Source: Verticillium longisporum
Lineage: Eukaryota; Ascomycota; Sordariomycetes; Glomerellales; Plectosphaerellaceae
Assembly: GCA_019188255.1 (NCBI GenBank)
Contig: JAETXT010000001.1
Span: 7,502,001 to 7,566,000 of the forward strand
Direction: 5' to 3'
DNA length: 64,000 bases
Shown here: one piece after another, positions 1 through 64,000 of the stretch
How positions within the stretch are numbered: the first letter of the stretch is position 1
Layout of the letters: each line of letters begins with the position of its first letter
Made by a program: the position numbers and the translations under genes
The notes under the pieces: generated by a model
The model's input: only the letters and a program-made list of their open reading frames with translations
Databases searched by the model: none
Told to the model about the DNA's origin: nothing

Positions 1-3000
1 TGTCAGAGGACCTAGCTGCGTCCATGATCAAGTGTACGACGCACGGGACAGAGCACGGGTCGGACCACCGCACCATCGAAACGATCCTTGACGTATCAGT
101 TCCGACCCCGAAAGCCCAAGACCGACCTCTATTCAAAAACGCGCCATGGAAGGAAATCAACACCCGAATCTCCACGGCACTCGAGACAGTCCCGATGGAA
201 GGCACGGTCCAAGAGAAGACGGACAGACTCATGTCAGTGGTGCTGGGAGCAGTACAGGCCTTGACACCGAAAGCCAAACCATCGCCATACGCGAAGCGGT
301 GGTGGACGGCGGATCTTACGCAGCTCCGCCACATCCACACACATTGGAGAAACCGGGCGAGGGCAGCAAGACGGGCAGGACGGAACGATGAAGCACTGGA
401 GAACACGGCCAAGGGAGCAGCGAAACAATACCATGATGCCATTCGACAACAGAAGAAAACCCATTGGAATGACTTCCTGGCCAACAACGACAACATCTGG
501 AAGGCCGCCAAGTATCTGAAGTCTGGCGACGATGCGGCGTTCGGCAAGGTGCCACAACTTGTGAAGGCTGATGGCACACGGACGACCAACAGCAAAGAGC
601 AAGCGGTTGAACTGCTTACCACTTTCTTCCCGTCCCTACCGGAGCATATCGAAGAGGAAGGGGAGAGACCTCAACGCGAATCAGCTGTTAACATGCCCAA
701 CATCACGATGGAAGAAGTCGAACGCCGTCTTTTCGCGACGAAATCGTGGAAAGCACCTGGTGAGGACGGGTTGCCAGCGATGGTCTGGAAACAGATTTGG
801 CCAGCCGTCAAGCACAGGGTCCTGGCGATTTTCCGCGCATCACTAGAGGAAGGAGTACTCCCCGACCAATGGAGGCACGCCAAGATCATCCCGCTCAAAA
901 AGCCCGGCAAAGCAGACTACACCATCGCCAAGGCTTGGAGGCCCATCTCGCTCCTCGCCACGCTCGGCAAGGTTCTCGAGTCGGTTGTTGCGGAGAGGAT
1001 ATCCCATGCAGTCGAAACGCACGGGTTGTTGCCTACGAACCACTTCGGGGCCCGCAAACAGAGGTCAGCAGAACAAGCGTTAGTGCTGCTGCAAGAACAA
1101 ATCTACGCAGCATGGAGAAATCGTTGGGTGGTCAGCCTCGTGAGCTTCGATGTGAAGGGAGCGTACAATGGAGTGTGTAAAGAGAGACTTATTCAGAGAA
1201 TGAGAGCGAGGGGCCTCCCAGGAGAGTTGCTCCGTTGGGTAGAGGCATTCTGCTCAGATCGGACGGCGACAATTCAGGTCAACGGCCAAGCATCAGAGGT
1301 CCGGACCCTGCCGCAGGCCGGACTACCGCAAGGATCACCACTGTCACCCATCTTGTTTCTGTTCTTCAACGCAGACCTTGTACAACAGAAGATCAACTGC
1401 TATGGGGGAGCTATAGCCTTCGTCGACGACTTTACAGCCTGGGTCGCTGGCCCAACCACGCAAGACAACCGTAAAGGAATTGAGGCAATCATCGAAAAGG
1501 CATTGGACTGGGAGCGGAGAAGCGGTGCAACTTTCGAAGCGGACAAGACTGCGGTCATCCACTTCACCCGATGGGCCAAAAGGTCCGATTCGGAACCCTT
1601 CACTATCAAAGGGCAAACAGTCGAACCCAAACAGCATGTCAAGATCCTCGGCGTGATCATGGACATTGGACTCAGGTATAGGGAACACATTGCAAGAGTG
1701 GCGACCAAGGGATTGGAGGCTGCTATGGAGCTGAAACGACTGAGAGGATTGACCCCGGCGACAGCACGGCAGCTATTCACGGCCACCGTGGCTCCGGTGG
1801 TGGATTATGCCTCTAACGTCTGGAGGCACCGATGCAAAGATCGGACGGCGGCAGCAATCAATCGCGTCCAAAAGGTCGGAGCGCAGGCAATCATTGGAGC
1901 GTTCATCACGATAGCCACGAGCGTAGCAGAAGCGGAGGCTCACATCGCCAGTGCACCAGAGCGATTCACGAGAAGGGCTATCAAGCTTTGGACGGATCTC
2001 CACGCACTGCCCGAGACCAACCCGCTTCGAAAACTGACTGCTCGCATGCGGAAGTTCAGGCGTTTCCACCGCTCACCATTTTTCCAACTGGCAACTGCGC
2101 TCAACGAGATTCCAATGGAGAACCTGGAAACCATCAACCCATTCACACTTCCGCCGTGGATGGAAAGAATGCAGACCATTGCCGAATGGAATGACGACTC
2201 AACATCGACGCGTGTCGACCAGGACGCGATGGTGCGCATCGCCGTCAGCAGCTCGGCACGAAACGAGCTGGTCGGGGTCGGCGGAGTCATCGAGGGACCA
2301 GGAACGGTGCCCGAGACCTTTTCTTTCACCCACGGCATGAGGACCGATCAGAACCCGTTTTCCGGAGAACTCGTGGCGGCGGCGTACGCGCTGCGGTTTC
2401 TGCCACAGCTAAGGGGCCAGAGGGTAACGTTACTGACAAGTAACAAAGCCGCGGTGCTGACACTTCGAAACCCCGTCAACAATCTGGACAAGAGTACGTT
2501 CGCTGCATCTACGAAGCGGTCACTCGACTTCGAGAGACCGGAAACACCATCGCAGCCGTTTGGCTGCCTAGTCATCTCGAGGACGACCTCCTGAAGAGAG
2601 CGAAAGGAGAAGCACGCAAGGCCAGCCGAGAGGGCGCCTCACCAGAAAAGCAGTTCCCGAAGATGCGGTCCACCACCCTCAATGCTGCAAGACGCAAACT
2701 ACGTGTAGAGAGACGACTACCGGACAAGGTTGGAAAACTCTCGAAGGAAATAGATATAGCTCTTCCTGGCAAGCACACTCGAGAACTATACAACAACCTT
2801 TCCTGGATAGAAGCGAGCATGCTGGCCCAGCTCAGGACAGGCATGGCGAGGCTCAACGCGTCACTTTTCCGAATCAAGGCAGTAGCGTCAGCCCAATGCG
2901 CATGCGGACACGCGAGAGAGACGGTAGAGCACTTCCTCCTTCGATGCACACGGTGGGCAACACAACGCGCCGAGACACTCATGTGCCCTGGCGCACAAAG

Positions 3001-3127
3001 AGACAACGTTTCTTTCCACCTGGGAGGAAAGACAACATCAGATGGTGATGACTGGAAGCCAAACATGAAAGCAGTCCGAGCTACGATACGCTTTGCGAAG
3101 GCCACGGGCCGGCTAGAGAATGTGTGA
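1..3127 (+). mobile_element. Tad-type LINE (non-LTR retrotransposon), 5'-truncated by the window edge, frameshifted
   Basis: The open frame enters from the left edge and runs to 2594. It begins in the tail of an AP endonuclease (HGSDHRTIE at about residue 12 of the visible part). A reverse transcriptase follows, with [36 protein letters not shown] and the catalytic FVDD box. From about 2220 an RNase H region begins. The frame is then lost: at 2471-2474 the reading LRNP needs one more C to continue as RQQSGQEY. The correct C-terminal reading continues in another frame to 3127, including a CHCC-type zinc motif (CACGHARETVEHFLLRC) typical of Tad elements. A single-base loss in a C tract explains everything seen. 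The element is nearly intact, so it is either young or carries a consensus error. Its 5' end lies outside the window. Confidence 0.9.
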
Positions 3128-3963
3128 TCCTTGATGAGACCTATCACGGCAAACCCCCCTTCCCTACTAATCGAACCTAACACCCACACCTCGTGTCAAT
3201 AACAGCAGGCGCCGCTTCAGTCGCCGTAGATAGGACTCTGAACACTTGAAGAATAGCCTTCAAGCAGCTTGCCAATACAATCTAAACCCCATGAGAAACC
3301 GGCGGAAAGACAGAAGACGAGAAAGCAAGAGCGGAAAGACGACCCCTTATGGGCTTGGGAGTTTCGGACAGACTACAGGAAGCGACCATGTACAATAGCG
3401 AATAGTGCCTTATTGGCTCTAGGCCACCAGGCGTAATAAACTTGTGTGTGTGTGTGTACTAAAATAAGCATAATATTCCCGAAGGGCTTCAGCCACAACT
3501 TGTGATGGAATTGGTCCTCATACCTGATATGGGATGGCGCGGCCCGTGGAACCATGCTTTCATCTTTGTGACTCCAAGAAACAGTCGTGAGACAGTTCAC
3601 CAAGAAAACGGCCTTGGCACCCACGATCCACGACGGCCAGTACACTGTCTTGGCATTCCCAATTGCCATCAGACTGAGCAATAAAATGTCTCATCCGGCT
3701 GATTACCTGGGCACCGAGAAAAGGGAGTCCTTCAGTCCCTTCCATCCCGCAACCTGCGCAAATTTTTGTTAATTTTTTTTTAATTTTTTTTGTTTTTGTT
3801 TGGGGGTTCTTTGTCACTTCACCACGAAAACCGTACCCTCATAGACTCACGACTCACTCGTGTTTGCTTGCTGGCCCAGCATTGCCTCACGTTGCATTTT
3901 TCGTACCTTCGCCGCTGATAGAAGAATCCAAAAGTCTGCCGGCCGGCTTAAGGAACATTCATC
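3128..3963. other. LINE 3' UTR and NHA upstream region
   Basis: No coding gene was seen. The first part is probably the LINE 3' UTR; a short TG-dinucleotide run lies near 3446-3460. A T-rich tract (about 3766-3802) precedes the antiporter gene. Two PacC-type hexamers in reverse orientation (CTTGGC) lie at 3613-3618 and 3649-3654, about 310-350 bp upstream of the antiporter start. Confidence 0.5.
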
Positions 3964-6235
3964 ATGCCTGTCCTGGACGTCAGCGAGCTCAACGTCATCC
4001 TCGGCGTTTTAGGTACGGCTCTGGACCACGTTCACTTCCACTGGCTCTTAGTAGGGTATTGACCTAGCCATCTAGGCGGGTTTATCCTGTTATACGGCAT
4101 TATATCGACTAAGATAAAGGCGAAATGGTATCTTGGCGAAGCTTGTAAGTCACCATCCATGTCGCAATATGGCCATTCATCCCGACTTTCCGATCCTCGT
4201 CTCCCTGCCCACCACCACCTATTACTTCCCAGGCTGACACTCAGTTCCCAGTACCGGCCGTTATCGTCGGCGTCCTCCTCGGTCCTGTAGCAGCTAAGTT
4301 CATCGAGACTACAAAATGGGGGAGTGCGACGCCAGGCCAGACGAACGAAATCACGCTGGTATGTCGAACTCCACGCGTCGCCTCGAGCATGACACCGTGT
4401 TCATGCTGACGTCTGTTTGGAACAAAGGGCCTGATGAGGGTCATGATCGGTGTACAGCTCGTCATTGCCGGATTCCAGCTCCCGGCGAAATACCAGGTGC
4501 TAAGGTGGAAGGAGATGCTACTCTTGCTCGTTCCCGTCATGACCATGATGTGGCTTGCAACCACCATGTGCATATTGGCCACCGTACCTAAGTTGACTCT
4601 GCTGGCGGCCCTCATTATCGGCTCTTGTGTCACTTGTACAGACCCAATCCTATCGCAGGCTATCGCCAAGGGTCCTTTCGCAGATAAGTATGTCGCCCGC
4701 GACTTGCGCGAGATCATCTCATCTGAAGCCGGCGCCAACGACGGTTTTGGTTTCCCCTTTCTAATGTTGGCTACGTTCCTAATTCGTCACGCCGATGTAC
4801 CCGGCGCCGGACAGCACGGTGGCGAAAGCGCAGGCGCCGAGGGCGGGGTTGGTGAGAGTGCAGTGGGCGCGGTTGCTGCCGGTCAACCTCCTCATCTCCT
4901 CGCGCGTGCCGGAGTGACTGTTGCATCTCAGTCGCTGGGTCTCATGGGTCGCAGTGAAGAAGAAGTCGGCCGCCTCGGCGGCGGCGTGGGCATTGCCGTG
5001 CAAAATTGGGTTATCGAGACATGGCTCTATCAGATCTTTATGTCTATCGCCATCGGCGCCATTGTTGGCTTCGCCGCGCAGTTCGCCCTCAGGTTCGCCC
5101 TTCGAAAGTATGTTTTTATCACCTTTGATTACTCTCCACTAAGCCTTTTCGGCGATGACTGACCTGTTTCTTCCCTTTTAGGAAGTGGGTTGACTCGGAG
5201 AGCTATCTCCTGTACCCTACAGCCCTTGGTGTAAGTTTTGGAAACTGGAGAAATCTCCGTGAGATGGATCAAATTGATTAACATGCGCCTTTTCAGCTAT
5301 GGCTTCTCAGCATCTGCGGCCTGGTTGGTACCGACGATCTTCTCGCCTGCTTTGTTGCCGGCAACGCCCTGAATTGGGATGGCGCCTTCCTGGCCGAGAC
5401 GGAAGAGCGGCACGACGAGGTCAACTCTGTCATGGACGTCCTTCTTAACTTCGGCGGCTTCATGTACATTGGTGCCATTATGCCATGGGACCAGTTCAAC
5501 ACACCAGAAACGACTGGTCTGACCTGGGGCCGCCTTTTCGGACTCGGCTTCCTTGTCCTCGTTTTCCGGCGTATTCCGGCCATCTTCATCTCGTATAAGC
5601 TCCTGCCAAACGTCTGCAAGAACTGGAAAGAAGCCCTCTTCATGGGTTACTTTGGTCCTATCGGCGCCGGCGCGGTCTTCTACGTCGAGCACACCCGGCA
5701 CCTGTTTCCCGAACTCGGCCAGGGCGACACGGAAGAGACAGACCTCATACGCGTTATGATCCCGGTCGTGTACTGGCTGGTCCTGTTCTCCATTGTCGTC
5801 CATGGCTTGTCCATTCCGGGACTGAATCTTGCCTACAAGTTCTTCAACGTGGAGCCTATCCAGGACGACGCGGTCGAGATGCGTCGCAAGTCGGTCCACG
5901 TGGCTACACCCACCAACGCCATTGTCGGCGATCAAGAGACCTTTATCGCGTATAACCGCTTCTCGCGCCCAGTCTTCAATGTCGCGGACCTCCCCACTGT
6001 ACGGTCCAGGCGCCAGTCACTGGCCATCGAACAAGGCTATCCTCGGTCGATCTCGCTGTCCAGAATGTCAATGGCTAGGTCCAGATCTCGCGACGCGGGC
6101 CGTGACCGCGTCCCGGCTCCGGTTCCTGAGAAGGTTCCCGACGACAGCTACTCCCAGTGGTCCGGTTCTGATGCCAATGAAGGAGCGAATCGCGCGCCGC
6201 TTAAGCAAGGCCGCACCATTCAGTATGCTGCATAG
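3964..6235 (+). CDS. NHA-type plasma-membrane Na+(K+)/H+ antiporter
   Basis: Exons read by phase closure are 3964-4012, 4076-4144, 4252-4358, 4428-5107, 5182-5230 and 5297-6235, giving 630 aa. The product belongs to the fungal CPA1-type NHA antiporters, which exchange cytosolic Na+ or K+ for external H+. Family landmarks include an N-terminal hydrophobic segment (GGFILLYGIIS), the GEALPAVIVGVLLGP segment, the SCVTCTDPILSQAI stretch with the conserved Asp pair region, and GLVGTDDLLACFVAGNALNWD near residue 330. About 10 hydrophobic segments precede a hydrophilic C-terminal tail of about 150 residues rich in Arg and Ser. The loop after FLIRHADVPG (about residues 220-265) is Gly/Ala-rich. Start chosen because MPVLDVSELN matches the usual short N-terminus. 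Cation specificity cannot be read from the sequence. Confidence 0.9.
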
Positions 6236-7552
6236 GGCAATTGGTAGGTTGCCCTACAGTCGAAATAGCGGGCAGGTCCCGTGAAGATAAGCTGGCGGCA
6301 ATAGAAGGCCACCAAAATATTGTACGGTCATACTAGTTTGCGTTCAGTAGATGCAGCAAGGACACTGCGTAGTTGTTTCGTGGTTCAAGGAATCATCATG
6401 CGCCAGCTTGTTTCTTCCCTTCTCGCTACGTTTCAATCGACATGTGGTTTAAAGCGCGGAAAATTTAGCCTTTTCCCTCGGCCCCTGCCAATGTTTCCGA
6501 TTCGGACGCGTCCGCCCGCTTATTGTGGGAGAGGAGGCCTCCGGAGCTTCAACACTACTGCGGTCTCTGGACCGTACCTTATCTATATAATGGGTGAGAG
6601 ACTTTAGGCCCATTGCTGGGGGTCGGTACACAGACCAACCGGAGATCTCTGGGCTCTTCGTCACATGCATACTCGGCTCCAGCCCCCTAGCGATAGGTCG
6701 CATGCCGCCCGATTGAGTCATGGATATGCATCCGTTTCATGTTCACAAGGACAGTGGCGTACCCATTTACAGTGGGCCACGTGTCCACGAATACATCGCA
6801 CGGATGTGTCTGTTTGATCCTGTAAGAAGCTTCCTCGGATGGGACTGCCTCAGGAACTTCACTTATGCATGCAATAATCTACTCATTCTGGTCATCGGTC
6901 TGCCTTTGTTTGACACAATGTTCTACCTCAAAATCCCCGCTAAGAAGATATGTATCGGCTACTGTTATCATCGACTGCCAGGAGCTTGCCACAAAGACCA
7001 TGTGGCCGCCGGATATTGGCCGAACCCCCTCTCAAAAAACTTCTTGCCTCTTTCTTGATACCCCCGAGAAGTCACAGATGTCAAACGACTTTGGCAGTCA
7101 ACATCGTCTTGCGGACTTGGATTCTTTCTCTCATAACGATTAGTGATTCACACCTTCACCAAAACGGCTCCTCTACCGACTCGGCTTTCTATTTGTACCT
7201 GTGAATCTTATTTCTTGTTTCTTCTCCGATTCCTGACGACCCTGTACCATGATTGTTCAGGGCTCGTGCTTGGTCGAGTCTCACAACCAGCCCTGCAGCA
7301 CCAACATTCAATAACATCGGCTTTCTGGAATTTGAGTGCCCCGGCTTTCAACAGCAATCTGGCTGGTGAAGCCCAGCTTTTCCGCCATCAAAGATTGCAT
7401 TCAAGCGGCGCCACGCTTACAGCGTCTCATATCGCGTATCCTCATACACTGGGCAGGCCGCCCGAGCAATCTGAGAACACGCCATATCAACGACCCAGAG
7501 AGGAACATCGGCACTATTTGCGAAGTCAGGCCCCGAACGAACAAAAGTCGGC
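6236..7552. other. Intergenic region between NHA and HET genes
   Basis: Only short open frames without recognisable domains are present. No RNA gene, repeat or transposon end was recognised. A CACGTG hexamer occurs near 6778 in isolation. Confidence 0.4.
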
Positions 7553-9634
7553 TTGGGACAGGCCGTCATGGCCACGTCAATCAAGCGTACAATTCAAGCG
7601 GGCGCTCTGGCACTGAAGAGGCACAGGGATGGCCGTCACTTTAAGTATTCGCACTTGTCTATCCATCGAAGGCAGATCAGAATTCTGGTCCTCAGCCCGG
7701 GACGGTACAATGATGAGCTCAGGGCCGAGGTTCGCTTCGTGAACATTGACGATCCTCATCATCTGCGATATGAGGCCGTCTCGCACTCCTGCGCCGTCAC
7801 CACTGGCGATTTGAAGCCCATCAAGGTCGGCACTACCCGCCGCCTCTGGGTCCAGCCGACCATCGCGGTCATGCTGCAACACCTCCGATATCAAGACGAG
7901 AACCGCGCCCTATGGATCGATCAGCTATGCATCAATCAAGATGACCTCGTCGAGAAAAGCGCCCAGGCGTTGATGGTGACCGATGTCTTCAAGGCGGCTG
8001 ATCGCGCTGTTGTCTGGTTAGGCCCTGAAGGAGCAGACAGCAGCAACGCCTTCAGCCTACTAGAAGACCTCGGCTGGATGGTGGAATTTGACTTTGACAA
8101 TATGCGTATGCGACCCTCGGCGGCCGGGATTGACGAACCCTCCTGGGCAGATCCCAAGGAAGAGCTTCCGTACGATCAGGACGGCGTCTGGTCAGTGTAT
8201 GAGCTCATCTACCGCACCTGGTTTGGGCGTGTGAGCTCCCGCCAGGAGATCGCCGCCAAGCCCGCCAATGCCACAGTCGTCTGTGGCTTTAGGACGATCA
8301 GCTGGGACCTTTTGCGCACCGCACTGGGCTGCTTCGCGAACAAGCCGCGGGCCCATCTTGAATCACCTGATAGCCCAGTTGAGCTGCGCTTCGCTCGCAG
8401 ATACGACATGATTCTCCTGCTCTGCCAGACGAACAAGGTCTATGACCTTTGCACTCTGCTTGAGCAGTCACGCTTGTTTAGCTGTCCCAACCCTTTGGAT
8501 CGAATCTACTCCGTTCTGAGCTTGGCTGTCAACAGTGACCCGTTCATGGGCTTGACCCCGAATTACGAACTGAGCAAGACTGAGCTTTACCTGGACACGA
8601 CCTTCCGCCACATCAACTACACCAAGACGACAAACATCCTTGCCTCTTGCGAAGGAGCTTCGGTTTCCTTGGCCGCTAGCGAGATGCCCTCCTGGGTACC
8701 TGACTGGTCCAGGAAGAGGCGGGCGAACGCCATGCCATTGCACTTCGCCTCGAGCCATTCTGAAGCTCGGGTCCAGATCGAAAGTAACATCCTGCATGCG
8801 CACGCCATTCAGTGCGGAACAGTCAAATCTACGGTCGACCTCTTTTCCGACTACGTCCCCGTCCTCCGCGCTTTGGCTGCGATCCGTCGCTGCGCGCCGC
8901 TAGACGTCCTGACATCGTCCTACAACGGCCAGTGCTCCTTGCTCGAGGCGTACTGTGCCACTCTCGCCTGGGGTCTTTTCGACTGCCTGCACTCGCCGCC
9001 TGTCGAGACGTACCCGAACTCCGAGACGAGCACAGAGGCCCTTCGCCGTTTGCTGGCCACGCCAACGGACCCCGTGTCTCTCGGCAGTGCCGCGCAGGGT
9101 ACTTTGGATGTAGAATTATTGACGTATGTCACGCATGCCATGAGCTGCTGCAAAGGGCGGTCAGTGTTTAGTATGACCGGCAGCCTCATCGGTCTGGGCC
9201 CCAGAGACGTACAGTTAGGTGACCAAGTCTGGGTTCTCTTGGGCTGTGACGTGCCCCTGATCCTCCGTCCTTCGACATGTTCTTCGGGAGATACGATGTA
9301 TCGCATTGTAGGCGACTGCTATGTACACGGTCTGATGACAGGAGAGGCCATTCTTGGATCGTTGCCCTCCGATTGTCGACTGTTGCTGGTCGGCAATGAC
9401 GGCGTCAGACCTTCTGGCCCAACGGTGGTCAGGACTCTCACAGCGCGTCCAGCAGCTGATGAAAACGCGGAGCTACAGCCGAAACAGGAACTCGAGGACC
9501 CTCGTCTCGTGTCTCTCCGGACCAAGTTGAGAGAAGCTGATGTCGAAGCCACGTTCGAGACCACCGACGACCTTCTGGAGCCCTCTATTCTGCGAGCGGC
9601 CGGTATCAATGTCCAAGACATTCAACTTGTATAA
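7553..9634 (+). CDS. HET-domain (heterokaryon incompatibility) protein
   Basis: Single exon, 693 aa (688 aa if translation starts at the second Met at 7568). The HET domain spans roughly residues 60-250. YEAVSHSC replaces the usual YxALSYxWG start, and LWIDQLCINQDD and ADRAVVWLGPEG are classic HET blocks. In other fungi HET domains trigger regulated cell death in non-self recognition; the partner here is unknown. The C-terminal 400 residues have no recognisable domain, though the tail resembles the degenerate C-terminus common in large HET families. The divergence in the first HET block could weaken function. It stands between two transport genes without an obvious functional link; HET genes are often scattered through accessory fungal regions. 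Confidence 0.9.
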   Translation: MGQAVMATSIKRTIQAGALALKRHRDGRHFKYSHLSIHRRQIRILVLSPGRYNDELRAEVRFVNIDDPHHLRYEAVSHSCAVTTGDLKPIKVGTTRRLWVQPTIAVMLQHLRYQDENRALWIDQLCINQDDLVEKSAQALMVTDVFKAADRAVVWLGPEGADSSNAFSLLEDLGWMVEFDFDNMRMRPSAAGIDEPSWADPKEELPYDQDGVWSVYELIYRTWFGRVSSRQEIAAKPANATVVCGFRTISWDLLRTALGCFANKPRAHLESPDSPVELRFARRYDMILLLCQTNKVYDLCTLLEQSRLFSCPNPLDRIYSVLSLAVNSDPFMGLTPNYELSKTELYLDTTFRHINYTKTTNILASCEGASVSLAASEMPSWVPDWSRKRRANAMPLHFASSHSEARVQIESNILHAHAIQCGTVKSTVDLFSDYVPVLRALAAIRRCAPLDVLTSSYNGQCSLLEAYCATLAWGLFDCLHSPPVETYPNSETSTEALRRLLATPTDPVSLGSAAQGTLDVELLTYVTHAMSCCKGRSVFSMTGSLIGLGPRDVQLGDQVWVLLGCDVPLILRPSTCSSGDTMYRIVGDCYVHGLMTGEAILGSLPSDCRLLLVGNDGVRPSGPTVVRTLTARPAADENAELQPKQELEDPRLVSLRTKLREADVEATFETTDDLLEPSILRAAGINVQDIQLV

Positions 9635-10809
9635 TGACTGCGCTAGTCCTCGATACTTCAAAGTAAGTCTTGCAACCATCTGTTCCCCGAGATCGCCGAC
9701 TCTGTCTCATGTGCCGACTATAGAATGTGTCAGGGCACCAACTGCGGCTCAACGACGAAACAAGGCACCGTGGAGGCACTGGAAGGGCATATATGGAGCT
9801 GCGGAGGGTCTCCTCCTGCTAGAGGAGGCCAGATCTCAGATGTTCTCTTATGATATACCTACGAATTGACTGCGGACCGCACTTCGGAAGACTTCTTCAC
9901 TCTGCAGACAACTGCGCCTTGGCAGAATGCGCTGTTCGCACACACCAAGACTTTCCTTCCATCGTAGTTACTAAGAAACAGTCCATCGTATTTTCCTTGG
10001 CACCTAGGAAGCCATGCGTTACATGTTATCGCGAAGAGCATTACCTGGGTCGGTCTTCTTGTGTGCCCGGACAACCCTAGCACCTGTAGACTGACTGAGG
10101 TTCCGTGCCTGTGCTATATTTTTGACGTTTTTGACAACCCGCTCGGGCTAAATTGATGAATACGTCGCATGATCGAAGGTAACCGTCAAGTTGCCGATCC
10201 AGCTGATCCTGCAAGGTTTGGAGAGCCTCAGTAACGAGCCCAACCAGATGGTAAAGAGGAATGGTGCCACAGTCATTCATGTATCACGCGCTCGCTCCCA
10301 GAACATGGGAAAATCTACTGCTACACAGCCTGCGGGTGATTGGGGGAAATGGATAGTTGAAGCCCGAGTGACTAGAAACGACCGCACTTCCACCGTGTAT
10401 TGACACCAAGGTCGTTGGAGAATATAGATTTATTAAATGTATCTACCGACGTACGACGCATTCGAAATGTTCAAAATATACCCAGGGGGAGGAGTGTCGG
10501 CATGACCCTCCTATGAGCACTGCTTCTTATATCGGAACCTCTTGTGTATACTTGGATGCGCCCAACCATACTCGATTGCTGTGTCGAGGGATCAGCGATA
10601 CAATTTGTCTAGGGCAACGGGATACTTGCTAGTCTGTCACGGTGTCATCATAAGCCGGGGGCGGCACAAGATCAAAGCAGGCGTTCCTGCGGCTATACCA
10701 GCTATCCATGTAAGGTCAATGGGTACGAGGGACTTGCTGTACTCCACATTACTGAGAGGTCTAGCGTAGGAGGTAACAAGGGGGTAGGAGAACTACCCCT
10801 GGCGCGTCG
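9635..10809. other. Intergenic region, no gene seen
   Basis: About 1.2 kb without a recognisable coding domain. The region lies between the 3' ends of the HET gene (plus) and the TRK gene (minus), so both flanking genes converge here. Confidence 0.4.
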
Positions 10810-13792
10810 TCAAGAGGTCGTGTGTGCCTTGACTAGTGGGAGCGTAGTCCTAGTCGGTTTTTCGCATTTCGATATGAGGAGCTTTGTCACCTTGTCGTCA
10901 TGAAGTTGGCTGTCTTCCTCCGTTGGTAGGGTGATGGCCCGGTCCAGGGCATAAGGCAGGCCGCGGTGGCGTCCCCGAATCATCATGAAACAAATAACTA
11001 CTTTGCCGAAGAGCGAAAAGTGACCGGACATCGATGTGGTGCCAAACGGACCGCCGAGAGATAGGCCAACGTTGCCGCTAGATTCTTGTCAGTGAAGGTG
11101 TGTGGTACGAACGGGCTTTAGGTGGGCACGGGCACGAACTATGCGGAGGTTACTTCGAAAATGACAGGGAAGACCGAGAATGACTAACAGCGTGTTAGAA
11201 TATTCTGTGCGTACAGGTAGGGCGGATACTCTTTTGTCCTCGCGCTTAGAGGTCGCGAAGGGCAGACCCACCGGCTCGTTCAAATCTGCAATACGCTTCG
11301 CCTCGGCGATACAGATGAGAAATGTTCCGAGGAATATATACCAGAGGTCGAAGCTGAGCTGGTTCCGTACATGATCGAGGACGTATGAAACGCCATCTGT
11401 CTCATCGACCCTCGTATCGTTGGAGGCCCAGATGCCCATTGACCGCTCTTCGTACGTGTTGGAAGCGCGGATGCTGATAGCGATTGGGAAAACAGCAATA
11501 TACATCATAGTAAGCAGGCTGAACTGCACTGCAGGGTGAACCTCCGCAAGGTTTAGAGTGGAGGTGCCCGTGTGGCGAGCGGAAGCGGCCTGGAAAAGAG
11601 CTGAGAGGATACGGGGGCCCAAGGGCAGATCCGTGACGGCAGGGCTATCGAGGTCCAAGACAATGATAAGCAAGACATCGATGGAGTTCAATAAGACAAC
11701 CGTGCCGAAAAGAATCCAGGTTGGGCGGCTAGGAAACAGGAGCGTGTAACAGCGTCGAGGATGATCTAGAAGGAACTGTAACGTTTCCTTCGTCTGGGAC
11801 TTCTTCGGCACTAGCTGTGACGTCGTCCAGATGCAGAGTCGCAAGAAAACGGGATAGCAGGTATTGCCAGCAAAGGCCATAAATGTCATGATCAGCATTG
11901 GCCAAGTAGCATCCTTGAACGTCGCCATGGAATCCGGGGTGAGAGTAAAGCCAAGATTGTTGGCCATGGTTTGTGCCGAGTACAATGCCCTACACAAATT
12001 CTGATCGTCAATACAACAAGTTCGACAAAATATCACACATGCGTGTGGCCCAGAGACGGCGTCTGCAGGAATGATATTACGCACCACCATGTCCTTCCAA
12101 CACCACACTCGGCCAGCCAGCCTGTATATTTGGATGGAGCATTATGGATCCAGGGGAGCAGGCAGATCACGCCCAAGAGATGGAGTCCGACGAAGTAGCC
12201 TATACATGAATCCAACATTAGCCATGATATCAACTAAAGGAGCAGTTGCTGACCAGCAGAAGACTTACCAAACACGAATTTGAGAAGCATCTTCAGAGCG
12301 CGGTATTCAACGCCACCGAGAAACTCACGATCTTCTTCGGTAAGGTTGCAGAATTGAGAGTTACGACCAACGGTGGCATGGCGAGAGAGCTTGGGGAGTT
12401 GCAGACCATCGGGCTTAGTTTGAAAGCGCGACCGAGAGCGAAGGCCAAGGCCAGTCGTGATACCAGGTCGTACGTTTCCTAAAACCAATATAGACGCAGC
12501 CGCCTTCTCGATGGATCTAGCGGCTTGCAAAATAGAGCCCTCAACGTGGGCATTGACGCGGCTTGAGCGTCCCGTATTAATCCGTCGCACCGGCTGGATA
12601 GCGTCCGTTTCTGATACTGATTGTCAACATCACTGCGGAATACTTTCCCGAGACTTAGTCAAGCCTGTAAAGAAGGCCTACCTACCTTCACTTGTGTTAG
12701 CATTATCATAAACATGGCTGCTGCTCAAGGTGCCGATCGCGGTAATAGGTTGTCCTAGGGTCAGACTGTGTCAGTGAGGAATCAATTGATAGCGCACATG
12801 GGAGTTGAGGCTGGGACGTTGTTATTTACCACGATCAAACCCTTTGGGAGACGGAATATGGAGTGTAGGATCGTCCTTGTGACGTAAAAGCTCAGCCTGA
12901 GCGCCTTCTTGATCAATGGAGATGGTAGGCGCTCTCTTGACCCTCTGTAATAATACGCCGTCGATCGGGTACATGGCCGGAGCGCCCTGTTGGTCCAAGT
13001 GACCGCCCTCGCCATCATTGATAGATTCGGAGGCTCTTCGAGGCTGACCAAGAGTCCGCTCTTTCTCAAGCAGAGCCCGACGCGTATCCCTTTGCACGCC
13101 TAATACAGCTCATTAATCCAAAGGCAGGCCAGAAGCTGTGCACAACTTGGAGGGAAGACGCACCAGTTTCTTTTAAATGCAGGCGAAACCAGTATAAGCG
13201 AACGGGGACGACGATCGCATTGACGAACATAAGGTTCGTGACGATCGGAATGATGTAGAGGAAGACCTGCTGATACGTTTCGAGGTCCTTGACGTCGATA
13301 CTGTCGGATCGTGTGTATTAGCTGGAGCTTGCCGGGCATATTCTGCACTTGGAGGTGAGTATCACGTATTCAGACCAGACTCAGTCGAGCCACTGCAGCC
13401 GAAGAAGAAGACATCAACGGCCGCCAAGTTGCCGTAGGGAGACAGGACGGGGAAAGCAAGCAGACTGCAGAAAATGATCCAGGCATCTGTAAGCCTCGAC
13501 GGTCAGTTGCCAGCCTCGTCGGCCAGTTGCCAGCCTCGTCGGCAAGCTTATCGTGAGACCGCTTACAGTGAACCCTGATGAAACTTAAGTGAGGCATCCG
13601 CATATTAGTGAGCGGCAGGAACTTAACCGAAAAGTGAGAAATGGGCGGCGCTGAGAATGGAAGAAAACGAAAGCTCTTGTTGATCTGGAAGGCATTTGAG
13701 AAGAGAGACCCGGCGGGACGATGAGGTATTAAGATGACGAACTCTTGGTAGGTGGGGCTTCCGCGCGGTCTCTTGGCTTGATGACTTGCCAA
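10810..13792 (-). CDS. TRK-family high-affinity K+ transporter
   Basis: Ten exons on the minus strand close in phase: 13567-13792, 13366-13486, 13164-13300, 12830-13099, 12686-12754, 12269-12616, 12085-12199, 11272-11989, 11140-11183, 10810-11077 (771 aa). The four pore-loop regions of TRK/HKT transporters are visible: STESGLNT, LGFTLTPDSM, SARHTGTSTLNLAEVHP and TSAYGNVGLSLG. A long hydrophilic loop lies between the first and second membrane-pore units, as in yeast Trk1. The first exon is the least certain: SFIRVHY just before intron 1 is conserved, but translation may start at 13792 or at the Met at 13603. The first intron contains a 20-bp direct repeat. Role: K+ uptake at the plasma membrane, setting the K+/Na+ ratio opposite the ENA pump. 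It diverges from the ENA gene across a 1.2 kb shared upstream region. Confidence 0.9.
13504..13543. repeat. 20-bp direct repeat, two copies, inside TRK intron 1
   Basis: The unit CAGTTGCCAGCCTCGTCGGC occurs twice head to tail (13504-13523 and 13524-13543). A third, imperfect similarity precedes it. The repeat lies within the intron at 13487-13566. Confidence 0.85.
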
Positions 13793-14985
13793 GGCTCCAA
13801 CTCAAGTATCGGGTTGCCCGACTGGACACAACACGCTGAGAACATCTGGCCGTGTCCTTGCTGCCTTGTTTGCCTTCCACTGCATTGCCAGACTGGTCTA
13901 GGCACTAATTAATCCGCATATTCCATTCAGTGGCACCCTTGGGTGGAGCTTGGATCCCGCACACCGCAACTTTGCACAGCATGCAACCCTGAATTAGTCG
14001 TGGTTGAGTAGTGCTTTTCTCACCGAAAGGCTGCTCATCGCCCCATCAAGCTATTATGGGACCTGGCTATGCCACCTATACCAAGCACACAGAGGACGCC
14101 GACGAGGGAGGATGTCAGTGCTGGTGTCATTGGACGCAGCAGCAACGCCCGCACAGAGTGCTTTCTGTTTCATACATTGGCCAAAGCTGAGGTCTATACA
14201 TAGGAGAGTCTTCTCTTGGCAAAGTAACAAATGTGTGTGATGGTTTTGGGATACCACAAGTACGATGCACCAGTGTTTTGGTTGGGCGAACAGACTCCCC
14301 AGGGAGGACAAGTGGAGGGGCCAAGAAGCCAAGGGTACCTCTGTATAGATTTCCACTTGATCACGTGTAGCCGATCGACCAGTCCTAGCAGAGCAGATTT
14401 GGGGATTTAGGGGGCTTGCACGAGTAATGCGAAGTATCACATGGAGACTGATTACTCCGGTTCTTGGCCTCTCCAATCAGTTACCGAGAATCGTCCGCGT
14501 AACGGCCAAGCGTTGTGGCACGCTAAAGACGCTTGGGTCGCGCCTGCTTGCGAAGGGGATGAAGAAAGTGGGGTGGCGGGGAGAAACTTGCCAGGGAGGC
14601 AATTGGCGGCAAGGGTGAACGCCTTTATTTGCTTCAACGCAAGCCCGTCCTTCAAAGCGAACTTCCTTCTTCTTCTTCACCCTCTTCAACGTCACCGGTC
14701 CATTGGCATCTAGTTTGTCAGCTTGCATCAGACTACGACCACCACTCAACTTTTCAACAGCACAACCACCTGTTCTGAAGTCCATGCTCGTTTCCTCCAT
14801 CCTGTCCCTCCTCCTCATCCGCCATCCCCCAGGTTCCACTCCGTATCTGATGGAGTCCACAACTTGCAAGAATATCACCGTCATCTTCGTCCAGGGCATC
14901 TGCCTCGGCCGGCTCTCCACAGAATCACAATAACACAACCTAAAGGTCTTTCTCTTCTTTACAGAAAACCTCTCTCAGACTCGCC
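13793..14985. promoter_or_regulatory. Shared TRK/ENA upstream region with clustered PacC-type hexamers
   Basis: This 1.2 kb lies between the divergent TRK and ENA genes. Seven matches to the PacC/Rim101 core GCCARG (either strand) were counted: 14062-14067, 14215-14220, 14320-14325, 14328-14333, 14463-14468, 14505-14510 and 14590-14595. About one would be expected by chance in this length at even base composition. The right-hand part before 14985 is rich in C/T, as is common in fungal 5' leaders. Confidence 0.5.
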
Positions 14986-17900
14986 ATGGCGAAAAAAAAC
15001 ACAAACAGTCCGAGCGACGGCCATGTGAGCGGCCAGTCCAACCGCCCAATGTCGCTACCAGCCCACAGCCTCTCCCTACAGCAAGTCGTTGACGAGCTTA
15101 GCGCCAGCCATGCTGACGGCCTGACTGCCACTGAGGCCGCCTTGCGCCTGCAAACACATGGCAAGAATGAACTTGGTGAGGCGGAGAGCGTTTCGCCACT
15201 TAAGATCATCATCGCCCAGGTTGCCAACGCGATGACCATGGTCCTAATACTCGCCATGGCCGTCAGCTACGGCATTGGCTCCTACATTGAAGGCGCGGTC
15301 GTCACCTTTGTCATCGTGCTCAACGTCGTCGTCGGCTTCTTCCAGGAGTATTCCGCCGAGAAAACCATGGACTCTCTGCGGTCCTTAAGCTCCCCCACTG
15401 CTCGAGCCATCCGTGACGGCGAGTCTGTGGTTGTTCCCTCAGGTGAAATCGTCCCGGGCGACCTCGTCGAGCTCAAGATGGGCGCTACCATTCCCGCCGA
15501 TGTCAGGTGAGCAGTCCCTCTCCAACTCTTCTACATGACTAACCAAATCAGAGTTTTCGAGGCCGTTAACTTTGAAACCGACGAGGCCCTCCTCACTGGC
15601 GAATCGCTCCCGGTCCGCAAAACCGAGAACGCCACCTTCCCCGAGAAGACAGGCCCCGGCGACCGGCTCAACGTCGCCTATAGCTCCTCCAACGTGACCA
15701 AGGGCCGCGCGAAAGGTATCGTCTTCGCTACGGGCGTCTATACGGAAATCGGCGCCATCGCCTCGCAGCTACGTCAGAAGGATTCCCGCCGTCGTCCCGT
15801 CAAGCGCAAGGCCGATGGCTCCGCGAAGCCCCATCGCTATCTCGAAGCCTACACCCTGACCATGACTGACGCCATGGGCCGCTTCTTGGGGGTTAACGTC
15901 GGCACTCCCCTGCAGCAGAAGCTCTCGAAACTGGCTATGCTTTTGTTCGGGATCGCCATTGTGTGCGCCATTATCGTCCTGGCGGCCAACGAGTTCTCGT
16001 CTGAGCAGGAAGTCATTATTTATGCTGTGGCTACCGGATTGTCGATGATCCCAGCCAGTCTGGTTGTCGTGCTTACTATCACCATGGCGGCTGGTACGAA
16101 GCGCATGGTTAAGCGCAACGTTATTGTCAGGAACCTCAAGTCTCTGGAAGCCCTCGGCGCGGTGACCGACATTTGCTCCGACAAAACTGGCACCCTGACG
16201 CAGGGCAAGATGGTGGCCCGCGGCGCATGGCTACCTGGCAAGGGTACATACACCGTGGAGAACTCGACGGCGCCGTTCGACCCGACCGCTGGTGACGTGC
16301 GCTTCCACCCTGATTCGCCTCGCCGCATCGACTTCAAGTCAGGTGGCGCGGCGTGTGGCACTATTGGCAAGCCGGAGGACCTGATGAGGGACAGCAAGAA
16401 CAGCCTTGGTGACTTTCTGCAGGTCGCGTCCCTTGCCAACCTGGCGGCAATCACGCAAAAAGAAGACGGGTGGCATGCGCGCGGTGACCCCACAGAGATC
16501 GCGATCCAGGTGTTTAGCTCGCGTTTCGGCTGGAACCGCCTCGACCGGACCTCTGGCGAGATGGCCGAGTGGGCAGACGTGGCGGAGTTGCCCTTCGATT
16601 CGGATGTCAAGCGCATGTCGGTGGTGATGAAAGACAACAGCACGGGGAAGCTCTATGCGTACACTAAAGGTGCCGTCGAGCGCGTCATCCAGATATGCAC
16701 ACAATATGCCCGAAGTGACAATGGCCAGTTGGTACCCGTAACGCACGAATTCCGCGAGGAGGTCCTGCGAAACATGGAGGCATTGGCCGGGCTTGGACTC
16801 CGTGTTCTCGCATTGGCCAGTAAGCCTTTCGAAAGCACCCTGCAAAAAGGGGACGAGGTTGACCGCAAGCTTGTCGAGTGCGACTTGGTGTTTCGTGGCC
16901 TGGTCGGACTCTACGACCCACCCCGTCCTGAATCGGGTCCCGCCGTTCGTCAATGCCATGAGGCAGGCATCTCAGTGCACATGCTGACAGGCGATCACCC
17001 TGAGACGGCCAAAGCCATTGCCATTGAGGTCGGCATCCTCCCGTCCCGAATGGAGCGTATCGCCCGGAATGTCGCAGACGCCATGGTCATGACGGCCTCG
17101 CAGTTTGATGCCTTATCCGACGAACAAATCGATCAGCTACCTGTACTACCTCTGGTCGTGGCGCGGTGTGCGCCCAGCACCAAGGTCCGCATGATTGACG
17201 CGCTTCACAGGCGAAAGAGATTCGTCGCAATGGTATGTCAATGCCTGTCCATGAAAACTGGTGAAAGACTAACACATCGTAGACAGGTGATGGTGTCAAT
17301 GATTCCCCTTCACTGCGCCGCGCTGATGTCGGTATCGCCATGGGCCAGGCTGGTTCTGATGTTGCTAAGGTATGCGTCCCCTTACGCTATGCTCACCCCC
17401 TCCTGACTCTTTAGGACGCCTCGGACATTGTCTTGACTGACGATAACTTTGCCTCAATTGTGGCCGCCATCGAGGAGGGTCGCCGTATCTTTGACAATAT
17501 CCAGAAATTTATTCTGCACGTCCTCTCGGAAAACGTCGCCCAGGCAGGCACTCTTCTCGTGGGTCTCGCGTTCAAGGACGCCCGCGGACTGTCTGTCTTT
17601 CCCCTGGCCCCCGTGCAGATCATTTGGATCATCATGGCGACCTCAGGCATGCCCGATATGGGTCTGGGCTTCGAGCGGGCTGTCCCGGATATCCTTCGTC
17701 GCCCGCCGCAGTCTCTGAAGTCGGGCGTCTTTACCATCGAGTTTCTCGTCGACATGGTGGTATATGGCCTCTGGATCACGGCTCTTTGTCTCGCCAGCTT
17801 CTGCCTCGTCGTCTTCGGCTTCGGCAATGGTGATCTTGGCGAGTTCTGCAATGATGATTACAGCGAGCGGTGCAATACGGTGTTCCGAGCGCGCGCCACG

Positions 17901-18347
17901 ACGTTCGCGTGCCTGACGTGGTTCGCGCTGTTCCTTGCCTGGGAGATGATCGACATGCGGCGGTCGTTCTTCCGGATGCAGCCCGGGTCGAAGTTGTACT
18001 TCACCCAGTGGATGGTCGACGTGTGGCGGAACCAATTCCTTTTCTGGGCCATTATTGGTGGTTTTGTCACGCTGTTCCCGCTGCTCTATATCCCGAAGCT
18101 CAACACAGTCGTCTTCAAGCACTACCCCATCACGTGGGAATGGGGAATCGTTTTTACCGCGGCGGCCCTGTTTTTCGCCGGCGTAGAGCTATGGAAGTGG
18201 GGAAAGCGAGTGTACTTCCGGCGTCAGGATCGGAAGCGGCTAGGGCCAGCCTTCAAGGATTTGGACATTGAGCAGCGTGTATTCGGGGAGTTTCTCGGGT
18301 CGGAAACGGACGAGGAGAGGGCTGATGTTGTCGCGAAGGCGCAGTAG
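14986..18347 (+). CDS. ENA-type P-type (IID) Na+/K+ exporting ATPase
   Basis: Four exons: 14986-15506, 15552-17232, 17283-17369, 17415-18347; 1073 aa. The product is a full-length P-type ATPase of the fungal ENA/PMR2 group, which extrudes Na+ and K+ at alkaline pH or high salt. Landmarks in order are: N-terminal cation-ATPase domain ([10 protein letters not shown]), LLTGESLPV actuator loop, PASLVVVLT membrane segment, [11 protein letters not shown] phosphorylation site (Asp near residue 384), KGAVERV nucleotide-binding region, [10 protein letters not shown], and TGDGVNDSP hinge followed by the C-terminal membrane segments ([15 protein letters not shown]). No key residue is missing. Introns 2 and 3 frame a small exon carrying the TGDGVNDSP motif. 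The gene is divergent from TRK and convergent with the SLC6 gene. Confidence 0.95.
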
Positions 18348-18981
18348 CGTGGTGCCGAAAGCTGTCGGGCCACCAAATTGTCCTGTCTGTCAGCTTCGTC
18401 GAGAGACGGATTTCGATTATCGAGAAATGAGGTACACGCCAGGTTCAACACGGGTGCATCGTGCCACGGTGGGGTTTAGGTCCTTTCGCGAGAACCGTGG
18501 TCCCCCAAAAAAATCAAAACTGGCATGTTATAAGCGAACCTACTCGTCTATCTTTCATACTCTTGAAGGAGTTTCCCTATCCCTAAATGTGTTACTATCT
18601 ACCGTGGAAACAGGATATTCGTCTACTGATCTATTGTTCTTTACTGTACTAGCTTGCGAATGTGAACCACCAGGACAGGAATTGGACATGTAGGCACGAT
18701 AAGCTTTAGGAGGCGGTTGTCATTTGGTGTGTAGCTCAAGAAACGATTCGTCACACGTCCGCGGTGCCCTGTCTCGGGCACATCACTCTCAGCCATACTT
18801 CCTACGTGCTTAGAGAGACATTAAATTATTCTACTCGCTAAATCACACGCATACTTCGACGGACTAAACCCTCTTTGCTGACACTTTGTTAGGAGTGTAA
18901 TCTTCCTAGGATGTGAAGCGGCACGGGTTCGACATGAACAGTAACAAGAACTATGAACACCGGCGCATTCCTGTGCGGTCG
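18348..18981. other. Convergent 3' intergenic region
   Basis: Lies between the 3' ends of the ENA ATPase (plus) and the SLC6 symporter (minus). No coding domain, repeat or RNA gene was recognised. Confidence 0.4.
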
Positions 18982-21035
18982 TTATTGTACCTTGGGCTCG
19001 CTCATCTTAGACTGCTCATTAGGGTCGACTTCTTCCATCGTAGTCGCATATGTGGGAAGAGACATGTTAGCCGACTGATCGAAGATTTCCATGGGCGCGA
19101 TCAGGTGGTTTCCCTCCTCTCGCTTCTCAACGCGAACGATGAAGTTGTACCAGCCAGGGAAGATAAGCCCAATAATGATGATGGGGTAGACGAGGTGCAT
19201 CATGCTGAAACCATAAACCCAGATAGGGTCGGCCATGGAGGCGGGGAAGCTGGCGTAGGCAAAGGACAAAACAATAGCGAGGATGGGACCCGAAATATAC
19301 TTGAGACAAGGGGCCCAAACGACGGGGATGTTCCAGTTCTTCCCGACTCCGATGACAACATTCAGGTCGCGGGTGAGTTGGTAACCCTGCCCAAGAGTGG
19401 TCAGCAATTTGTTTCAACATGAATGAGTGTACCGGTGAGTCGTGTTCTTACCGAGTAAAGAGCGCACCACCAGATACGGTTCAGGAAGGTGTTCGTGCCC
19501 CAGAAGCCAGGAGCTGGGACCCGAGGTGTCTTGGATAGGAATGCGCTGGCAACAACGGTGATGATGAAAATGCCGAAGCCAATGCCAGCGCCAGCCCCTG
19601 GTGAGGTGGCGTAGGCAAGGCCAATTCCCAGTGCCTGGGACGTAATAAAGCCCATATTGAAGACCAAGAAACCGATCCAGCCAACCTGGCTGATGGGATC
19701 TCTATACCGATATAGAGTTGTGGCAGCGAATGCCTCGCACCAGACAACGAAAAACAGTGCGACATTGTTGACGTAGGTATCGACGGCATCGAGAGCCTGC
19801 AGGCCGAACTCGGTACAGTATATGAGGGAAATCAGAGCAGAAGTAATGGCAACAACAGTAGAGATCGCCCAACGGGGAAAGCGCCCCCCCCACGTAGTGT
19901 CGAGAACAAGGGTCGTCATGGTCTCGAGGAGGGAGAAGGCCGAGGTGAGACCAAGCAGGAAGAGAGTAAAGAAGAAGAGGACGGAGAAGAAGTTCGAGGC
20001 GGGCATCTGGGCGAGCGCCTCGGGATAGGTGTAGAAGCCAGCGACGAAGGTGCTTAGCCTTCCGCTCTCCTCAGGATGCATGCCCAAGAAGCCGACGACG
20101 CCGAAGACTGCGAAGGCGCCGATGATTTCGACGGCAGAGTTGCTCAGGGCGATGATGAGGGCGTCTTGCACGGCATTGGAGTGCTGCGAGCAGTACGAGG
20201 CCCAAGATGTGAAGTAACCGAAGCCAACACCAATGGAGAAGAAGATCTGGCCAAAGGCATCTTGCCAGATGCCGGGGGCGGCGAGTGCCTCCGAGCGCCA
20301 CGTGCCGAAGTACAGCTTGATGCCATCGCCGGCATTCGGGAGCGAGGCGGAGCGACCGACCAGCACAATGATTAGAACCAAAGGAAGAGCCATGGTGATG
20401 TAGATAACACGGCCCGTCAGACCGACGCCCCTGAACAGGCAGAGCCAGGTCACGAACCAGGTGAAGATGGCCCAGCCTGCAGTTTCGCCGACGAGAGCGG
20501 TGCCGGGCCAGGTCATGTACTCGGCAACGGAACCGTCAGGGTTGTACGACCCGCCTTCTGGGCCGACGAAATGCACGACCTCATTGGCGAAATATTCCGA
20601 AGTGTCTTTGCCACTCCAGGGTAGAGGGTTTTGGAAAGAAAGTCTGAAGTACTTCATGACCCAGGCAAGGAGGGGCACGTAGTAGGTGACAACTGCGTAT
20701 CCGTTGAAGACTACAGCCAAGCCGACGCCACGGGTGCGTTTGTGGATGTGGGACCAAGCGACGACGCATCCTGAGCGATAGACGGTACCAATGGCGATCT
20801 CCAGGACGAGGACAGGCAAGGCGATGAAGACGAGAGCGATGAAGTAAGGAATGAAGAACTGAGCGCCGTAGTTGTTGTACACGATGGATGGGAAGCGGAG
20901 GAGGTTACCGAGACCGACAGCGCCGCCCATGGCGCAAAGAATGAAGGTCAGGCGCGACCCGAAGACATCGCGACCATCATCACCCTTTTTCGCTTGGGGG
21001 GCGAGAAAGTCGAAGACTTTCCGAACGGCACCCAT
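18982..21035 (-). CDS. SLC6/NSS family sodium-coupled symporter
   Basis: Two exons, 19452-21035 and 18982-19386, phase 0 junction, 662 aa. The start at 21035 gives a short N-terminus before TM1; an upstream in-frame Met at 21074 would add 13 residues. TM1 carries GGAVGLGNLLRFP, the unwound sodium-binding segment of neurotransmitter:sodium symporters. About 12 hydrophobic segments follow, including EIAIGTVYRSG, IFFSIGVGFGYFTSWASYCSQ (TM6-like region) and LGLTSAFSLLETMTT (TM8-like Na2 site region). The C-terminus is hydrophilic with TYATTMEEVDPNEQ. Predicted role: Na+-driven uptake of an amino acid or other organic solute across the plasma membrane; the substrate is not determinable. The upstream region is cut by the piggyBac insertion 281 bp away, so its ancestral promoter may be shortened. 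Confidence 0.92.
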
Positions 21036-21316
21036 GACTGTGGAGAAAAGTTGGGGATTGGACCTGAATCGCAAGTGTGAGTCGAAGAAGCGGCTGGTCG
21101 TGGGATCGTAGGACTGGAAGGCAGTGTCAGTCAGGAGCAGGGCGGCCCGTGTGAGGGCTCGTATATAAGCGCAGAGGCGGGACGGTATGAGACTTGCCCT
21201 TGTCGGCCTTCCCGATGGTATGGTGTGCCGACAACAGAAGGTTACATCAGGTAGGGACGTTATCCACTGGAGACGTGCCGAGTGATAGTCAGCTTGTCGA
21301 GCAATGCTGGGCTTCT

Positions 21317-23355
21317 CATCCCTTTAACGCAGGAATTTGGCCTCAGTACTTCAAGGCCATACCGCCTTCCTAATCCGGTTAGGTTCATAATCTCCCCAGG
21401 TACGTTGCCTCCCCGCGCAGATACCAAAACCCTCCTAATTACCTACACTTACGTCACCGAATTCAAGAGCCTCCACCACCACCACCAATATCACGATATC
21501 AACCGTTTTTTGACCTCTCAATGGAGTCAAGTATCGCTGAGCTCGGCGATACAGGTACAAGGCGCCCAGAGGCCTCACCAGTACCTCCATCAGATGCTGA
21601 ATTCAGACCCCTCTTCGTTCCTCGCTTTTGGCGTGACTTCCCGAAGGCTCTGCCGCCTACCCCTCTAGAGCTCTTCGAGGCGTTCGTGCCCCCTACCCTA
21701 GTATCGCAGTGGGTGAAGTACGTCAATAGCGATACGCCTGCAGGCTATTCACAACGCCAAAGAGATTGGGACCCTACAACAGTACCAGAACTATACCTAT
21801 TCTTAGGTATTCTTCTCTTTATGCGAGTGACAGTTGAGCCACGGATTCGCGACTATTGGGCAACAGCAGAACACTCCTCAATCCACCCCTTTACGCAGTG
21901 GGTATCCCTTGAGCTCTTTGAGGACCTGTTTCGTCGCTTCCGTATCTGGGACCCAGATACGCTCGATAAGACCTCTGATAGAGCTGTTTTCTCGCGCCTC
22001 GAGGCCTGGTCAACGCATATACAGATAACGTCTCTTGCCTATTGGTATCCCTCTTGGACTGTTACTATCGACGAGGGAATGGTGCGATATACAGGCAGAT
22101 CCCGCGATATTACGACAATACCCTCAAAACCAACGCCTACAGGATACAAGATCTGGGGCCTCGCCGACGAAGGCTTCCTTCTGGCGTTTTGCTACCACCA
22201 GCGCGGCAAAGGACCCATCCTACTCTATCCCCCCTTGAGTGGATTGAATAAGACCCAGCAAGTTGTTCCGGACCTCCTGCGGCGCCTACCTCGCAACCAA
22301 CAGCGCCCCCGATATCACGTTATTCTCGATAACCTCTTCACAAGCCCTGCTCTCCTACAACAACTACGTTCTGAGGGATTTGCTGCAACAGGTACCTGCC
22401 GATCGAACGCAGGCGTTGCTCAATACCTCCTACGCGAACGTACTGCTGATAGGGGCGATAAAGTCCCCTGGGGTACGCTCTTGATCGCTACAATAGCTGA
22501 CGGTCAGGTACAGCAGTTTCTATGGAAGGATCTCGCATTTACGCTATTCCAGAGTACCCTTTATAGTGGTCGAGAGCGCGAAACGCCTATGCGACGACGC
22601 TTACCAAAGAAGTCTGCTACCTGCGCAAAGACTGCAAGAGAACCCTTCCGACTCATCCCAGGATCATCAACCGGCAGGAATAACGACGATTTTGAATACG
22701 AAAAAGAGCTTCCACACCCCCAATTTGCTGCCCAATACAATACGCAGAAGGGAGGCGTTGATACGCACGATCAACTGCGTTCAAACTGCGAGTGGGAACG
22801 CCGCGCGCGCCGGGGAGGGTGGCAGGCGCTGATGTATAGCTTCCTGCTCGGCACGGTTGTTGCGAATACCTTTCTTTTGCAGAGAGAATATCCAGGCCGT
22901 ATTCTCTACCCAAGAGCCTCTTCTGAAAGCCAGTGGATTCGTCAGCTTTGTGCCTCGATCTTCGATAGGCATAAGGATACCGGGAATAGTCGCAAAACTC
23001 GAGGGCGTCCACGCCACGAGCCTGAAGCAACAACGGTACCTCTCGAGGAGCATAAACGCGTAGGCAAATGCCCTCAACGACGCTGTTACGCCTGTACCGG
23101 CCGCTCGATCAGCTCACCAAAAAGACGCGCCTTAGGAGCGATTTCAGGCAATTCACGGGCCCCAAAAACACGTTTTGCGTGCGAGACATGCGATGTGCCT
23201 CTGTGCAATACCCAACATTGCTGGACCGGTACCACAGCTAATTTTGTATGTACTGTGGGGCTGCGGCGATGAATTCAATTGGTCGCTGCATTTTTCTGCC
23301 GTCGGATTGTCTTGGCTCCGAAGTACTGAGGCCAAATTCCTGCGTTAAAGGGATG
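21317..23355 (+). mobile_element. piggyBac-family DNA transposon, intact copy
   Basis: The 2039-bp element is bounded by perfect 35-bp inverted repeats at 21317-21351 and 23321-23355, each starting CATCCCTTTAACGCAGGAAT. It contains one uninterrupted transposase gene. A TTAA tetramer sits 7 bp inside each end rather than flanking the element, and no direct TTAA duplication was found outside the repeats. Identity of the two repeats and the open transposase frame suggest recent activity. Confidence 0.9.
21521..23272 (+). CDS. piggyBac-like transposase (DDE_Tnp_1_7)
   Basis: Single exon, 583 aa, inside the element with perfect terminal repeats. The catalytic aspartates of piggyBac transposases are recognisable: TIDEGMVRYTGRSRD (residue about 188), HVILDNLFTSPALL (about 268) and KGGVDTHDQL (about 412). 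A C-terminal cysteine-rich zinc domain follows (CPQRRCYACTGR ... CETCDVPLCNTQHC). All domains are present and in frame, so it may encode active transposase. The element lies in the upstream region of the SLC6 gene. A second, decayed copy lies at 37.3-39.7 kb. Confidence 0.93.
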   Translation: MESSIAELGDTGTRRPEASPVPPSDAEFRPLFVPRFWRDFPKALPPTPLELFEAFVPPTLVSQWVKYVNSDTPAGYSQRQRDWDPTTVPELYLFLGILLFMRVTVEPRIRDYWATAEHSSIHPFTQWVSLELFEDLFRRFRIWDPDTLDKTSDRAVFSRLEAWSTHIQITSLAYWYPSWTVTIDEGMVRYTGRSRDITTIPSKPTPTGYKIWGLADEGFLLAFCYHQRGKGPILLYPPLSGLNKTQQVVPDLLRRLPRNQQRPRYHVILDNLFTSPALLQQLRSEGFAATGTCRSNAGVAQYLLRERTADRGDKVPWGTLLIATIADGQVQQFLWKDLAFTLFQSTLYSGRERETPMRRRLPKKSATCAKTAREPFRLIPGSSTGRNNDDFEYEKELPHPQFAAQYNTQKGGVDTHDQLRSNCEWERRARRGGWQALMYSFLLGTVVANTFLLQREYPGRILYPRASSESQWIRQLCASIFDRHKDTGNSRKTRGRPRHEPEATTVPLEEHKRVGKCPQRRCYACTGRSISSPKRRALGAISGNSRAPKTRFACETCDVPLCNTQHCWTGTTANFVCTVGLRR

Positions 23356-24349
23356 GCACGAGCGTCTGTGTTCACAATTTGTGGCGTCTGACGGGTCATG
23401 CGGGGGTGGCGACTTGCGTATATCATGAGATGCATTCCTGCCCTGCCTGCCTAATTGGTATCTTGGCATGTCTTGGTATTCGCTGCTCATCACCTTCCTT
23501 CGAAGCTTCTTGAGAAGCTGCACCCAATCATCTTGTTGGTACTTCACGGCTGTAGCACCATAAAGTGCCAAGCAGCTTAAGGGGCTCAGGAGGGCTGGCT
23601 TGGCAGAGCGCACTAACCAGGTCTCATGCTTTGGCTGAACTTGAGCTTGCTCTCCCGACGCCTCCGCGTACTGTGCAAAAGTGGTTGAGCTAAATCTAAA
23701 AGGCTAAAGCGTACAAAGTGCCAGCATTCGTACTATGTCGATGACAGCCAGAGTCCCATATATGAAGATTGGGAATCGGCAATGGGACTACACAGCCCCT
23801 GGAAAGTAAGTAATCTCCAGACTAGATACGATTTAGATCTGCGAGGTTCTCGTTAAGGTTTCAATCCAAGTCATCTGGCCCCGTTTGACTCCATCTACAG
23901 CCCCTGATTTCAGCCCATGTGTGAAAAGCCTGTACTATGGGGCAAAATTGAGATGTTCATTCCGCGCCAAGCTACGTCAAAGTTGCAGGATGTGCTGTTC
24001 ACAGGTTAGCTTGTACCACAGTGCTGCAGGAGGGCGCCGAACTGAGCGTAGTTGAGAGACCTTTGTAGCACATAAGAGGCAACGTTATCGGCGTCATTCA
24101 AAGTTGGGTGGACAACCTATCACTGTATCGCAAGTGGTCGGGATTTTGTGGTCTGGAAGTGAGGTAGGTTATCGTGCAATCAGGACCCCCCGGAGAAATA
24201 TCGATCCTGTTTTCACCAGACTCTTCATAGCGGTGCCCAAACTGGGTGGCCTCGGCAGTTCTTGTCACGATGGAGGCGGCATCGCGCTGAACGGCTTATG
24301 TTTGTTCCTACAAAACGCTCCACTGTCCACCAAGGCCCAACCATGTCCG
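23356..24349. other. Intergenic region, no gene seen
   Basis: Between the piggyBac right end and the 3' end of the SLC1-type gene. Only short frames without recognisable domains are present. Confidence 0.4.
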
Positions 24350-25860
24350 CTAAACACGGTCGACGTTGTCGTTGACTGCGCTGCTGCGCTGGGCGATGAG
24401 GTCCTCGTCCGTAAGGTCCTCAGGATCGGTAACGCCTGTCATCTTGGCTATGATACCGGCGGCAAAGATATCGCCCGAGACGTTCACCATGGTGCGGAAA
24501 CGGTCGATGAACCAATCAATAGCAACGACGACAGCGAACATGTCAGTCTCGGGAATGCCGACGGACGAGGTGATCATGAGGGTGAGAACCAGAGAGGACG
24601 AGGGGATGGGCGTGGTTCCGATGGCCGAGAGGGTGGAGAGCAGGAGAATCATGATGTACTGGCCGGCGTCAAGTTTGATACCCTGTGTGGCAGCCATGAA
24701 GACACATACGACGGGAAAGTAGATGGAGGTACCGTCCATGTTGATCAGACAACCGAGGGGAACGACAAACTTGGTTACAGTGTTTGGGACGCCGCGCTCG
24801 CGCACGACACGCAGAGTGACAGGCAGGGTGGCGGCCGAAGAAGCGGTACCCCAAGCAGTAAGCCATGAGGCAGACGACTTGCCCCAGTAAGTGTAGGGGT
24901 TCTTTTGAGTGAAGCCGAAGAACAAAATGGGCAGGATGACCCAGAGATGGATCATCATGGAGCTGACGGATCCACCGATGAGGATGCCAAGGTTCGTGCC
25001 GACGCTGGAGATGTCGAGCCTGAAAAGGTTGGGAAGAATCAGGAAAAAGACACCTATGGGGGCCAGCTTGATAAGGAAGGTGATGACTGTGGTAATTATG
25101 GCCTCGATCTCAACGACGGCACGAAGGATGGCGGAGGTTGCAGGGTTCTTAATGAGGTAACCGACGACGATCGAGGTAACGAGGATGGCGAGAAGTTCGT
25201 CGTTGGCCAGAGCATAGACGATGTTTTGGGGGATGAGAGTATTGAAAAGTGTGGACACAATCTCGTGGGGCTTCTTCTCCTCGAGCTCCGAGGAGCCCTC
25301 TTCCGTGGCTGCGTTCTCCATCATGGGCTCCCAGATCTGAGAGGTCATGATGATTGAGAAGGCAATAGAGAGAATGGTCGTGAGAACATAGTAGAGGATT
25401 GTCCACCTAGCGAGAACGGCAGCACCCTTGGAGACCTCGCGCAGTCGCTGAATTGCAAGAATCATCGCGCAGACAATCATGGGAAGAACTGGATCAATCT
25501 TGTCAGCATGGAAGACGACGGTGGTGTCTAAGTGGGAGGCAACGCACCAGTGGCACGCAGGGCACGGAGCCAGAGGGTACCGGGGATGCCGAGAATGACG
25601 GGAGCAGCCGGCGGGATGTTGTCGGTGCCAATAGCGGCAGAGACACCCAGACCGATGCCGATGGCGAGGCTGGCAGCGATGATAATCTGGGTGGCCGAGC
25701 CGGGTTCGATGACTGAGTGCCACCATGGCTTCTTGACTGGCTCAACCTCGGCGGAGACAGTGTCAGAGGGCTGCGGAAGGGGCGGCTGGTCGTAGGAAGA
25801 GCTATCCTTGACCATGTGGTTGTTTGAGTCCATGATTCTCTTTTCGTCATCGACTCCCAT
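24350..25860 (-). CDS. SLC1/DAACS family dicarboxylate or acidic amino acid:cation symporter
   Basis: Two exons, 25548-25860 and 24350-25488, with a 59-bp intron; 483 aa. The start at 25860 is preferred because the following residues form a polar N-terminal tail before the first hydrophobic helix (TQIIIAASLAIGIGLGVSAAIG). Family landmarks are VLPMIVCAMILAIQRLRE after TM3, AWGTASSAATLPVTLRVVRE (the Ser-rich hairpin region), PLGCLINMDGTSIYFPVVCVFMA (the NMDGT box that binds substrate and cation) and GTTPIPSSSLVL (second hairpin). These proteins use Na+ or H+ to import glutamate, aspartate or C4-dicarboxylates; which ion and substrate apply cannot be told. The N-terminal region upstream of the preferred Met is open to 26043 but looks noncoding. 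Confidence 0.9.
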
Positions 25861-27974
25861 GGTAGTCTTAACTGCAGTCGGCCTTGGGGAATATCGCTCG
25901 TGGATTAAGGGCGGCGGAAATACGTGCGGTGTTGACCTGGAACGAAGAATGACACGACCAAGTAGGCAGTGAGTAGAAGGAGAAAAATACGGCAGGAACT
26001 CAAGAGGCGATATTAGCCAAGGAGCTGTACATATGTGCGTCAAGATGCCGGCCCTCGAGAGTAGTGATCCCTCTTGCCCAGGGCCTACATGTTATGACAC
26101 CCACCAAAGATAGGGCCAGGACTGGAACTGGATGGAGCTCGACAACTATGGCAAGTGGCCCCGAGAGCCAATTACAATTTTGACAACCCCAGGCGGCACG
26201 ATAGGGGGGCCGGACTCCATGTCATGTCTTGAATCATCAGGTGGCGATCTCGAGGGCTTCGGTGAGCGAGAGCAGGGTGCCAAGTAACTCACGGCAGCTC
26301 GTTGGCGGATGTGGGGCGGTAAGCATGAGGTACGTATGCCGCCAAGACGCGGTATCACCACTGGTGGCGTTGGCTTTTTTCACTTTAAAGGAAGGTCAGA
26401 CACGAGGCATCCGCTTAGGAGGACGGGCTAGTGACCAGTCGCAAGGTTCGCCATCCTTGCATGCTCCTGACACTCCCCACTCCATGTTGCCCTATCGTTC
26501 AGGTGTGCGACTTGCAAAGGCCTCCCAGCCGTTCATACCGTGCGGCCAGCCGTGGTTGATCCTCGGATAGAGCAAGTCTTCATGTGCGAGGTGGCAGGGT
26601 CTTGGGTCGTGTCTTGGGTCGTGTCTTGAGCGGGAAGTGAATGGGACGTGAAGAAGGCTTCTAGAAGAGAAGGAGCGACTGACAGGTGGAACAACAACCC
26701 TGCCTTGGAACGTTGAAAGCTCGTATTCTGGCACGTGGTTAGCAATGAACAGATGACAGGAAGACGGTACAATAGCGTGACTTACGCCGCGTGTTGCAAC
26801 GTAGTTGTTCCGTGGACCTGTCTGGATTGCGCTGAATACTCTGGTGTCATGATTCCATCGCGGGTGCATAGCCCGGAGGGATCAAACACTTAGTACACAG
26901 ACTACGATTAGAGCCATTTGTCAAGACCTATTTCCCAAGTGCAATTGCCTCTGCCCCAGATTCGGGGAGGAGCAGGAGCGTTGGGCTCCTTAAGAGATGA
27001 AGGCAAAGAGTGGCGAGGAAGCAGGCTGGCCTATGGGCTCGCAGAGTACAGGTTGTTGGATCCCCTCTTGCCAAGCGGCCAAGCACCAGCTCCTACTTCC
27101 GTGCCTGCAGCCGAGGGTTAGTCAAGAGAGCTGCGTTTATTCAATGGAGGGCCCATAGACGGCGATGGCTGTTCTGCGCCGCAATAGGGCCGAACAAGAG
27201 CTACCTTAATCTCCGCCTCTGGAGGCGTCTCGGTGACGGGGAAATGGACCTGGCTGTATGCTCATAATATGTCAGCGCATTGGTCGAGTATTGGTAAGAT
27301 CACATGCGGTCCTGCAATGGGGCGATCCCGGATTCTCGCACTTCCCAGACTGCAGCACGGCGCGTGCAAGCTGTGTCCCGCTTCCTGTCAGGTGCAGCCT
27401 AGTTACATTACTGTACTAACATTGGTTAGATGAACGGACCTCAACCTGAAGGTCCCAAACACGGTCAACGATTGTCTGCTTGACTAAGGAGGTTGAAATT
27501 CTAGAATCGGGGGAACTGCAACGTCGGGAGGTAAATCCCTTCGATCGCCGGCCCAACGTCACATGACTCACGCTGTAGGTCTTCGCAGAACTCCGAACGC
27601 ATAACTCGGTATAATTTTGATAGATTCGATGGTAACAATTAATTGGGCTTCTTTAAAAGGAGTCTCCATGACTAGTCGTGGAGAGAAACGTGGTTGAGAA
27701 CGGAAGATTGGGAAGTGCGATGGAGTGTCTCACTCGCTTATGTGTTCACTGGCTTATGGCGTACATGGAGAAGAACCCATAATCACATCAGACAAGAAAG
27801 AGGAAGAAGAAAGAAGAAAACAAGAGCCAATTCATCAGTGCGGTATGCGCTCCGGCCCATCTCAGGCATGCGCCACAAAACACCACGGACACTACAGGTG
27901 TCCAGCTTACGTGACTCACCCCTATGAGCATGAATAATATACAGTCCAATCACACCATCCGGTCACCGCCAGGC
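25861..27974. promoter_or_regulatory. Upstream region of the SLC1 gene, with GCCARG hexamers
   Basis: This 2.1 kb lies between the SLC1-type start and the 3' end of the PacC-like gene. No coding domain was recognised. PacC-type hexamers occur at 26016-26021, 26115-26120, 26279-26284 and 26341-26346 (within 490 bp of the SLC1 start), then at 27070-27075 and 27078-27083. The density near the SLC1 start is well above chance by hand count. Confidence 0.4.
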
Positions 27975-29876
27975 TTAGTTTGAAAGTCGCAGGATGGGAT
28001 ACAGAAGAGCTGCAGGTGCCGGGGGAGTGGCTGAAGTCTCCGCCGAGGTGATCCTGCGCGAGTCGACGTTCATGGCATCGGGGGAATGCCGGCGCTCATC
28101 GCGCTCGTCGGTCTTCTCATCAAAGTCCTTGGGGGCGATGCGCTCGCGGATGTACTCACGCAGGGCATCGATGGTGCGCATATTCTTTACGCACTGGTCG
28201 TACCTCTCCTCGCGCTTACAAGCCCTCTCGCTCATGTCCGACTCGGACGGGGGAGAGCCGAGGGAGGCGGGGGTGCCCTTCGACATGACCTGGGTGACGG
28301 TGGAGGTATCGGAGCGATGGCGGACGGACGCAGAGCTGGCCCGCTGGAGCATGCCACCGCCGTAGTTGCGGCGCTGGTTGTTGTCGAAGTTGGTTCCTAG
28401 GGTCGGGGTGGTGGACTGGCCGGGGAAGACGGAACTGACGACGGGGAGGTTGGGGTACATGACGGACGTGGCGGTGCTGTGGGGAGACATGTCGGAGGAA
28501 GAGAGGCTCGGGGACTGTCCGGAGGCGTAGGATGTGTTGCTGGAGGGAGGGGTTATGGCCGGGGTTCCGGTGGAGGAGATGGCGGCCTGCGGGAAGGCTA
28601 TATGGGTGTCGGAGTCGGCGGCGTAGTCGTCCTGGGACATGGGGGTGGTGCCGGCGCTGCCGCGGTGGCCCACGCCGGGGGAAGAGGGGTTGTGGCGGTA
28701 CTCAAACATGATCTGGCCGCGGGCATGGATCCCGTGGGTGGCCGAATTGGCGTTCTCGAACACGGTGCTCTGCATCTGGTCGAGGATCTGGTCGATCTGG
28801 AAGAGGTCGTTCTTGGTGCGCGTGTTGAACATGGGTGGCAAGTAGTACTGCCGGGCCAAAGGATCAGGGCCGCTGGGGGCAGCGCCCACACCGATATTGG
28901 GACCGGGGTGCTGAGGGCAAGCTATGTGCTCGGTAGTGGGTATGGGGTCGCCGGTCTGTAGAGTGAGAGCCTCGTGAAGAGGCATTAGAGAACGACTGAC
29001 TCTAGAGTAAGAAGAGGGGTCCACGTGGTGGTGCTTGGCGCTGGCGAAGAAGTCATCAACCATGTCGTAGACGCGTTTGCGAGTGTCGAAGCCGCCAGCC
29101 GCGGCGTGGTGGCCGAGATACTGAGGGCCACGGGTGGGTGCGTAGTACAATCCGAGGGAGTGAGACAGTGTCGGGGCACCACTGCCAGAGTCGCTAGCAA
29201 GTCTATAGTCCTGATGAGAGAAGGCGGCCGAGTTAGTTTGATTGTGGCTATTATGGTCATAGTAGCTAGAAGAAGCTGGGAGGCAAAATTAGCCTCTGTT
29301 TGGAAGAGGTCTTGAAGCGCCTGGGAGAGGGGAAAGGGGTAGCATGTTAGAAAACATACCTTTGCTGGCCTGATCCTGAGGTGAGCGGATGAGGACAGAG
29401 TCGTCGGCGTGGGTCTTGACATGCTTCTTCAAGTCCTGAGGACGCTTGAAGGACTTGCCGCAGAACTCACACTTGTGAGGCTTCAGGGGGATGTGGACGC
29501 GGATGTGCGAGGTCATGTGGTCACGTTTGACCACGGCGGTACGACACGAGTCCCACTGGCACGTAAGGTTCGGGTTATTAGTGCTCTTGCGACCAACATG
29601 CCGCTCACAGAGATGCTCCTGTGGAGGGTCAGCTAACTGGTCTCAGGACATTGTAGAATGGCTGGAACAAACGTAGAGACCCTCTGGCGTGGCCAACTTG
29701 AGGTTGCAGGCGTTCCACTTGCAGATGAGGTTTTCATCCTGGGTACAGCTGGCGGCAGCGGCTGAAGGGGCCATTGACTGTGAGGTGTTGCTGGTGGCCT
29801 CAGCGGGGGGGGCGGGAATGTTGGAGGAGGACGAATTGCTCCCGGAGGATCGCTGCTCCTCTGGTCTCGTAGACAT
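27975..29876 (-). CDS. pacC: PacC/Rim101-family C2H2 transcription factor (pH and salt response)
   Basis: Three exons: 29673-29876, 29360-29618, 27975-29275; 587 aa. Three C2H2 fingers lie at residues about 52-138: finger 1 (C52, C57, H70, H75), finger 2 (C88, C93, H106, H110) and finger 3 (C118, C121, H134, H138). Finger 3 carries [20 protein letters not shown], the strongest PacC signature. Downstream, the conserved [14 protein letters not shown] and YYLPPM..RTKNDL blocks of PacC are present, then a Ser/Thr/Pro-rich stretch and a match to the signalling-protease box ([18 protein letters not shown]). That box usually has Trp where Cys is seen here. The end [10 protein letters not shown] is close to the stop, so the C-terminal inhibitory tail is short. 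In Aspergillus the full-length factor is cleaved at alkaline pH to the activator form. Whether this is the sole pacC or a second copy cannot be decided from one window. Confidence 0.92.
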
Positions 29877-30696
29877 GATAAGAGTCTGTGACGAGAGTGG
29901 GTAGTCGCGGGTTTGTGGGCAGTCGTGCGTCGAAGTGTAACAGGTTGGCAGCACCTGGAAGAAGCCGGGGTGGTCTGGCGTGATGCGATTGGTGGGAGTC
30001 CAGAGCAGGTTTGCCTTCCTGTAATCGGCTTTTCTGGAGGTGTTTCTGACAGGTCAGAGTTATTCTGAAGAGATATGAACGTACCGAATACCCAAGTAGG
30101 ATCAAAAAGGGACCCGTGAGATGCTGGAGGAGTCGATGCCGTCGATGGGCGGAGCTGGGCAATTGCCTCTTCCTTTATCCCAAGTATCACATGAGGAGGC
30201 TTGGCGTACTATTGGTGGCTGGCTTGGCTGTCGGAGTTGGGTGTCATCCCTTGGATGCAAGTACTACTGAGGGAAGGTACCACGGCATCTGGTGCAGGGC
30301 GGTGTCAGTGAAAGTCCTTTCTAACAAAGGGGGATGCCAAGATGCACCAAGTTTTGGCCAAGATTAGGTGCGTCTTGGCAATGGTCTGGCGGCTTGCCTC
30401 TGGGGCCTGCCTCGGGACTCTGAAGGCGCCCGCCGAATTCTTGAAACTGCCCAACCTGCCCTTTGACACATGCAATTCGCCTTCTAGTCTCCATTCATCG
30501 AAGCAGCTCCGACTTCATTTCATTGAACATACGAGGGACAGTATTCAATGTTTGAATGCCGCTTGGGACTCGTCCAGTAGGTCGTTTAAAAAGCAACCTC
30601 CCATTCAGGACTGCACATGACAGCATTTCGCTTCGTGCTAGATGGCCGCGAAATGCGGCGGATCGTGTTGCTCTCCAAGTACGTTTGCATATTCCT
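29877..30696. promoter_or_regulatory. pacC upstream region with five PacC-type hexamers in 180 bp
   Basis: GCCAAG or its complement occurs at 30200-30205, 30223-30228, 30336-30341, 30357-30362 and 30374-30379, that is 324-503 bp upstream of the pacC-like start codon. Chance expectation is about 0.2 in 180 bp. The pattern fits autoregulation. No other coding gene was recognised in this interval. Confidence 0.5.
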
Positions 30697-30989
30697 CTAC
30701 TCTGCTCTCTGTATTCCCTGGCTGTTGACTCGACAGCGATCTACTTGGTCCCGCAGGAAAATGATGCATTCGATGGCAGATTCGACAATGGCAGCCTTCG
30801 AGCATGTATAGTTATCTCCCGATGTTGTCGCCGTTATGTCGTCCATGTCGTCAACATGTCCATCCGGGCTGGCACGGCGCATCTCCGAAACCAGTGTAGC
30901 TAGCCGGTCGAGAGCGGTTCTCAGGCGTCGCCTACGCCCTTGCTCTGTTGCCTGGCGACTGTTACGCTGTGAATCAAGGGTTTCTGATA
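30697..30989 (-). pseudogene. Pho4/NUC-1-like bHLH exon, truncated copy
   Basis: A single 293-nt exon (acceptor at 30990-30991) encodes a bHLH domain: basic region NSRQATEQGRRRRLRTALDRL, loop, then helix 2 SKAAIVESAIECIIFL, ending with a stop at 30697. The AEQGRR-type basic region and SKAxxVExAIEYI helix are the signature of the Pho4/NUC-1 family (here AEQ has become TEQ). Exon length and phase equal those of exon 2 of the second bHLH gene at 36.3 kb, showing shared ancestry. The 433-nt first exon of that gene has no recognisable counterpart; the stop of the PHO89-type gene lies only 150 bp upstream. It is therefore most likely a truncated duplicate, though a short unseen first exon is possible. 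Confidence 0.65.
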
Positions 30990-31139
30990 CTGTGAGTCAA
31001 GATGCTCGTCTTTCTTCGAGTCCTCGCCTCTTCGTACTCCTTCTCTATCGCCTCCACTATCTCTGTCGACGTCCGAATGTGCAGACCCGCCAGCACAGAT
31101 GCATCAGCCATGCGGCCTGCCCCTAATGGTACGACAGAA

Positions 31140-32957
31140 TCAGTTGAACGAAGGCGAACTGAGGCTCATGGCGGTGAGCACGCCAGCCAGCGTGGCCACA
31201 CACGGAAGCGTGAGGACCCAGCCAATGAAGATGAACCCGAGTTGCTTCCAGTTGGTGGCACCAAAGTCCAAGTTCATCAAGGAAACACCAACCACGGCAC
31301 CGGTCAGTGTTTGGGTAGTGCTCACGGGCAACCCTAGCCGACTGGCGAGCAAGACCGTAATGGCCGCTCCAAGCTCCATGGCGTAGCCCCTGGTTGGGCT
31401 TAGTTGCGTGATTTTGTTGCCGAGCGCCTTGACAATGTGGTGACCCATGAACCAAAAACCTGCACCAAGGAGGAGACCGGCAATGGCAAGGATCCAGACG
31501 GGCGTAGGGTTCTCCTCCCCAACTTTGCCCGAGTTGTACGTCTCATAGACAGCCACCCAAGGGCCGACAGCGTTTGCAACGTCGTTGGAGCCGTGAGAGA
31601 TAGACATCATGACTGCACTAGCAACTTGAGCGTATGTCCAAAGATGTTCTATGCGATTGTCGTAGCGCGGGGCCCTGCCATGGACGTTCTCGAGATGGAG
31701 GGAGTCGTGAATGACGCAGTCACGCGTGACGCCCTGAAGCAGAAAGTACAGGATAAGGCTCTTCATCCTGCGTGGGTGGTAGAAAGGGAGATGGGCCGTA
31801 GGAGCGAGGAAGCGTTCTTCGGGCTCCGGCTTGCGCGGCGCGCGGCGCACGGCGGGCTCTTCGGGCTGTCGCTCGATATCTCGCGTGACTTGGCCTTCTG
31901 TTTCGACGTCCTTAGGGCCTTGAGAGTTGGGGAGGTTCGTCTCTGCATCCGTAGCCGAGGCTTTCTGACTGCTGGCTGACGGCTGGGTTCCAGTGGCAGT
32001 CTCCTTGTTGTGGGCGCTCTCGTAGTGGTCGACGAGCATGGTCGTCTTTCCGGGGAAATACAGGGGCGGGTTCTCTCTCCACAATAGAGGTCCGAGAGGA
32101 AGATGCCAAGGACGCATACGATCGTCCTCGAGGACGACAACACGGTGGAAGTATGGCATGAAGAAGAGATAAGAGAGGGCGAGGACACCGAAGAAGGCCC
32201 CAAACACGATGCCGCAAGCCACGCCAACGCCAAGTTCTTCCAGACTTGGGGCGCCAGGTGCCTCAATGGTAATGAAGAGAGCGAGGATGGCGCCGGTAAA
32301 GGCAAGGTAGAACGGAATAGCCCTGAGTGCCTTTTTGAAGGCGTCTTTCCGCTCAAGTACGCAAAACTTAAGGGTCCCAAACAAGATCGCAGAGAAGGCG
32401 GCGGCAATCAATGGGGAGATGAGCCAAGAGGCGGCAATCTGGGAGACACTGCCTTTCTTCCACTCCCAAGTGACGGCGGACTGGGCGCCGATACCAGCGC
32501 CGACGAGGGCGCCGACGATAGTATGTGTAGTGGATACCGGGAAGCCGATCTTCGTTGCGACCAAGAGCCAGGTGGCAGAGGCGATCTCGGCACTACCCAT
32601 AGCGACGAGAAGGGTAGCAGGGTTGTCCCGGAAGCGGTCTAAGCCAATGATGCCGTTTTTGATTGTGTTGGTGACGCGAGAGCCGAGCACAACGGCGCCG
32701 AGGAATTCTGCAATGACAGAGATGACACCGGCCTGGGCCATGGTGAGGGTTCGCGCGGCCACAGAGGTGGCGAACGCGTTGGCAACGTCGTTGGCGCCAT
32801 TGCCGAAGGCGCTCAGGCAGAACGCGACGGTGGTGATGGCGAGAATCCACCAGTATTGCGGCAAAGCTGGCGACATGGTGGCTTTGTCGATCGAGTTATA
32901 GGGCACGATGGGTTCCGAACACAAAGAGTCAGATGATGATTTTGAAAGTCCAGTCAT
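31140..32957 (-). CDS. PHO89/PHO-4-type sodium:phosphate symporter (PiT, SLC20)
   Basis: Single exon, 605 aa (start at 32957) or 578 aa if the Met at 32876 (MSPALPQYWW) is used; the latter resembles the family N-terminus better. Two PiT signature repeats are present: GNGANDVANAFATSVAART near the N-terminus and SHGSNDVANAVGPW in the C-terminal half. Each holds the conserved ND-VAN core that binds phosphate and sodium. TM segments flank a central hydrophilic loop of about 150 residues. Role: high-affinity Na+-driven phosphate uptake at neutral to alkaline pH, as known for yeast Pho89 and Neurospora PHO-4. The promoter region to the right (minus strand) holds an E-box overlapping a calcineurin-type element. 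The neighbour at the 3' side is a Pho4-like bHLH exon. Confidence 0.94.
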   Translation of the reverse strand: MTGLSKSSSDSLCSEPIVPYNSIDKATMSPALPQYWWILAITTVAFCLSAFGNGANDVANAFATSVAARTLTMAQAGVISVIAEFLGAVVLGSRVTNTIKNGIIGLDRFRDNPATLLVAMGSAEIASATWLLVATKIGFPVSTTHTIVGALVGAGIGAQSAVTWEWKKGSVSQIAASWLISPLIAAAFSAILFGTLKFCVLERKDAFKKALRAIPFYLAFTGAILALFITIEAPGAPSLEELGVGVACGIVFGAFFGVLALSYLFFMPYFHRVVVLEDDRMRPWHLPLGPLLWRENPPLYFPGKTTMLVDHYESAHNKETATGTQPSASSQKASATDAETNLPNSQGPKDVETEGQVTRDIERQPEEPAVRRAPRKPEPEERFLAPTAHLPFYHPRRMKSLILYFLLQGVTRDCVIHDSLHLENVHGRAPRYDNRIEHLWTYAQVASAVMMSISHGSNDVANAVGPWVAVYETYNSGKVGEENPTPVWILAIAGLLLGAGFWFMGHHIVKALGNKITQLSPTRGYAMELGAAITVLLASRLGLPVSTTQTLTGAVVGVSLMNLDFGATNWKQLGFIFIGWVLTLPCVATLAGVLTAMSLSSPSFN

Positions 32958-33760
32958 CAGATGTAGTCGAGAGTAGTCATAAGGATTTATATAGACATTT
33001 TACCCAGCAGCTGAGGATGAACTGGAATCCGTACTGATGTACGAGGTCGCACTAAAACCGGTCCAAACCTGGCTCTCGCTCCACGTAGCAGCCTGAGGGT
33101 TGTTGCGACGGGGCGAAGGGTGCTGGGTCCTGCAACATGTGGTTCTAGGCAAAGCTTTGCAATCGGCCACTGGAGAATCAGCAACCAGTCGTCCGTAGCA
33201 CGTGGCTCAAAGAGCCCTTCAATTTGTGAAAGCTCGAATGAATATGGGCGCACGCCAAGAGGCGAAAGATGGCTCGCTACGGCGTTGTCCGCAGCCGAAG
33301 TAGAGATTGGTACAGAAGACTGATGGCCGTGTGGGGGCAACATGATTCCACCCACAGCCATGTGCATACCATGTGCAGTCTCACTCGCCCGCGGCACGAC
33401 AAACTCAGCCGGCTAGGTATCAATTGAGTGGCAGGCGTTACGGAGACAAAATCGTGTGCGGGGTGGAACCGACATACGACCCTGATAATTTGGGGCGGAG
33501 GTTGGATTTAGGTAGAGTGACATACTCGAACGCTCTGATTGGCTCGGCGCAAATACACAGCCTGCAAGACTTCTATCGAGGTGGCGGACCTGACGCCCCT
33601 TGCCGAGTGGGGTGCTGGCCAGTTCAGCTGCCAAGTTCGGCAGAAAAATCAAGTCGTCCTTGCTATGTTCGTTTGTCAAAGGGACAATCGGCCCCGTGAC
33701 CTATTCGCGTGGAAAGTGTGCTTCTCATATTCCGTTGACCTTCTCAACCCATTCACAGAG
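32958..33760. promoter_or_regulatory. Divergent upstream region of PHO89-type and arrestin-like genes
   Basis: About 800 bp between divergent start codons. A palindromic E-box CACGTG at 33199-33204, in the context GCACGTGG, is the type bound by Pho4/NUC-1. It overlaps GTGGCTCA at 33202-33209, a match to the calcineurin/Crz1 element GNGGCKCA. PacC-type hexamers are at 33068-33073 and 33254-33259. All are close to the PHO89-type start (111-302 bp upstream). Confidence 0.5.
33199..33209. promoter_or_regulatory. Candidate composite E-box / calcineurin-response element
   Basis: CACGTGGCTCA contains CACGTG (Pho4/NUC-1 core) and GTGGCTCA (Crz1 consensus GNGGCKCA). It lies 242 bp upstream of the 32957 start of the PHO89-type gene. 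In yeast, PHO89 is known to respond to both Pho4 and Crz1. Confidence 0.45.
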
Positions 33761-35296
33761 ATGCCCAAGATGTCCACGATGGCATCATCTAGAGCATCAA
33801 ACACTCCGCAGCTGAGGAATGATCCGGTCCAGCTGGATGTATCCGCCAACGTCGAGAGCAATTCTCCATCCCCATCCAAGTCTCAAGGCCCGTACGCTTT
33901 GCGGCCCGGCGACTGTTTGAAAGGCAAAGTTCGTGTGACAGCAGTCTTTGCCTTGCAGGGCAGCTGCATTGAAATCTCTCTACAAGGTATGGGCAGTGCC
34001 ATCGTCCTCTTCGCTATCCTAACAGAGCCATAGGATAGTGGCTGATTGGATCGTAGGTCTAGAGTCTGTTTTATCCTCCAGCGTCGGAGGACCGGTTGGG
34101 TACAACCATTCCTTGGAGACATTCAAGGCAGAGAGAGTTGAGTACACAACCAGGCCATTGGATGGCTCGGTCTATCTAGACTTTTGTCAGCCTACTAACC
34201 CGTCTCGCCAGTTTCTCCATGCCCCGTTCCATTCCAAGCTCGAACAAGAAAATATCATCGAGGATGGCCGAAAGGTATACGACGTCCCCTTCCTGCTCGT
34301 CATGCCAGCGGGTCTCGACCGGACGAGCGACCGCGCCGGACACAGTTGTAGACCACTGCCGCCGTCTTTCAGGAACACACGCACGTCTTTTAGCAGTTGG
34401 AACCCTGTCATACCTCCCAATGTCTTCATCACCTACGCCATGTGCATGTCGGTGACCTATTCTGTCGCCGGTGACGATGCATCGATGTCAACAAAAACCG
34501 CCGAGGCCACCAAGCTGCTGCACTTTCTTCCATACATTGAACTCCAACCCCCAATCGAGATTCAGTGCTTTCCCGACGAGTACATCCTCTCGGCAAGGCA
34601 GCCCGTCTGGAATTCCATCATCGGGCGCAAGCTTGGGCATATGACGATCACGACCCTGGAGCCCAGGCCTCTTATTTACCACACAGATTCCTTGTCTTCC
34701 ACGGAGTGCGAGTTCCGCATCACCATAGAGGGCGGCAGGTCCGAATTACAGCGGTTCCAGGCAATGTCCCTCGAGCTACACCCAGTGCTCCAAATCCAGA
34801 CAACTACTACAGCAGCGCCAGGCTTGTCGGCCCTCCGCCTAAGAGCCTGGTAACGGGGACGGGCCCTACTCGGCTTGACAACGATGTTGTCAACCTGGAT
34901 AAACACTGCGCCTCTCATTTATTTTGGACGTCTGGCATCGGACGCGCAAATTCTCAGCAAGCTTCGGCACTTGAAACGATGTCTTCCACCGTTCGTGTTA
35001 TCATCAAGCCGCCCTTCAGGCTGCTACCGAACTTTTGCAGCGACTTTGTCGCCTTGCAATATTCCATAGTCACTCGCGTTTGGGTCGGCAAAGTGTACGC
35101 GAGGCCTTTCTTTGTTGCAACGCCACTCCAAGTAGCACATCCATGTCCTGCCCGGCCGTCCCGGGGAGGAATGGATGCCGACTTGTTGGCGCCTTCACCA
35201 GAATCACCATGCGGTGAGGAAGTCTGTTGCTCAGCCTTTGCTGCAGATATTGAGATAGACCACGTGCGTTGCGCCACCTTCTTGGGCTGCGTCTAA
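33761..35296 (+). CDS. Arrestin-like protein (ART/PalF-type fold)
   Basis: Exon 1 33761-33986 and exon 2 from 34057 join in phase. The arrestin N-lobe start YALRPGDCLKGKVRV (about residue 43) is clear, and IVDWIV-like text is intronic. The frame then changes between about 34700 and 34815. The reading resumes in another frame with RLVGPPPKSL and runs to 35296. This last part contains VIIKPPFRLLPNFCSDFVALQYSIVTRV, the arrestin C-lobe strand pattern. A short intron ending at 34812 or so could account for the change, but no strong donor is visible, so a frameshift remains possible. Fungal arrestins bring ubiquitin ligases to plasma-membrane transporters, and the PalF/Rim8 class acts in alkaline-pH sensing. 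Class cannot be decided here. The gene is divergent from the PHO89-type gene. Confidence 0.65.
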
Positions 35297-36294
35297 ATGC
35301 TAACTGATCGCCAGTCTCAGGCTCCACCACCATATGTCGATCGGCGACAAGCCAGCGCAAGATCAGGGTAGCACTTCTTTCCATCTGGGTGCTTGAAAGC
35401 GAAACTACGAATGAAGCTTTGAATATCGGCAGGCACTGTTGAACCTATTACATCGTATGTGGGTGATGTTACAAGACTCATGACCACCTCCTAAATCGGA
35501 CAAAACCGGTAATAAGCCGTTTTTGAGTCAAGGTAAATCAAAGCAGACTCTCTAGGAGGCCTTACCGAGGGGTTACGATAGGACTGTGTTCGTCGTACGG
35601 AGGTATGCGGTTTCAAGAATTGCCCATCGGAAACATCATGCAAAGAAGCTACCACAAATTCAGCGCATTTCCGTGATGGTATGGAGCTAGTTGATGCCCG
35701 CCGCATACCTTAGCTATCCAGATAAGGGAGCCTATGCCACCAAAGACATGAAGAAGGTCAATTCCATGCGTTTTATGGATCCCAACCCCTTGAGTTTGAT
35801 CCTGCCTGTAGATTGCTGATGTCTGACCAGCATCTTAAGCAGTCGTTGTGTGGCATGTTGGGCCCCTTAGAGTGGCAATCGATGCAAAAGCTGAGGATGC
35901 CTGGCGTGTAGGCTCGATGGGTCCAGTCTTATTGACATGGCGTCGTCCTGTCTGCTTCTTCTCAATCTTCATCCGATGAGCCGAGGTTGCTGGAAGCTTG
36001 ACGAGAGAGCCAAGTATCGAAGAATGATGACTGGTGTCTAGAAATTGGTATGGGAACCTGCACGTACGGCAAATTGGCCATCAGCACTTTATCACAAAAC
36101 GCAGCTACGAGCTCTGCCACTGAATGATCGAGATCTGAAGACTCGGGACGTATTCCTTAGGTCGTCTAAGGAGCGTTACATCCATTCCGTCGCATAACTA
36201 CACTAAAGACCCTGCCCTTCGCCACACGCTGAAGGCCGCTAGATATGGTCGATTAGGTTGCGTCCCAGCCATAGCCGCTAATATCCCTCTCTCC
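35297..36294. other. Intergenic region, no gene seen
   Basis: About 1 kb without a recognisable domain, repeat or RNA gene, downstream of both the arrestin-like gene and the minus-strand bHLH gene. Confidence 0.4.
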
Positions 36295-37078
36295 TCAGCT
36301 CTCCGTACTCTCTGACCGTTGCTCTCTGAAGCGATGTACTTCGTCCTGCAAGCATAGGATTCGTTCGATTGCAGCCTCAACAATGGCAGCCTTGGAGCTT
36401 GTACTGTTGTCTCCCGACGCTGTTGCGGTTGTCACGTCGTTCAAATTGTCAACATTTCTCTCTAGGCTGGAACAGCATTCCTGCGAGATCAGAGCTGCTA
36501 GCCGGTCGAGAGCGAGCCTCAGACGGCGCCTGCGGCCTTGCTCCGCTGCCTGGCGACTGTTACGCTGTGAAGCAAGAGTCTCCGATACTTTAAGTCGGAG
36601 TGCTCGTCAGTGCCGATCCCTCTACTGATCGAGAGGCGGCCGTACCTGTTTGTTCCAGTGTAGTGTGTAAGGCTGCATTTGAAGGTTTTGGCTCTATGGG
36701 CCGTGTTGCGATCATCCGCTCCGACCGTTGCAAGCCAGACTTCCTCTGTAATGATTGTCGCCCAGGCACTTTGTTCTTTTTTGAAACCCGAATACCGCGT
36801 ATGATTTGGTCGTAATTCTTCTGAGTAGACCTTTCGGGACGTTTACGACTTGCCTTTGGGAGAAATACGGGTGCTGATCGATGGTCGGGGGAAGGCGTGG
36901 ACGATTCAAATGCCTCTGAGTTGATCATTTCCGAAATAGAAAGGCATGCTTTCGGTATGTTGGTGTTACCGACTCCCTTGCGAATTGCGGCACTGGACGA
37001 CATTGTCTTCGAAATGGGTTTGCGTTGGGTTGACGAATTATTGACACTTTGTGACAAGAATTCTTTGGGTGAAGGCAA
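36295..37078 (-). CDS. Pho4/NUC-1-like bHLH transcription factor
   Basis: Two exons, 36646-37078 and 36295-36587, with a 58-bp intron having a clean branch site (CACTGAC); 241 aa. The N-terminal 145 residues are basic and Ser-rich with no known domain. The bHLH domain occupies residues about 155-225: basic region NSRQAAEQGRRRRLRLALDRL, a loop with an acidic/Ser/Thr-rich insertion, and helix 2 SKAAIVEAAIERILCLQDEV. The AEQGRR basic region and SKAAxVExAIE helix point to the Pho4/NUC-1 phosphate-regulator group. The family's usual His in the basic region appears as Arg/Asn-Ser here. The protein is far shorter than NUC-1, so it would be a small paralogue. Its truncated relative lies 5.5 kb away next to the PHO89-type gene. 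Confidence 0.75.
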
Positions 37079-37326
37079 CGACCGATCTGAATGCGAGATG
37101 CTTGCTTAAATAAGGGGACCTATAGATCAGAAGTTCGTGATTGGATGCTTGCCAGGTTTTGTGACATCCTGTGGCTGTGTGTCATGAGCGAATGATTGTT
37201 CGGTAGTGACATGCAAGCCTTCCGAGGGATTTAGTGACTAATCAAACTGCAAGACGTGGCTGGGCTGGATACCTGATCCACGCCAGCTTGGCAATCCGAC
37301 CCGCATGACGTGACGTACCGGGACTT

Positions 37327-39680
37327 CATCTCTTTCGAGCAGGACTTTGGCCTCAGTACTTATTAGGATCGACACAAAAAAGGCAGAATAATGCAGCAGC
37401 CAATTGGAAACACCGCCACAGACCCACAGTACATACAAATTAGCTGTGGTACCGATCCCAACAATGCTGGGTATTCCAGAGAGGCACATCGCTAGTCTCG
37501 CACACAAATCGCGTTTTTGGAGCCCATGAATTGCCTGAAATCGCTCCCAACGCCTATCTTTTGGGCGAGCTGATAGCACGTCCGGAACAGGCATAGCAGC
37601 GCAGTTGTGGGCACTTGCCTACGCGTTTGTGCTCCCTCAGAGGCACTCTGGTGGACGCCCCATTCGTTTTCGACTTCTGCCGGCCTCCTTGTGCTTATCG
37701 AATATCGAGGAATAAAGCAGCCGAATCCATTCACTTTCAGAAGAGGCCCTTTATAGAAAATACGGCCCGGAAGCTCTCTCTGCAGAAGGAAAGTATTCGC
37801 CATAACCGCTCCTAACAGGAAGCCGTATATTAAGGCCGGCCAGCCTCCTCGGCGCGCGCGGCGTTCCTACTCGTTGTTCGCGCGTAGTTGGTCATGTTTA
37901 ATAACCCCTCCCTTTTGAACGTTATATTGGGCTGTAAATTGAGGGTGCGGCAGGTCCTTCCGGTATTTAAATGCTCATGTGATCGTTTGAAAGGGCTCTC
38001 TTGCTATCTTTGCGCAGGTGGCAGACTTTTGGGGCAATCGTCGTTCCATAGGCGGTTCAGGCTCTCGACCGCTATAGAGGGTATTCTGGAAAGCTGTAAA
38101 AGCAAGGTCCTTCCATAGAAACTGCTGTATCTGACCGTCAGCGATAGTTACTGTAGGTAGCATACCCTGGGGCACCTTGTCCCCCTTATTGGCAGCGCGT
38201 TTATCAGGGAGCTGTTGGACAAGGCCTGCGTTAGGGTGGCAGGTGCCCGTGGCGGCGAAGCCCTCTGAGCGCAGTTGTTATAGGAGGGCAAGGCTTGTGA
38301 AGAGGTTATCGATAATACCGTGGTATCGGGGGCCCTGTGGGCTGCGAGGCAGTCGCCGCAGGACGTCCGGCACAACCCGTTGGGTCTTGTTCAAGCCTCT
38401 CGTCGTGATATCGCGAGACCTGCCTACGAACCCTACCATTCCCTCGTCAATTATAACAGTCCAGGGGGAATACCTAATAGGTACGAGACGTATCCTATAC
38501 ATCGTTAACCAGGAGGCCAGGCGGTCAAAGGTAGCAGAATCTGCGCGCGTATCGAGGTCCTCGGGGTCCCAATGTTACGACCTGGCAGCTTCCGAAGGGG
38601 GAACACTGTCAGAGGGTTGGGGTTGCTGTTTGCAGAAGCTTAGGTTGTGACTCTGAGACGATGTGGTGTCGTAAGGCGTTGCGCACTCGTTACAATGAAT
38701 ACAAGGTAAGACTTAGATTGATCACTGTCGTGAGAAAGAATGTATCTACAAGTCCAGAATGTCCGTCCTTATATACCTGCCATCCTGTCCTTGTTGTGTT
38801 AGGTGGTGAGCTCATGTTGGATGGCTCACTGGTTAGTTGTTGGTGATCCATGATGTTAGGATCACGGTGTGTTATCCCGTGAGCCATTCCCTGGCTCACT
38901 GCGGCGTCCTTGGTGAGCCCGACGACTCACCCTTTATGTCTGAGTGAGCCATCACGTGATTTGCCAGGTGGGCCCGATTCTTATCTTATCGCGCTCCCTG
39001 ATCGCGGGGTCGTCGATTCGCGGCCGCCCTGCTTCCTTGGTTGTTACACCCAAATGCGCAAGCGGCGATATAGGGCCTGGAAGCGCTCCCACGATATCCA
39101 CTGCGTGAAGCAGTGCCTCGAAGTGTATTCGGAGGTGGACCAATAGTCTCGGAGGCGTGGCTCGACCGTCACTCTCATGAAGGAGGATACCTAAGAACAG
39201 GTATAATTCCGCTACTGTTGTTGGGTACCAGTCGTTTGCAGTTGTGCGTTGCCAGCAGGCGTTTCGTTGACGAATTCAACCCACTGCGCTATTAAGGCAG
39301 GAGGCACAAATGCTTCGAAGAGCTCTAAAGGCATCGGCGGCAGGCCCTTCGGGAAGTGACGCCAGAAGTTCGGAACAGCAAGGGGCTCGAAATCTGTAGC
39401 TGTAGGAGTACCGGTGAGGCTTCAGGGCGCCTTGTACCCATATCCGAGCTCAGCGGTACTTGACTCCATTGTGAGGCTCAAAAACGGTCGATATCGTGAT
39501 ATTCTGGCGGTTTGGCGGTGGTTCCGTTGCGTGGATATCGCTGACGTAGGTGCAGTCTGCTACTTGTGGTGAGGTATTTCAGGCGGGAGGCTACATACCT
39601 CGGGAAAATCTAGACTAACCCTATTAGGAAAGCGGTCTGGCCAGAAAGTAATGAGGCTAAAGTTCTGCTCTTAAGGGATG
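37327..39680 (-). mobile_element. Decayed piggyBac copy, split by a solo LTR
   Basis: Thirty-five-base degenerate inverted repeats lie at 37327-37361 and 39646-39680 (both end types still start CATC/..GATG). On the minus strand the interior matches the intact element at 21.3 kb from its 5' leader to its transposase end, with many substitutions and indels. Recognisable pieces include IIDEGMVGFVGRSRDITT (around 38.45 kb), the IIDNLFTS block (around 38.3 kb) and MANTFLLQRELPGRI (around 37.8 kb). Frameshifts and stops leave no usable transposase. A 476-bp LTR interrupts the N-terminal coding part. Confidence 0.85.
38573..39048 (-). mobile_element. Solo LTR of a retrotransposon, nested in piggyBac
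   Basis: A 476-bp sequence with TG..CA ends (minus-strand start TGTAACAACC, end GGTCGTAACA) is flanked by the 5-bp direct repeat CCCAA at 38568-38572 and 39049-39053. Removing it and one repeat joins piggyBac-homologous sequence on both sides. A TATATAA box lies about mid-element in the minus orientation. No internal retrotransposon genes are present, so it is a solo LTR left by recombination. Confidence 0.85.
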
Positions 39681-40512
39681 AACCTCCAGTGTGAAGTGAC
39701 GGTCAATCGAGAATCCAGTTGATAGTGCCAACGAGCTACATTATACCTAGTGGTGGTAAAGATTACAGTCCCGGAACTGAGAAGACGATACTGCTGACGC
39801 CAGTCAGCACCAGGATAGAATGTCAAAGGAAGCGGCCATGACAAAAGAACGGCGTGACCCGTCGCGGCTTGACATGCGCTGCGGCGTTCGCCTGGACTGA
39901 CTACAACGTCCAGAACAAGAAGTTGGCGCACGTGACGTACGAGCTTCAAGAGACGAGGACACGTATTTCGACGGGCAGGTAGTGCGACCCGTACAGCCTC
40001 TACGTGCAGTTGTCGCGGAGTCGGTCTCTAGGAGGCATCATACTCCTGTCCAAGGTCCGTGAGAGAGATTTCGTCGATAATCGGATGCCTCCTGGCGGCA
40101 CAGGATTGGCTAGAGAAGCTGAGCGATCGCACTTTACCACTTCCGAAGAAAAAGGGGTCAAAGTGGAGCAGCTGCTGTAATTAGCCCAAGAACAATCCAA
40201 ATGGGACAAGCGCCTTTTGGTGCGAGTCGTTCGGTTCAGTTCATTGTCACTGCCTCACTCTGATAGGTCCGCAAGACCCAGCACGACAAGTAGGCCAATG
40301 ACTGGTCGTCCCCACGTGCCCTGCGGGGAGAGCAACGATTGGTGGAGTCGCCCCATTTGGAGGTATTGACGCAGATGAGCGAGTGGGTCAGTCAAGCGAG
40401 CGGACATCGGGATCGGTTTAAATGTTCGTGGCAACCTTCGAGCATTCTCACAAAAGTCCCAATTCTGCTGCCAACGACAAGAGCATCAACATATTCCTTC
40501 ACTATCACCAAG
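39681..40512. other. Upstream region of the ChrA-type gene
   Basis: No coding domain recognised. A CACGTG hexamer lies near 40313. Confidence 0.4.
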
Positions 40513-42263
40513 ATGGCCATTCGACGTTGGAGCGGCTGGCAGCCTGTGAACCTCGGGGGCAAATTGTGGAACGCCATCAGCACTAATTATCATCTAGGGT
40601 TTACCTCATTTGGTGGTCCACCAGTGCATTTCAAGATTGTGAGTTGCGGCTCCTTCACTGAATTGTGTTCCATCGCAACGTATACTCCGTCTTTGAACAG
40701 AACGCCTGCTGACGAACTCATTAACTGTCTTTAGTTCCATGACAAATTCGTCCAGAAGCTGCAATGGATCGATGCGCAAGTAGTAAGTACAAGGTTAAAC
40801 TGGGATGATTGCGGAAACGTAGCAACGCTGATTTAGTCTGTAGTACCAAGAGTTATTTAGTGTATGCCAGGCATTCTCCGGTCCTGGTAGCACCAAAATG
40901 CATTACTGTATCAACCTCATCCACGACGGTTTCCTCCCTGCCTTACTAGGCTTTTTCATCTGGAGGTACGGCAACTAGTTATACCCATGTGGGGAAAAAG
41001 GAAGAAAAAAGGGCTAACTTGCGTCTCAGTTTACCCGGCGCCCTCGGAATGTACGGCCTCTCTATCGGCGTCTCTAACATTGGAGACTCCCTCCCAGGAC
41101 CCGTGTATGCGCTCCTCTCCGGCCTCAACGCTTCGACCGTCGGCATCATCGCAGTCGCCGCCGTCCAACTATCAGAGAAAGCCATCACCGATAGGATGAC
41201 CCACATACTCGTCTTCCTCGGAGGCGCGGCCGGCATTTTATACAACGCACTGTGGTACTTTCCCTTTTTGATGTTCCTGGCGGGCATCGCAACCGTCGTC
41301 CATGACTATCGCTGGCTTCACGGCCCAATGAAGGCCGCCTTGGCGGTTGTGAAGAACCCCAGGAGGCGACGCCCGGCAGAAGTAACGGAATCCGTCGAGC
41401 TTTGGCAGGCGCAGTCTGGCAACGAGGAGAACACTGTTACCAACACTGCTACTCATCCCGGTGCTACTCGGAATGAGGCAGAGACGCGCGCAAGCCGAGG
41501 TAACGATACCGAAACTCTTCCGATTTCTGAGAACGAGCGTCGAGAGGCCGAGCCGGAACCCCGCGTCGTCCCACCAGAACGCACCCTCAATTTCTCCTGG
41601 ACCTTCGGCCTCGGCATAATCGTCTTCTTCCTCGTTACCTTCATCGTCATCATGGTCCTCCGCGGCGTGTTGCCTGTCAAGTCGCTACTCTTCAGCTTCT
41701 TTGCAAACATGTACCTCGCAGGAACTATCATCTTCGGCGGAGGCCCCGTCGTCATTCCCCTGCTTCGCGAATACGTCGTCGCCGAAGACTGGGTTAGCCC
41801 GCGAGACTTCCTCATCGGCCTCGCCATCCAGCAAAGCTTCCCCGGGCCTAACTTCAACTTTGCCGTATACCTCGGCGCCCTGACTGCGATCAACGGTGGT
41901 TACAACTCGGCTGCCGGGGCAGCGCTCGGATTCATTGGCATCTTTGCCCCGGGCCTTATTACCGTTCATGGCACTATGGGTATATGGAGTGCTATCCGCG
42001 GCCTGAGGTGGGTAAAGTCGCTCCTTAGAGGCGTTAACGCTGGTGCCGTCGGGCTCATTTATACTGCGGTCTACCGCCTGTGGCAAATCGGTTACATAGA
42101 CGAAAGTTTCCAGCAGGGCACAAGTCTCGCGGAGGAGCCATGGTGGGTTGTCGTGACGGCATCGAGCTTTGTCTTCGGCTACTCCTTTGGCGTAAGCCCT
42201 CCGGTTGCCATCGTCATGGGTGCTGTGTTGGGACTTGTTTGGTATGCAGTTGTCAGGGCTTAA
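40513..42263 (+). CDS. ChrA-type (CHR family) chromate/anion transporter, long two-domain form
   Basis: Four exons: 40513-40638, 40735-40782, 40844-40965, 41030-42263; phases close and give 509 aa. The N-terminal CHR domain begins LGFTSFGGPPVHFKI and contains CQAFSGPGSTKMHYCIN; the second domain repeats the pattern with AGTIIFGGGPVVIPLLREY and IQQSFPGPNFNFAVYLGA. These FGGP and PGP motifs define the CHR family. A hydrophilic linker rich in Glu/Thr (about residues 220-285) joins the two halves. Bacterial and fungal members export chromate or transport sulfate-like anions; the natural substrate here is unknown. An upstream in-frame Met at 40339 exists but adds no recognisable sequence. The gene converges on the phosphatase gene with only 27 bp between stops. 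Confidence 0.9.
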
Positions 42264-42290
42264 TTCAATGCAAGATGAAGAATGATATTT

Positions 42291-42929
42291 TTACTCCAAA
42301 GGCACCAGTACAGCCCCTCCGTCCTTCCCACTGCCTATCCTAAAAGCTTTCCACCCCGCCTTCGGGAGATCAATAGCTCTGTCCTCGGCAAGGAATTTCA
42401 TGAACACGCCATGAGTAACAACAACCACATTCCTCCTTCGCCCTTCGTCAACCTCTCCTCTATCCGTCTTAAGTGATGTAATAATATCCCGTAACTTGTC
42501 ACGGAATCGTTGTGCTCGCTGAGCGACCGCAATATCATCCGCGGCGTACAACCCCTCCTTGACGAACCATTCATCCTCTAAGCCCCCAAAGTCGAGTCCC
42601 GGAAAGGCCTTATCCAGTGTAACGCGTCTAGACCCGGTATCACAAGAAAGGTCGCTGCGCTCCTGAAGGTCCGGGTCGATGATGAGCTGGGCGCCGGCTC
42701 CTGCATCTTTACTGAAGACTTGGGGGAAGGCGGTGGTGGTAGTTTGTAGCGTGCGCGTGAGTGGTGACGTGAGCACGACGGCGATTGAGGCTGTGTCAGG
42801 AAATGTCTCAATCAGAGCCGATGCCTGGGCTAAGCCGGTGGCAGTGAGAGGCGGATCTCGCTGTGTGAAATCTTTCGAGATGTTGTGCTCCGACTCGGCA
42901 TGGCGGATGAGGTAAATGATTGAGGACAT
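42291..42929 (-). CDS. Histidine phosphatase superfamily (phosphoglycerate mutase-like) protein
   Basis: Single exon, 212 aa. The catalytic motif IYLIRHAESEHN (His near residue 9) starts the protein, LTSPLTRTLQTT supplies the second arginine region, and VVVVTHGVFMKFL the second catalytic histidine (about residue 173). Size and motif order fit the small phosphatases of this superfamily found throughout fungi; substrate unknown. It converges with the ChrA-type gene, so their 3' UTRs likely overlap. Confidence 0.88.
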   Translation of the reverse strand: MSSIIYLIRHAESEHNISKDFTQRDPPLTATGLAQASALIETFPDTASIAVVLTSPLTRTLQTTTTAFPQVFSKDAGAGAQLIIDPDLQERSDLSCDTGSRRVTLDKAFPGLDFGGLEDEWFVKEGLYAADDIAVAQRAQRFRDKLRDIITSLKTDRGEVDEGRRRNVVVVTHGVFMKFLAEDRAIDLPKAGWKAFRIGSGKDGGAVLVPLE

Positions 42930-44937
42930 GGCTGTTCCTTCCGAATGATGGAAATTCGGTCTTGTTGATAGGTGTGTGAACGTTCTTCATGGCATCGATG
43001 CTATGAGCTGTTGATTGTGTTGTTATATAGGTAACAGGAACGCCATCAGTGCCTAATGTGATGCCATCGAACGCCAAAGCCCCGTCTTCCCCCTCTATGA
43101 ATCTCCTAGTCAGGCTATAAATAAATCCAGGCGTGAGGCCAACGGTCAAGCGCTGTCGATTGGCTACGTGGTCGTGACTACGCCGGATGAAGCTTAAGCT
43201 CCGCAACGGTGCGAGAGAACGACCAAGGCAGGCAAGGATGGGGATGAATGTGGGTAGTGGTTTTGACCAAGCCGGGGAACTGCAGGTCACGTGGAAAACA
43301 GGAAAGAGCGGCAGATGCTGATTCGCCGCGAGGATCGGACTTGACTTGACTTGAATTCTGTGGAACAGAGGGCAGGCGAGGCGATATTGGGGGTCAAAAT
43401 CAGTGTGTATTGTTGCATGCATAAGCTAGGTTTCTGCAGGCGGCGCCTGGTGCAGAGACATTTAGTAGGGAGCATTTCGGAACATAGCTTCCATGTACCT
43501 GTGGACACCTGTCCACTATAATTGGGTACAAATCTGTCCTGGAGTGGGTCCAACCGATGCCCATCTATGAACAAAACGGGGCAGTGTGCGACAAATTCCT
43601 ACTCGGATGTGGCCGCTCTTTAGTCCGCAGCTCTGCCCAGTTAACGGGGTCTGCCGACAGCCGGAGCGCCGAGGATGAACCGTGACGCCCCACTTCGCCC
43701 TGTTGTTGGACCAGGGCCAGCTGTCCCAGACTTCTCGCCGCTCTGTCTAATCTACGTGTTGCCTTCTGTTGAAGAATGGTTGTTCCGGGCGTATGCCTCT
43801 ATGCTAGGTCTGGTGGTCAATAAAAGGACGTGAGTCAATTGTCGTGAGGCGGGGGCAACCGATTGATTCATGACAACGTTGGTTCATGGTACGGAGACCC
43901 CTCGCGCGGTTCCATTGACCGTGTCGGAATGATGTCCTTTCTACGTCACCTCCTGCGTTAGCCTCCACACCTGCGCGCTTTGTACTCTCGCTACATTGAA
44001 CGCATAAATCATAACGCTTCTGAATCCAATCGGGAAGCCTCCTATCCCAAGTTCCCCCGCAGGTAGGTTAAGATCATCAAGATCCAGGCAAGTACTCGAG
44101 CCCCTCTGGTGCCCGTTTTGCCAATCAGAGCCGAGGCTCCCCGGCAGCGCGAAAGAAGGAGTAGGATGAGTGAACACCCCGAGGCGTATTGTTTGCTGAC
44201 TTCAGACTGCTGTTTGATGTTTGCGGTAATGCAGGCCTCGAGGTTGAGCTTCCCGTCTGGTAGGTTCCGGCACATGTTTTGTGGTTCTGCTTTTGCGCTA
44301 GCGCGTCGAGGAATGCATAGCCGCAGCCAGCTTCGCAGGTGTTTCCCCACCAGAATTGCGCATCAGGCTCGATAATAAAATAGACGAGCGACGGAACCCT
44401 GGTTCATCGTGGGTGGTGGGGAGGTGGGGAACCTTCCCCCTCTCCCATGCGGCTTGTAGATCGACGCCTTCCTTTCTCATGTGACTTTCCGTGTTCGCCT
44501 CCATGGTTCCCGTTTTTTGGGTCCTGAGCCTGCCCACCTCATCATGACGCTGGTTATGGCATTTGGTTTTGCGGCGAGGGAGCTTATATGAAGCCGCAGC
44601 ACGCCCCATGAGATTCGCAGTCACGGCAACAAGTGGACTGTCTTTCCTATTGCCAAGAATATTCACACCAGAACATTACCCACGCCGTGTTCGAATCTTT
44701 ATTCAGTCTTCATCATTGTCGTTAGAGTTAAAGCACCGACGACTTACCCTATTACAGGCTCCTTACTTATCCTAAGCTCCTAAACCCTGGCTGGGAACAT
44801 ACTGCACAATTTACCTTCCCAACCCCTGCCCACCAAGCAACAGCAACGTCACTGCCAACAGCCTGATACTCTGTCCAACTGTGGATCTATCTCGCTATTG
44901 GTCGCCAGGTTACATCTGCACTGTACCTTCGATCAAG
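42930..44937. other. Intergenic region with one arm of a dispersed inverted repeat
   Basis: No gene was recognised. 43594-43771 is repeated in inverted orientation at 46934-47106. Other short frames have no known domain. Confidence 0.5.
43594..43771 (+). repeat. Dispersed repeat, arm 1 of an inverted pair
   Basis: The reverse complement of this 178-bp segment closely matches 46934-47106 (173 bp). Shared stretches include TTAGACAGAGCGGCG and CAACAACAGGGCGAAGTGGG. Differences are mostly single-base transitions, as in a decayed repeat. Confidence 0.8.
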
Positions 44938-45813
44938 ATGGATATCAAAGAGTCCGGTGGGGACACCGTCTTACTCGCGCAGCCAGCTACGGCCTTGCCT
45001 ATGTTGACACGCAAGGCAAAGGCCAAAAAGGCCACCAACCTGCCAGACGCAAAGCCAGGGGCATGCTCCGAGGAAAGAATCAGCAATACTTCACCTCGGA
45101 GTACCTCTTGCCCCGGCTCTTTCATCGACCTCAACCCGGATAATCTGCCTATGGCTCCTCATAATCCCTCACGCAAGGAGCGGAGTACACCATAGCAGCA
45201 ACTTCCGCCGCAACCCCCCTCCCCCTAGCCGAATAGACGCAGCCGCCCTCGCAAGACATCCCTTACCCAACAAAAACAACCTTCGGTGTCAAAAGCAGTC
45301 GCCGCGAGGCTCGCGGATAAATGTCGTGCTTCGGCCTCTTCCATCGACTCTTCCCTCTCCGCGACCGACTACCAGCCGTCCAACTCGGACAAGAAAACAC
45401 GCCTCCGGGCTCGCAATCGCGAGGCTGCCCACAAATTCCGCGTCCGCAAGCAACGCGGCATTGAAGATCTGCAGATACAAGAGGCCTCAATTGAGGACGC
45501 GAATCAGTGCCTCAAGGATCAGTACACCGAGCTGCGCGGCGAAATTCTCCTGCTCAAGGATATAATCCTTTAGCACGGTAGCTGCGGCTGCTCCTTCATC
45601 GAGAGTTACATTGAGGACGCCGCCGCCAATATCTCTCAAAATCCTAACGCCTTTACGACGAGTCGCCACATCTCTTCTAATAGTGCTATCTCGCCTACTG
45701 GTAGCTGGCTTCCTACTACACCGCGCGGCTCGTGTTTCTCTGGCTTTGCCCCTCTTGAAGAGGAGGCTGGGAACTCGGTTCGTTTTGGCTGGCATATGGT
45801 AGGAGGAACTTAG
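44938..45813 (+). pseudogene. bZIP transcription factor with three in-frame TAG stops
   Basis: One frame can be followed from ATG 44938 to a TAG at 45811, interrupted by TAG at 45193-45195, 45226-45228 and 45571-45573. The bZIP domain lies between the second and third stops: basic region RLRARNREAAHKFRVRKQR (N-x7-R core) followed by a leucine-zipper-like heptad pattern (LQIQEASIEDANQCLKDQY). It resembles the Atf1/CREB-like fungal factors. All three interruptions are TAG, each one C-to-T change away from CAG (Gln), a pattern expected of RIP-type mutation at CpA. An alternative is that a short intron removes the first two stops, but none with good sites was seen. After the third stop the frame continues with HGSCGCSFIESYI, as homologues do. 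Confidence 0.6.
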
Positions 45814-47663
45814 ATTTTCCGGGAAGGGGCGAAATGGAGGGCATAACAACCACACACAACGAGAGTTGTCAGGAACTGGGTTTTGAGCCACTTGGCTAGG
45901 TTGACTGGATGGCACGCCCCTTGGAGTGTAGTTGGAGAGTGGCTGTCCCAAACCTCGGCGACAGAATACTGTTTATGTCTCGAATGCGAGTAAGGGTGGC
46001 AGTCTGAGAGGACAAGGTGTCTTCAGTTCGCCCAAGGCTGACTGGGCCGTCAGTCACGCCTTCTCAACTCTGAGGTCCATCCCGGAGGTTCTTGGATTTT
46101 CTATCGCGAATCGTGCCATCTTCTCGTCGATGCGCTATAAATAAATGTCGAGATTGTAGGTGGTATCTTGAACTGTCACTGTATCGTTCGAGGACGTCAT
46201 GTTTAGTCTTGGAGTTCTGTCTATCAACCACGTATTAGCTCATCGTCACAATTGAAGCCGTGAATTTCCCCAGATTGGAGGCCGAGACGCTCAAAGGGTT
46301 GGAGATCGGTGAAGCTCGGGTGCGCCATTCGGAGTTTGGAGAAGTTTGCGCTCTGCCAGACCTGACCACTGTGGCTGGGCCTGGTTCCTACGACAGCGTA
46401 CGGTCAGACGGACCGTCGACTTCGTCGCAGAAGGCGATAAGGTGATGTCTGGACTTGTTCCCGGCAAGAAGTCGTCGATGCCCAGAATAGATCCAGACAC
46501 GCACGTGACAGAGGACAACCCCACCCGAATTATTGCCGACCTAAGTGCCCTTCCATCCCTGCTTCGCGTGGAAGCTCTCACACCTAGTAATCCGACGACC
46601 CGAACCGAGTGGAGCATTATACTGCGTGGAACTGAGCCTGGACCAATGCTGTGGATGGCGACGCTGGTCAACAAGCAAGAAAGACACAGCCACATAGGAA
46701 CCCAGCAGGAGGCAGCAAGAATACACAGACGCGGATTATGGAACATGCGAGTCCGGGGGGATACGGACAGACAAACAAACGAAGCCGAAGCTGGGGGGAG
46801 ACTGTAGGTATGCAGAACCACGCATGGTGCTTTGCACAAAGCACCGACCGAGCCTGACACAAAGCCACGAAAGAGGAGTCTAGGAGGAGAACACAAGGAG
46901 AGTTCATGTACATACAGAAAGCAAAATCTTCATCAACAGAAGGCACATAGATTAGACAGAGCGGCGGGTAGTCTCGGACAGCTGGTCCTCTTCCAACAAC
47001 AGGGCGAAGTGGGGTGTTGCGGTTCATCCTCGGCGCTTCGGCTGTCTGCAGGCCGCGTTAACCAGGCACAGCTGCGGACTAAGAGCGTCCACATCCGAGT
47101 AGGAATTCAAGTCAAGTCAAGTCAAGCCCATCCGTTCAGGCAATCAACATCACGAAGAGCATACAGCCACCTGTTTCGACTTTAGACTGTTTACGGCCAC
47201 TCCTCTCAAACACCAAAGCGCATTTTGGTGTTCCCAAACAGCATCATGAACCAAGACCCGAATACCCCAAAGCAGCCGGGGTCGCCACGACTCTCTGGCA
47301 GCCCGCTCGCATTACCCGATGGCCCAGTTCCTGGCGATACATCCACCGTTCCGGGAAGGCGACACTGTGAGTATAGGTCCCACGAGGATCCTTGCTTGCT
47401 GAGGATCAAGAGCGGCCCCCCGAAGATGAGCCCGTTGCCGATCCAATAGCCTCAGGCACTTCGTCGCCATGTACCACGCCTTCTGGCCATGGATGCATCG
47501 TCTCCTTTTGTCCTCTTCTCTCGAACTACATCAGCACCAACCGTCGGCATGCCTACATTCATGTTGTTCCGGGCGTAATAACCATCACCGTCCCCACAAC
47601 GGCCGCGACCTTTGCTGGCCACCCAAGGTTTTCTCTCTGCTAGAAGACGCGTTTTTGCTGCCC
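45814..47663. other. Intergenic region with the second repeat arm
   Basis: No gene was recognised; open frames at 46.3-46.9 kb lack known domains. Contains the repeat arm at 46934-47106 and a short AAGTC-rich repeat at about 47107-47127. Confidence 0.4.
46934..47106 (-). repeat. Dispersed repeat, arm 2 of an inverted pair
   Basis: Reverse-complement match to 43594-43771 (see arm 1). The two arms bracket about 3.2 kb that includes the bZIP pseudogene. Confidence 0.8.
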
Positions 47664-48599
47664 TCATTCTTCAATGACGCCGAGAACGCTGAGCCGCCAT
47701 TTAGATGTGCGCCGGCGGGTCGCCCTCGACCCTGATCTCCGGCTCGGACCATCACCGTTGTGCCGCGTAAGCAAATTGGCAGACCCTCTGTTCGTCTTGT
47801 CTGACTGTGACAAAGCGATGTCTTTGTTCATGTCGTCGATGATACGCACTCGGATGCGGTGCAGCGGCCTGGAGAGAAGAATCCAGAGGAATGCCAGATA
47901 CCCGCCATGGTCCAGTGTCGTCACGTTCGGCGGTGTGTACTGGATGCTGACTCGGAAGGCATTTACCGAAGGGGGAATGGAAACGAGGTTTGATGAGCGG
48001 TGCACTATGCCCTTGCTGTTCGTCGTTGCATAGTCCAGGAACACCACAATGGCTCGCGCTGGGTGTTCCGCAAGCAAGGTCTCCAGGTTAAGGGCAGCGT
48101 CGTCAGGCGGATAATTCTCAATTGGCTGAAACGCATGTAGGATGGCCTGGAGCAAACCCAACCGGCACACCTTCCGCGTCCCGGGACAAGACATAGTAAA
48201 GATAGGATCGAAGGCTGCAGCAAGGTACACAGCGTTGATGGGAGAAGTGGCCGATGCCAGAATGACAGACCCTCCGTGAGGCAGGCGCAAGGATGGCTGT
48301 TGGGCTAGAGAGCCGCGTCTAACACCATTGATTTGTAGGTCTGTCCACCAGATGCCGAATATACCCATCAGGGTGAGCAAAGCAAGTTTCTTGCCAACGG
48401 AACCATCGGGGAGCCATTGTAGGAGTGTCCCGTAGGCGGAGATGGCAATGAAGAAGAGGGGCAAACGGGAGACGACTAGAAGTGTTTTGAAGAAGAGCGA
48501 GACGACGGAGGGAAAGATGTGGACTGGGAGTAGCGACAGGGCTGAGAACATGGTCTGCTCAATAATGTTCTTGGAAACCAAAACTGGCATGACGTCCAT
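47664..48599 (-). CDS. Loa1/Vps66-like lysophospholipid acyltransferase
   Basis: Single exon, 311 aa. The N-terminal half has several hydrophobic stretches (SVVSLFFKTLLVVSRLPLFFIAI). The remainder matches the fungal Loa1/Vps66 group of PlsC-type acyltransferases: SVILASATSPINAVYLAAAFDPIFTMS, TRKVCRLGLLQAIL, ARAIVVFLDYATTNSKGI and YTPPNVTTL. Yeast Loa1 makes phosphatidic acid from lysophosphatidic acid and oleoyl-CoA. The acyltransferase core motif is weak in this family as a whole. A short N-terminal extension found in relatives (before the first membrane segment) is not seen, so a small upstream exon may be missing. Confidence 0.65.
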   Translation of the reverse strand: MDVMPVLVSKNIIEQTMFSALSLLPVHIFPSVVSLFFKTLLVVSRLPLFFIAISAYGTLLQWLPDGSVGKKLALLTLMGIFGIWWTDLQINGVRRGSLAQQPSLRLPHGGSVILASATSPINAVYLAAAFDPIFTMSCPGTRKVCRLGLLQAILHAFQPIENYPPDDAALNLETLLAEHPARAIVVFLDYATTNSKGIVHRSSNLVSIPPSVNAFRVSIQYTPPNVTTLDHGGYLAFLWILLSRPLHRIRVRIIDDMNKDIALSQSDKTNRGSANLLTRHNGDGPSRRSGSRATRRRTSKWRLSVLGVIEE

Positions 48600-49154
48600 G
48601 TTGGGATGGTTATTTTCCTGATATTGCAGGACCAGGCCCTGCTGTGAGTATGGATGAAGGCTCGAGGTCCTTTACTGTCTCGAAGGTTGCCTGGGGAAGG
48701 CAGGCTTGGTTCAGCAAAGACGTCGTCGTGATGCGTGTCTTGATGCACGTGCAAGGTACCACTACCAGAGGCAATGTCATTATGAACACGTGTCACTTCC
48801 ATCAACGATTTGGCCGGCCAGGAAGGCGGCCGGCCCATGAATCTTCTCGTTTGCATGTGGCTTCACTCGACCCTGACGTTGGGGAAGACTGCGTTTTATA
48901 CGACGTTGATTCGGCGCAGGTGGGGAGCAGAGATAGGGAGAAAACGCCAAAGTTACAGTGCAGCCTGTTGAGTGTCTTGCGGCCTGTGGAGCTGCGGGCT
49001 TCATGTGACATCAAATCGACGCAGCTCTGAGCATGCGCCACATCCGGATCAACCAGTGAGTGAGGCAATCAGGGTGGGCTGAGTGCACGGGCATAATACA
49101 GTCCCTGAGTTGGTCATGACAGTAGGTTCGCGACTGGCTGATTTTTGAAAGTTA
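48600..49154. other. Intergenic region, no gene seen
   Basis: Short frames only; ends at the left TIR of the first MITE. Confidence 0.4.
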
Positions 49155-49827
49155 AGTCACCACCCCCAATCTCTGCGCCCCCAATCTCTGCGCCCCCAAT
49201 CTCTGCGCCCCCAATCTCTGCGCACCGCCCCCCGTACTGAACTCGCCATACTCGGGGACAACAGTAAATCAGGGAAAATAGCTAAATTTATGAAAGCAAT
49301 GGAAATCAATGGACATATTACACATCTAATGCCTGTCCAAATTTAGAGTCTGGGAGGCTTCTGGAGGCTAGGAATTAAGCTTAAAGGTTGCTGTTAGTAC
49401 ACGCTACTCTTTTATGCCAGATCCTTAACAGAATCGTATCCCTACTTAATGACGATAGGGACTCTTGAAAACTCTAGGAAAATTCATAGACGCTAGCTAT
49501 ATATAGCTATAGTCATGTTTAGACTTTTAAGGATTTACATCGGAAGTTGAGAAAGTTATATACATGCCAGTCTTTTTGTATGGTGGTTTTATCTGGGAAT
49601 GTGTAGAAAGACGCGGCGCGTAAATGTTTAGGCTCAATACCTAGCCCCCAGAAGCCTCCCAGACTCTAAATTTGGACAGGCATTAGATGTGTAATATGTC
49701 CATTGATTTCCATTGCTTTCATAAATTTAGCTATTTTCCCTGATTTACTGTTGTCCCCGAGTATGGCGAGTTCAGTACGGGGGGGGGCGCAGAGATTGGG
49801 GGGGCGCAGAGATTGGGGGTGGTGACT
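49155..49827. mobile_element. Non-autonomous pogo/Fot1-like MITE with long inverted repeats
   Basis: A 673-bp element starts AGTCACCACCCCC and ends with its complement, flanked by TA at 49153-49154 and 49828-49829. The inverted arms extend about 200-230 bp. A 15-bp unit (CCCCCAATCTCTGCG-like) is repeated four times in the left arm and twice in the right arm. AGTCA termini with a TA target site fit Fot1/pogo elements. There is no transposase gene. Confidence 0.75.
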
Positions 49828-49966
49828 TACTTCGTAGGCACCTGGACTGTCACCCACAAAAACTCACCTGTAACCATGAGATGCCCAGGTGAAAATTCAG
49901 GCGGGCACTTATGTAATTAAGGGCTAGACGAGATGGGAAAGATACGGGACGGAACGGATTAATTTA

Positions 49967-50360
49967 CTCGTGCTACGCCCCACTTATCTCAGGTTTCGCT
50001 TTGGCTCACCCTCATAAGAGGGTGCTCACTACCCATACGGGCGCACCACCCATACGGGCAACACACCAAACTATTCTACCACAAAGTCAACTTCTAATCC
50101 ACGCCATAGATTCCAGTCTAATAAAATACCAGGCGCTTAAACTAGCTCGGATTATCCATCTTTATATGGTGAACTTTTCTCTAAAGTTATATAATAGCGT
50201 TAGAGAATAATATCTAGGAATGTAAGTTCAAGTCACTTTCCCGTGTAAAGTAGTATGTGAGGTACATGCCCGTATGGGTGGTGCGCCCGTATGGGTAGTG
50301 AGCACCCTCTTATGAGGGTGAGCCAAAGCGAAACCTGAGATAAGTGGGGCGTAGCACGAG
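49967..50360. mobile_element. MITE with identical 94-bp terminal inverted repeats
   Basis: A 394-bp element with arms 49967-50060 and 50267-50360 that are exact reverse complements, flanked by TA at 49965-49966 and 50361-50362. The arms begin CTCGTGCTACGCCCCACTTA. The core has no coding capacity. Perfect arms indicate a recent insertion or continuing conversion. Confidence 0.85.
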
Positions 50361-50449
50361 TAGTTATAATTGGCCAACCACCTACGTCCCAGGCGGCTAA
50401 TTGTTGGCTAGAGCTTTCCCGCACCTCCCTTGCTCAAACGCGACCATCA

Positions 50450-51016
50450 ATGGCAACCTGCCTACATCAACCCCGATTCCGCTCGTATCATGCTCTCGAA
50501 GCCCGTCAATTGCTCATGGCGCCGCAGAAGCGCAGAAGGCAACGAACAGGCGACCTCTCCCCGAGAGCCTGCGGTGAAGCCCATCAAGTCGAGAACCGAC
50601 CTAGGATTCGGCGCCTGGTCGTCTTGCGAATATCCCCCGACTTTTGGGACAGATTGTCCAAGATCGAGCCGACAGGCCGAGCCTTGAAAGAACTCGACCG
50701 TCGCACGAGGCTTCCGCTCTCGTCCCTCTCCCGGTGCCTCAAACGGAGTCGCCGAGCACACCGCAAGCACGGCCACAACCCTGACTCGACCGTAGCCAAG
50801 GCGCTCGCAGTATCGCTCTCGGCCTGTCGACCACCAGCGCTGTACAAGACAAATGCAGGATTCTCAATCGAGCGGTTCACCTGGATTGCGGGCAGTTACC
50901 AAAACGATATGGACGTGGAACAGCTGCGCAGCCGCGAATGGTCATCCCGTAACGCACAATGCCGTCGCCGCAGGCTCACAGCACTGAGCAGTTCCGATCT
51001 CCACGTTGAGACCTGA
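50450..51016 (+). CDS. Hypothetical protein
   Basis: 188 aa, very basic (Arg-rich), no known domain. The part RLVVLRISPDFWDRLSKIE (about residues 60-80) has a pattern seen in scattered fungal hypothetical proteins. There is no clear translation-start context and an overlapping frame is also open, so it may be a fragment of a larger decayed gene. It lies between the MITE pair and the kinase. Confidence 0.35.
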   Translation: MATCLHQPRFRSYHALEARQLLMAPQKRRRQRTGDLSPRACGEAHQVENRPRIRRLVVLRISPDFWDRLSKIEPTGRALKELDRRTRLPLSSLSRCLKRSRRAHRKHGHNPDSTVAKALAVSLSACRPPALYKTNAGFSIERFTWIAGSYQNDMDVEQLRSREWSSRNAQCRRRRLTALSSSDLHVET

Positions 51017-51248
51017 ACCCACAATAACCCAAGTATACCGACCTGGGATGTTCAGCTCCAGTCCGGACTGTTGCAGCTGGTGTATGCTCACTCACAGCTT
51101 CGCCATCACAGGATAAGTGGAGGTGGCTGCGTTGTGTCTAGAACGCCAGGTTTCGCGCAACAGAATCTCGTTACATATACACCGTTTCTACCGAGTCGTA
51201 GAACGTTTGGGGTATTGATGGAATAATGAAGCAACTCGGCAACCTAGC

Positions 51249-52600
51249 CTAGTCCTTCAACCACGGGTCTTGCAGAAGTTCCTTCGCTGTGGGGCGAGCG
51301 TCCGGATCCCAGGCAAGGGCTCTTCGAATGAACTGGAGGAACTTGGTATTATCCCCGAGTTTGGTTTCAGCTGCCTCGAGAGTCCTCTCCTTCGGTATAG
51401 GCACAAACTCGCTCCAGTTTCCTGAGCAGACAGAATGGTTAGAAGTGTTGGAAAAATTCAATACGGAGTCGGCTTTCATTATGCGTACCATGTTCATCCC
51501 AGTACTCGAGCGCTCTGTTGCGATGCCGATTGAGAAGCCCTGGAGGCGGTGGGCCTAGTGCTGCAATGAGTTCGGCGAAGTGAGCTCCGTCCGAGAAGCT
51601 GCCGTCCTCCTTGCGGGCGCTAAACAGCGTCTTTCCTTCAAGGAGATCCCACGCCTAAGACAAAGAGGGAGTGATTAGTGGCTCCGTTGGTGGAACTGCA
51701 ACTTTGATATGAACACATACCGTAAGTCCCACGCTCCAGATATCGACCGGATAGCCCCATTGAATGTACAAAAGCGTCTCCGGGGCTCGATACATGATTG
51801 GCATGATGTCGCCGGCATGGGGACCAGGGCCGAGCCTAGCTTCTCCAAAATCAGAAAGCAGTAGTGGCCCGGCCTTGGGCTTCATCAGGCGGGAAAGGTA
51901 GATGGTCCGGTCTTCAAGTTGCTTGCGAGGGACGGGGCTCGAGAACTCATTTTCTTCCAGCTTCTGGAAGATGGAGTCGTCGTTTGTCCCGAGCAGCAGA
52001 TTGCCCGGGTGAACATCTGATCTCGTCTCAGCAGCGATGATCGGCGTGTTCGTATGTGCATATGCATGTGAACGATGGGAGAGGAGAGTATGCACCTACC
52101 AGTGTGTGCGCATTGCGCCTCGGTATGCAGGAAATCAAGCGCTTCAAGAAGCTCCTTGGCAGCTCCCTTCACAAATCCCTCGTTAAATCCGCGGCCATTC
52201 ATGAACACCGTATCCATGTCGCGGATGCTCATTTGAGAAACCTGAAGAGCAAGCGCGACGTGCCTGCCATGGGGGCCGGTTACTTGAAAAGAAGCGAGCA
52301 GCTTTCTGACGTTTTTGGCGCCGGGGTGCCGGCTAGGGGGACTTTTTCCAGGTGCTCGTAGAATGGCAGTTCACGGTGCTGGACCGAGTTGTGGATGTAG
52401 ATTTTTAGTGCTACATACTGATGATGTCTATACTGGGCGATTAGCGAATCGTCACACCCCGACTAGAAGGGTTACTTACTGCAGGTCGCGCGCGAGCCAT
52501 ATGGTGGAGGATGAGCCGTAGCCAAGTTTGGCCACCGTTTGGAACCGGTCATTGAAGACATTGGGTATGAGCTGCTAGATATTCCTGCTGCGGCAAGTTG
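51249..52600 (-). pseudogene. SRPK-type serine/threonine kinase, one-base frameshift
   Basis: Exons on the minus strand: about 52480-52600 (N-terminal limit uncertain), 52100-52427, 51721-52016, 51489-51654, 51249-51421. Kinase landmarks: KLGYGSSSTIWLARDL (Gly loop), YVALKIYI (catalytic Lys), HRELPFYEHL (Glu of helix C), HTDVHPGNLLLG (catalytic loop), LSDFGEARLG, PIMYRAPETLL and YPVDIWSVGL. The spacing and the HTDxxPxN loop fit SRPK-like kinases common in fungi. The frame fails once, within the T5 tract at 52343-52347, where adding one base restores SRHPGAKNVRKLL. All catalytic residues are otherwise intact, so this is either a very recent pseudogene or a consensus error. The N-terminus before the Gly loop was not resolved. 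Confidence 0.7.
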
Positions 52601-53607
52601 CATGTCGGACAGAATAGAACCGTTATCCTGGCCCGTTCTGAGAGAGTGTTGAGAGAATTGTGTGCCCCCATGGTTTACCTCTAAGTTTAAACTTGAACGG
52701 CGAACAACTCGCATCTCGACATCATGCTGACGCATTTCCATGTCTCCAGTATCTTGTCTTGATCCTTGGCCTGACGTCAAGGTTTGGCGTCTGTCGGTTG
52801 CGTGACTCGTCATGGCATTTTGATGAGAGGGCACAGCGCCCACAGCATTTTCATAGCCCTTCCAATTACCCATGCCAGCCTGTTGTGGAACTTCCTGACT
52901 GCTGACACGGCTTGGGAGAGGGTTTGTTGGTGTGGGGAGCAGCGGACGGAGCTTCGGGCGTGGGGCAACTGCACCATGGATGGTGGATGGCGTGTGTCTG
53001 TTGTCGTCATGGACTGGCGACCACCCCTGAGATGGATTAGTCCGCACCATGTGTCCTTGGCCGTCCCACGGCAAGGTGTCTAGCCTCTGTTGTTCCACGG
53101 GCAGTTTCGCTTCAGTGCTCTGTAGCGGTGTACCGTAGGGATCCAGCGGTACACAGCTGAAGTCTTTGGGCCCTAGCGGAATGCCCGAGGTCCTCCGGAC
53201 TTGAACCCTCCGACAAGTGCCCTCTTGCGGGGGTAACCAGGGCAGTTCACCCCGCTACGAATGCAATTGTGGCCTGATTGCAGTCAGCATGGAAACCCGA
53301 GGTACACGTTAAGTTAGGAACTGTGCTTACACTCTGGCTTTCGTTCGTCCCATTTCTTCTTTCGTCTGCGGCAAACCAGGCAGCCCGTTCGAGTACGGTT
53401 GCTGAAATCACGCTTTCGTAATTTACCATCAGAGTGCTGAGGATGATCGAGGGACCCTCCGGGGTTGTATGGTTCATAGCTAGTCAAGGAGTTGGTCGGG
53501 CCCGCTCGCCACGAGCTCTGCATTGCTGGAGACGGCGGCCTAGGACTAGACGCCATTTGTTCAACCTCAGAACTGGTACGGCGACAGTGCCTCGCGCTAG
53601 CAACCAT
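52601..53607 (-). pseudogene. Zn(II)2Cys6 transcription factor remnant with a lost zinc ligand
   Basis: Exon 1 53331-53607 (Met at 53607 or 53556) joins exon 2 from 53273. Together they give a binuclear cluster with exact family spacing: C-LV-C-RRRKKK-W-DERKPE-C-HN-C-IRSGVN-C. The third ligand is Trp (TGG) instead of Cys. About 30 codons into exon 2 the frame stops; the reading resumes in another frame as GPKDFSCVPLDPYG and runs Ser/Gln-rich into the kinase N-lobe. The central fungal TF domain is absent. The gene therefore looks decayed, and its 3' part has been replaced by or merged with the kinase locus. Confidence 0.6.
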
Positions 53608-54779
53608 GCCGGCAATTTCCCTCCGAAGTCACTGGCTCTTCAGCATATGTCTGCCAGTGTTGGGTTTATGTATGTGCGAAAGCAGTGCGCTGTCGCTGTC
53701 GTGGTGGCATGGAAATGAGCCGGCGCGGTTGTCGAAAGCATGTTGTTGGTGTCGAGGTAGTTGGCCGAACAGAAGCTACGTCGACGGTGAACCATGCACA
53801 TGGTCCACAGCATGCATTGTCCTCCCTGCCTTGCCTGGATACATGGCATGTACCTACCTTGGGTTCAGTGGGGCCGCCAAAGCTTGACCGGGTTTCCAGG
53901 TCCCTACGTACCTGTTCGTACATAGTACATGTACATAGTATGTAGAAAAAGAAAAAGCACACCAACTTTAAACCTCTACTACCCTATCCAGAAAGCTTAT
54001 CCATGTACTATGTAAACATTTACCAAAAATGTACCTGATCAATGCCAGGCAATGTGCACGTGCATGTAGGTTGGTACAGTGGGTAGGCTCGGGGCACGCG
54101 TGACAGGGACACACCCCGCTGCGGGTCTGGGGGACGCGCTACTTGGCACGTTTAGGGGCTGATTTACAGGGGCCTCGGTAGGAGCACCTACGGTAAGGTA
54201 CCGTACTTGTGCTATGTACATGTAGGACAGGTACATGTAGGACAGGTACATGTAGTACAGGCCCATCTGCACCATCTGTACGAATACATCCAAGGTCGGT
54301 ACATCCACGATGCACGTCCACCATCTCATCGGCACCGCATCTCATCTCTGCATGAATCAATCCAAAGCCGTCCAGTCCTGTGAATGCCATGGCCGATATA
54401 TAAGCGGCAACATCATTTCGCGGTCAGGGCCGAGACTTCACAGGGAGCACCGAATCATACCCTGCCGCCGGGAATTGCCGTGGCTCATTGCTTGATCTTA
54501 TTCGAATGTAACATGGTGCTCTCTCAACAAGCCTCCGTTCGTCCAAACCTTTTCGAGCACGCCTGATCGACACGTTGCCGCCCGTGCCTGTCAACAGCTC
54601 CGGCACGAGAGATGCAGAATTTGGGCGCAATAAAGACAGCGAGTGTCCATGTAGCATTCGACCATGTCCAGCCCGCCATGCCAAACTTTGTTACCCCTCT
54701 CGGCTGCGCGTCGCGGGCGCCATGGAATCCATCTTGTCGTGTCGACGTGTCTGCTCCGGGTGCCAACAATGCTGACCCT
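53608..54779. other. Intergenic region with a short tandem repeat
   Basis: No gene recognised. A 15-bp unit GTACATGTAGGACAG is repeated three times (54216-54260, last copy one base different), with related GTACATG motifs near 53917-53945. This lies beyond the 3' end of POL32 (minus strand). Confidence 0.5.
54216..54260. repeat. 15-bp tandem repeat, three copies
   Basis: Units GTACATGTAGGACAG at 54216, 54231 and 54246 (the third has GTAGTACAG). Related GTACATG motifs lie around it. Confidence 0.85.
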
Positions 54780-56314
54780 TCACTTCTTTGAAAAGAAAGA
54801 CATAATGTTGCCCTGGCCCTTGGGCGCTGCCTTCTTCGCCTTGGGCTGCGTCCCAGAGCTCGGCGCCGCAGCCACCTTGGCGAGTGCAGGCGCTCGAGGC
54901 GCGGGCTCGTCTTCCGAGAATGACTCCCAGGCTTCTTCTTGCGTCGTGACTGTCTTGGTCAGCATCGGTCCATGCCCCGGCTGCACGCGAGAACTCACCG
55001 AAATAACCCTCCTTGTCCACCGTCTGTGTCTTTTTCATGACGCGCCGCTTGCCGCGACGCCGCCCGTCGCCTGTGCTCGCCACGACCTCTTCAGATTGCC
55101 TGGCCGGGATGTCAGTCTTCCTGTCGAGCGCTGGCTCGTGCACGTCCTCCATAGGCTCGTCTGCCGCCGCTTCCTCCTCCTCCTCATCCTTGTCCTCCTC
55201 GTCCTCTGGCTCGTCCTCGCTCTCCTCCATCATCTGCCGGAGGGCCGCCTCGCGGTCCTGTCGAGATTTGCGGCCCCCTTCTGCAGCAGCCCTCTTCGGC
55301 GCAGGCAGCGGGTCTTCGTCGTCTTCGCCGTCATCCGACAGCGCGGGCGAGTCGACCGGTTTGGGCGTGGACGCGTTGGACGACGGCTTGAGCCTCCCTT
55401 CGAGGCCTTGGCCGCCGCTTTGGAAAACGCAGACATGATGCCCGACGAGCCGCCGCGCTTAAGCGAAGGCGCAGCCTTGGCCGGCGCCGCGGCACCTGCG
55501 CCCGCCTTTTTGGCAAACATGTCTCTGGCCGCCGCCGGCTTGGTCTCCTCCTTGACCTCGGGCGCCGGGCTGGGCGCCGCCGCCGCCGCTGGGGCTTTCT
55601 TCTCGGCGGGCTTTGGCGCCGGCTGGGCCTGCGGCCTGCTCTTGCGCTCGCGCCTCTTCATGTTTGGATTCGTGACGGAGCCGTACGTAGAGGCCATGGC
55701 GACGGGGTCCTCGTGAGAGTATTGCAACAGCTCACGCGTCACGTCGGACAGAAGCTGGTATTCCTAGGATAGGTCAGAAACTGCCAATCGAACATGGTGA
55801 ATCGAGCGTCATAATGACTTGTTTACCTTGTTGGGGAAGGGGGCCAGGCTGTACACCTGGAAAGAGGTCACTTCCTCGTACGTGGCCAAGACATCTGAGC
55901 CGTGTCAGCAGCAGAACAGCGGAACGTGAGCAGTGAGGCGCACCAGTGAGACGGTCCTCGTGGACCAGGGTCAATGTGTGCGTGGGAACGTCGTCTCCCA
56001 TGGCATCCATTTCTGGCGGTGAGCTGGTCATCTCGTGGTCGCCATCCTCCTGGACACCTGCTGACTTGGTGCCGTAGACCAGATACGTGGCATGGACCTT
56101 GCCAGGCGTCGTCGCATTCTGCGACTTGTGAAATTCGTAAAGCATTCTACTACTGTCAGAAATTTGTGGCAAGCTTTCCACGAGATACAGAGCTCACTCA
56201 CCCCTTGGCGGTGTTGACGTGGACCTTGAGAGCACGGCTGAGAGTTCGATAGGTGACCATCTTATCCTCAGTGAAGAGGCGGTCCGCCAGATATTTCGTG
56301 TACTCCTCCATCAT
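54780..56314 (-). CDS. POL32: DNA polymerase delta subunit 3 (POL32/CDC27)
   Basis: Exons: 56202-56314, 55944-56146, 55827-55894, 54999-55763, 54780-54949. They close in phase if one base is added in the CCC at 55396-55398, giving 439 aa. The N-terminus matches Cdc27: MMEEYTKYLADRLFTEDKMVTYRTLSRALKVHVNTAK, then MLYEFHKSQN. The middle is Ala/Lys/Pro-rich, followed by a long acidic block (EESEDEPEDEEDKDEEEEE). The protein ends QGNIMSFFSKK, a consensus PIP box for PCNA binding. EGYFVTTQEEAWESFSEDE just before it is a conserved fungal motif created by splicing at 54998/54950. Function: PCNA-dependent processivity and translesion bypass. The frameshift in a conserved single-copy type gene suggests a consensus error. 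It shares a 412-bp upstream region with RAD18. Confidence 0.88.
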
Positions 56315-56726
56315 GGTAGCGTCTGAGGGCCAATCGAACGACAGGACGGATTCCGCAAGCAAAAATGAGTCCCTCACAATCGAGTCGTGATTTTGAGGCC
56401 AACGGCGAGCAGGTAGAAGGGGCGGGCTGGTGCTGTGGATAGAGGCATAGGGGAGAAACGCGCTTCGAGACGCGCTGTCACGTGGATCAATTAACACCAA
56501 TGCCCTTCATCCCACACCATCGACTCCACTCTAGGCGGCACACCCCTGCAAGTCCTCAGACAAGGGACGCGCTGCCAAACCACCAAGACGCGACTCCCCA
56601 TGAAAGAAAATCCGCCGCCATCATCGCCACATGCCGTGCAGTGCGCCCACCCAGAACCCCTGCCTGCGTCGTCGGCAGTCAGCAGCAACGCCCCCTCCCC
56701 CAAAACAGCGTCATCCCATCGCCATC
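56315..56726. promoter_or_regulatory. POL32/RAD18 bidirectional upstream region
   Basis: A 412-bp interval separates the divergent POL32 and RAD18 start codons. The left part stays open in the POL32 frame and may hold POL32 leader. No transcription-factor site is claimed. Confidence 0.6.
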
Positions 56727-58229
56727 ATGACCGACGACTTCGCCGACGTCCCAGACTCGACAGACTGGCTCTCGACACCCCTCGACGGCCTGGCCCCCGT
56801 CGAGGCCGCCCTCCGCTGCCAGGTGTGCAAGGATTTCTACAAGACACCAATGCTCACGTCCTGCAGCCATACCTTCTGCTCGCTCTGCATCCGCCACGCC
56901 CTCGCCAACGACGGCCGCTGCCCGCTGTGCCGCAACGCGGACCAGGAGCTCAAGCTGCGCAACAACTGGGCCCTCGACGAGATTGTCGGCGCCTTCCAGA
57001 GCGCGCGCGCCAAGACCCTCGAGTTCGCGAGGAAGCCGCCGCCGCCGACACAACAGCCACGACGAGCAAGGACGCGAGCAGCGTCGCCGAAACGCAAGCG
57101 CGAGAAGAAGGACGCCGACGCGGCGGCGCCCGAGCCCAAACGGCTGCGCAGCTCGGCGCGGTTGAGCGGCAGCAGCAGCGGCGCCGCGCGGTCCCAGGAA
57201 CCCGCGACCCCTTTGCGCGAGGTGTACCAGATTCCCGACTCGGAGGATGACGACGAGGGCGGCGACGACGGGGCCGGGGACGGGGACGGGGACGGGGACG
57301 GGGACGAGACGTACGAACCCGAAGACGGGCTCGTGCCGTGTCCCATGTGCCAGACCCGCATGAAGGAAGAGCAGGTCTTTGCGCATCTCGATAAATGCCC
57401 CGGCCCTTCGGCGGCGGAAGCGGAAGCGGAAGCGGGGAGCGGCGGGCCAGGGCGGGCCAGCGGCGGGGGTGGTTCTCCGGCAGCGCAGTCGGCGTTGCCG
57501 TATGACCAACGGGCGAGGCAGCCCGGGGCGAAGGCTCTGGATAGGCTGCCCTCGCTGAACTACTCGATCCTGAAAGACCAGGCGCTGCGGAAGAAAATGG
57601 TCGACCTCGGCTTGTCGACGGGCGGCTCGCGCCAGATGATGGAAAAGAGGCACAGGGAGTGGATCACCATCTGGAATGCCAATTGCGACTCGTTGAGGCC
57701 GAAACGACGGTCCGAGTTGATACATGATCTGGAGGTCTGGGAGCGAACGCAAAGCGGCAGGCCATCGGCGCTGGGCAGGGGTCGAGCGGGCGCCATGGCG
57801 ACGGCGGTGAAGGACAAGGAGTTTGATGGCGCGGCTTGGGCGACGAAGCATGACAATGAGTTCAAGGATCTCATTGCGAATGCGAGAAGGAGCCGTTCTC
57901 AGGCCCAGACGAAGAAAGAGCCCGATGACACAGCTGGAAAGAGTGCTGAAATTGCTGGGGTCGACGGCGACAAGGGTTCGGAGCCTGAAGGACATGCTCA
58001 AGAGAAATCTACTGCCCCGCCCGACTTTGTGCCTCAACCAGACTTCAACGGCGAGATCATCATGACTGAGGCATCGACAGCCGATAAGGGATCTGAAGTG
58101 CAAGAGGCAGAGCTTGAGGCGGAAGAGGACAACCCACAAACGACAAAAACAGAAACCATCTCTGGCCCACTAAAGCCTACCAGCCCCCATCTCATGCAGC
58201 ATGGGTTCGACGAGACGCCGCTCTCGTGA
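56727..58229 (+). CDS. RAD18: RAD18-type E3 ubiquitin ligase for PCNA (postreplication repair)
   Basis: Single exon, 500 aa from the Met at 56727 (an upstream in-frame Met at 56631 adds 32 residues without family similarity). Domain order is that of Rad18/UVS-2: RING finger CQVCKDFYKTPMLTSCSHTFCSLCIRH...CPLC (about residues 30-70), a basic linker, an Asp-rich segment, the UBZ4 zinc finger CPMCQTRMKEEQVFAHLDKC (about 208-228), then the SAP domain beginning LPSLNYSILKDQALRKKMVDLGLSTGG (about 275-310) and the Rad6-binding region. All RING cysteines and the histidine are present. The C-terminus is acidic. It diverges from POL32, another PCNA-pathway gene. Confidence 0.95.
   Translation: MTDDFADVPDSTDWLSTPLDGLAPVEAALRCQVCKDFYKTPMLTSCSHTFCSLCIRHALANDGRCPLCRNADQELKLRNNWALDEIVGAFQSARAKTLEFARKPPPPTQQPRRARTRAASPKRKREKKDADAAAPEPKRLRSSARLSGSSSGAARSQEPATPLREVYQIPDSEDDDEGGDDGAGDGDGDGDGDETYEPEDGLVPCPMCQTRMKEEQVFAHLDKCPGPSAAEAEAEAGSGGPGRASGGGGSPAAQSALPYDQRARQPGAKALDRLPSLNYSILKDQALRKKMVDLGLSTGGSRQMMEKRHREWITIWNANCDSLRPKRRSELIHDLEVWERTQSGRPSALGRGRAGAMATAVKDKEFDGAAWATKHDNEFKDLIANARRSRSQAQTKKEPDDTAGKSAEIAGVDGDKGSEPEGHAQEKSTAPPDFVPQPDFNGEIIMTEASTADKGSEVQEAELEAEEDNPQTTKTETISGPLKPTSPHLMQHGFDETPLS
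57269..57306 (+). repeat. GGGGAC tandem repeat in RAD18, potential G-quadruplex
   Basis: Six GGGG runs separated by one to three bases on the coding strand, encoding an alternating Gly/Asp stretch. Several runs are spaced for a four-stranded G structure. Confidence 0.8.
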
Positions 58230-58472
58230 GGCGTCAACACAAGCAGCAGTCACGAAGCATAAGGTTGACAGCAAGTTCTGGAATAATTATGATTGAGGAA
58301 TTGCATTTAGGGGGCGTACAGGAAACCAACATGTCTGGTCATTGCATTCGGGAGGATGTACATATTCCATCTGCTGTTCCAAGCCAGACAAGATACCCAT
58401 ATGAACCACATGACGCCCTGTTAAACAAAAATTTCCCCTGAAATGTGACGACCCGTAGCTATACATACGTAT

Positions 58473-59902
58473 TCAAGACGCGGCCTGAGGCTGCGGACGC
58501 TCATCCAGCGACATACGCTCGAGTTGCTCAGCCGTCTTGGCCGCTGCCTCGCTCTCCGCCTCCGTCTCCGGCACAGAACCGGCCTCCTCGAGGCGCTTCC
58601 TCGTGGCTTCGGCCTCCTTGGCCTGTTGAGCGTCCCTCTCGGCCTGCTTCTCCGCTTCGACCCTGTCCTCCTCAGCCTTCTCCAGCGCACGGAGCTCGTC
58701 GTCAATCTCGCCGTCGTCGATGACCTCGACCTCGCCAGCGCTCGCAAGTATCCTGCCGACCTCGTCCGTGTCGGCCATCTGCTCCCGCAGCGCGTCGACG
58801 ACACCCTCGACGCGCTCGACGCCGCCAACCTCGGCATTCAGCTGCTTCAGCACGCCGGCGCTGCCCTCCATGACCTTGACGAACTGGACCTGGTCCCGAG
58901 CCTGCTGTATCCTCGCGGCAATCTCCTCCATCTGCAGCAGCGCCGCGCCGCGCTTGCCCAGCGTCGCCTCGGCCGTCTTCTTCTCGCGCAGCAGCCGCAT
59001 GGCGGCGGCGTTGTTCCTCTTGCCGACAGCCGCCTTGGCGTCGGCCGCCAGCGTGTCGACGCGCGCCGCCAGCAGCGTCGTCTGGTGCTTGAGGTCCTCG
59101 ACGAGCTCCTTGAGCTGCGCGACGGCGGCGTCCTCCTCCGTGACGGCGGCGTCCTCGCCCTCGACGCGGATGCGCACCGTCTGGCCGTCGCTCGCCACGA
59201 GGCCCTTGTCCCGGGCGAGGAAGCGCAGCAGCACGTCGACGTCGCGCCCCGCGAGCGCCCTGTCCTTCTGCCCCGCGACGGCCAGGTCGGCTACGCACGC
59301 CCGCTCGAAGTGGCGCCGCGTAAACGTCCGCTCGAAGCGCGTGTCGCTCGCCCGCGCGGCCGCCTGTTCGGCCACGAGACCCCCGCCTTTTCGAGGTTCG
59401 GCAGCACGACGTACGTGCCCTTGGGCATCTTGTCCTCGGCCGTCGACGTGCCGCCGCCGCTGCCGAACCCCAGCTGCCGTGCGGCCCAGGAGGCGACGCT
59501 CCAGGGCACGGCGCCCCAGCCGGCCGTCTTGGCGTAGATGGTCTCTTTTCGCGCGAGAAAGTCGGGCACGGGCACGAGGTCGCCGTTTTCGAGGGCCTCG
59601 CGGACCACGGTGCCGAGGGCCAGCGGGCGGCCGAACTGGCGGCTCTGGAGATGGGCGGGGAGCGAGTCGTCGACGGTTAGGAGGAGGCGCGGCGGGGTGG
59701 TAGAGGTGGCGGGGTCGGGGAGCTGGGCGTCCCAGGCGAGGCGGGCGAGGGCGGCGCGCCAGGCCGAGAGGTTGGCGGTGTAGCCGTCTGGGTTGAGGGT
59801 GCGCTGGGAGCGAAAGTCGGAGTAGAGGGCTGGAAGACGGGCTTTTCGGAAGGAGGGGTCGTTTGACGTGAGGTACTCGGCGAGATCACCCATGGCGGGC
59901 AT
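58473..59902 (-). CDS. CHM7 (CHMP7-like ESCRT-III protein)
   Basis: N-terminal part MGDLAEYLTSNDPSFRKARLPALYSDFRSQRTLNPDGY (start 59902 or 59893) matches the winged-helix-like half of fungal Chm7/CHMP7. The C-terminal part holds a Snf7/ESCRT-III domain with coiled-coil segments: AVGKRNNAAAMRLLREKKTAE, GVLKQLNAEVGGVERVEGVVDAL, then a charged tail ending QLERMSLDERPQPQ (MIM-like). The two halves lie in different frames: one extra base in the C5 tract at 59380-59384 (minus-strand G) gives a continuous 476-aa reading (EKAG-GLVAEQ). Chm7 works at the nuclear envelope with inner-membrane LEM proteins. The break is in a homopolymer, as in POL32 and the kinase, so a consensus error is likely. Confidence 0.85.
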
Positions 59903-60216
59903 GTAGTCTTGATGATGGCAACGATTGTTGGCTGAGGTAGAGAAGGAGGATCAAAGCTCAAGGCTCAAGGTCCAAGGTCGAAGATGTGTTGTTTGTTTTG
60001 TTTGGTGATGACGTCAGGAATGTCTGGTCAGTCCTTGAAATGGCGCCTACAATCTTCTGGGGTGGTGCCGGTTGACAGGGCATTCTGGACCCTCCAAGGT
60101 CCAGAAATGGGGACCCTACCAAGACCCTTCGGCACAAAGGAAGTCTTAATCTCACAATCTGGCCCATACGTGCTGCCTTACAATACAGGCCCTGACGCCG
60201 TCCCGCGGACTCTATT
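59903..60216. other. Upstream region of CHM7 and the small membrane protein gene
   Basis: No coding feature recognised. Confidence 0.4.
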
Positions 60217-60600
60217 TTGCGTCACTTCCTAGTGACATGGTTCCTCTGTCTTTGGCCTTGTTCTCAGCCCTCCTCTTGTTCGCAATCTGTGGGAGGCCTC
60301 GGCAGAACCACAACTAGGCTGCTGTTCATCGCGACCTTCACTTACATCATCCTCACCTACGTCAAGAGCTGCCGGGCTCACCAGGCCAGCACCAACAACC
60401 CGAAAGAGCTCAAGCAGCCATACGTTCCCGTCCAGGCATATGCCACCCCGAACGCTGTGCCGGCGTACAGTCCGCAGCCGGCCTACTCGCCCGTTCCGCA
60501 GCAGCAGGGATACTCTCCTCAAGCCAACTATGCGCTGGAGCAGATTCAACACACCACAGACAGGATACCCTCCGCGGCAAGCACCATGGGTCCAAGCTAA
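60217..60600 (+). CDS. Small membrane protein with Tyr/Pro-rich tail, hypothetical
   Basis: 127 aa; one hydrophobic segment (RLLFIATFTYIILTYV, about residues 34-50) followed by a cytosolic-looking tail with repeated YSPQP/YSPVP/YATP motifs and Gln runs. The N-terminus is Trp/Cys-rich, so the true start may be further downstream or on an unseen upstream exon. No function recognised. Confidence 0.4.
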   Translation: MRHFLVTWFLCLWPCSQPSSCSQSVGGLGRTTTRLLFIATFTYIILTYVKSCRAHQASTNNPKELKQPYVPVQAYATPNAVPAYSPQPAYSPVPQQQGYSPQANYALEQIQHTTDRIPSAASTMGPS

Positions 60601-62449
60601 TGATTGTGCGTCCAGGCGCGGATTATGCCTTCCCGGCTCTTAGTATTGATGAGAGGCGGCTCGCGTTTCCCTCAACCATGTGGCACAAAACCGAGAACAG
60701 CCCAGTAAAAGAGCTTCAGCAATGTTGGTTCCTTAGGATCCACCAGAACATTGGAGGACAAGAAGATGCCCCCAACACCCGCGGTGACAAAGGGTATAAT
60801 AGCTATAACACCTTTGTGTGGGTGGTGGTAGTCCCGTCGCGCCTCCCTCGCCCTCCCTCTCGTTTATCTCTGTTTCTGAACTCCGAGCTCTGAAATCATC
60901 TTCTCACCAAACTCTACCGCCAAGGTCGTCTTGGGAACGTTAACCTTCGATGAGGCGGTGCTCGCCACGTTCATAGGAAAACAAAGACGGGGTTACAACA
61001 GCTTACCCGGCTGGGGCTGCGGCCCGATCGTCGACAACTTTTCTAGGACTTTCTCTCGTCTACTTGGGTAACTGAACCGCACCCCGGGTGCACATCCCAA
61101 GACCCAGACGATGGCGTCAATGGCATCAGAAATGAGTACTTGCGCCTGATTGTGCGGATCCGTGAGAACAAGGTCCCACCCTTAAAGCCGCCATCGATGC
61201 AAGGATGGTCGCCAACGGAGACAACGGAGACCACGGGGTGGACTTGTATCAAGCGCAGCGTGAAGCCGCTTCCAGAGTATAAGTTACTCGCAGCCAGAAA
61301 TATGAGTCTGGTGTATGAAGAACATGGGAAAGTCAAATTCAATGTGGGGAAAGTCGGTCGAAGATAATGTGCCCAAGAGAGACCCTGTTCAACTTAGACA
61401 GGGACAGGCAATTCGTTCGTTGAGAATGGGGCCGGCGAGGGACTTTGAACAGGAATTCGGTCCGTGGAGTCGAAGAATGCCCAACTACAAAAGTCCACGG
61501 TCTTTTTAAGGCAATATAATGGCTTGATGGCCAGACTAGCTATACTTTTACGGTGATGCGCTCAGTGGATGGAAGCATTTTTTCAGTTCGCAATACGTAA
61601 TGTGAGGTCCAAAGGGTCTATTGCCTTCTGCCTCCTCTTCCGAAAGAGCCCCGGACACTTCTCCTCTGTGATATTAGTGAGCACTTTAGAACTTATCCTT
61701 CTCTCCACATTACTGATCACGCGGCAGCTCGTCTGCTCTGTCCAAGGCAAGCTGAAAGCACTCCTTCAGTGACACATTGACTCTCAATCCAGTGATTGCC
61801 TCCGACAAGTACATCTTCGACAGGATCAAGCTGCTCTAAGTCTCAGCGCTTACCAAGGCTCCTGAAAATAGGGTCCACTGGGCCCACGTTTGCATCGTCG
61901 TTGCCAGGTCCATACCGCCGCCCCCATCAATGGCATCCCCTCTCCAACAAAGCCCATGGCTCCGCAACACGAGCGGCGTCAAGAACTCGTCTGAGCATCA
62001 CAAGTAGGTGGCCTTCGTGCCAGGAATGAGCTCAGCACTACGTACGTCGGGCTCTCTAGCTTCCACAACACATATTTCAGACGTGTGGTTGATTTTGCCC
62101 ATTGCGTCCGAGACGCTACTGCGAGCCTTGCAGGTTTTGGGTTCGATTGGCGTCTGTGTTGTACTTGTACTCCATCAAGGCGCGGACCCTTGCGGCGGCG
62201 GCGGCGGCTTCTTGAGGACGGAAGATGGTGTAAGCGTCATCGATGATAAGGTGGAAGGCGCGAAAGCCGAAGATAGGCCTAACATCGAAGATGGCAGAGA
62301 AGACGTTTCAGCTTGCTTAGTTGCTCCGGCAGGAGAGGAGGAAGCATGCTACGTGATTGCCGTGGATGGCGGAGGTTTGGTAGTGGCGGTGGAAGCTGAG
62401 TACGGTTTGGAGTTTTCTTTCGAGAGCCTCACCTAGTAACGTTATAATA
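60601..62449. other. Intergenic region, no gene seen
   Basis: Short frames without known domains. The minus strand at about 62.0-62.4 kb has a weak continuing similarity to the neighbouring conserved fungal protein, but stops interrupt it. Confidence 0.35.
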
Positions 62450-62956
62450 TTAAACCGGATACGAGGCCCGTTGGACTCCTCGATACCAGGCCTTGTTGTT
62501 GGGTGGTCGAACCTGTCGCTTTATGCCCTCTGCAGCGAACATTCGCGTGGCGATGGCTAGCAATGGCTGAGAATTAGACAGTGATGTCTGGATAAGCTCG
62601 AGCCGTGCAGCATCCCTCGTTAGATCGTGTATGCTATCGGGTTGTTGCAGTTTTGAGATCACGGGGGTGTTGAACTGGTCGCCATCAGCGAACGAATCCT
62701 TCCCCGCGAGCTCCTCTGCGACAATATCGACCTGTAAGGTGTGAGATTCGGTGGGCTTCGTGACGCCGTTTGCATAACGATCAAAGCACTTCTGGTGCTT
62801 GACTTCAGCGTCGGAAAGTTCGAGCATCAGGGGCTCAAGCACGTTGAGGTGGCCGATGATGAGTCGGAGGTTTGGGTCGGGTCGGGCTGCCTCTAAGGAC
62901 AGCTTGGCTCGTACCATGTCGGCAATGCAGTACATCTGTGTGATAGATAGCAACAT
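62450..62956 (-). CDS. Conserved fungal protein of unknown function, partial
   Basis: 168 aa. The segment QMYCIADMVRAKLSLEAARPDPNLRLIIGHLN..LMLELSDAE (about residues 7-50) is a pattern found in Sordariomycete hypothetical proteins that I cannot name. FAAEGIKRQVRPPNNKAWYRGVQRA near the end looks like a second conserved block. The Met at 62956 may be internal; upstream reading is interrupted. It may be one exon of a larger gene or a fragment. Confidence 0.45.
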   Translation of the reverse strand: MLLSITQMYCIADMVRAKLSLEAARPDPNLRLIIGHLNVLEPLMLELSDAEVKHQKCFDRYANGVTKPTESHTLQVDIVAEELAGKDSFADGDQFNTPVISKLQQPDSIHDLTRDAARLELIQTSLSNSQPLLAIATRMFAAEGIKRQVRPPNNKAWYRGVQRASYPV

Positions 62957-63309
62957 GTTCCGGTCAGCAGATAAAGCAGAGGTTCGAGCGGTTGGGTTGA
63001 ATCCCGTTCACTTCATCATCCGTAAGCCTTCAGCGTTCAGGTTGCATGGAATCATGGTCTATGCCCTCGAACAGAACGAACATCCAATTTATGACTCACC
63101 CATGGCTCCTCCGGCGAGTTAGGCTAATCAGAGCCTCAATATCAAACGCAGACTATTGACTGGTCATCGGCACACCGTAATAGGCTTGGTTCATTCGATA
63201 TATGCTAAGGAAATGCAAGCGGGATCAAGAGATTGGTGGCGGATCGGGATAATTTCTCGAGAGCAGTAGATAAAATTGAATGTTTCAGCTCCCGTGGGTT
63301 GGTGTGTCA
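62957..63309. other. Intergenic region, no gene seen
   Basis: No recognisable coding domain, repeat or RNA gene. Confidence 0.35.
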
Positions 63310-63907
63310 TCATGCGCCGGCATAAAGTTGTACCGCAGTAAAAACCCCCACTACTACGTCCAGTAATTCCCCCAACGCCACTGAGCACCGTGTACCTGGG
63401 CAAGGAAAAGCTTGACAGGCGGGGTAAGCAAAACTATTCGCTGGTTGTCTTTTACAATCCACGTACCACGAAATCCTATACCGTAGCCCGAGAACGTAGC
63501 CTCTTATCGAGGAGTATGCTAGTGGGGAAGTAGTACTACAGGGAAGATCCATGGCAAGCACACCAGGTGGCCGCGTCCCAGATCTTGACCGACTTGTCGT
63601 GTGACGCCGACGCGAGCCGCTGCCGTCCACCGTACACGCGACCAACATGATAAAGCTGCCATGGCCCTCGAGCGTCTGCCCGCACGCGTTCCAAACCACT
63701 TCTATTGCTGGCGCTGATATGATCCAGCCTGGCTCTTCTTTTGAGAAGCTTCTCACTAGGCTGCAGGCAGGACTGAAAATGAGAGCTGACGCGTAAAGCT
63801 GCAGCGTAGCACTCTCCATTACTGCTTTGTGTGATAGGACGAACCGACAAGCGTCTCGGAGTATCTTTGGTAGCTTTCGTGTCCCTGCCGGCCCCTGGGC
63901 AAGTCAA
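63310..63907 (-). pseudogene. WD40-repeat remnant
   Basis: Two overlapping minus-strand frames each hold part of one WD40 repeat: CGQTLEGHGSF in one frame and RQRLASASHDKSVKIWDAAT in the other. This is the repeat style of fungal NACHT/NLR-type WD proteins (HET-E-like). The change of frame inside one repeat shows a break. No NACHT domain is in view, and the region ends near the window edge, so this may be the decayed end of a larger gene. Confidence 0.5.
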
Positions 63908-64000
63908 GTCAACAAATTTACCATGTAGTCAAGTAATGTGATCCAAGCTTACCACCAAAGTCTCAAGCTTCTGTATTGCTAGCACTGCCTGCGACATTTC

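Follow-up and report, generated by a model that had tools for sequence, protein, structure and literature searches.

Genes for the transport of sodium, potassium and phosphate lie close to a gene for a PacC-type pH regulator in one part of the Verticillium longisporum genome, which raises the question of whether they form a functional unit or a chance gathering. A preliminary description of this DNA had proposed a physically clustered module for sodium, alkaline-pH and phosphate homeostasis that carries its own regulators. We followed up this proposal in the window, that is, the whole stretch of 64,000 nucleotides analysed, and in the genome to which it belongs (72.0 Mb, 16 contigs). Ten of the eleven elements named in the description were found within 3.96–42.26 kb, the exception being a label of arrestin-like protein.

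Gene content of the locus

The locus contains the following transporter genes:

3964–6078, plus strand: NHA-type Na+/H+ antiporter, predicted 7 exons, 556 aa; Pfam Na_H_Exchanger
10810–13597, minus strand: TRK K+ transporter, Pfam TrkH (E=2.4e-71); multi-exon model with 5' end and inner exons uncertain
14986–18347, plus strand: ENA-type P-type ATPase, Pfam E1-E2_ATPase, Cation_ATPase and Hydrolase; start checked
18982–21035, minus strand: SLC6 (SNF) symporter, 662 aa; Pfam SNF (E=3e-85)
24350–25860, minus strand: SLC1 (SDF) symporter, 483 aa; Pfam SDF (E=1.6e-75)
31140–32876, minus strand: PHO89-type Na+/phosphate symporter, 578 aa, single exon; Pfam PHO4 (PHO4/PiT, E=6e-120)
40513–42263, plus strand: ChrA-type transporter, Pfam Chromate_transp (E=3.4e-42); gene model

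All seven transporter families named earlier are borne out by Pfam matches, and the predicted frames are open. The P-type ATPase, which we take to be an ENA, owes this name to its domain architecture and to the 88% identity of its protein to the core copies on contig C9. For the antiporter, the Pfam match falls in exons within 4410–6232 (E=1.3e-30 for the spliced model), and the protein is 53–71% identical to the core paralogs at loci L022 and L023. Pairwise dN/dS values against core paralogs range from 0.04 to 0.21 where computable, with 0.04 for ENA, 0.14 for NHA, 0.21 for SLC6 and 0.07 for TRK, the last from one pair, as the other was saturated. By this measure, ENA, SLC6, TRK and NHA are under constraint.

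Genomic setting and clustering

The DNA of the locus is accessory, rich in transposons and, as judged from DNA searches, present in a single copy. When the stretches 3,900–20,000 and 23,400–43,300 were searched, the matches listed comprised paralogs at 63–81% identity, a few short matches of up to 88% and a 480-bp repeat at 99–100%, and no homeolog of the cluster in its own genome was among them. Core DNA at 53,654–60,044, by contrast, has copies at 99% and 91%, and the idea that the locus is a simple homeologous copy was ruled out on this comparison. The cluster members are old paralogs, mostly at 63–81% DNA identity, of core genes that are dispersed over the genome.

The preliminary description leaves out three features of the locus: a HET-domain gene separates NHA from TRK, two copies of a transposon lie in inverted orientation, and the cluster has no second copy in a genome that is otherwise duplicated. 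Nor does it recognise the surrounding DNA as accessory and rich in transposons.

7568–9634, plus strand: HET-domain gene, Pfam HET (E=6.7e-16); gene model
21317–23355, plus strand: DDE_Tnp_1_7 transposon copy 1, Pfam E=2.9e-44, with perfect 36-bp terminal inverted repeats
37327–39681, minus strand: transposon copy 2, inverted and degenerate, 73–77% identical to copy 1

The HET gene, a LINE and the two transposon copies all lie between cluster genes, and segmental duplications adjoin the locus. These features favour an explanation by passive accretion, in which plastic, transposon-rich DNA gathers duplicates, each with its inherited promoter, and the ion theme would reflect chance capture (for instance of old antiporter–TRK and ENA segments) without any coordinated unit. 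We regard this explanation as possible, if on the whole doubtful. Random capture would hardly yield six transporter families and pacC in 40 kb. When 53 loci of seven families (TRK, NHX, SNF, SDF, PiT, ChrA and PacC, with ENA left out) were placed uniformly 20,000 times, the best 40-kb stretch held four families, and this only once, against seven in the window, a figure that overstates the odds because the families were picked after the cluster had been seen and because placement was uniform. The claim of physical clustering thus holds far beyond chance.

The earlier proposal had also asked for co-location of these families to be looked for in related genomes, and the check was run here within the genome itself. 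The core paralogs are mostly dispersed, which goes against it, while antiporter–TRK adjacency at three further loci goes in its favour; such pairs occur at four of the seven TRK loci, and two of the three further loci are homeologs of each other. Both this recurrence and the constraint on the genes speak against accretion. As a separate observation, each of the three SDF loci listed for the genome, the SLC1 gene of the window among them, has a PHO4-family locus at most 37 kb away; two of the three are homeologs of each other, and the spacing is wide.

Origins of the cluster genes

Trees and identities indicate that the origins of the PHO89, PacC2, SLC6 and ENA genes are mixed, as accretion would have it. 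In its tree, PHO89 falls with Sodiomyces alkalinus, an alkaliphile, and with Emericellopsis, and SLC6 is 95% identical to a V. albo-atrum sequence, Colletotrichum being the next closest. Arrival of the whole cluster from a Sodiomyces-like donor in a single event was considered and ruled out; PHO89 fits such a donor, but PacC2 is sister to Verticillium PacC, SLC6 is nearest to V. albo-atrum and ENA has 88% identity to the core paralog in the same genome. Of the cluster genes, PHO89 and PacC2 alone could be assigned to a V. dahliae contig, which is probably the same one for both, and the PHO89 sequence cluster at 90% identity comprises two contigs, with one member sequence listed.

A second, full-length PacC

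The PacC-family factor reported earlier is confirmed by its C2H2 zinc fingers and by an end-to-end alignment with Verticillium PacC. We refer to its gene as pacC2.

27975–29876, minus strand: pacC2, 587 aa, predicted exons 29673–29876, 29360–29618 and 27975–29275
30109–30497, minus strand: promoter block of pacC2, conserved in core pacC, with PacC sites at 30200, 30223, 30336, 30357 and 30374

By its predicted gene model, this second PacC gene is full-length. In the zinc-finger region, 81 of 91 residues are the same as in core Verticillium PacC, and both YPXL motifs of the core protein are kept (YPNL at 428 and YPIL at 580). Binding of PalA to two YPXL/I motifs is described as necessary for pH-regulated cleavage (PMC10301932). 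A truncated accessory PacC of the Fusarium type was ruled out, as the alignment reaches the end of core PacC. In the tree, PacC2 is sister to core Verticillium PacC (support 99/96) on a long branch (0.33), and its function could therefore be relaxed. The protein is ~99% identical to a VdLs.17 protein of V. dahliae.

The five PacC sites of the promoter block are identical between pacC2 and core pacC (30 of 30 bases, compared with 233 of 359 around the sites), and only 8 of 100,000 random site sets were as conserved. That pacC2 was copied together with its own promoter also agrees with accretion.

PacC sites in the other promoters

ENA and TRK have a common divergent promoter with nine putative PacC (GCCARG) sites, a count that is unchanged with the corrected ENA start:

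13598–14985, no strand assigned: divergent TRK/ENA promoter, GCCARG sites at 13772, 13788, 14062, 14215, 14320, 14328, 14463, 14505 and 14590

At least eight such sites were found in 14 of 5,254 overlapping stretches of the same size, and 13 of these 14 lie at the TRK/ENA promoter. An alignment of the upstream DNA with that of the core ENA comprises only ~100 bases by the start and a short weak match, so that no footprint is possible at the ENA promoter. Promoters with several GCCARG sites are also described for the ENA genes of Penicillium expansum, where PacC binds and induces, at alkaline pH, promoters with six, five and two sites; passages of that report do not describe these genes as lying in a cluster with pacC or further transporters (PMC10455529).

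The density of GCCARG in the cluster promoters lies above the local and the mixed-locus background, but not above that of core ENA promoters (3.78 versus 3.65 per kb, P=0.46). PacC control may therefore simply be inherited gene by gene, as accretion holds, and site density as proof of co-regulation was dropped after this control on the upstream stretches of core paralogs. A first shuffle test had given 38 versus 14.8 sites, with common promoters counted twice and an ENA start placed 40 bases too early. The promoters of the right flank have a mean of 1.4 sites per 1 kb, a control that weighs little because it holds only five predicted genes. Upstream of SLC6, ChrA and a phosphatase gene there are zero, one and zero GCCARG sites, respectively, and Crz1-type sites are not enriched upstream of the cluster genes (3 versus 3.4).

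bHLH loci and a nutrient-uptake alternative

The remaining elements of the proposed module are less complete:

30700–30996, minus strand: bHLH copy a, open stretch of 99 aa with no start codon
36298–37003, minus strand: bHLH copy b, domain exon 36298–36606 and a likely upstream exon; Pfam HLH (E=2e-7)
33770–34853, plus strand: open reading frame formerly labelled arrestin-like, two predicted exons; family not confirmed

Two Pho4/NUC-1-like bHLH loci had been described, and both exist, with 76% DNA identity over 320 bases. Copy b has the Pfam match given above, whereas copy a looks partial, because its open stretch is only 99 aa long and has no start codon. The phosphate-regulator part of the module rests on one bHLH gene and one fragment. 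The arrestin-like label could not be upheld, with no Pfam match at E<=1, no PDB sequence match of the second exon at E<=10 and a single-sequence fold with a mean pLDDT of only 32.

The carriers PHO89, SLC6 and SLC1 are Na+-coupled by family. That these three importers lie within 14 kb, with PHO89 flanked by the bHLH gene and the bHLH fragment, would suit an island mainly for Na+-driven import of organic solutes and phosphate, governed by a bHLH (putative Pho4-like) factor, in which ENA, NHA and TRK merely balance the entering sodium. CACGTG motifs point the same way, with 8 observed against 2.9 expected in the 1-kb upstream stretches of 11 genes, genes with a common promoter being counted twice. 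The looser Pho4 consensus, however, is not clearly enriched upstream (17 versus 10.6, P=0.083), the bHLH copies are small, with one of them partial and their Pho4 identity putative, and it is PacC that is complete as a regulator and has a footprint in its promoter. We consider this nutrient-uptake explanation improbable.

Relation to known systems

A close parallel comes from Fusarium oxysporum NRRL 32931, for which parts of one report describe accessory chromosomes enriched in cation-transport genes and an accessory copy, pacC_a, that neighbours a P-type ATPase for K+/Na+ efflux (FOYG_15914/FOYG_15913) (PMC6994591). In both systems, transposon-rich accessory DNA holds an extra pacC next to an ATPase of the ENA type. 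The extra PacCs of Fusarium are described there as lacking the C-terminus, whereas Verticillium PacC2 runs to full length and has both YPXL motifs, and beyond the reported pair the Verticillium cluster adds TRK, NHA, PHO89, SLC6, SLC1 and ChrA. The Verticillium Starships Se1h1, Se1h2, Se1h3 and En3h1 are mobile or plastic regions whose cargo is reported to include transporter orthologs and an ortholog of a regulator of pH signalling; unlike the present locus, they are not described as holding an ion-homeostasis cluster in the Results passages concerned (PMC12289983). A DUF3435 domain (the tyrosine recombinase domain of Starship captains) lies at C1:7612932-7614205 on the minus strand, 47 kb past the window and pointing toward it, but a segment derived from the core genome and a segmental duplication separate the two. 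No Starship borders turned up in the DNA covered, which takes in at most 1 kb of the left flank. The lineage-specific regions of V. dahliae resemble the locus as transposon-rich accessory DNA that holds additional bZIP factors and gene groups that have been duplicated, but differ in that the main text of that report names no potassium, phosphate, PacC or transporter (PMC3145793). We found no published report of the full combination of ion transporters with a full-length extra pacC, the precedents being the Verticillium Starships and the Fusarium pacC–ATPase pair.

Discussion

Read from the sequence, the genes, their clustering and constraint, the PacC2 zinc fingers, the YPXL motifs and the promoter sites are in place. 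With roughly even confidence, we interpret the locus as an accessory ion-homeostasis island that likely acts as an alkaline-pH and sodium response unit via PacC2. At high pH, the Pal pathway would cleave PacC2 in the way it cleaves core PacC; one or both of these two factors would bind the divergent ENA/TRK promoter, and activated PacC2 would switch on ENA, TRK and pacC2 itself. Sodium would then be exported by ENA and NHA and potassium restored by TRK, while PHO89, SLC6 and SLC1 would take up phosphate and organic solutes on the Na+ gradient, the proton gradient being weak at high pH. The island may have been put together in plastic Verticillium DNA from genes of differing origin, and it might travel with Starship-type elements. 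More tentatively, it could be a mobile, self-regulating alkaline-sodium island, with a complete sodium economy and its own pH-gated PacC, made in part of genes otherwise typical of soda-lake fungi and with antiporter–TRK pairs as a recurrent building block.

Most of what is known of gene clusters in fungi concerns specialised metabolism and the use of nutrients. If the interpretation as a response unit is true, ion homeostasis itself would be packaged as accessory DNA that is gained or lost at once, and the extra pacC would probably enable the fungus to activate its sodium defence and its uptake of nutrients as one, with a bearing on how wilt fungi meet alkaline or saline soils and xylem sap. 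Together with the pacC–ENA precedent described for Fusarium, the locus would offer a testable case for adaptation to pH and cations having been packaged repeatedly as accessory DNA.

Gene order of the window

The genome searched comprises 72,013,526 bases in 16 contigs (C1, C4, C11 and C13 below), and the window corresponds to C1:7,502,001-7,566,000. For many gene families of this genome, homeologous pairs are seen on two contigs; V. dahliae is the D3 parent of V. longisporum. Window genes were called with Pfam and a simple gene finder that allows for splicing; the models are predictions, least certain for TRK and NHA.

Predicted features in order (window positions)
Left part:
1-2,591, LINE-type reverse transcriptase, at the left window edge
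NHA antiporter
HET-domain gene
TRK
ENA
SLC6
Middle:
DDE_Tnp_1_7 transposon
SLC1
pacC2, the second pacC copy
bHLH copy a
PHO89
Right part:
unassigned ORF, labelled arrestin-like in the preliminary description
bHLH copy b
transposon copy 2
ChrA
histidine phosphatase
45,229-45,570, bZIP (Pfam, E=4.9e-11)

The transposon between SLC6 and SLC1 has perfect 36-bp terminal repeats, and the second copy, between bHLH copy b and ChrA, is inverted and degenerate, so that the SLC1-pacC2-PHO89-bHLH block (23.4-37.3 kb) is flanked on its two sides by the same transposon in opposite orientations. A weak kinase match, under Pfam's cut-off, lies at 51,658-52,095. Extra bZIP and HOG1-like genes have been reported for the LS regions of V. 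dahliae (excerpts of PMC3145793).

Clustering beyond chance

Exon matches from whole-genome searches were merged into 53 loci of seven families (TRK 7, NHX 16, SNF 7, SDF 3, PiT 12, ChrA 5, PacC 3); ENA was omitted from the placement test, since a DNA search was the sole source of its loci. When the loci were placed uniformly at random 20,000 times, the maximum number of families within 40 kb was two in 14,122 runs, one in 5,645, three in 232 and four in a single run, against all seven in the window. The true odds are weaker than this test implies, because the families were picked after the cluster had been seen and genes are not uniformly spaced, but the excess over random placement is large nonetheless. 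The physical clustering asserted in the preliminary description is thereby upheld.

An NHX antiporter lies within 7.1 kb of TRK, a limit chosen so that the window pair qualifies, at four of the seven TRK loci, the window included. Random placements gave one such locus in 429 runs, two in 6, and never more than two.

Antiporter-TRK pairs outside the window
C1:4,992,423-4,997,374, homeolog of the C13 pair
C13:777,145-782,095, homeolog of the pair at C1:4.99 Mb
C1:5,843,064-5,847,519

At each of the two core SLC1 loci (C11:2,551,168-2,589,671; C13:1,497,685-1,514,980), a gene of the PHO4 family lies 16-37 kb away, its frame interrupted, perhaps by introns. This proximity echoes the SLC1-PHO89 neighbourhood of the window.

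PacC2 and PacC sites

PacC2 is a predicted protein of 587 aa that aligns end to end, at 73%, with a 599-aa Verticillium PacC. The latter entry bears a wrong proteasome name in the database, and was taken as core PacC because it has long identical stretches in common with the V. dahliae pacC/RIM101 entry (P0132). In the zinc-finger region, 81 of 91 positions match core PacC, and both YPXL motifs are kept; according to excerpts of a review (PMC10301932), cleavage under pH control requires that PalA bind two YPXL/I motifs next to the signalling protease box. A tree built from 19 sequences (the query and 18 hand-chosen rows of 120 listed matches) pairs PacC2 with a VdLs.17 protein, on a branch of 0.33, as sister to core Verticillium PacC (99/96).

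A block of the pacC2 promoter (30,109-30,497) aligns with the upstream stretch of core pacC. Its five GCCARG sites are identical in core pacC (30 of 30 bases, against 233 of 359 in the rest of the block), and random sets of five six-mers within the block were all identical in 8 of 100,000 draws. The retention of the same putative PacC sites by both pacC copies is the strongest regulatory evidence.

TRK and ENA are divergent, and the intervening stretch holds nine GCCARG sites. Over 264 kb, 14 of 5,254 overlapping 1,348-bp windows contained at least eight, 13 of them at this stretch. Excerpts of PMC10455529 give GCCARG as the PacC core motif and report that PacC targets the promoters of three ENA genes, which have 6, 5 and 2 sites. 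The eight cluster promoters together carry 27 sites in 7,152 bp (3.78/kb), a density above the local mean (1.69/kb, P=1.5e-4) and above the mean of 17 core-type loci, some of them overlapping or homeologous (2.33/kb, P=0.012), with no excess over the core ENA upstream stretches (3.65/kb, P=0.46); other paralog upstream stretches range from 0 to 8.3/kb. ENA and TRK may thus plausibly be under PacC control, perhaps an inherited one.

With shared promoters counted twice, CACGTG, the Pho4-type site, occurs 8 times upstream of cluster genes against 2.9 expected, and Crz1-type sites show no excess there (3 against 3.4). A phosphate or nutrient island seems to us improbable.

Origins of the genes

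Among the matches listed, PHO89 is 83% identical to Sodiomyces alkalinus, 77% to Stachybotrys chartarum and 75% to Emericellopsis atlantica, compared with 66% to V. albo-atrum and V. longisporum copies. Its tree (37 of 120 listed matches, rows hand-chosen) places it with S. alkalinus, a metagenome protein and Emericellopsis (98/97), in a larger clade (100/99) that leaves out the Verticillium core copies. Excerpts of PMC10301932 class the species of Sodiomyces among the obligate alkaliphiles. SLC6, in a tree of the query and 21 hand-chosen rows of 120 listed matches, pairs with V. albo-atrum (95%, 100/99) and then with Colletotrichum. ENA has 88% protein identity to its core paralogs, with dS 1.3-1.4 and dN/dS 0.04. 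The longest contig listed for the PHO89 entry and for the VdLs.17 PacC entry is the same 557,237 bp, and at least these two neighbours, PHO89 and PacC2, are therefore probably linked in V. dahliae too.

Accessory DNA and possible Starship context

DNA searches with 3,900-20,000 and 23,400-43,300 returned paralogs mostly 63-81% identical, and no homeologous copy of either segment, among the matches listed. In contrast to this cluster DNA, the genome has three copies of the core segment 53,654-60,044: it is a 99% copy of C11:900,207-906,605, and the other homeolog, also on C11, is 91% identical. This 6.4-kb core segment within accessory DNA carries POL32/Cdc27-like, RING-SAP and Snf7-domain genes. 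The right end, 60,043-63,990, is 100% identical to C1:5,602,407-5,606,357, with same-offset matches also at C1:7,585,301 and C1:5,625,670; these identities point to a segmental duplication that may be recent and span at least 24 kb. The 1-kb segment immediately left of the window (C1:7,501,001-7,502,000) has two 100% copies within 200 kb right of the window.

Within the degenerate transposon, a 480-bp repeat (38,571-39,050) has at least 35 copies at 99-100% on many contigs (39 of 292 candidates scored), several of them paired about 6.5 kb apart; it resembles a solo long terminal repeat.

A recombinase of DUF3435, the family to which Starship captains belong, lies at C1:7.613 Mb, oriented towards the cluster, and others lie at C1:7.410 and 7.686 Mb. 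Three with identical scores on C4 (6,225; 379,931; 770,671) hint at recent duplications. A further TRK locus (C1:7,302,992-7,304,074), which has no homeolog, is a candidate for another accessory TRK; a DUF3435 recombinase some 106 kb to its right points towards it.

Passive accretion of genes is a possible explanation to which we give distinctly less than even credence.

Discussion

The preliminary description, which had proposed a sodium, alkaline-pH and phosphate module carrying its own regulators, was essentially right in its observation and is partly supported in its interpretation. A PacC-driven alkaline/sodium island is the most likely working model, held with about even confidence. A full-text search of open-licence PMC papers found no description of the full combination. 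There are two near precedents: accessory pacC_a of F. oxysporum, which adjoins a K+/Na+ ATPase as pacC2 accompanies ENA here (excerpts of PMC6994591), and the Verticillium Starships, which are housed in plastic regions, some carrying transporter orthologs and an ortholog of a pH-signalling regulator, and whose DUF3435-family proteins are termed tyrosine recombinases (excerpts of PMC12289983). In outline, therefore, this kind of locus, in which accessory DNA carries ion transporters together with a copy of pacC, is already known; what is added here is the breadth of the cluster, a PacC2 that is full-length and retains both YPXL motifs, and the conservation of PacC sites in the pacC2 promoter.
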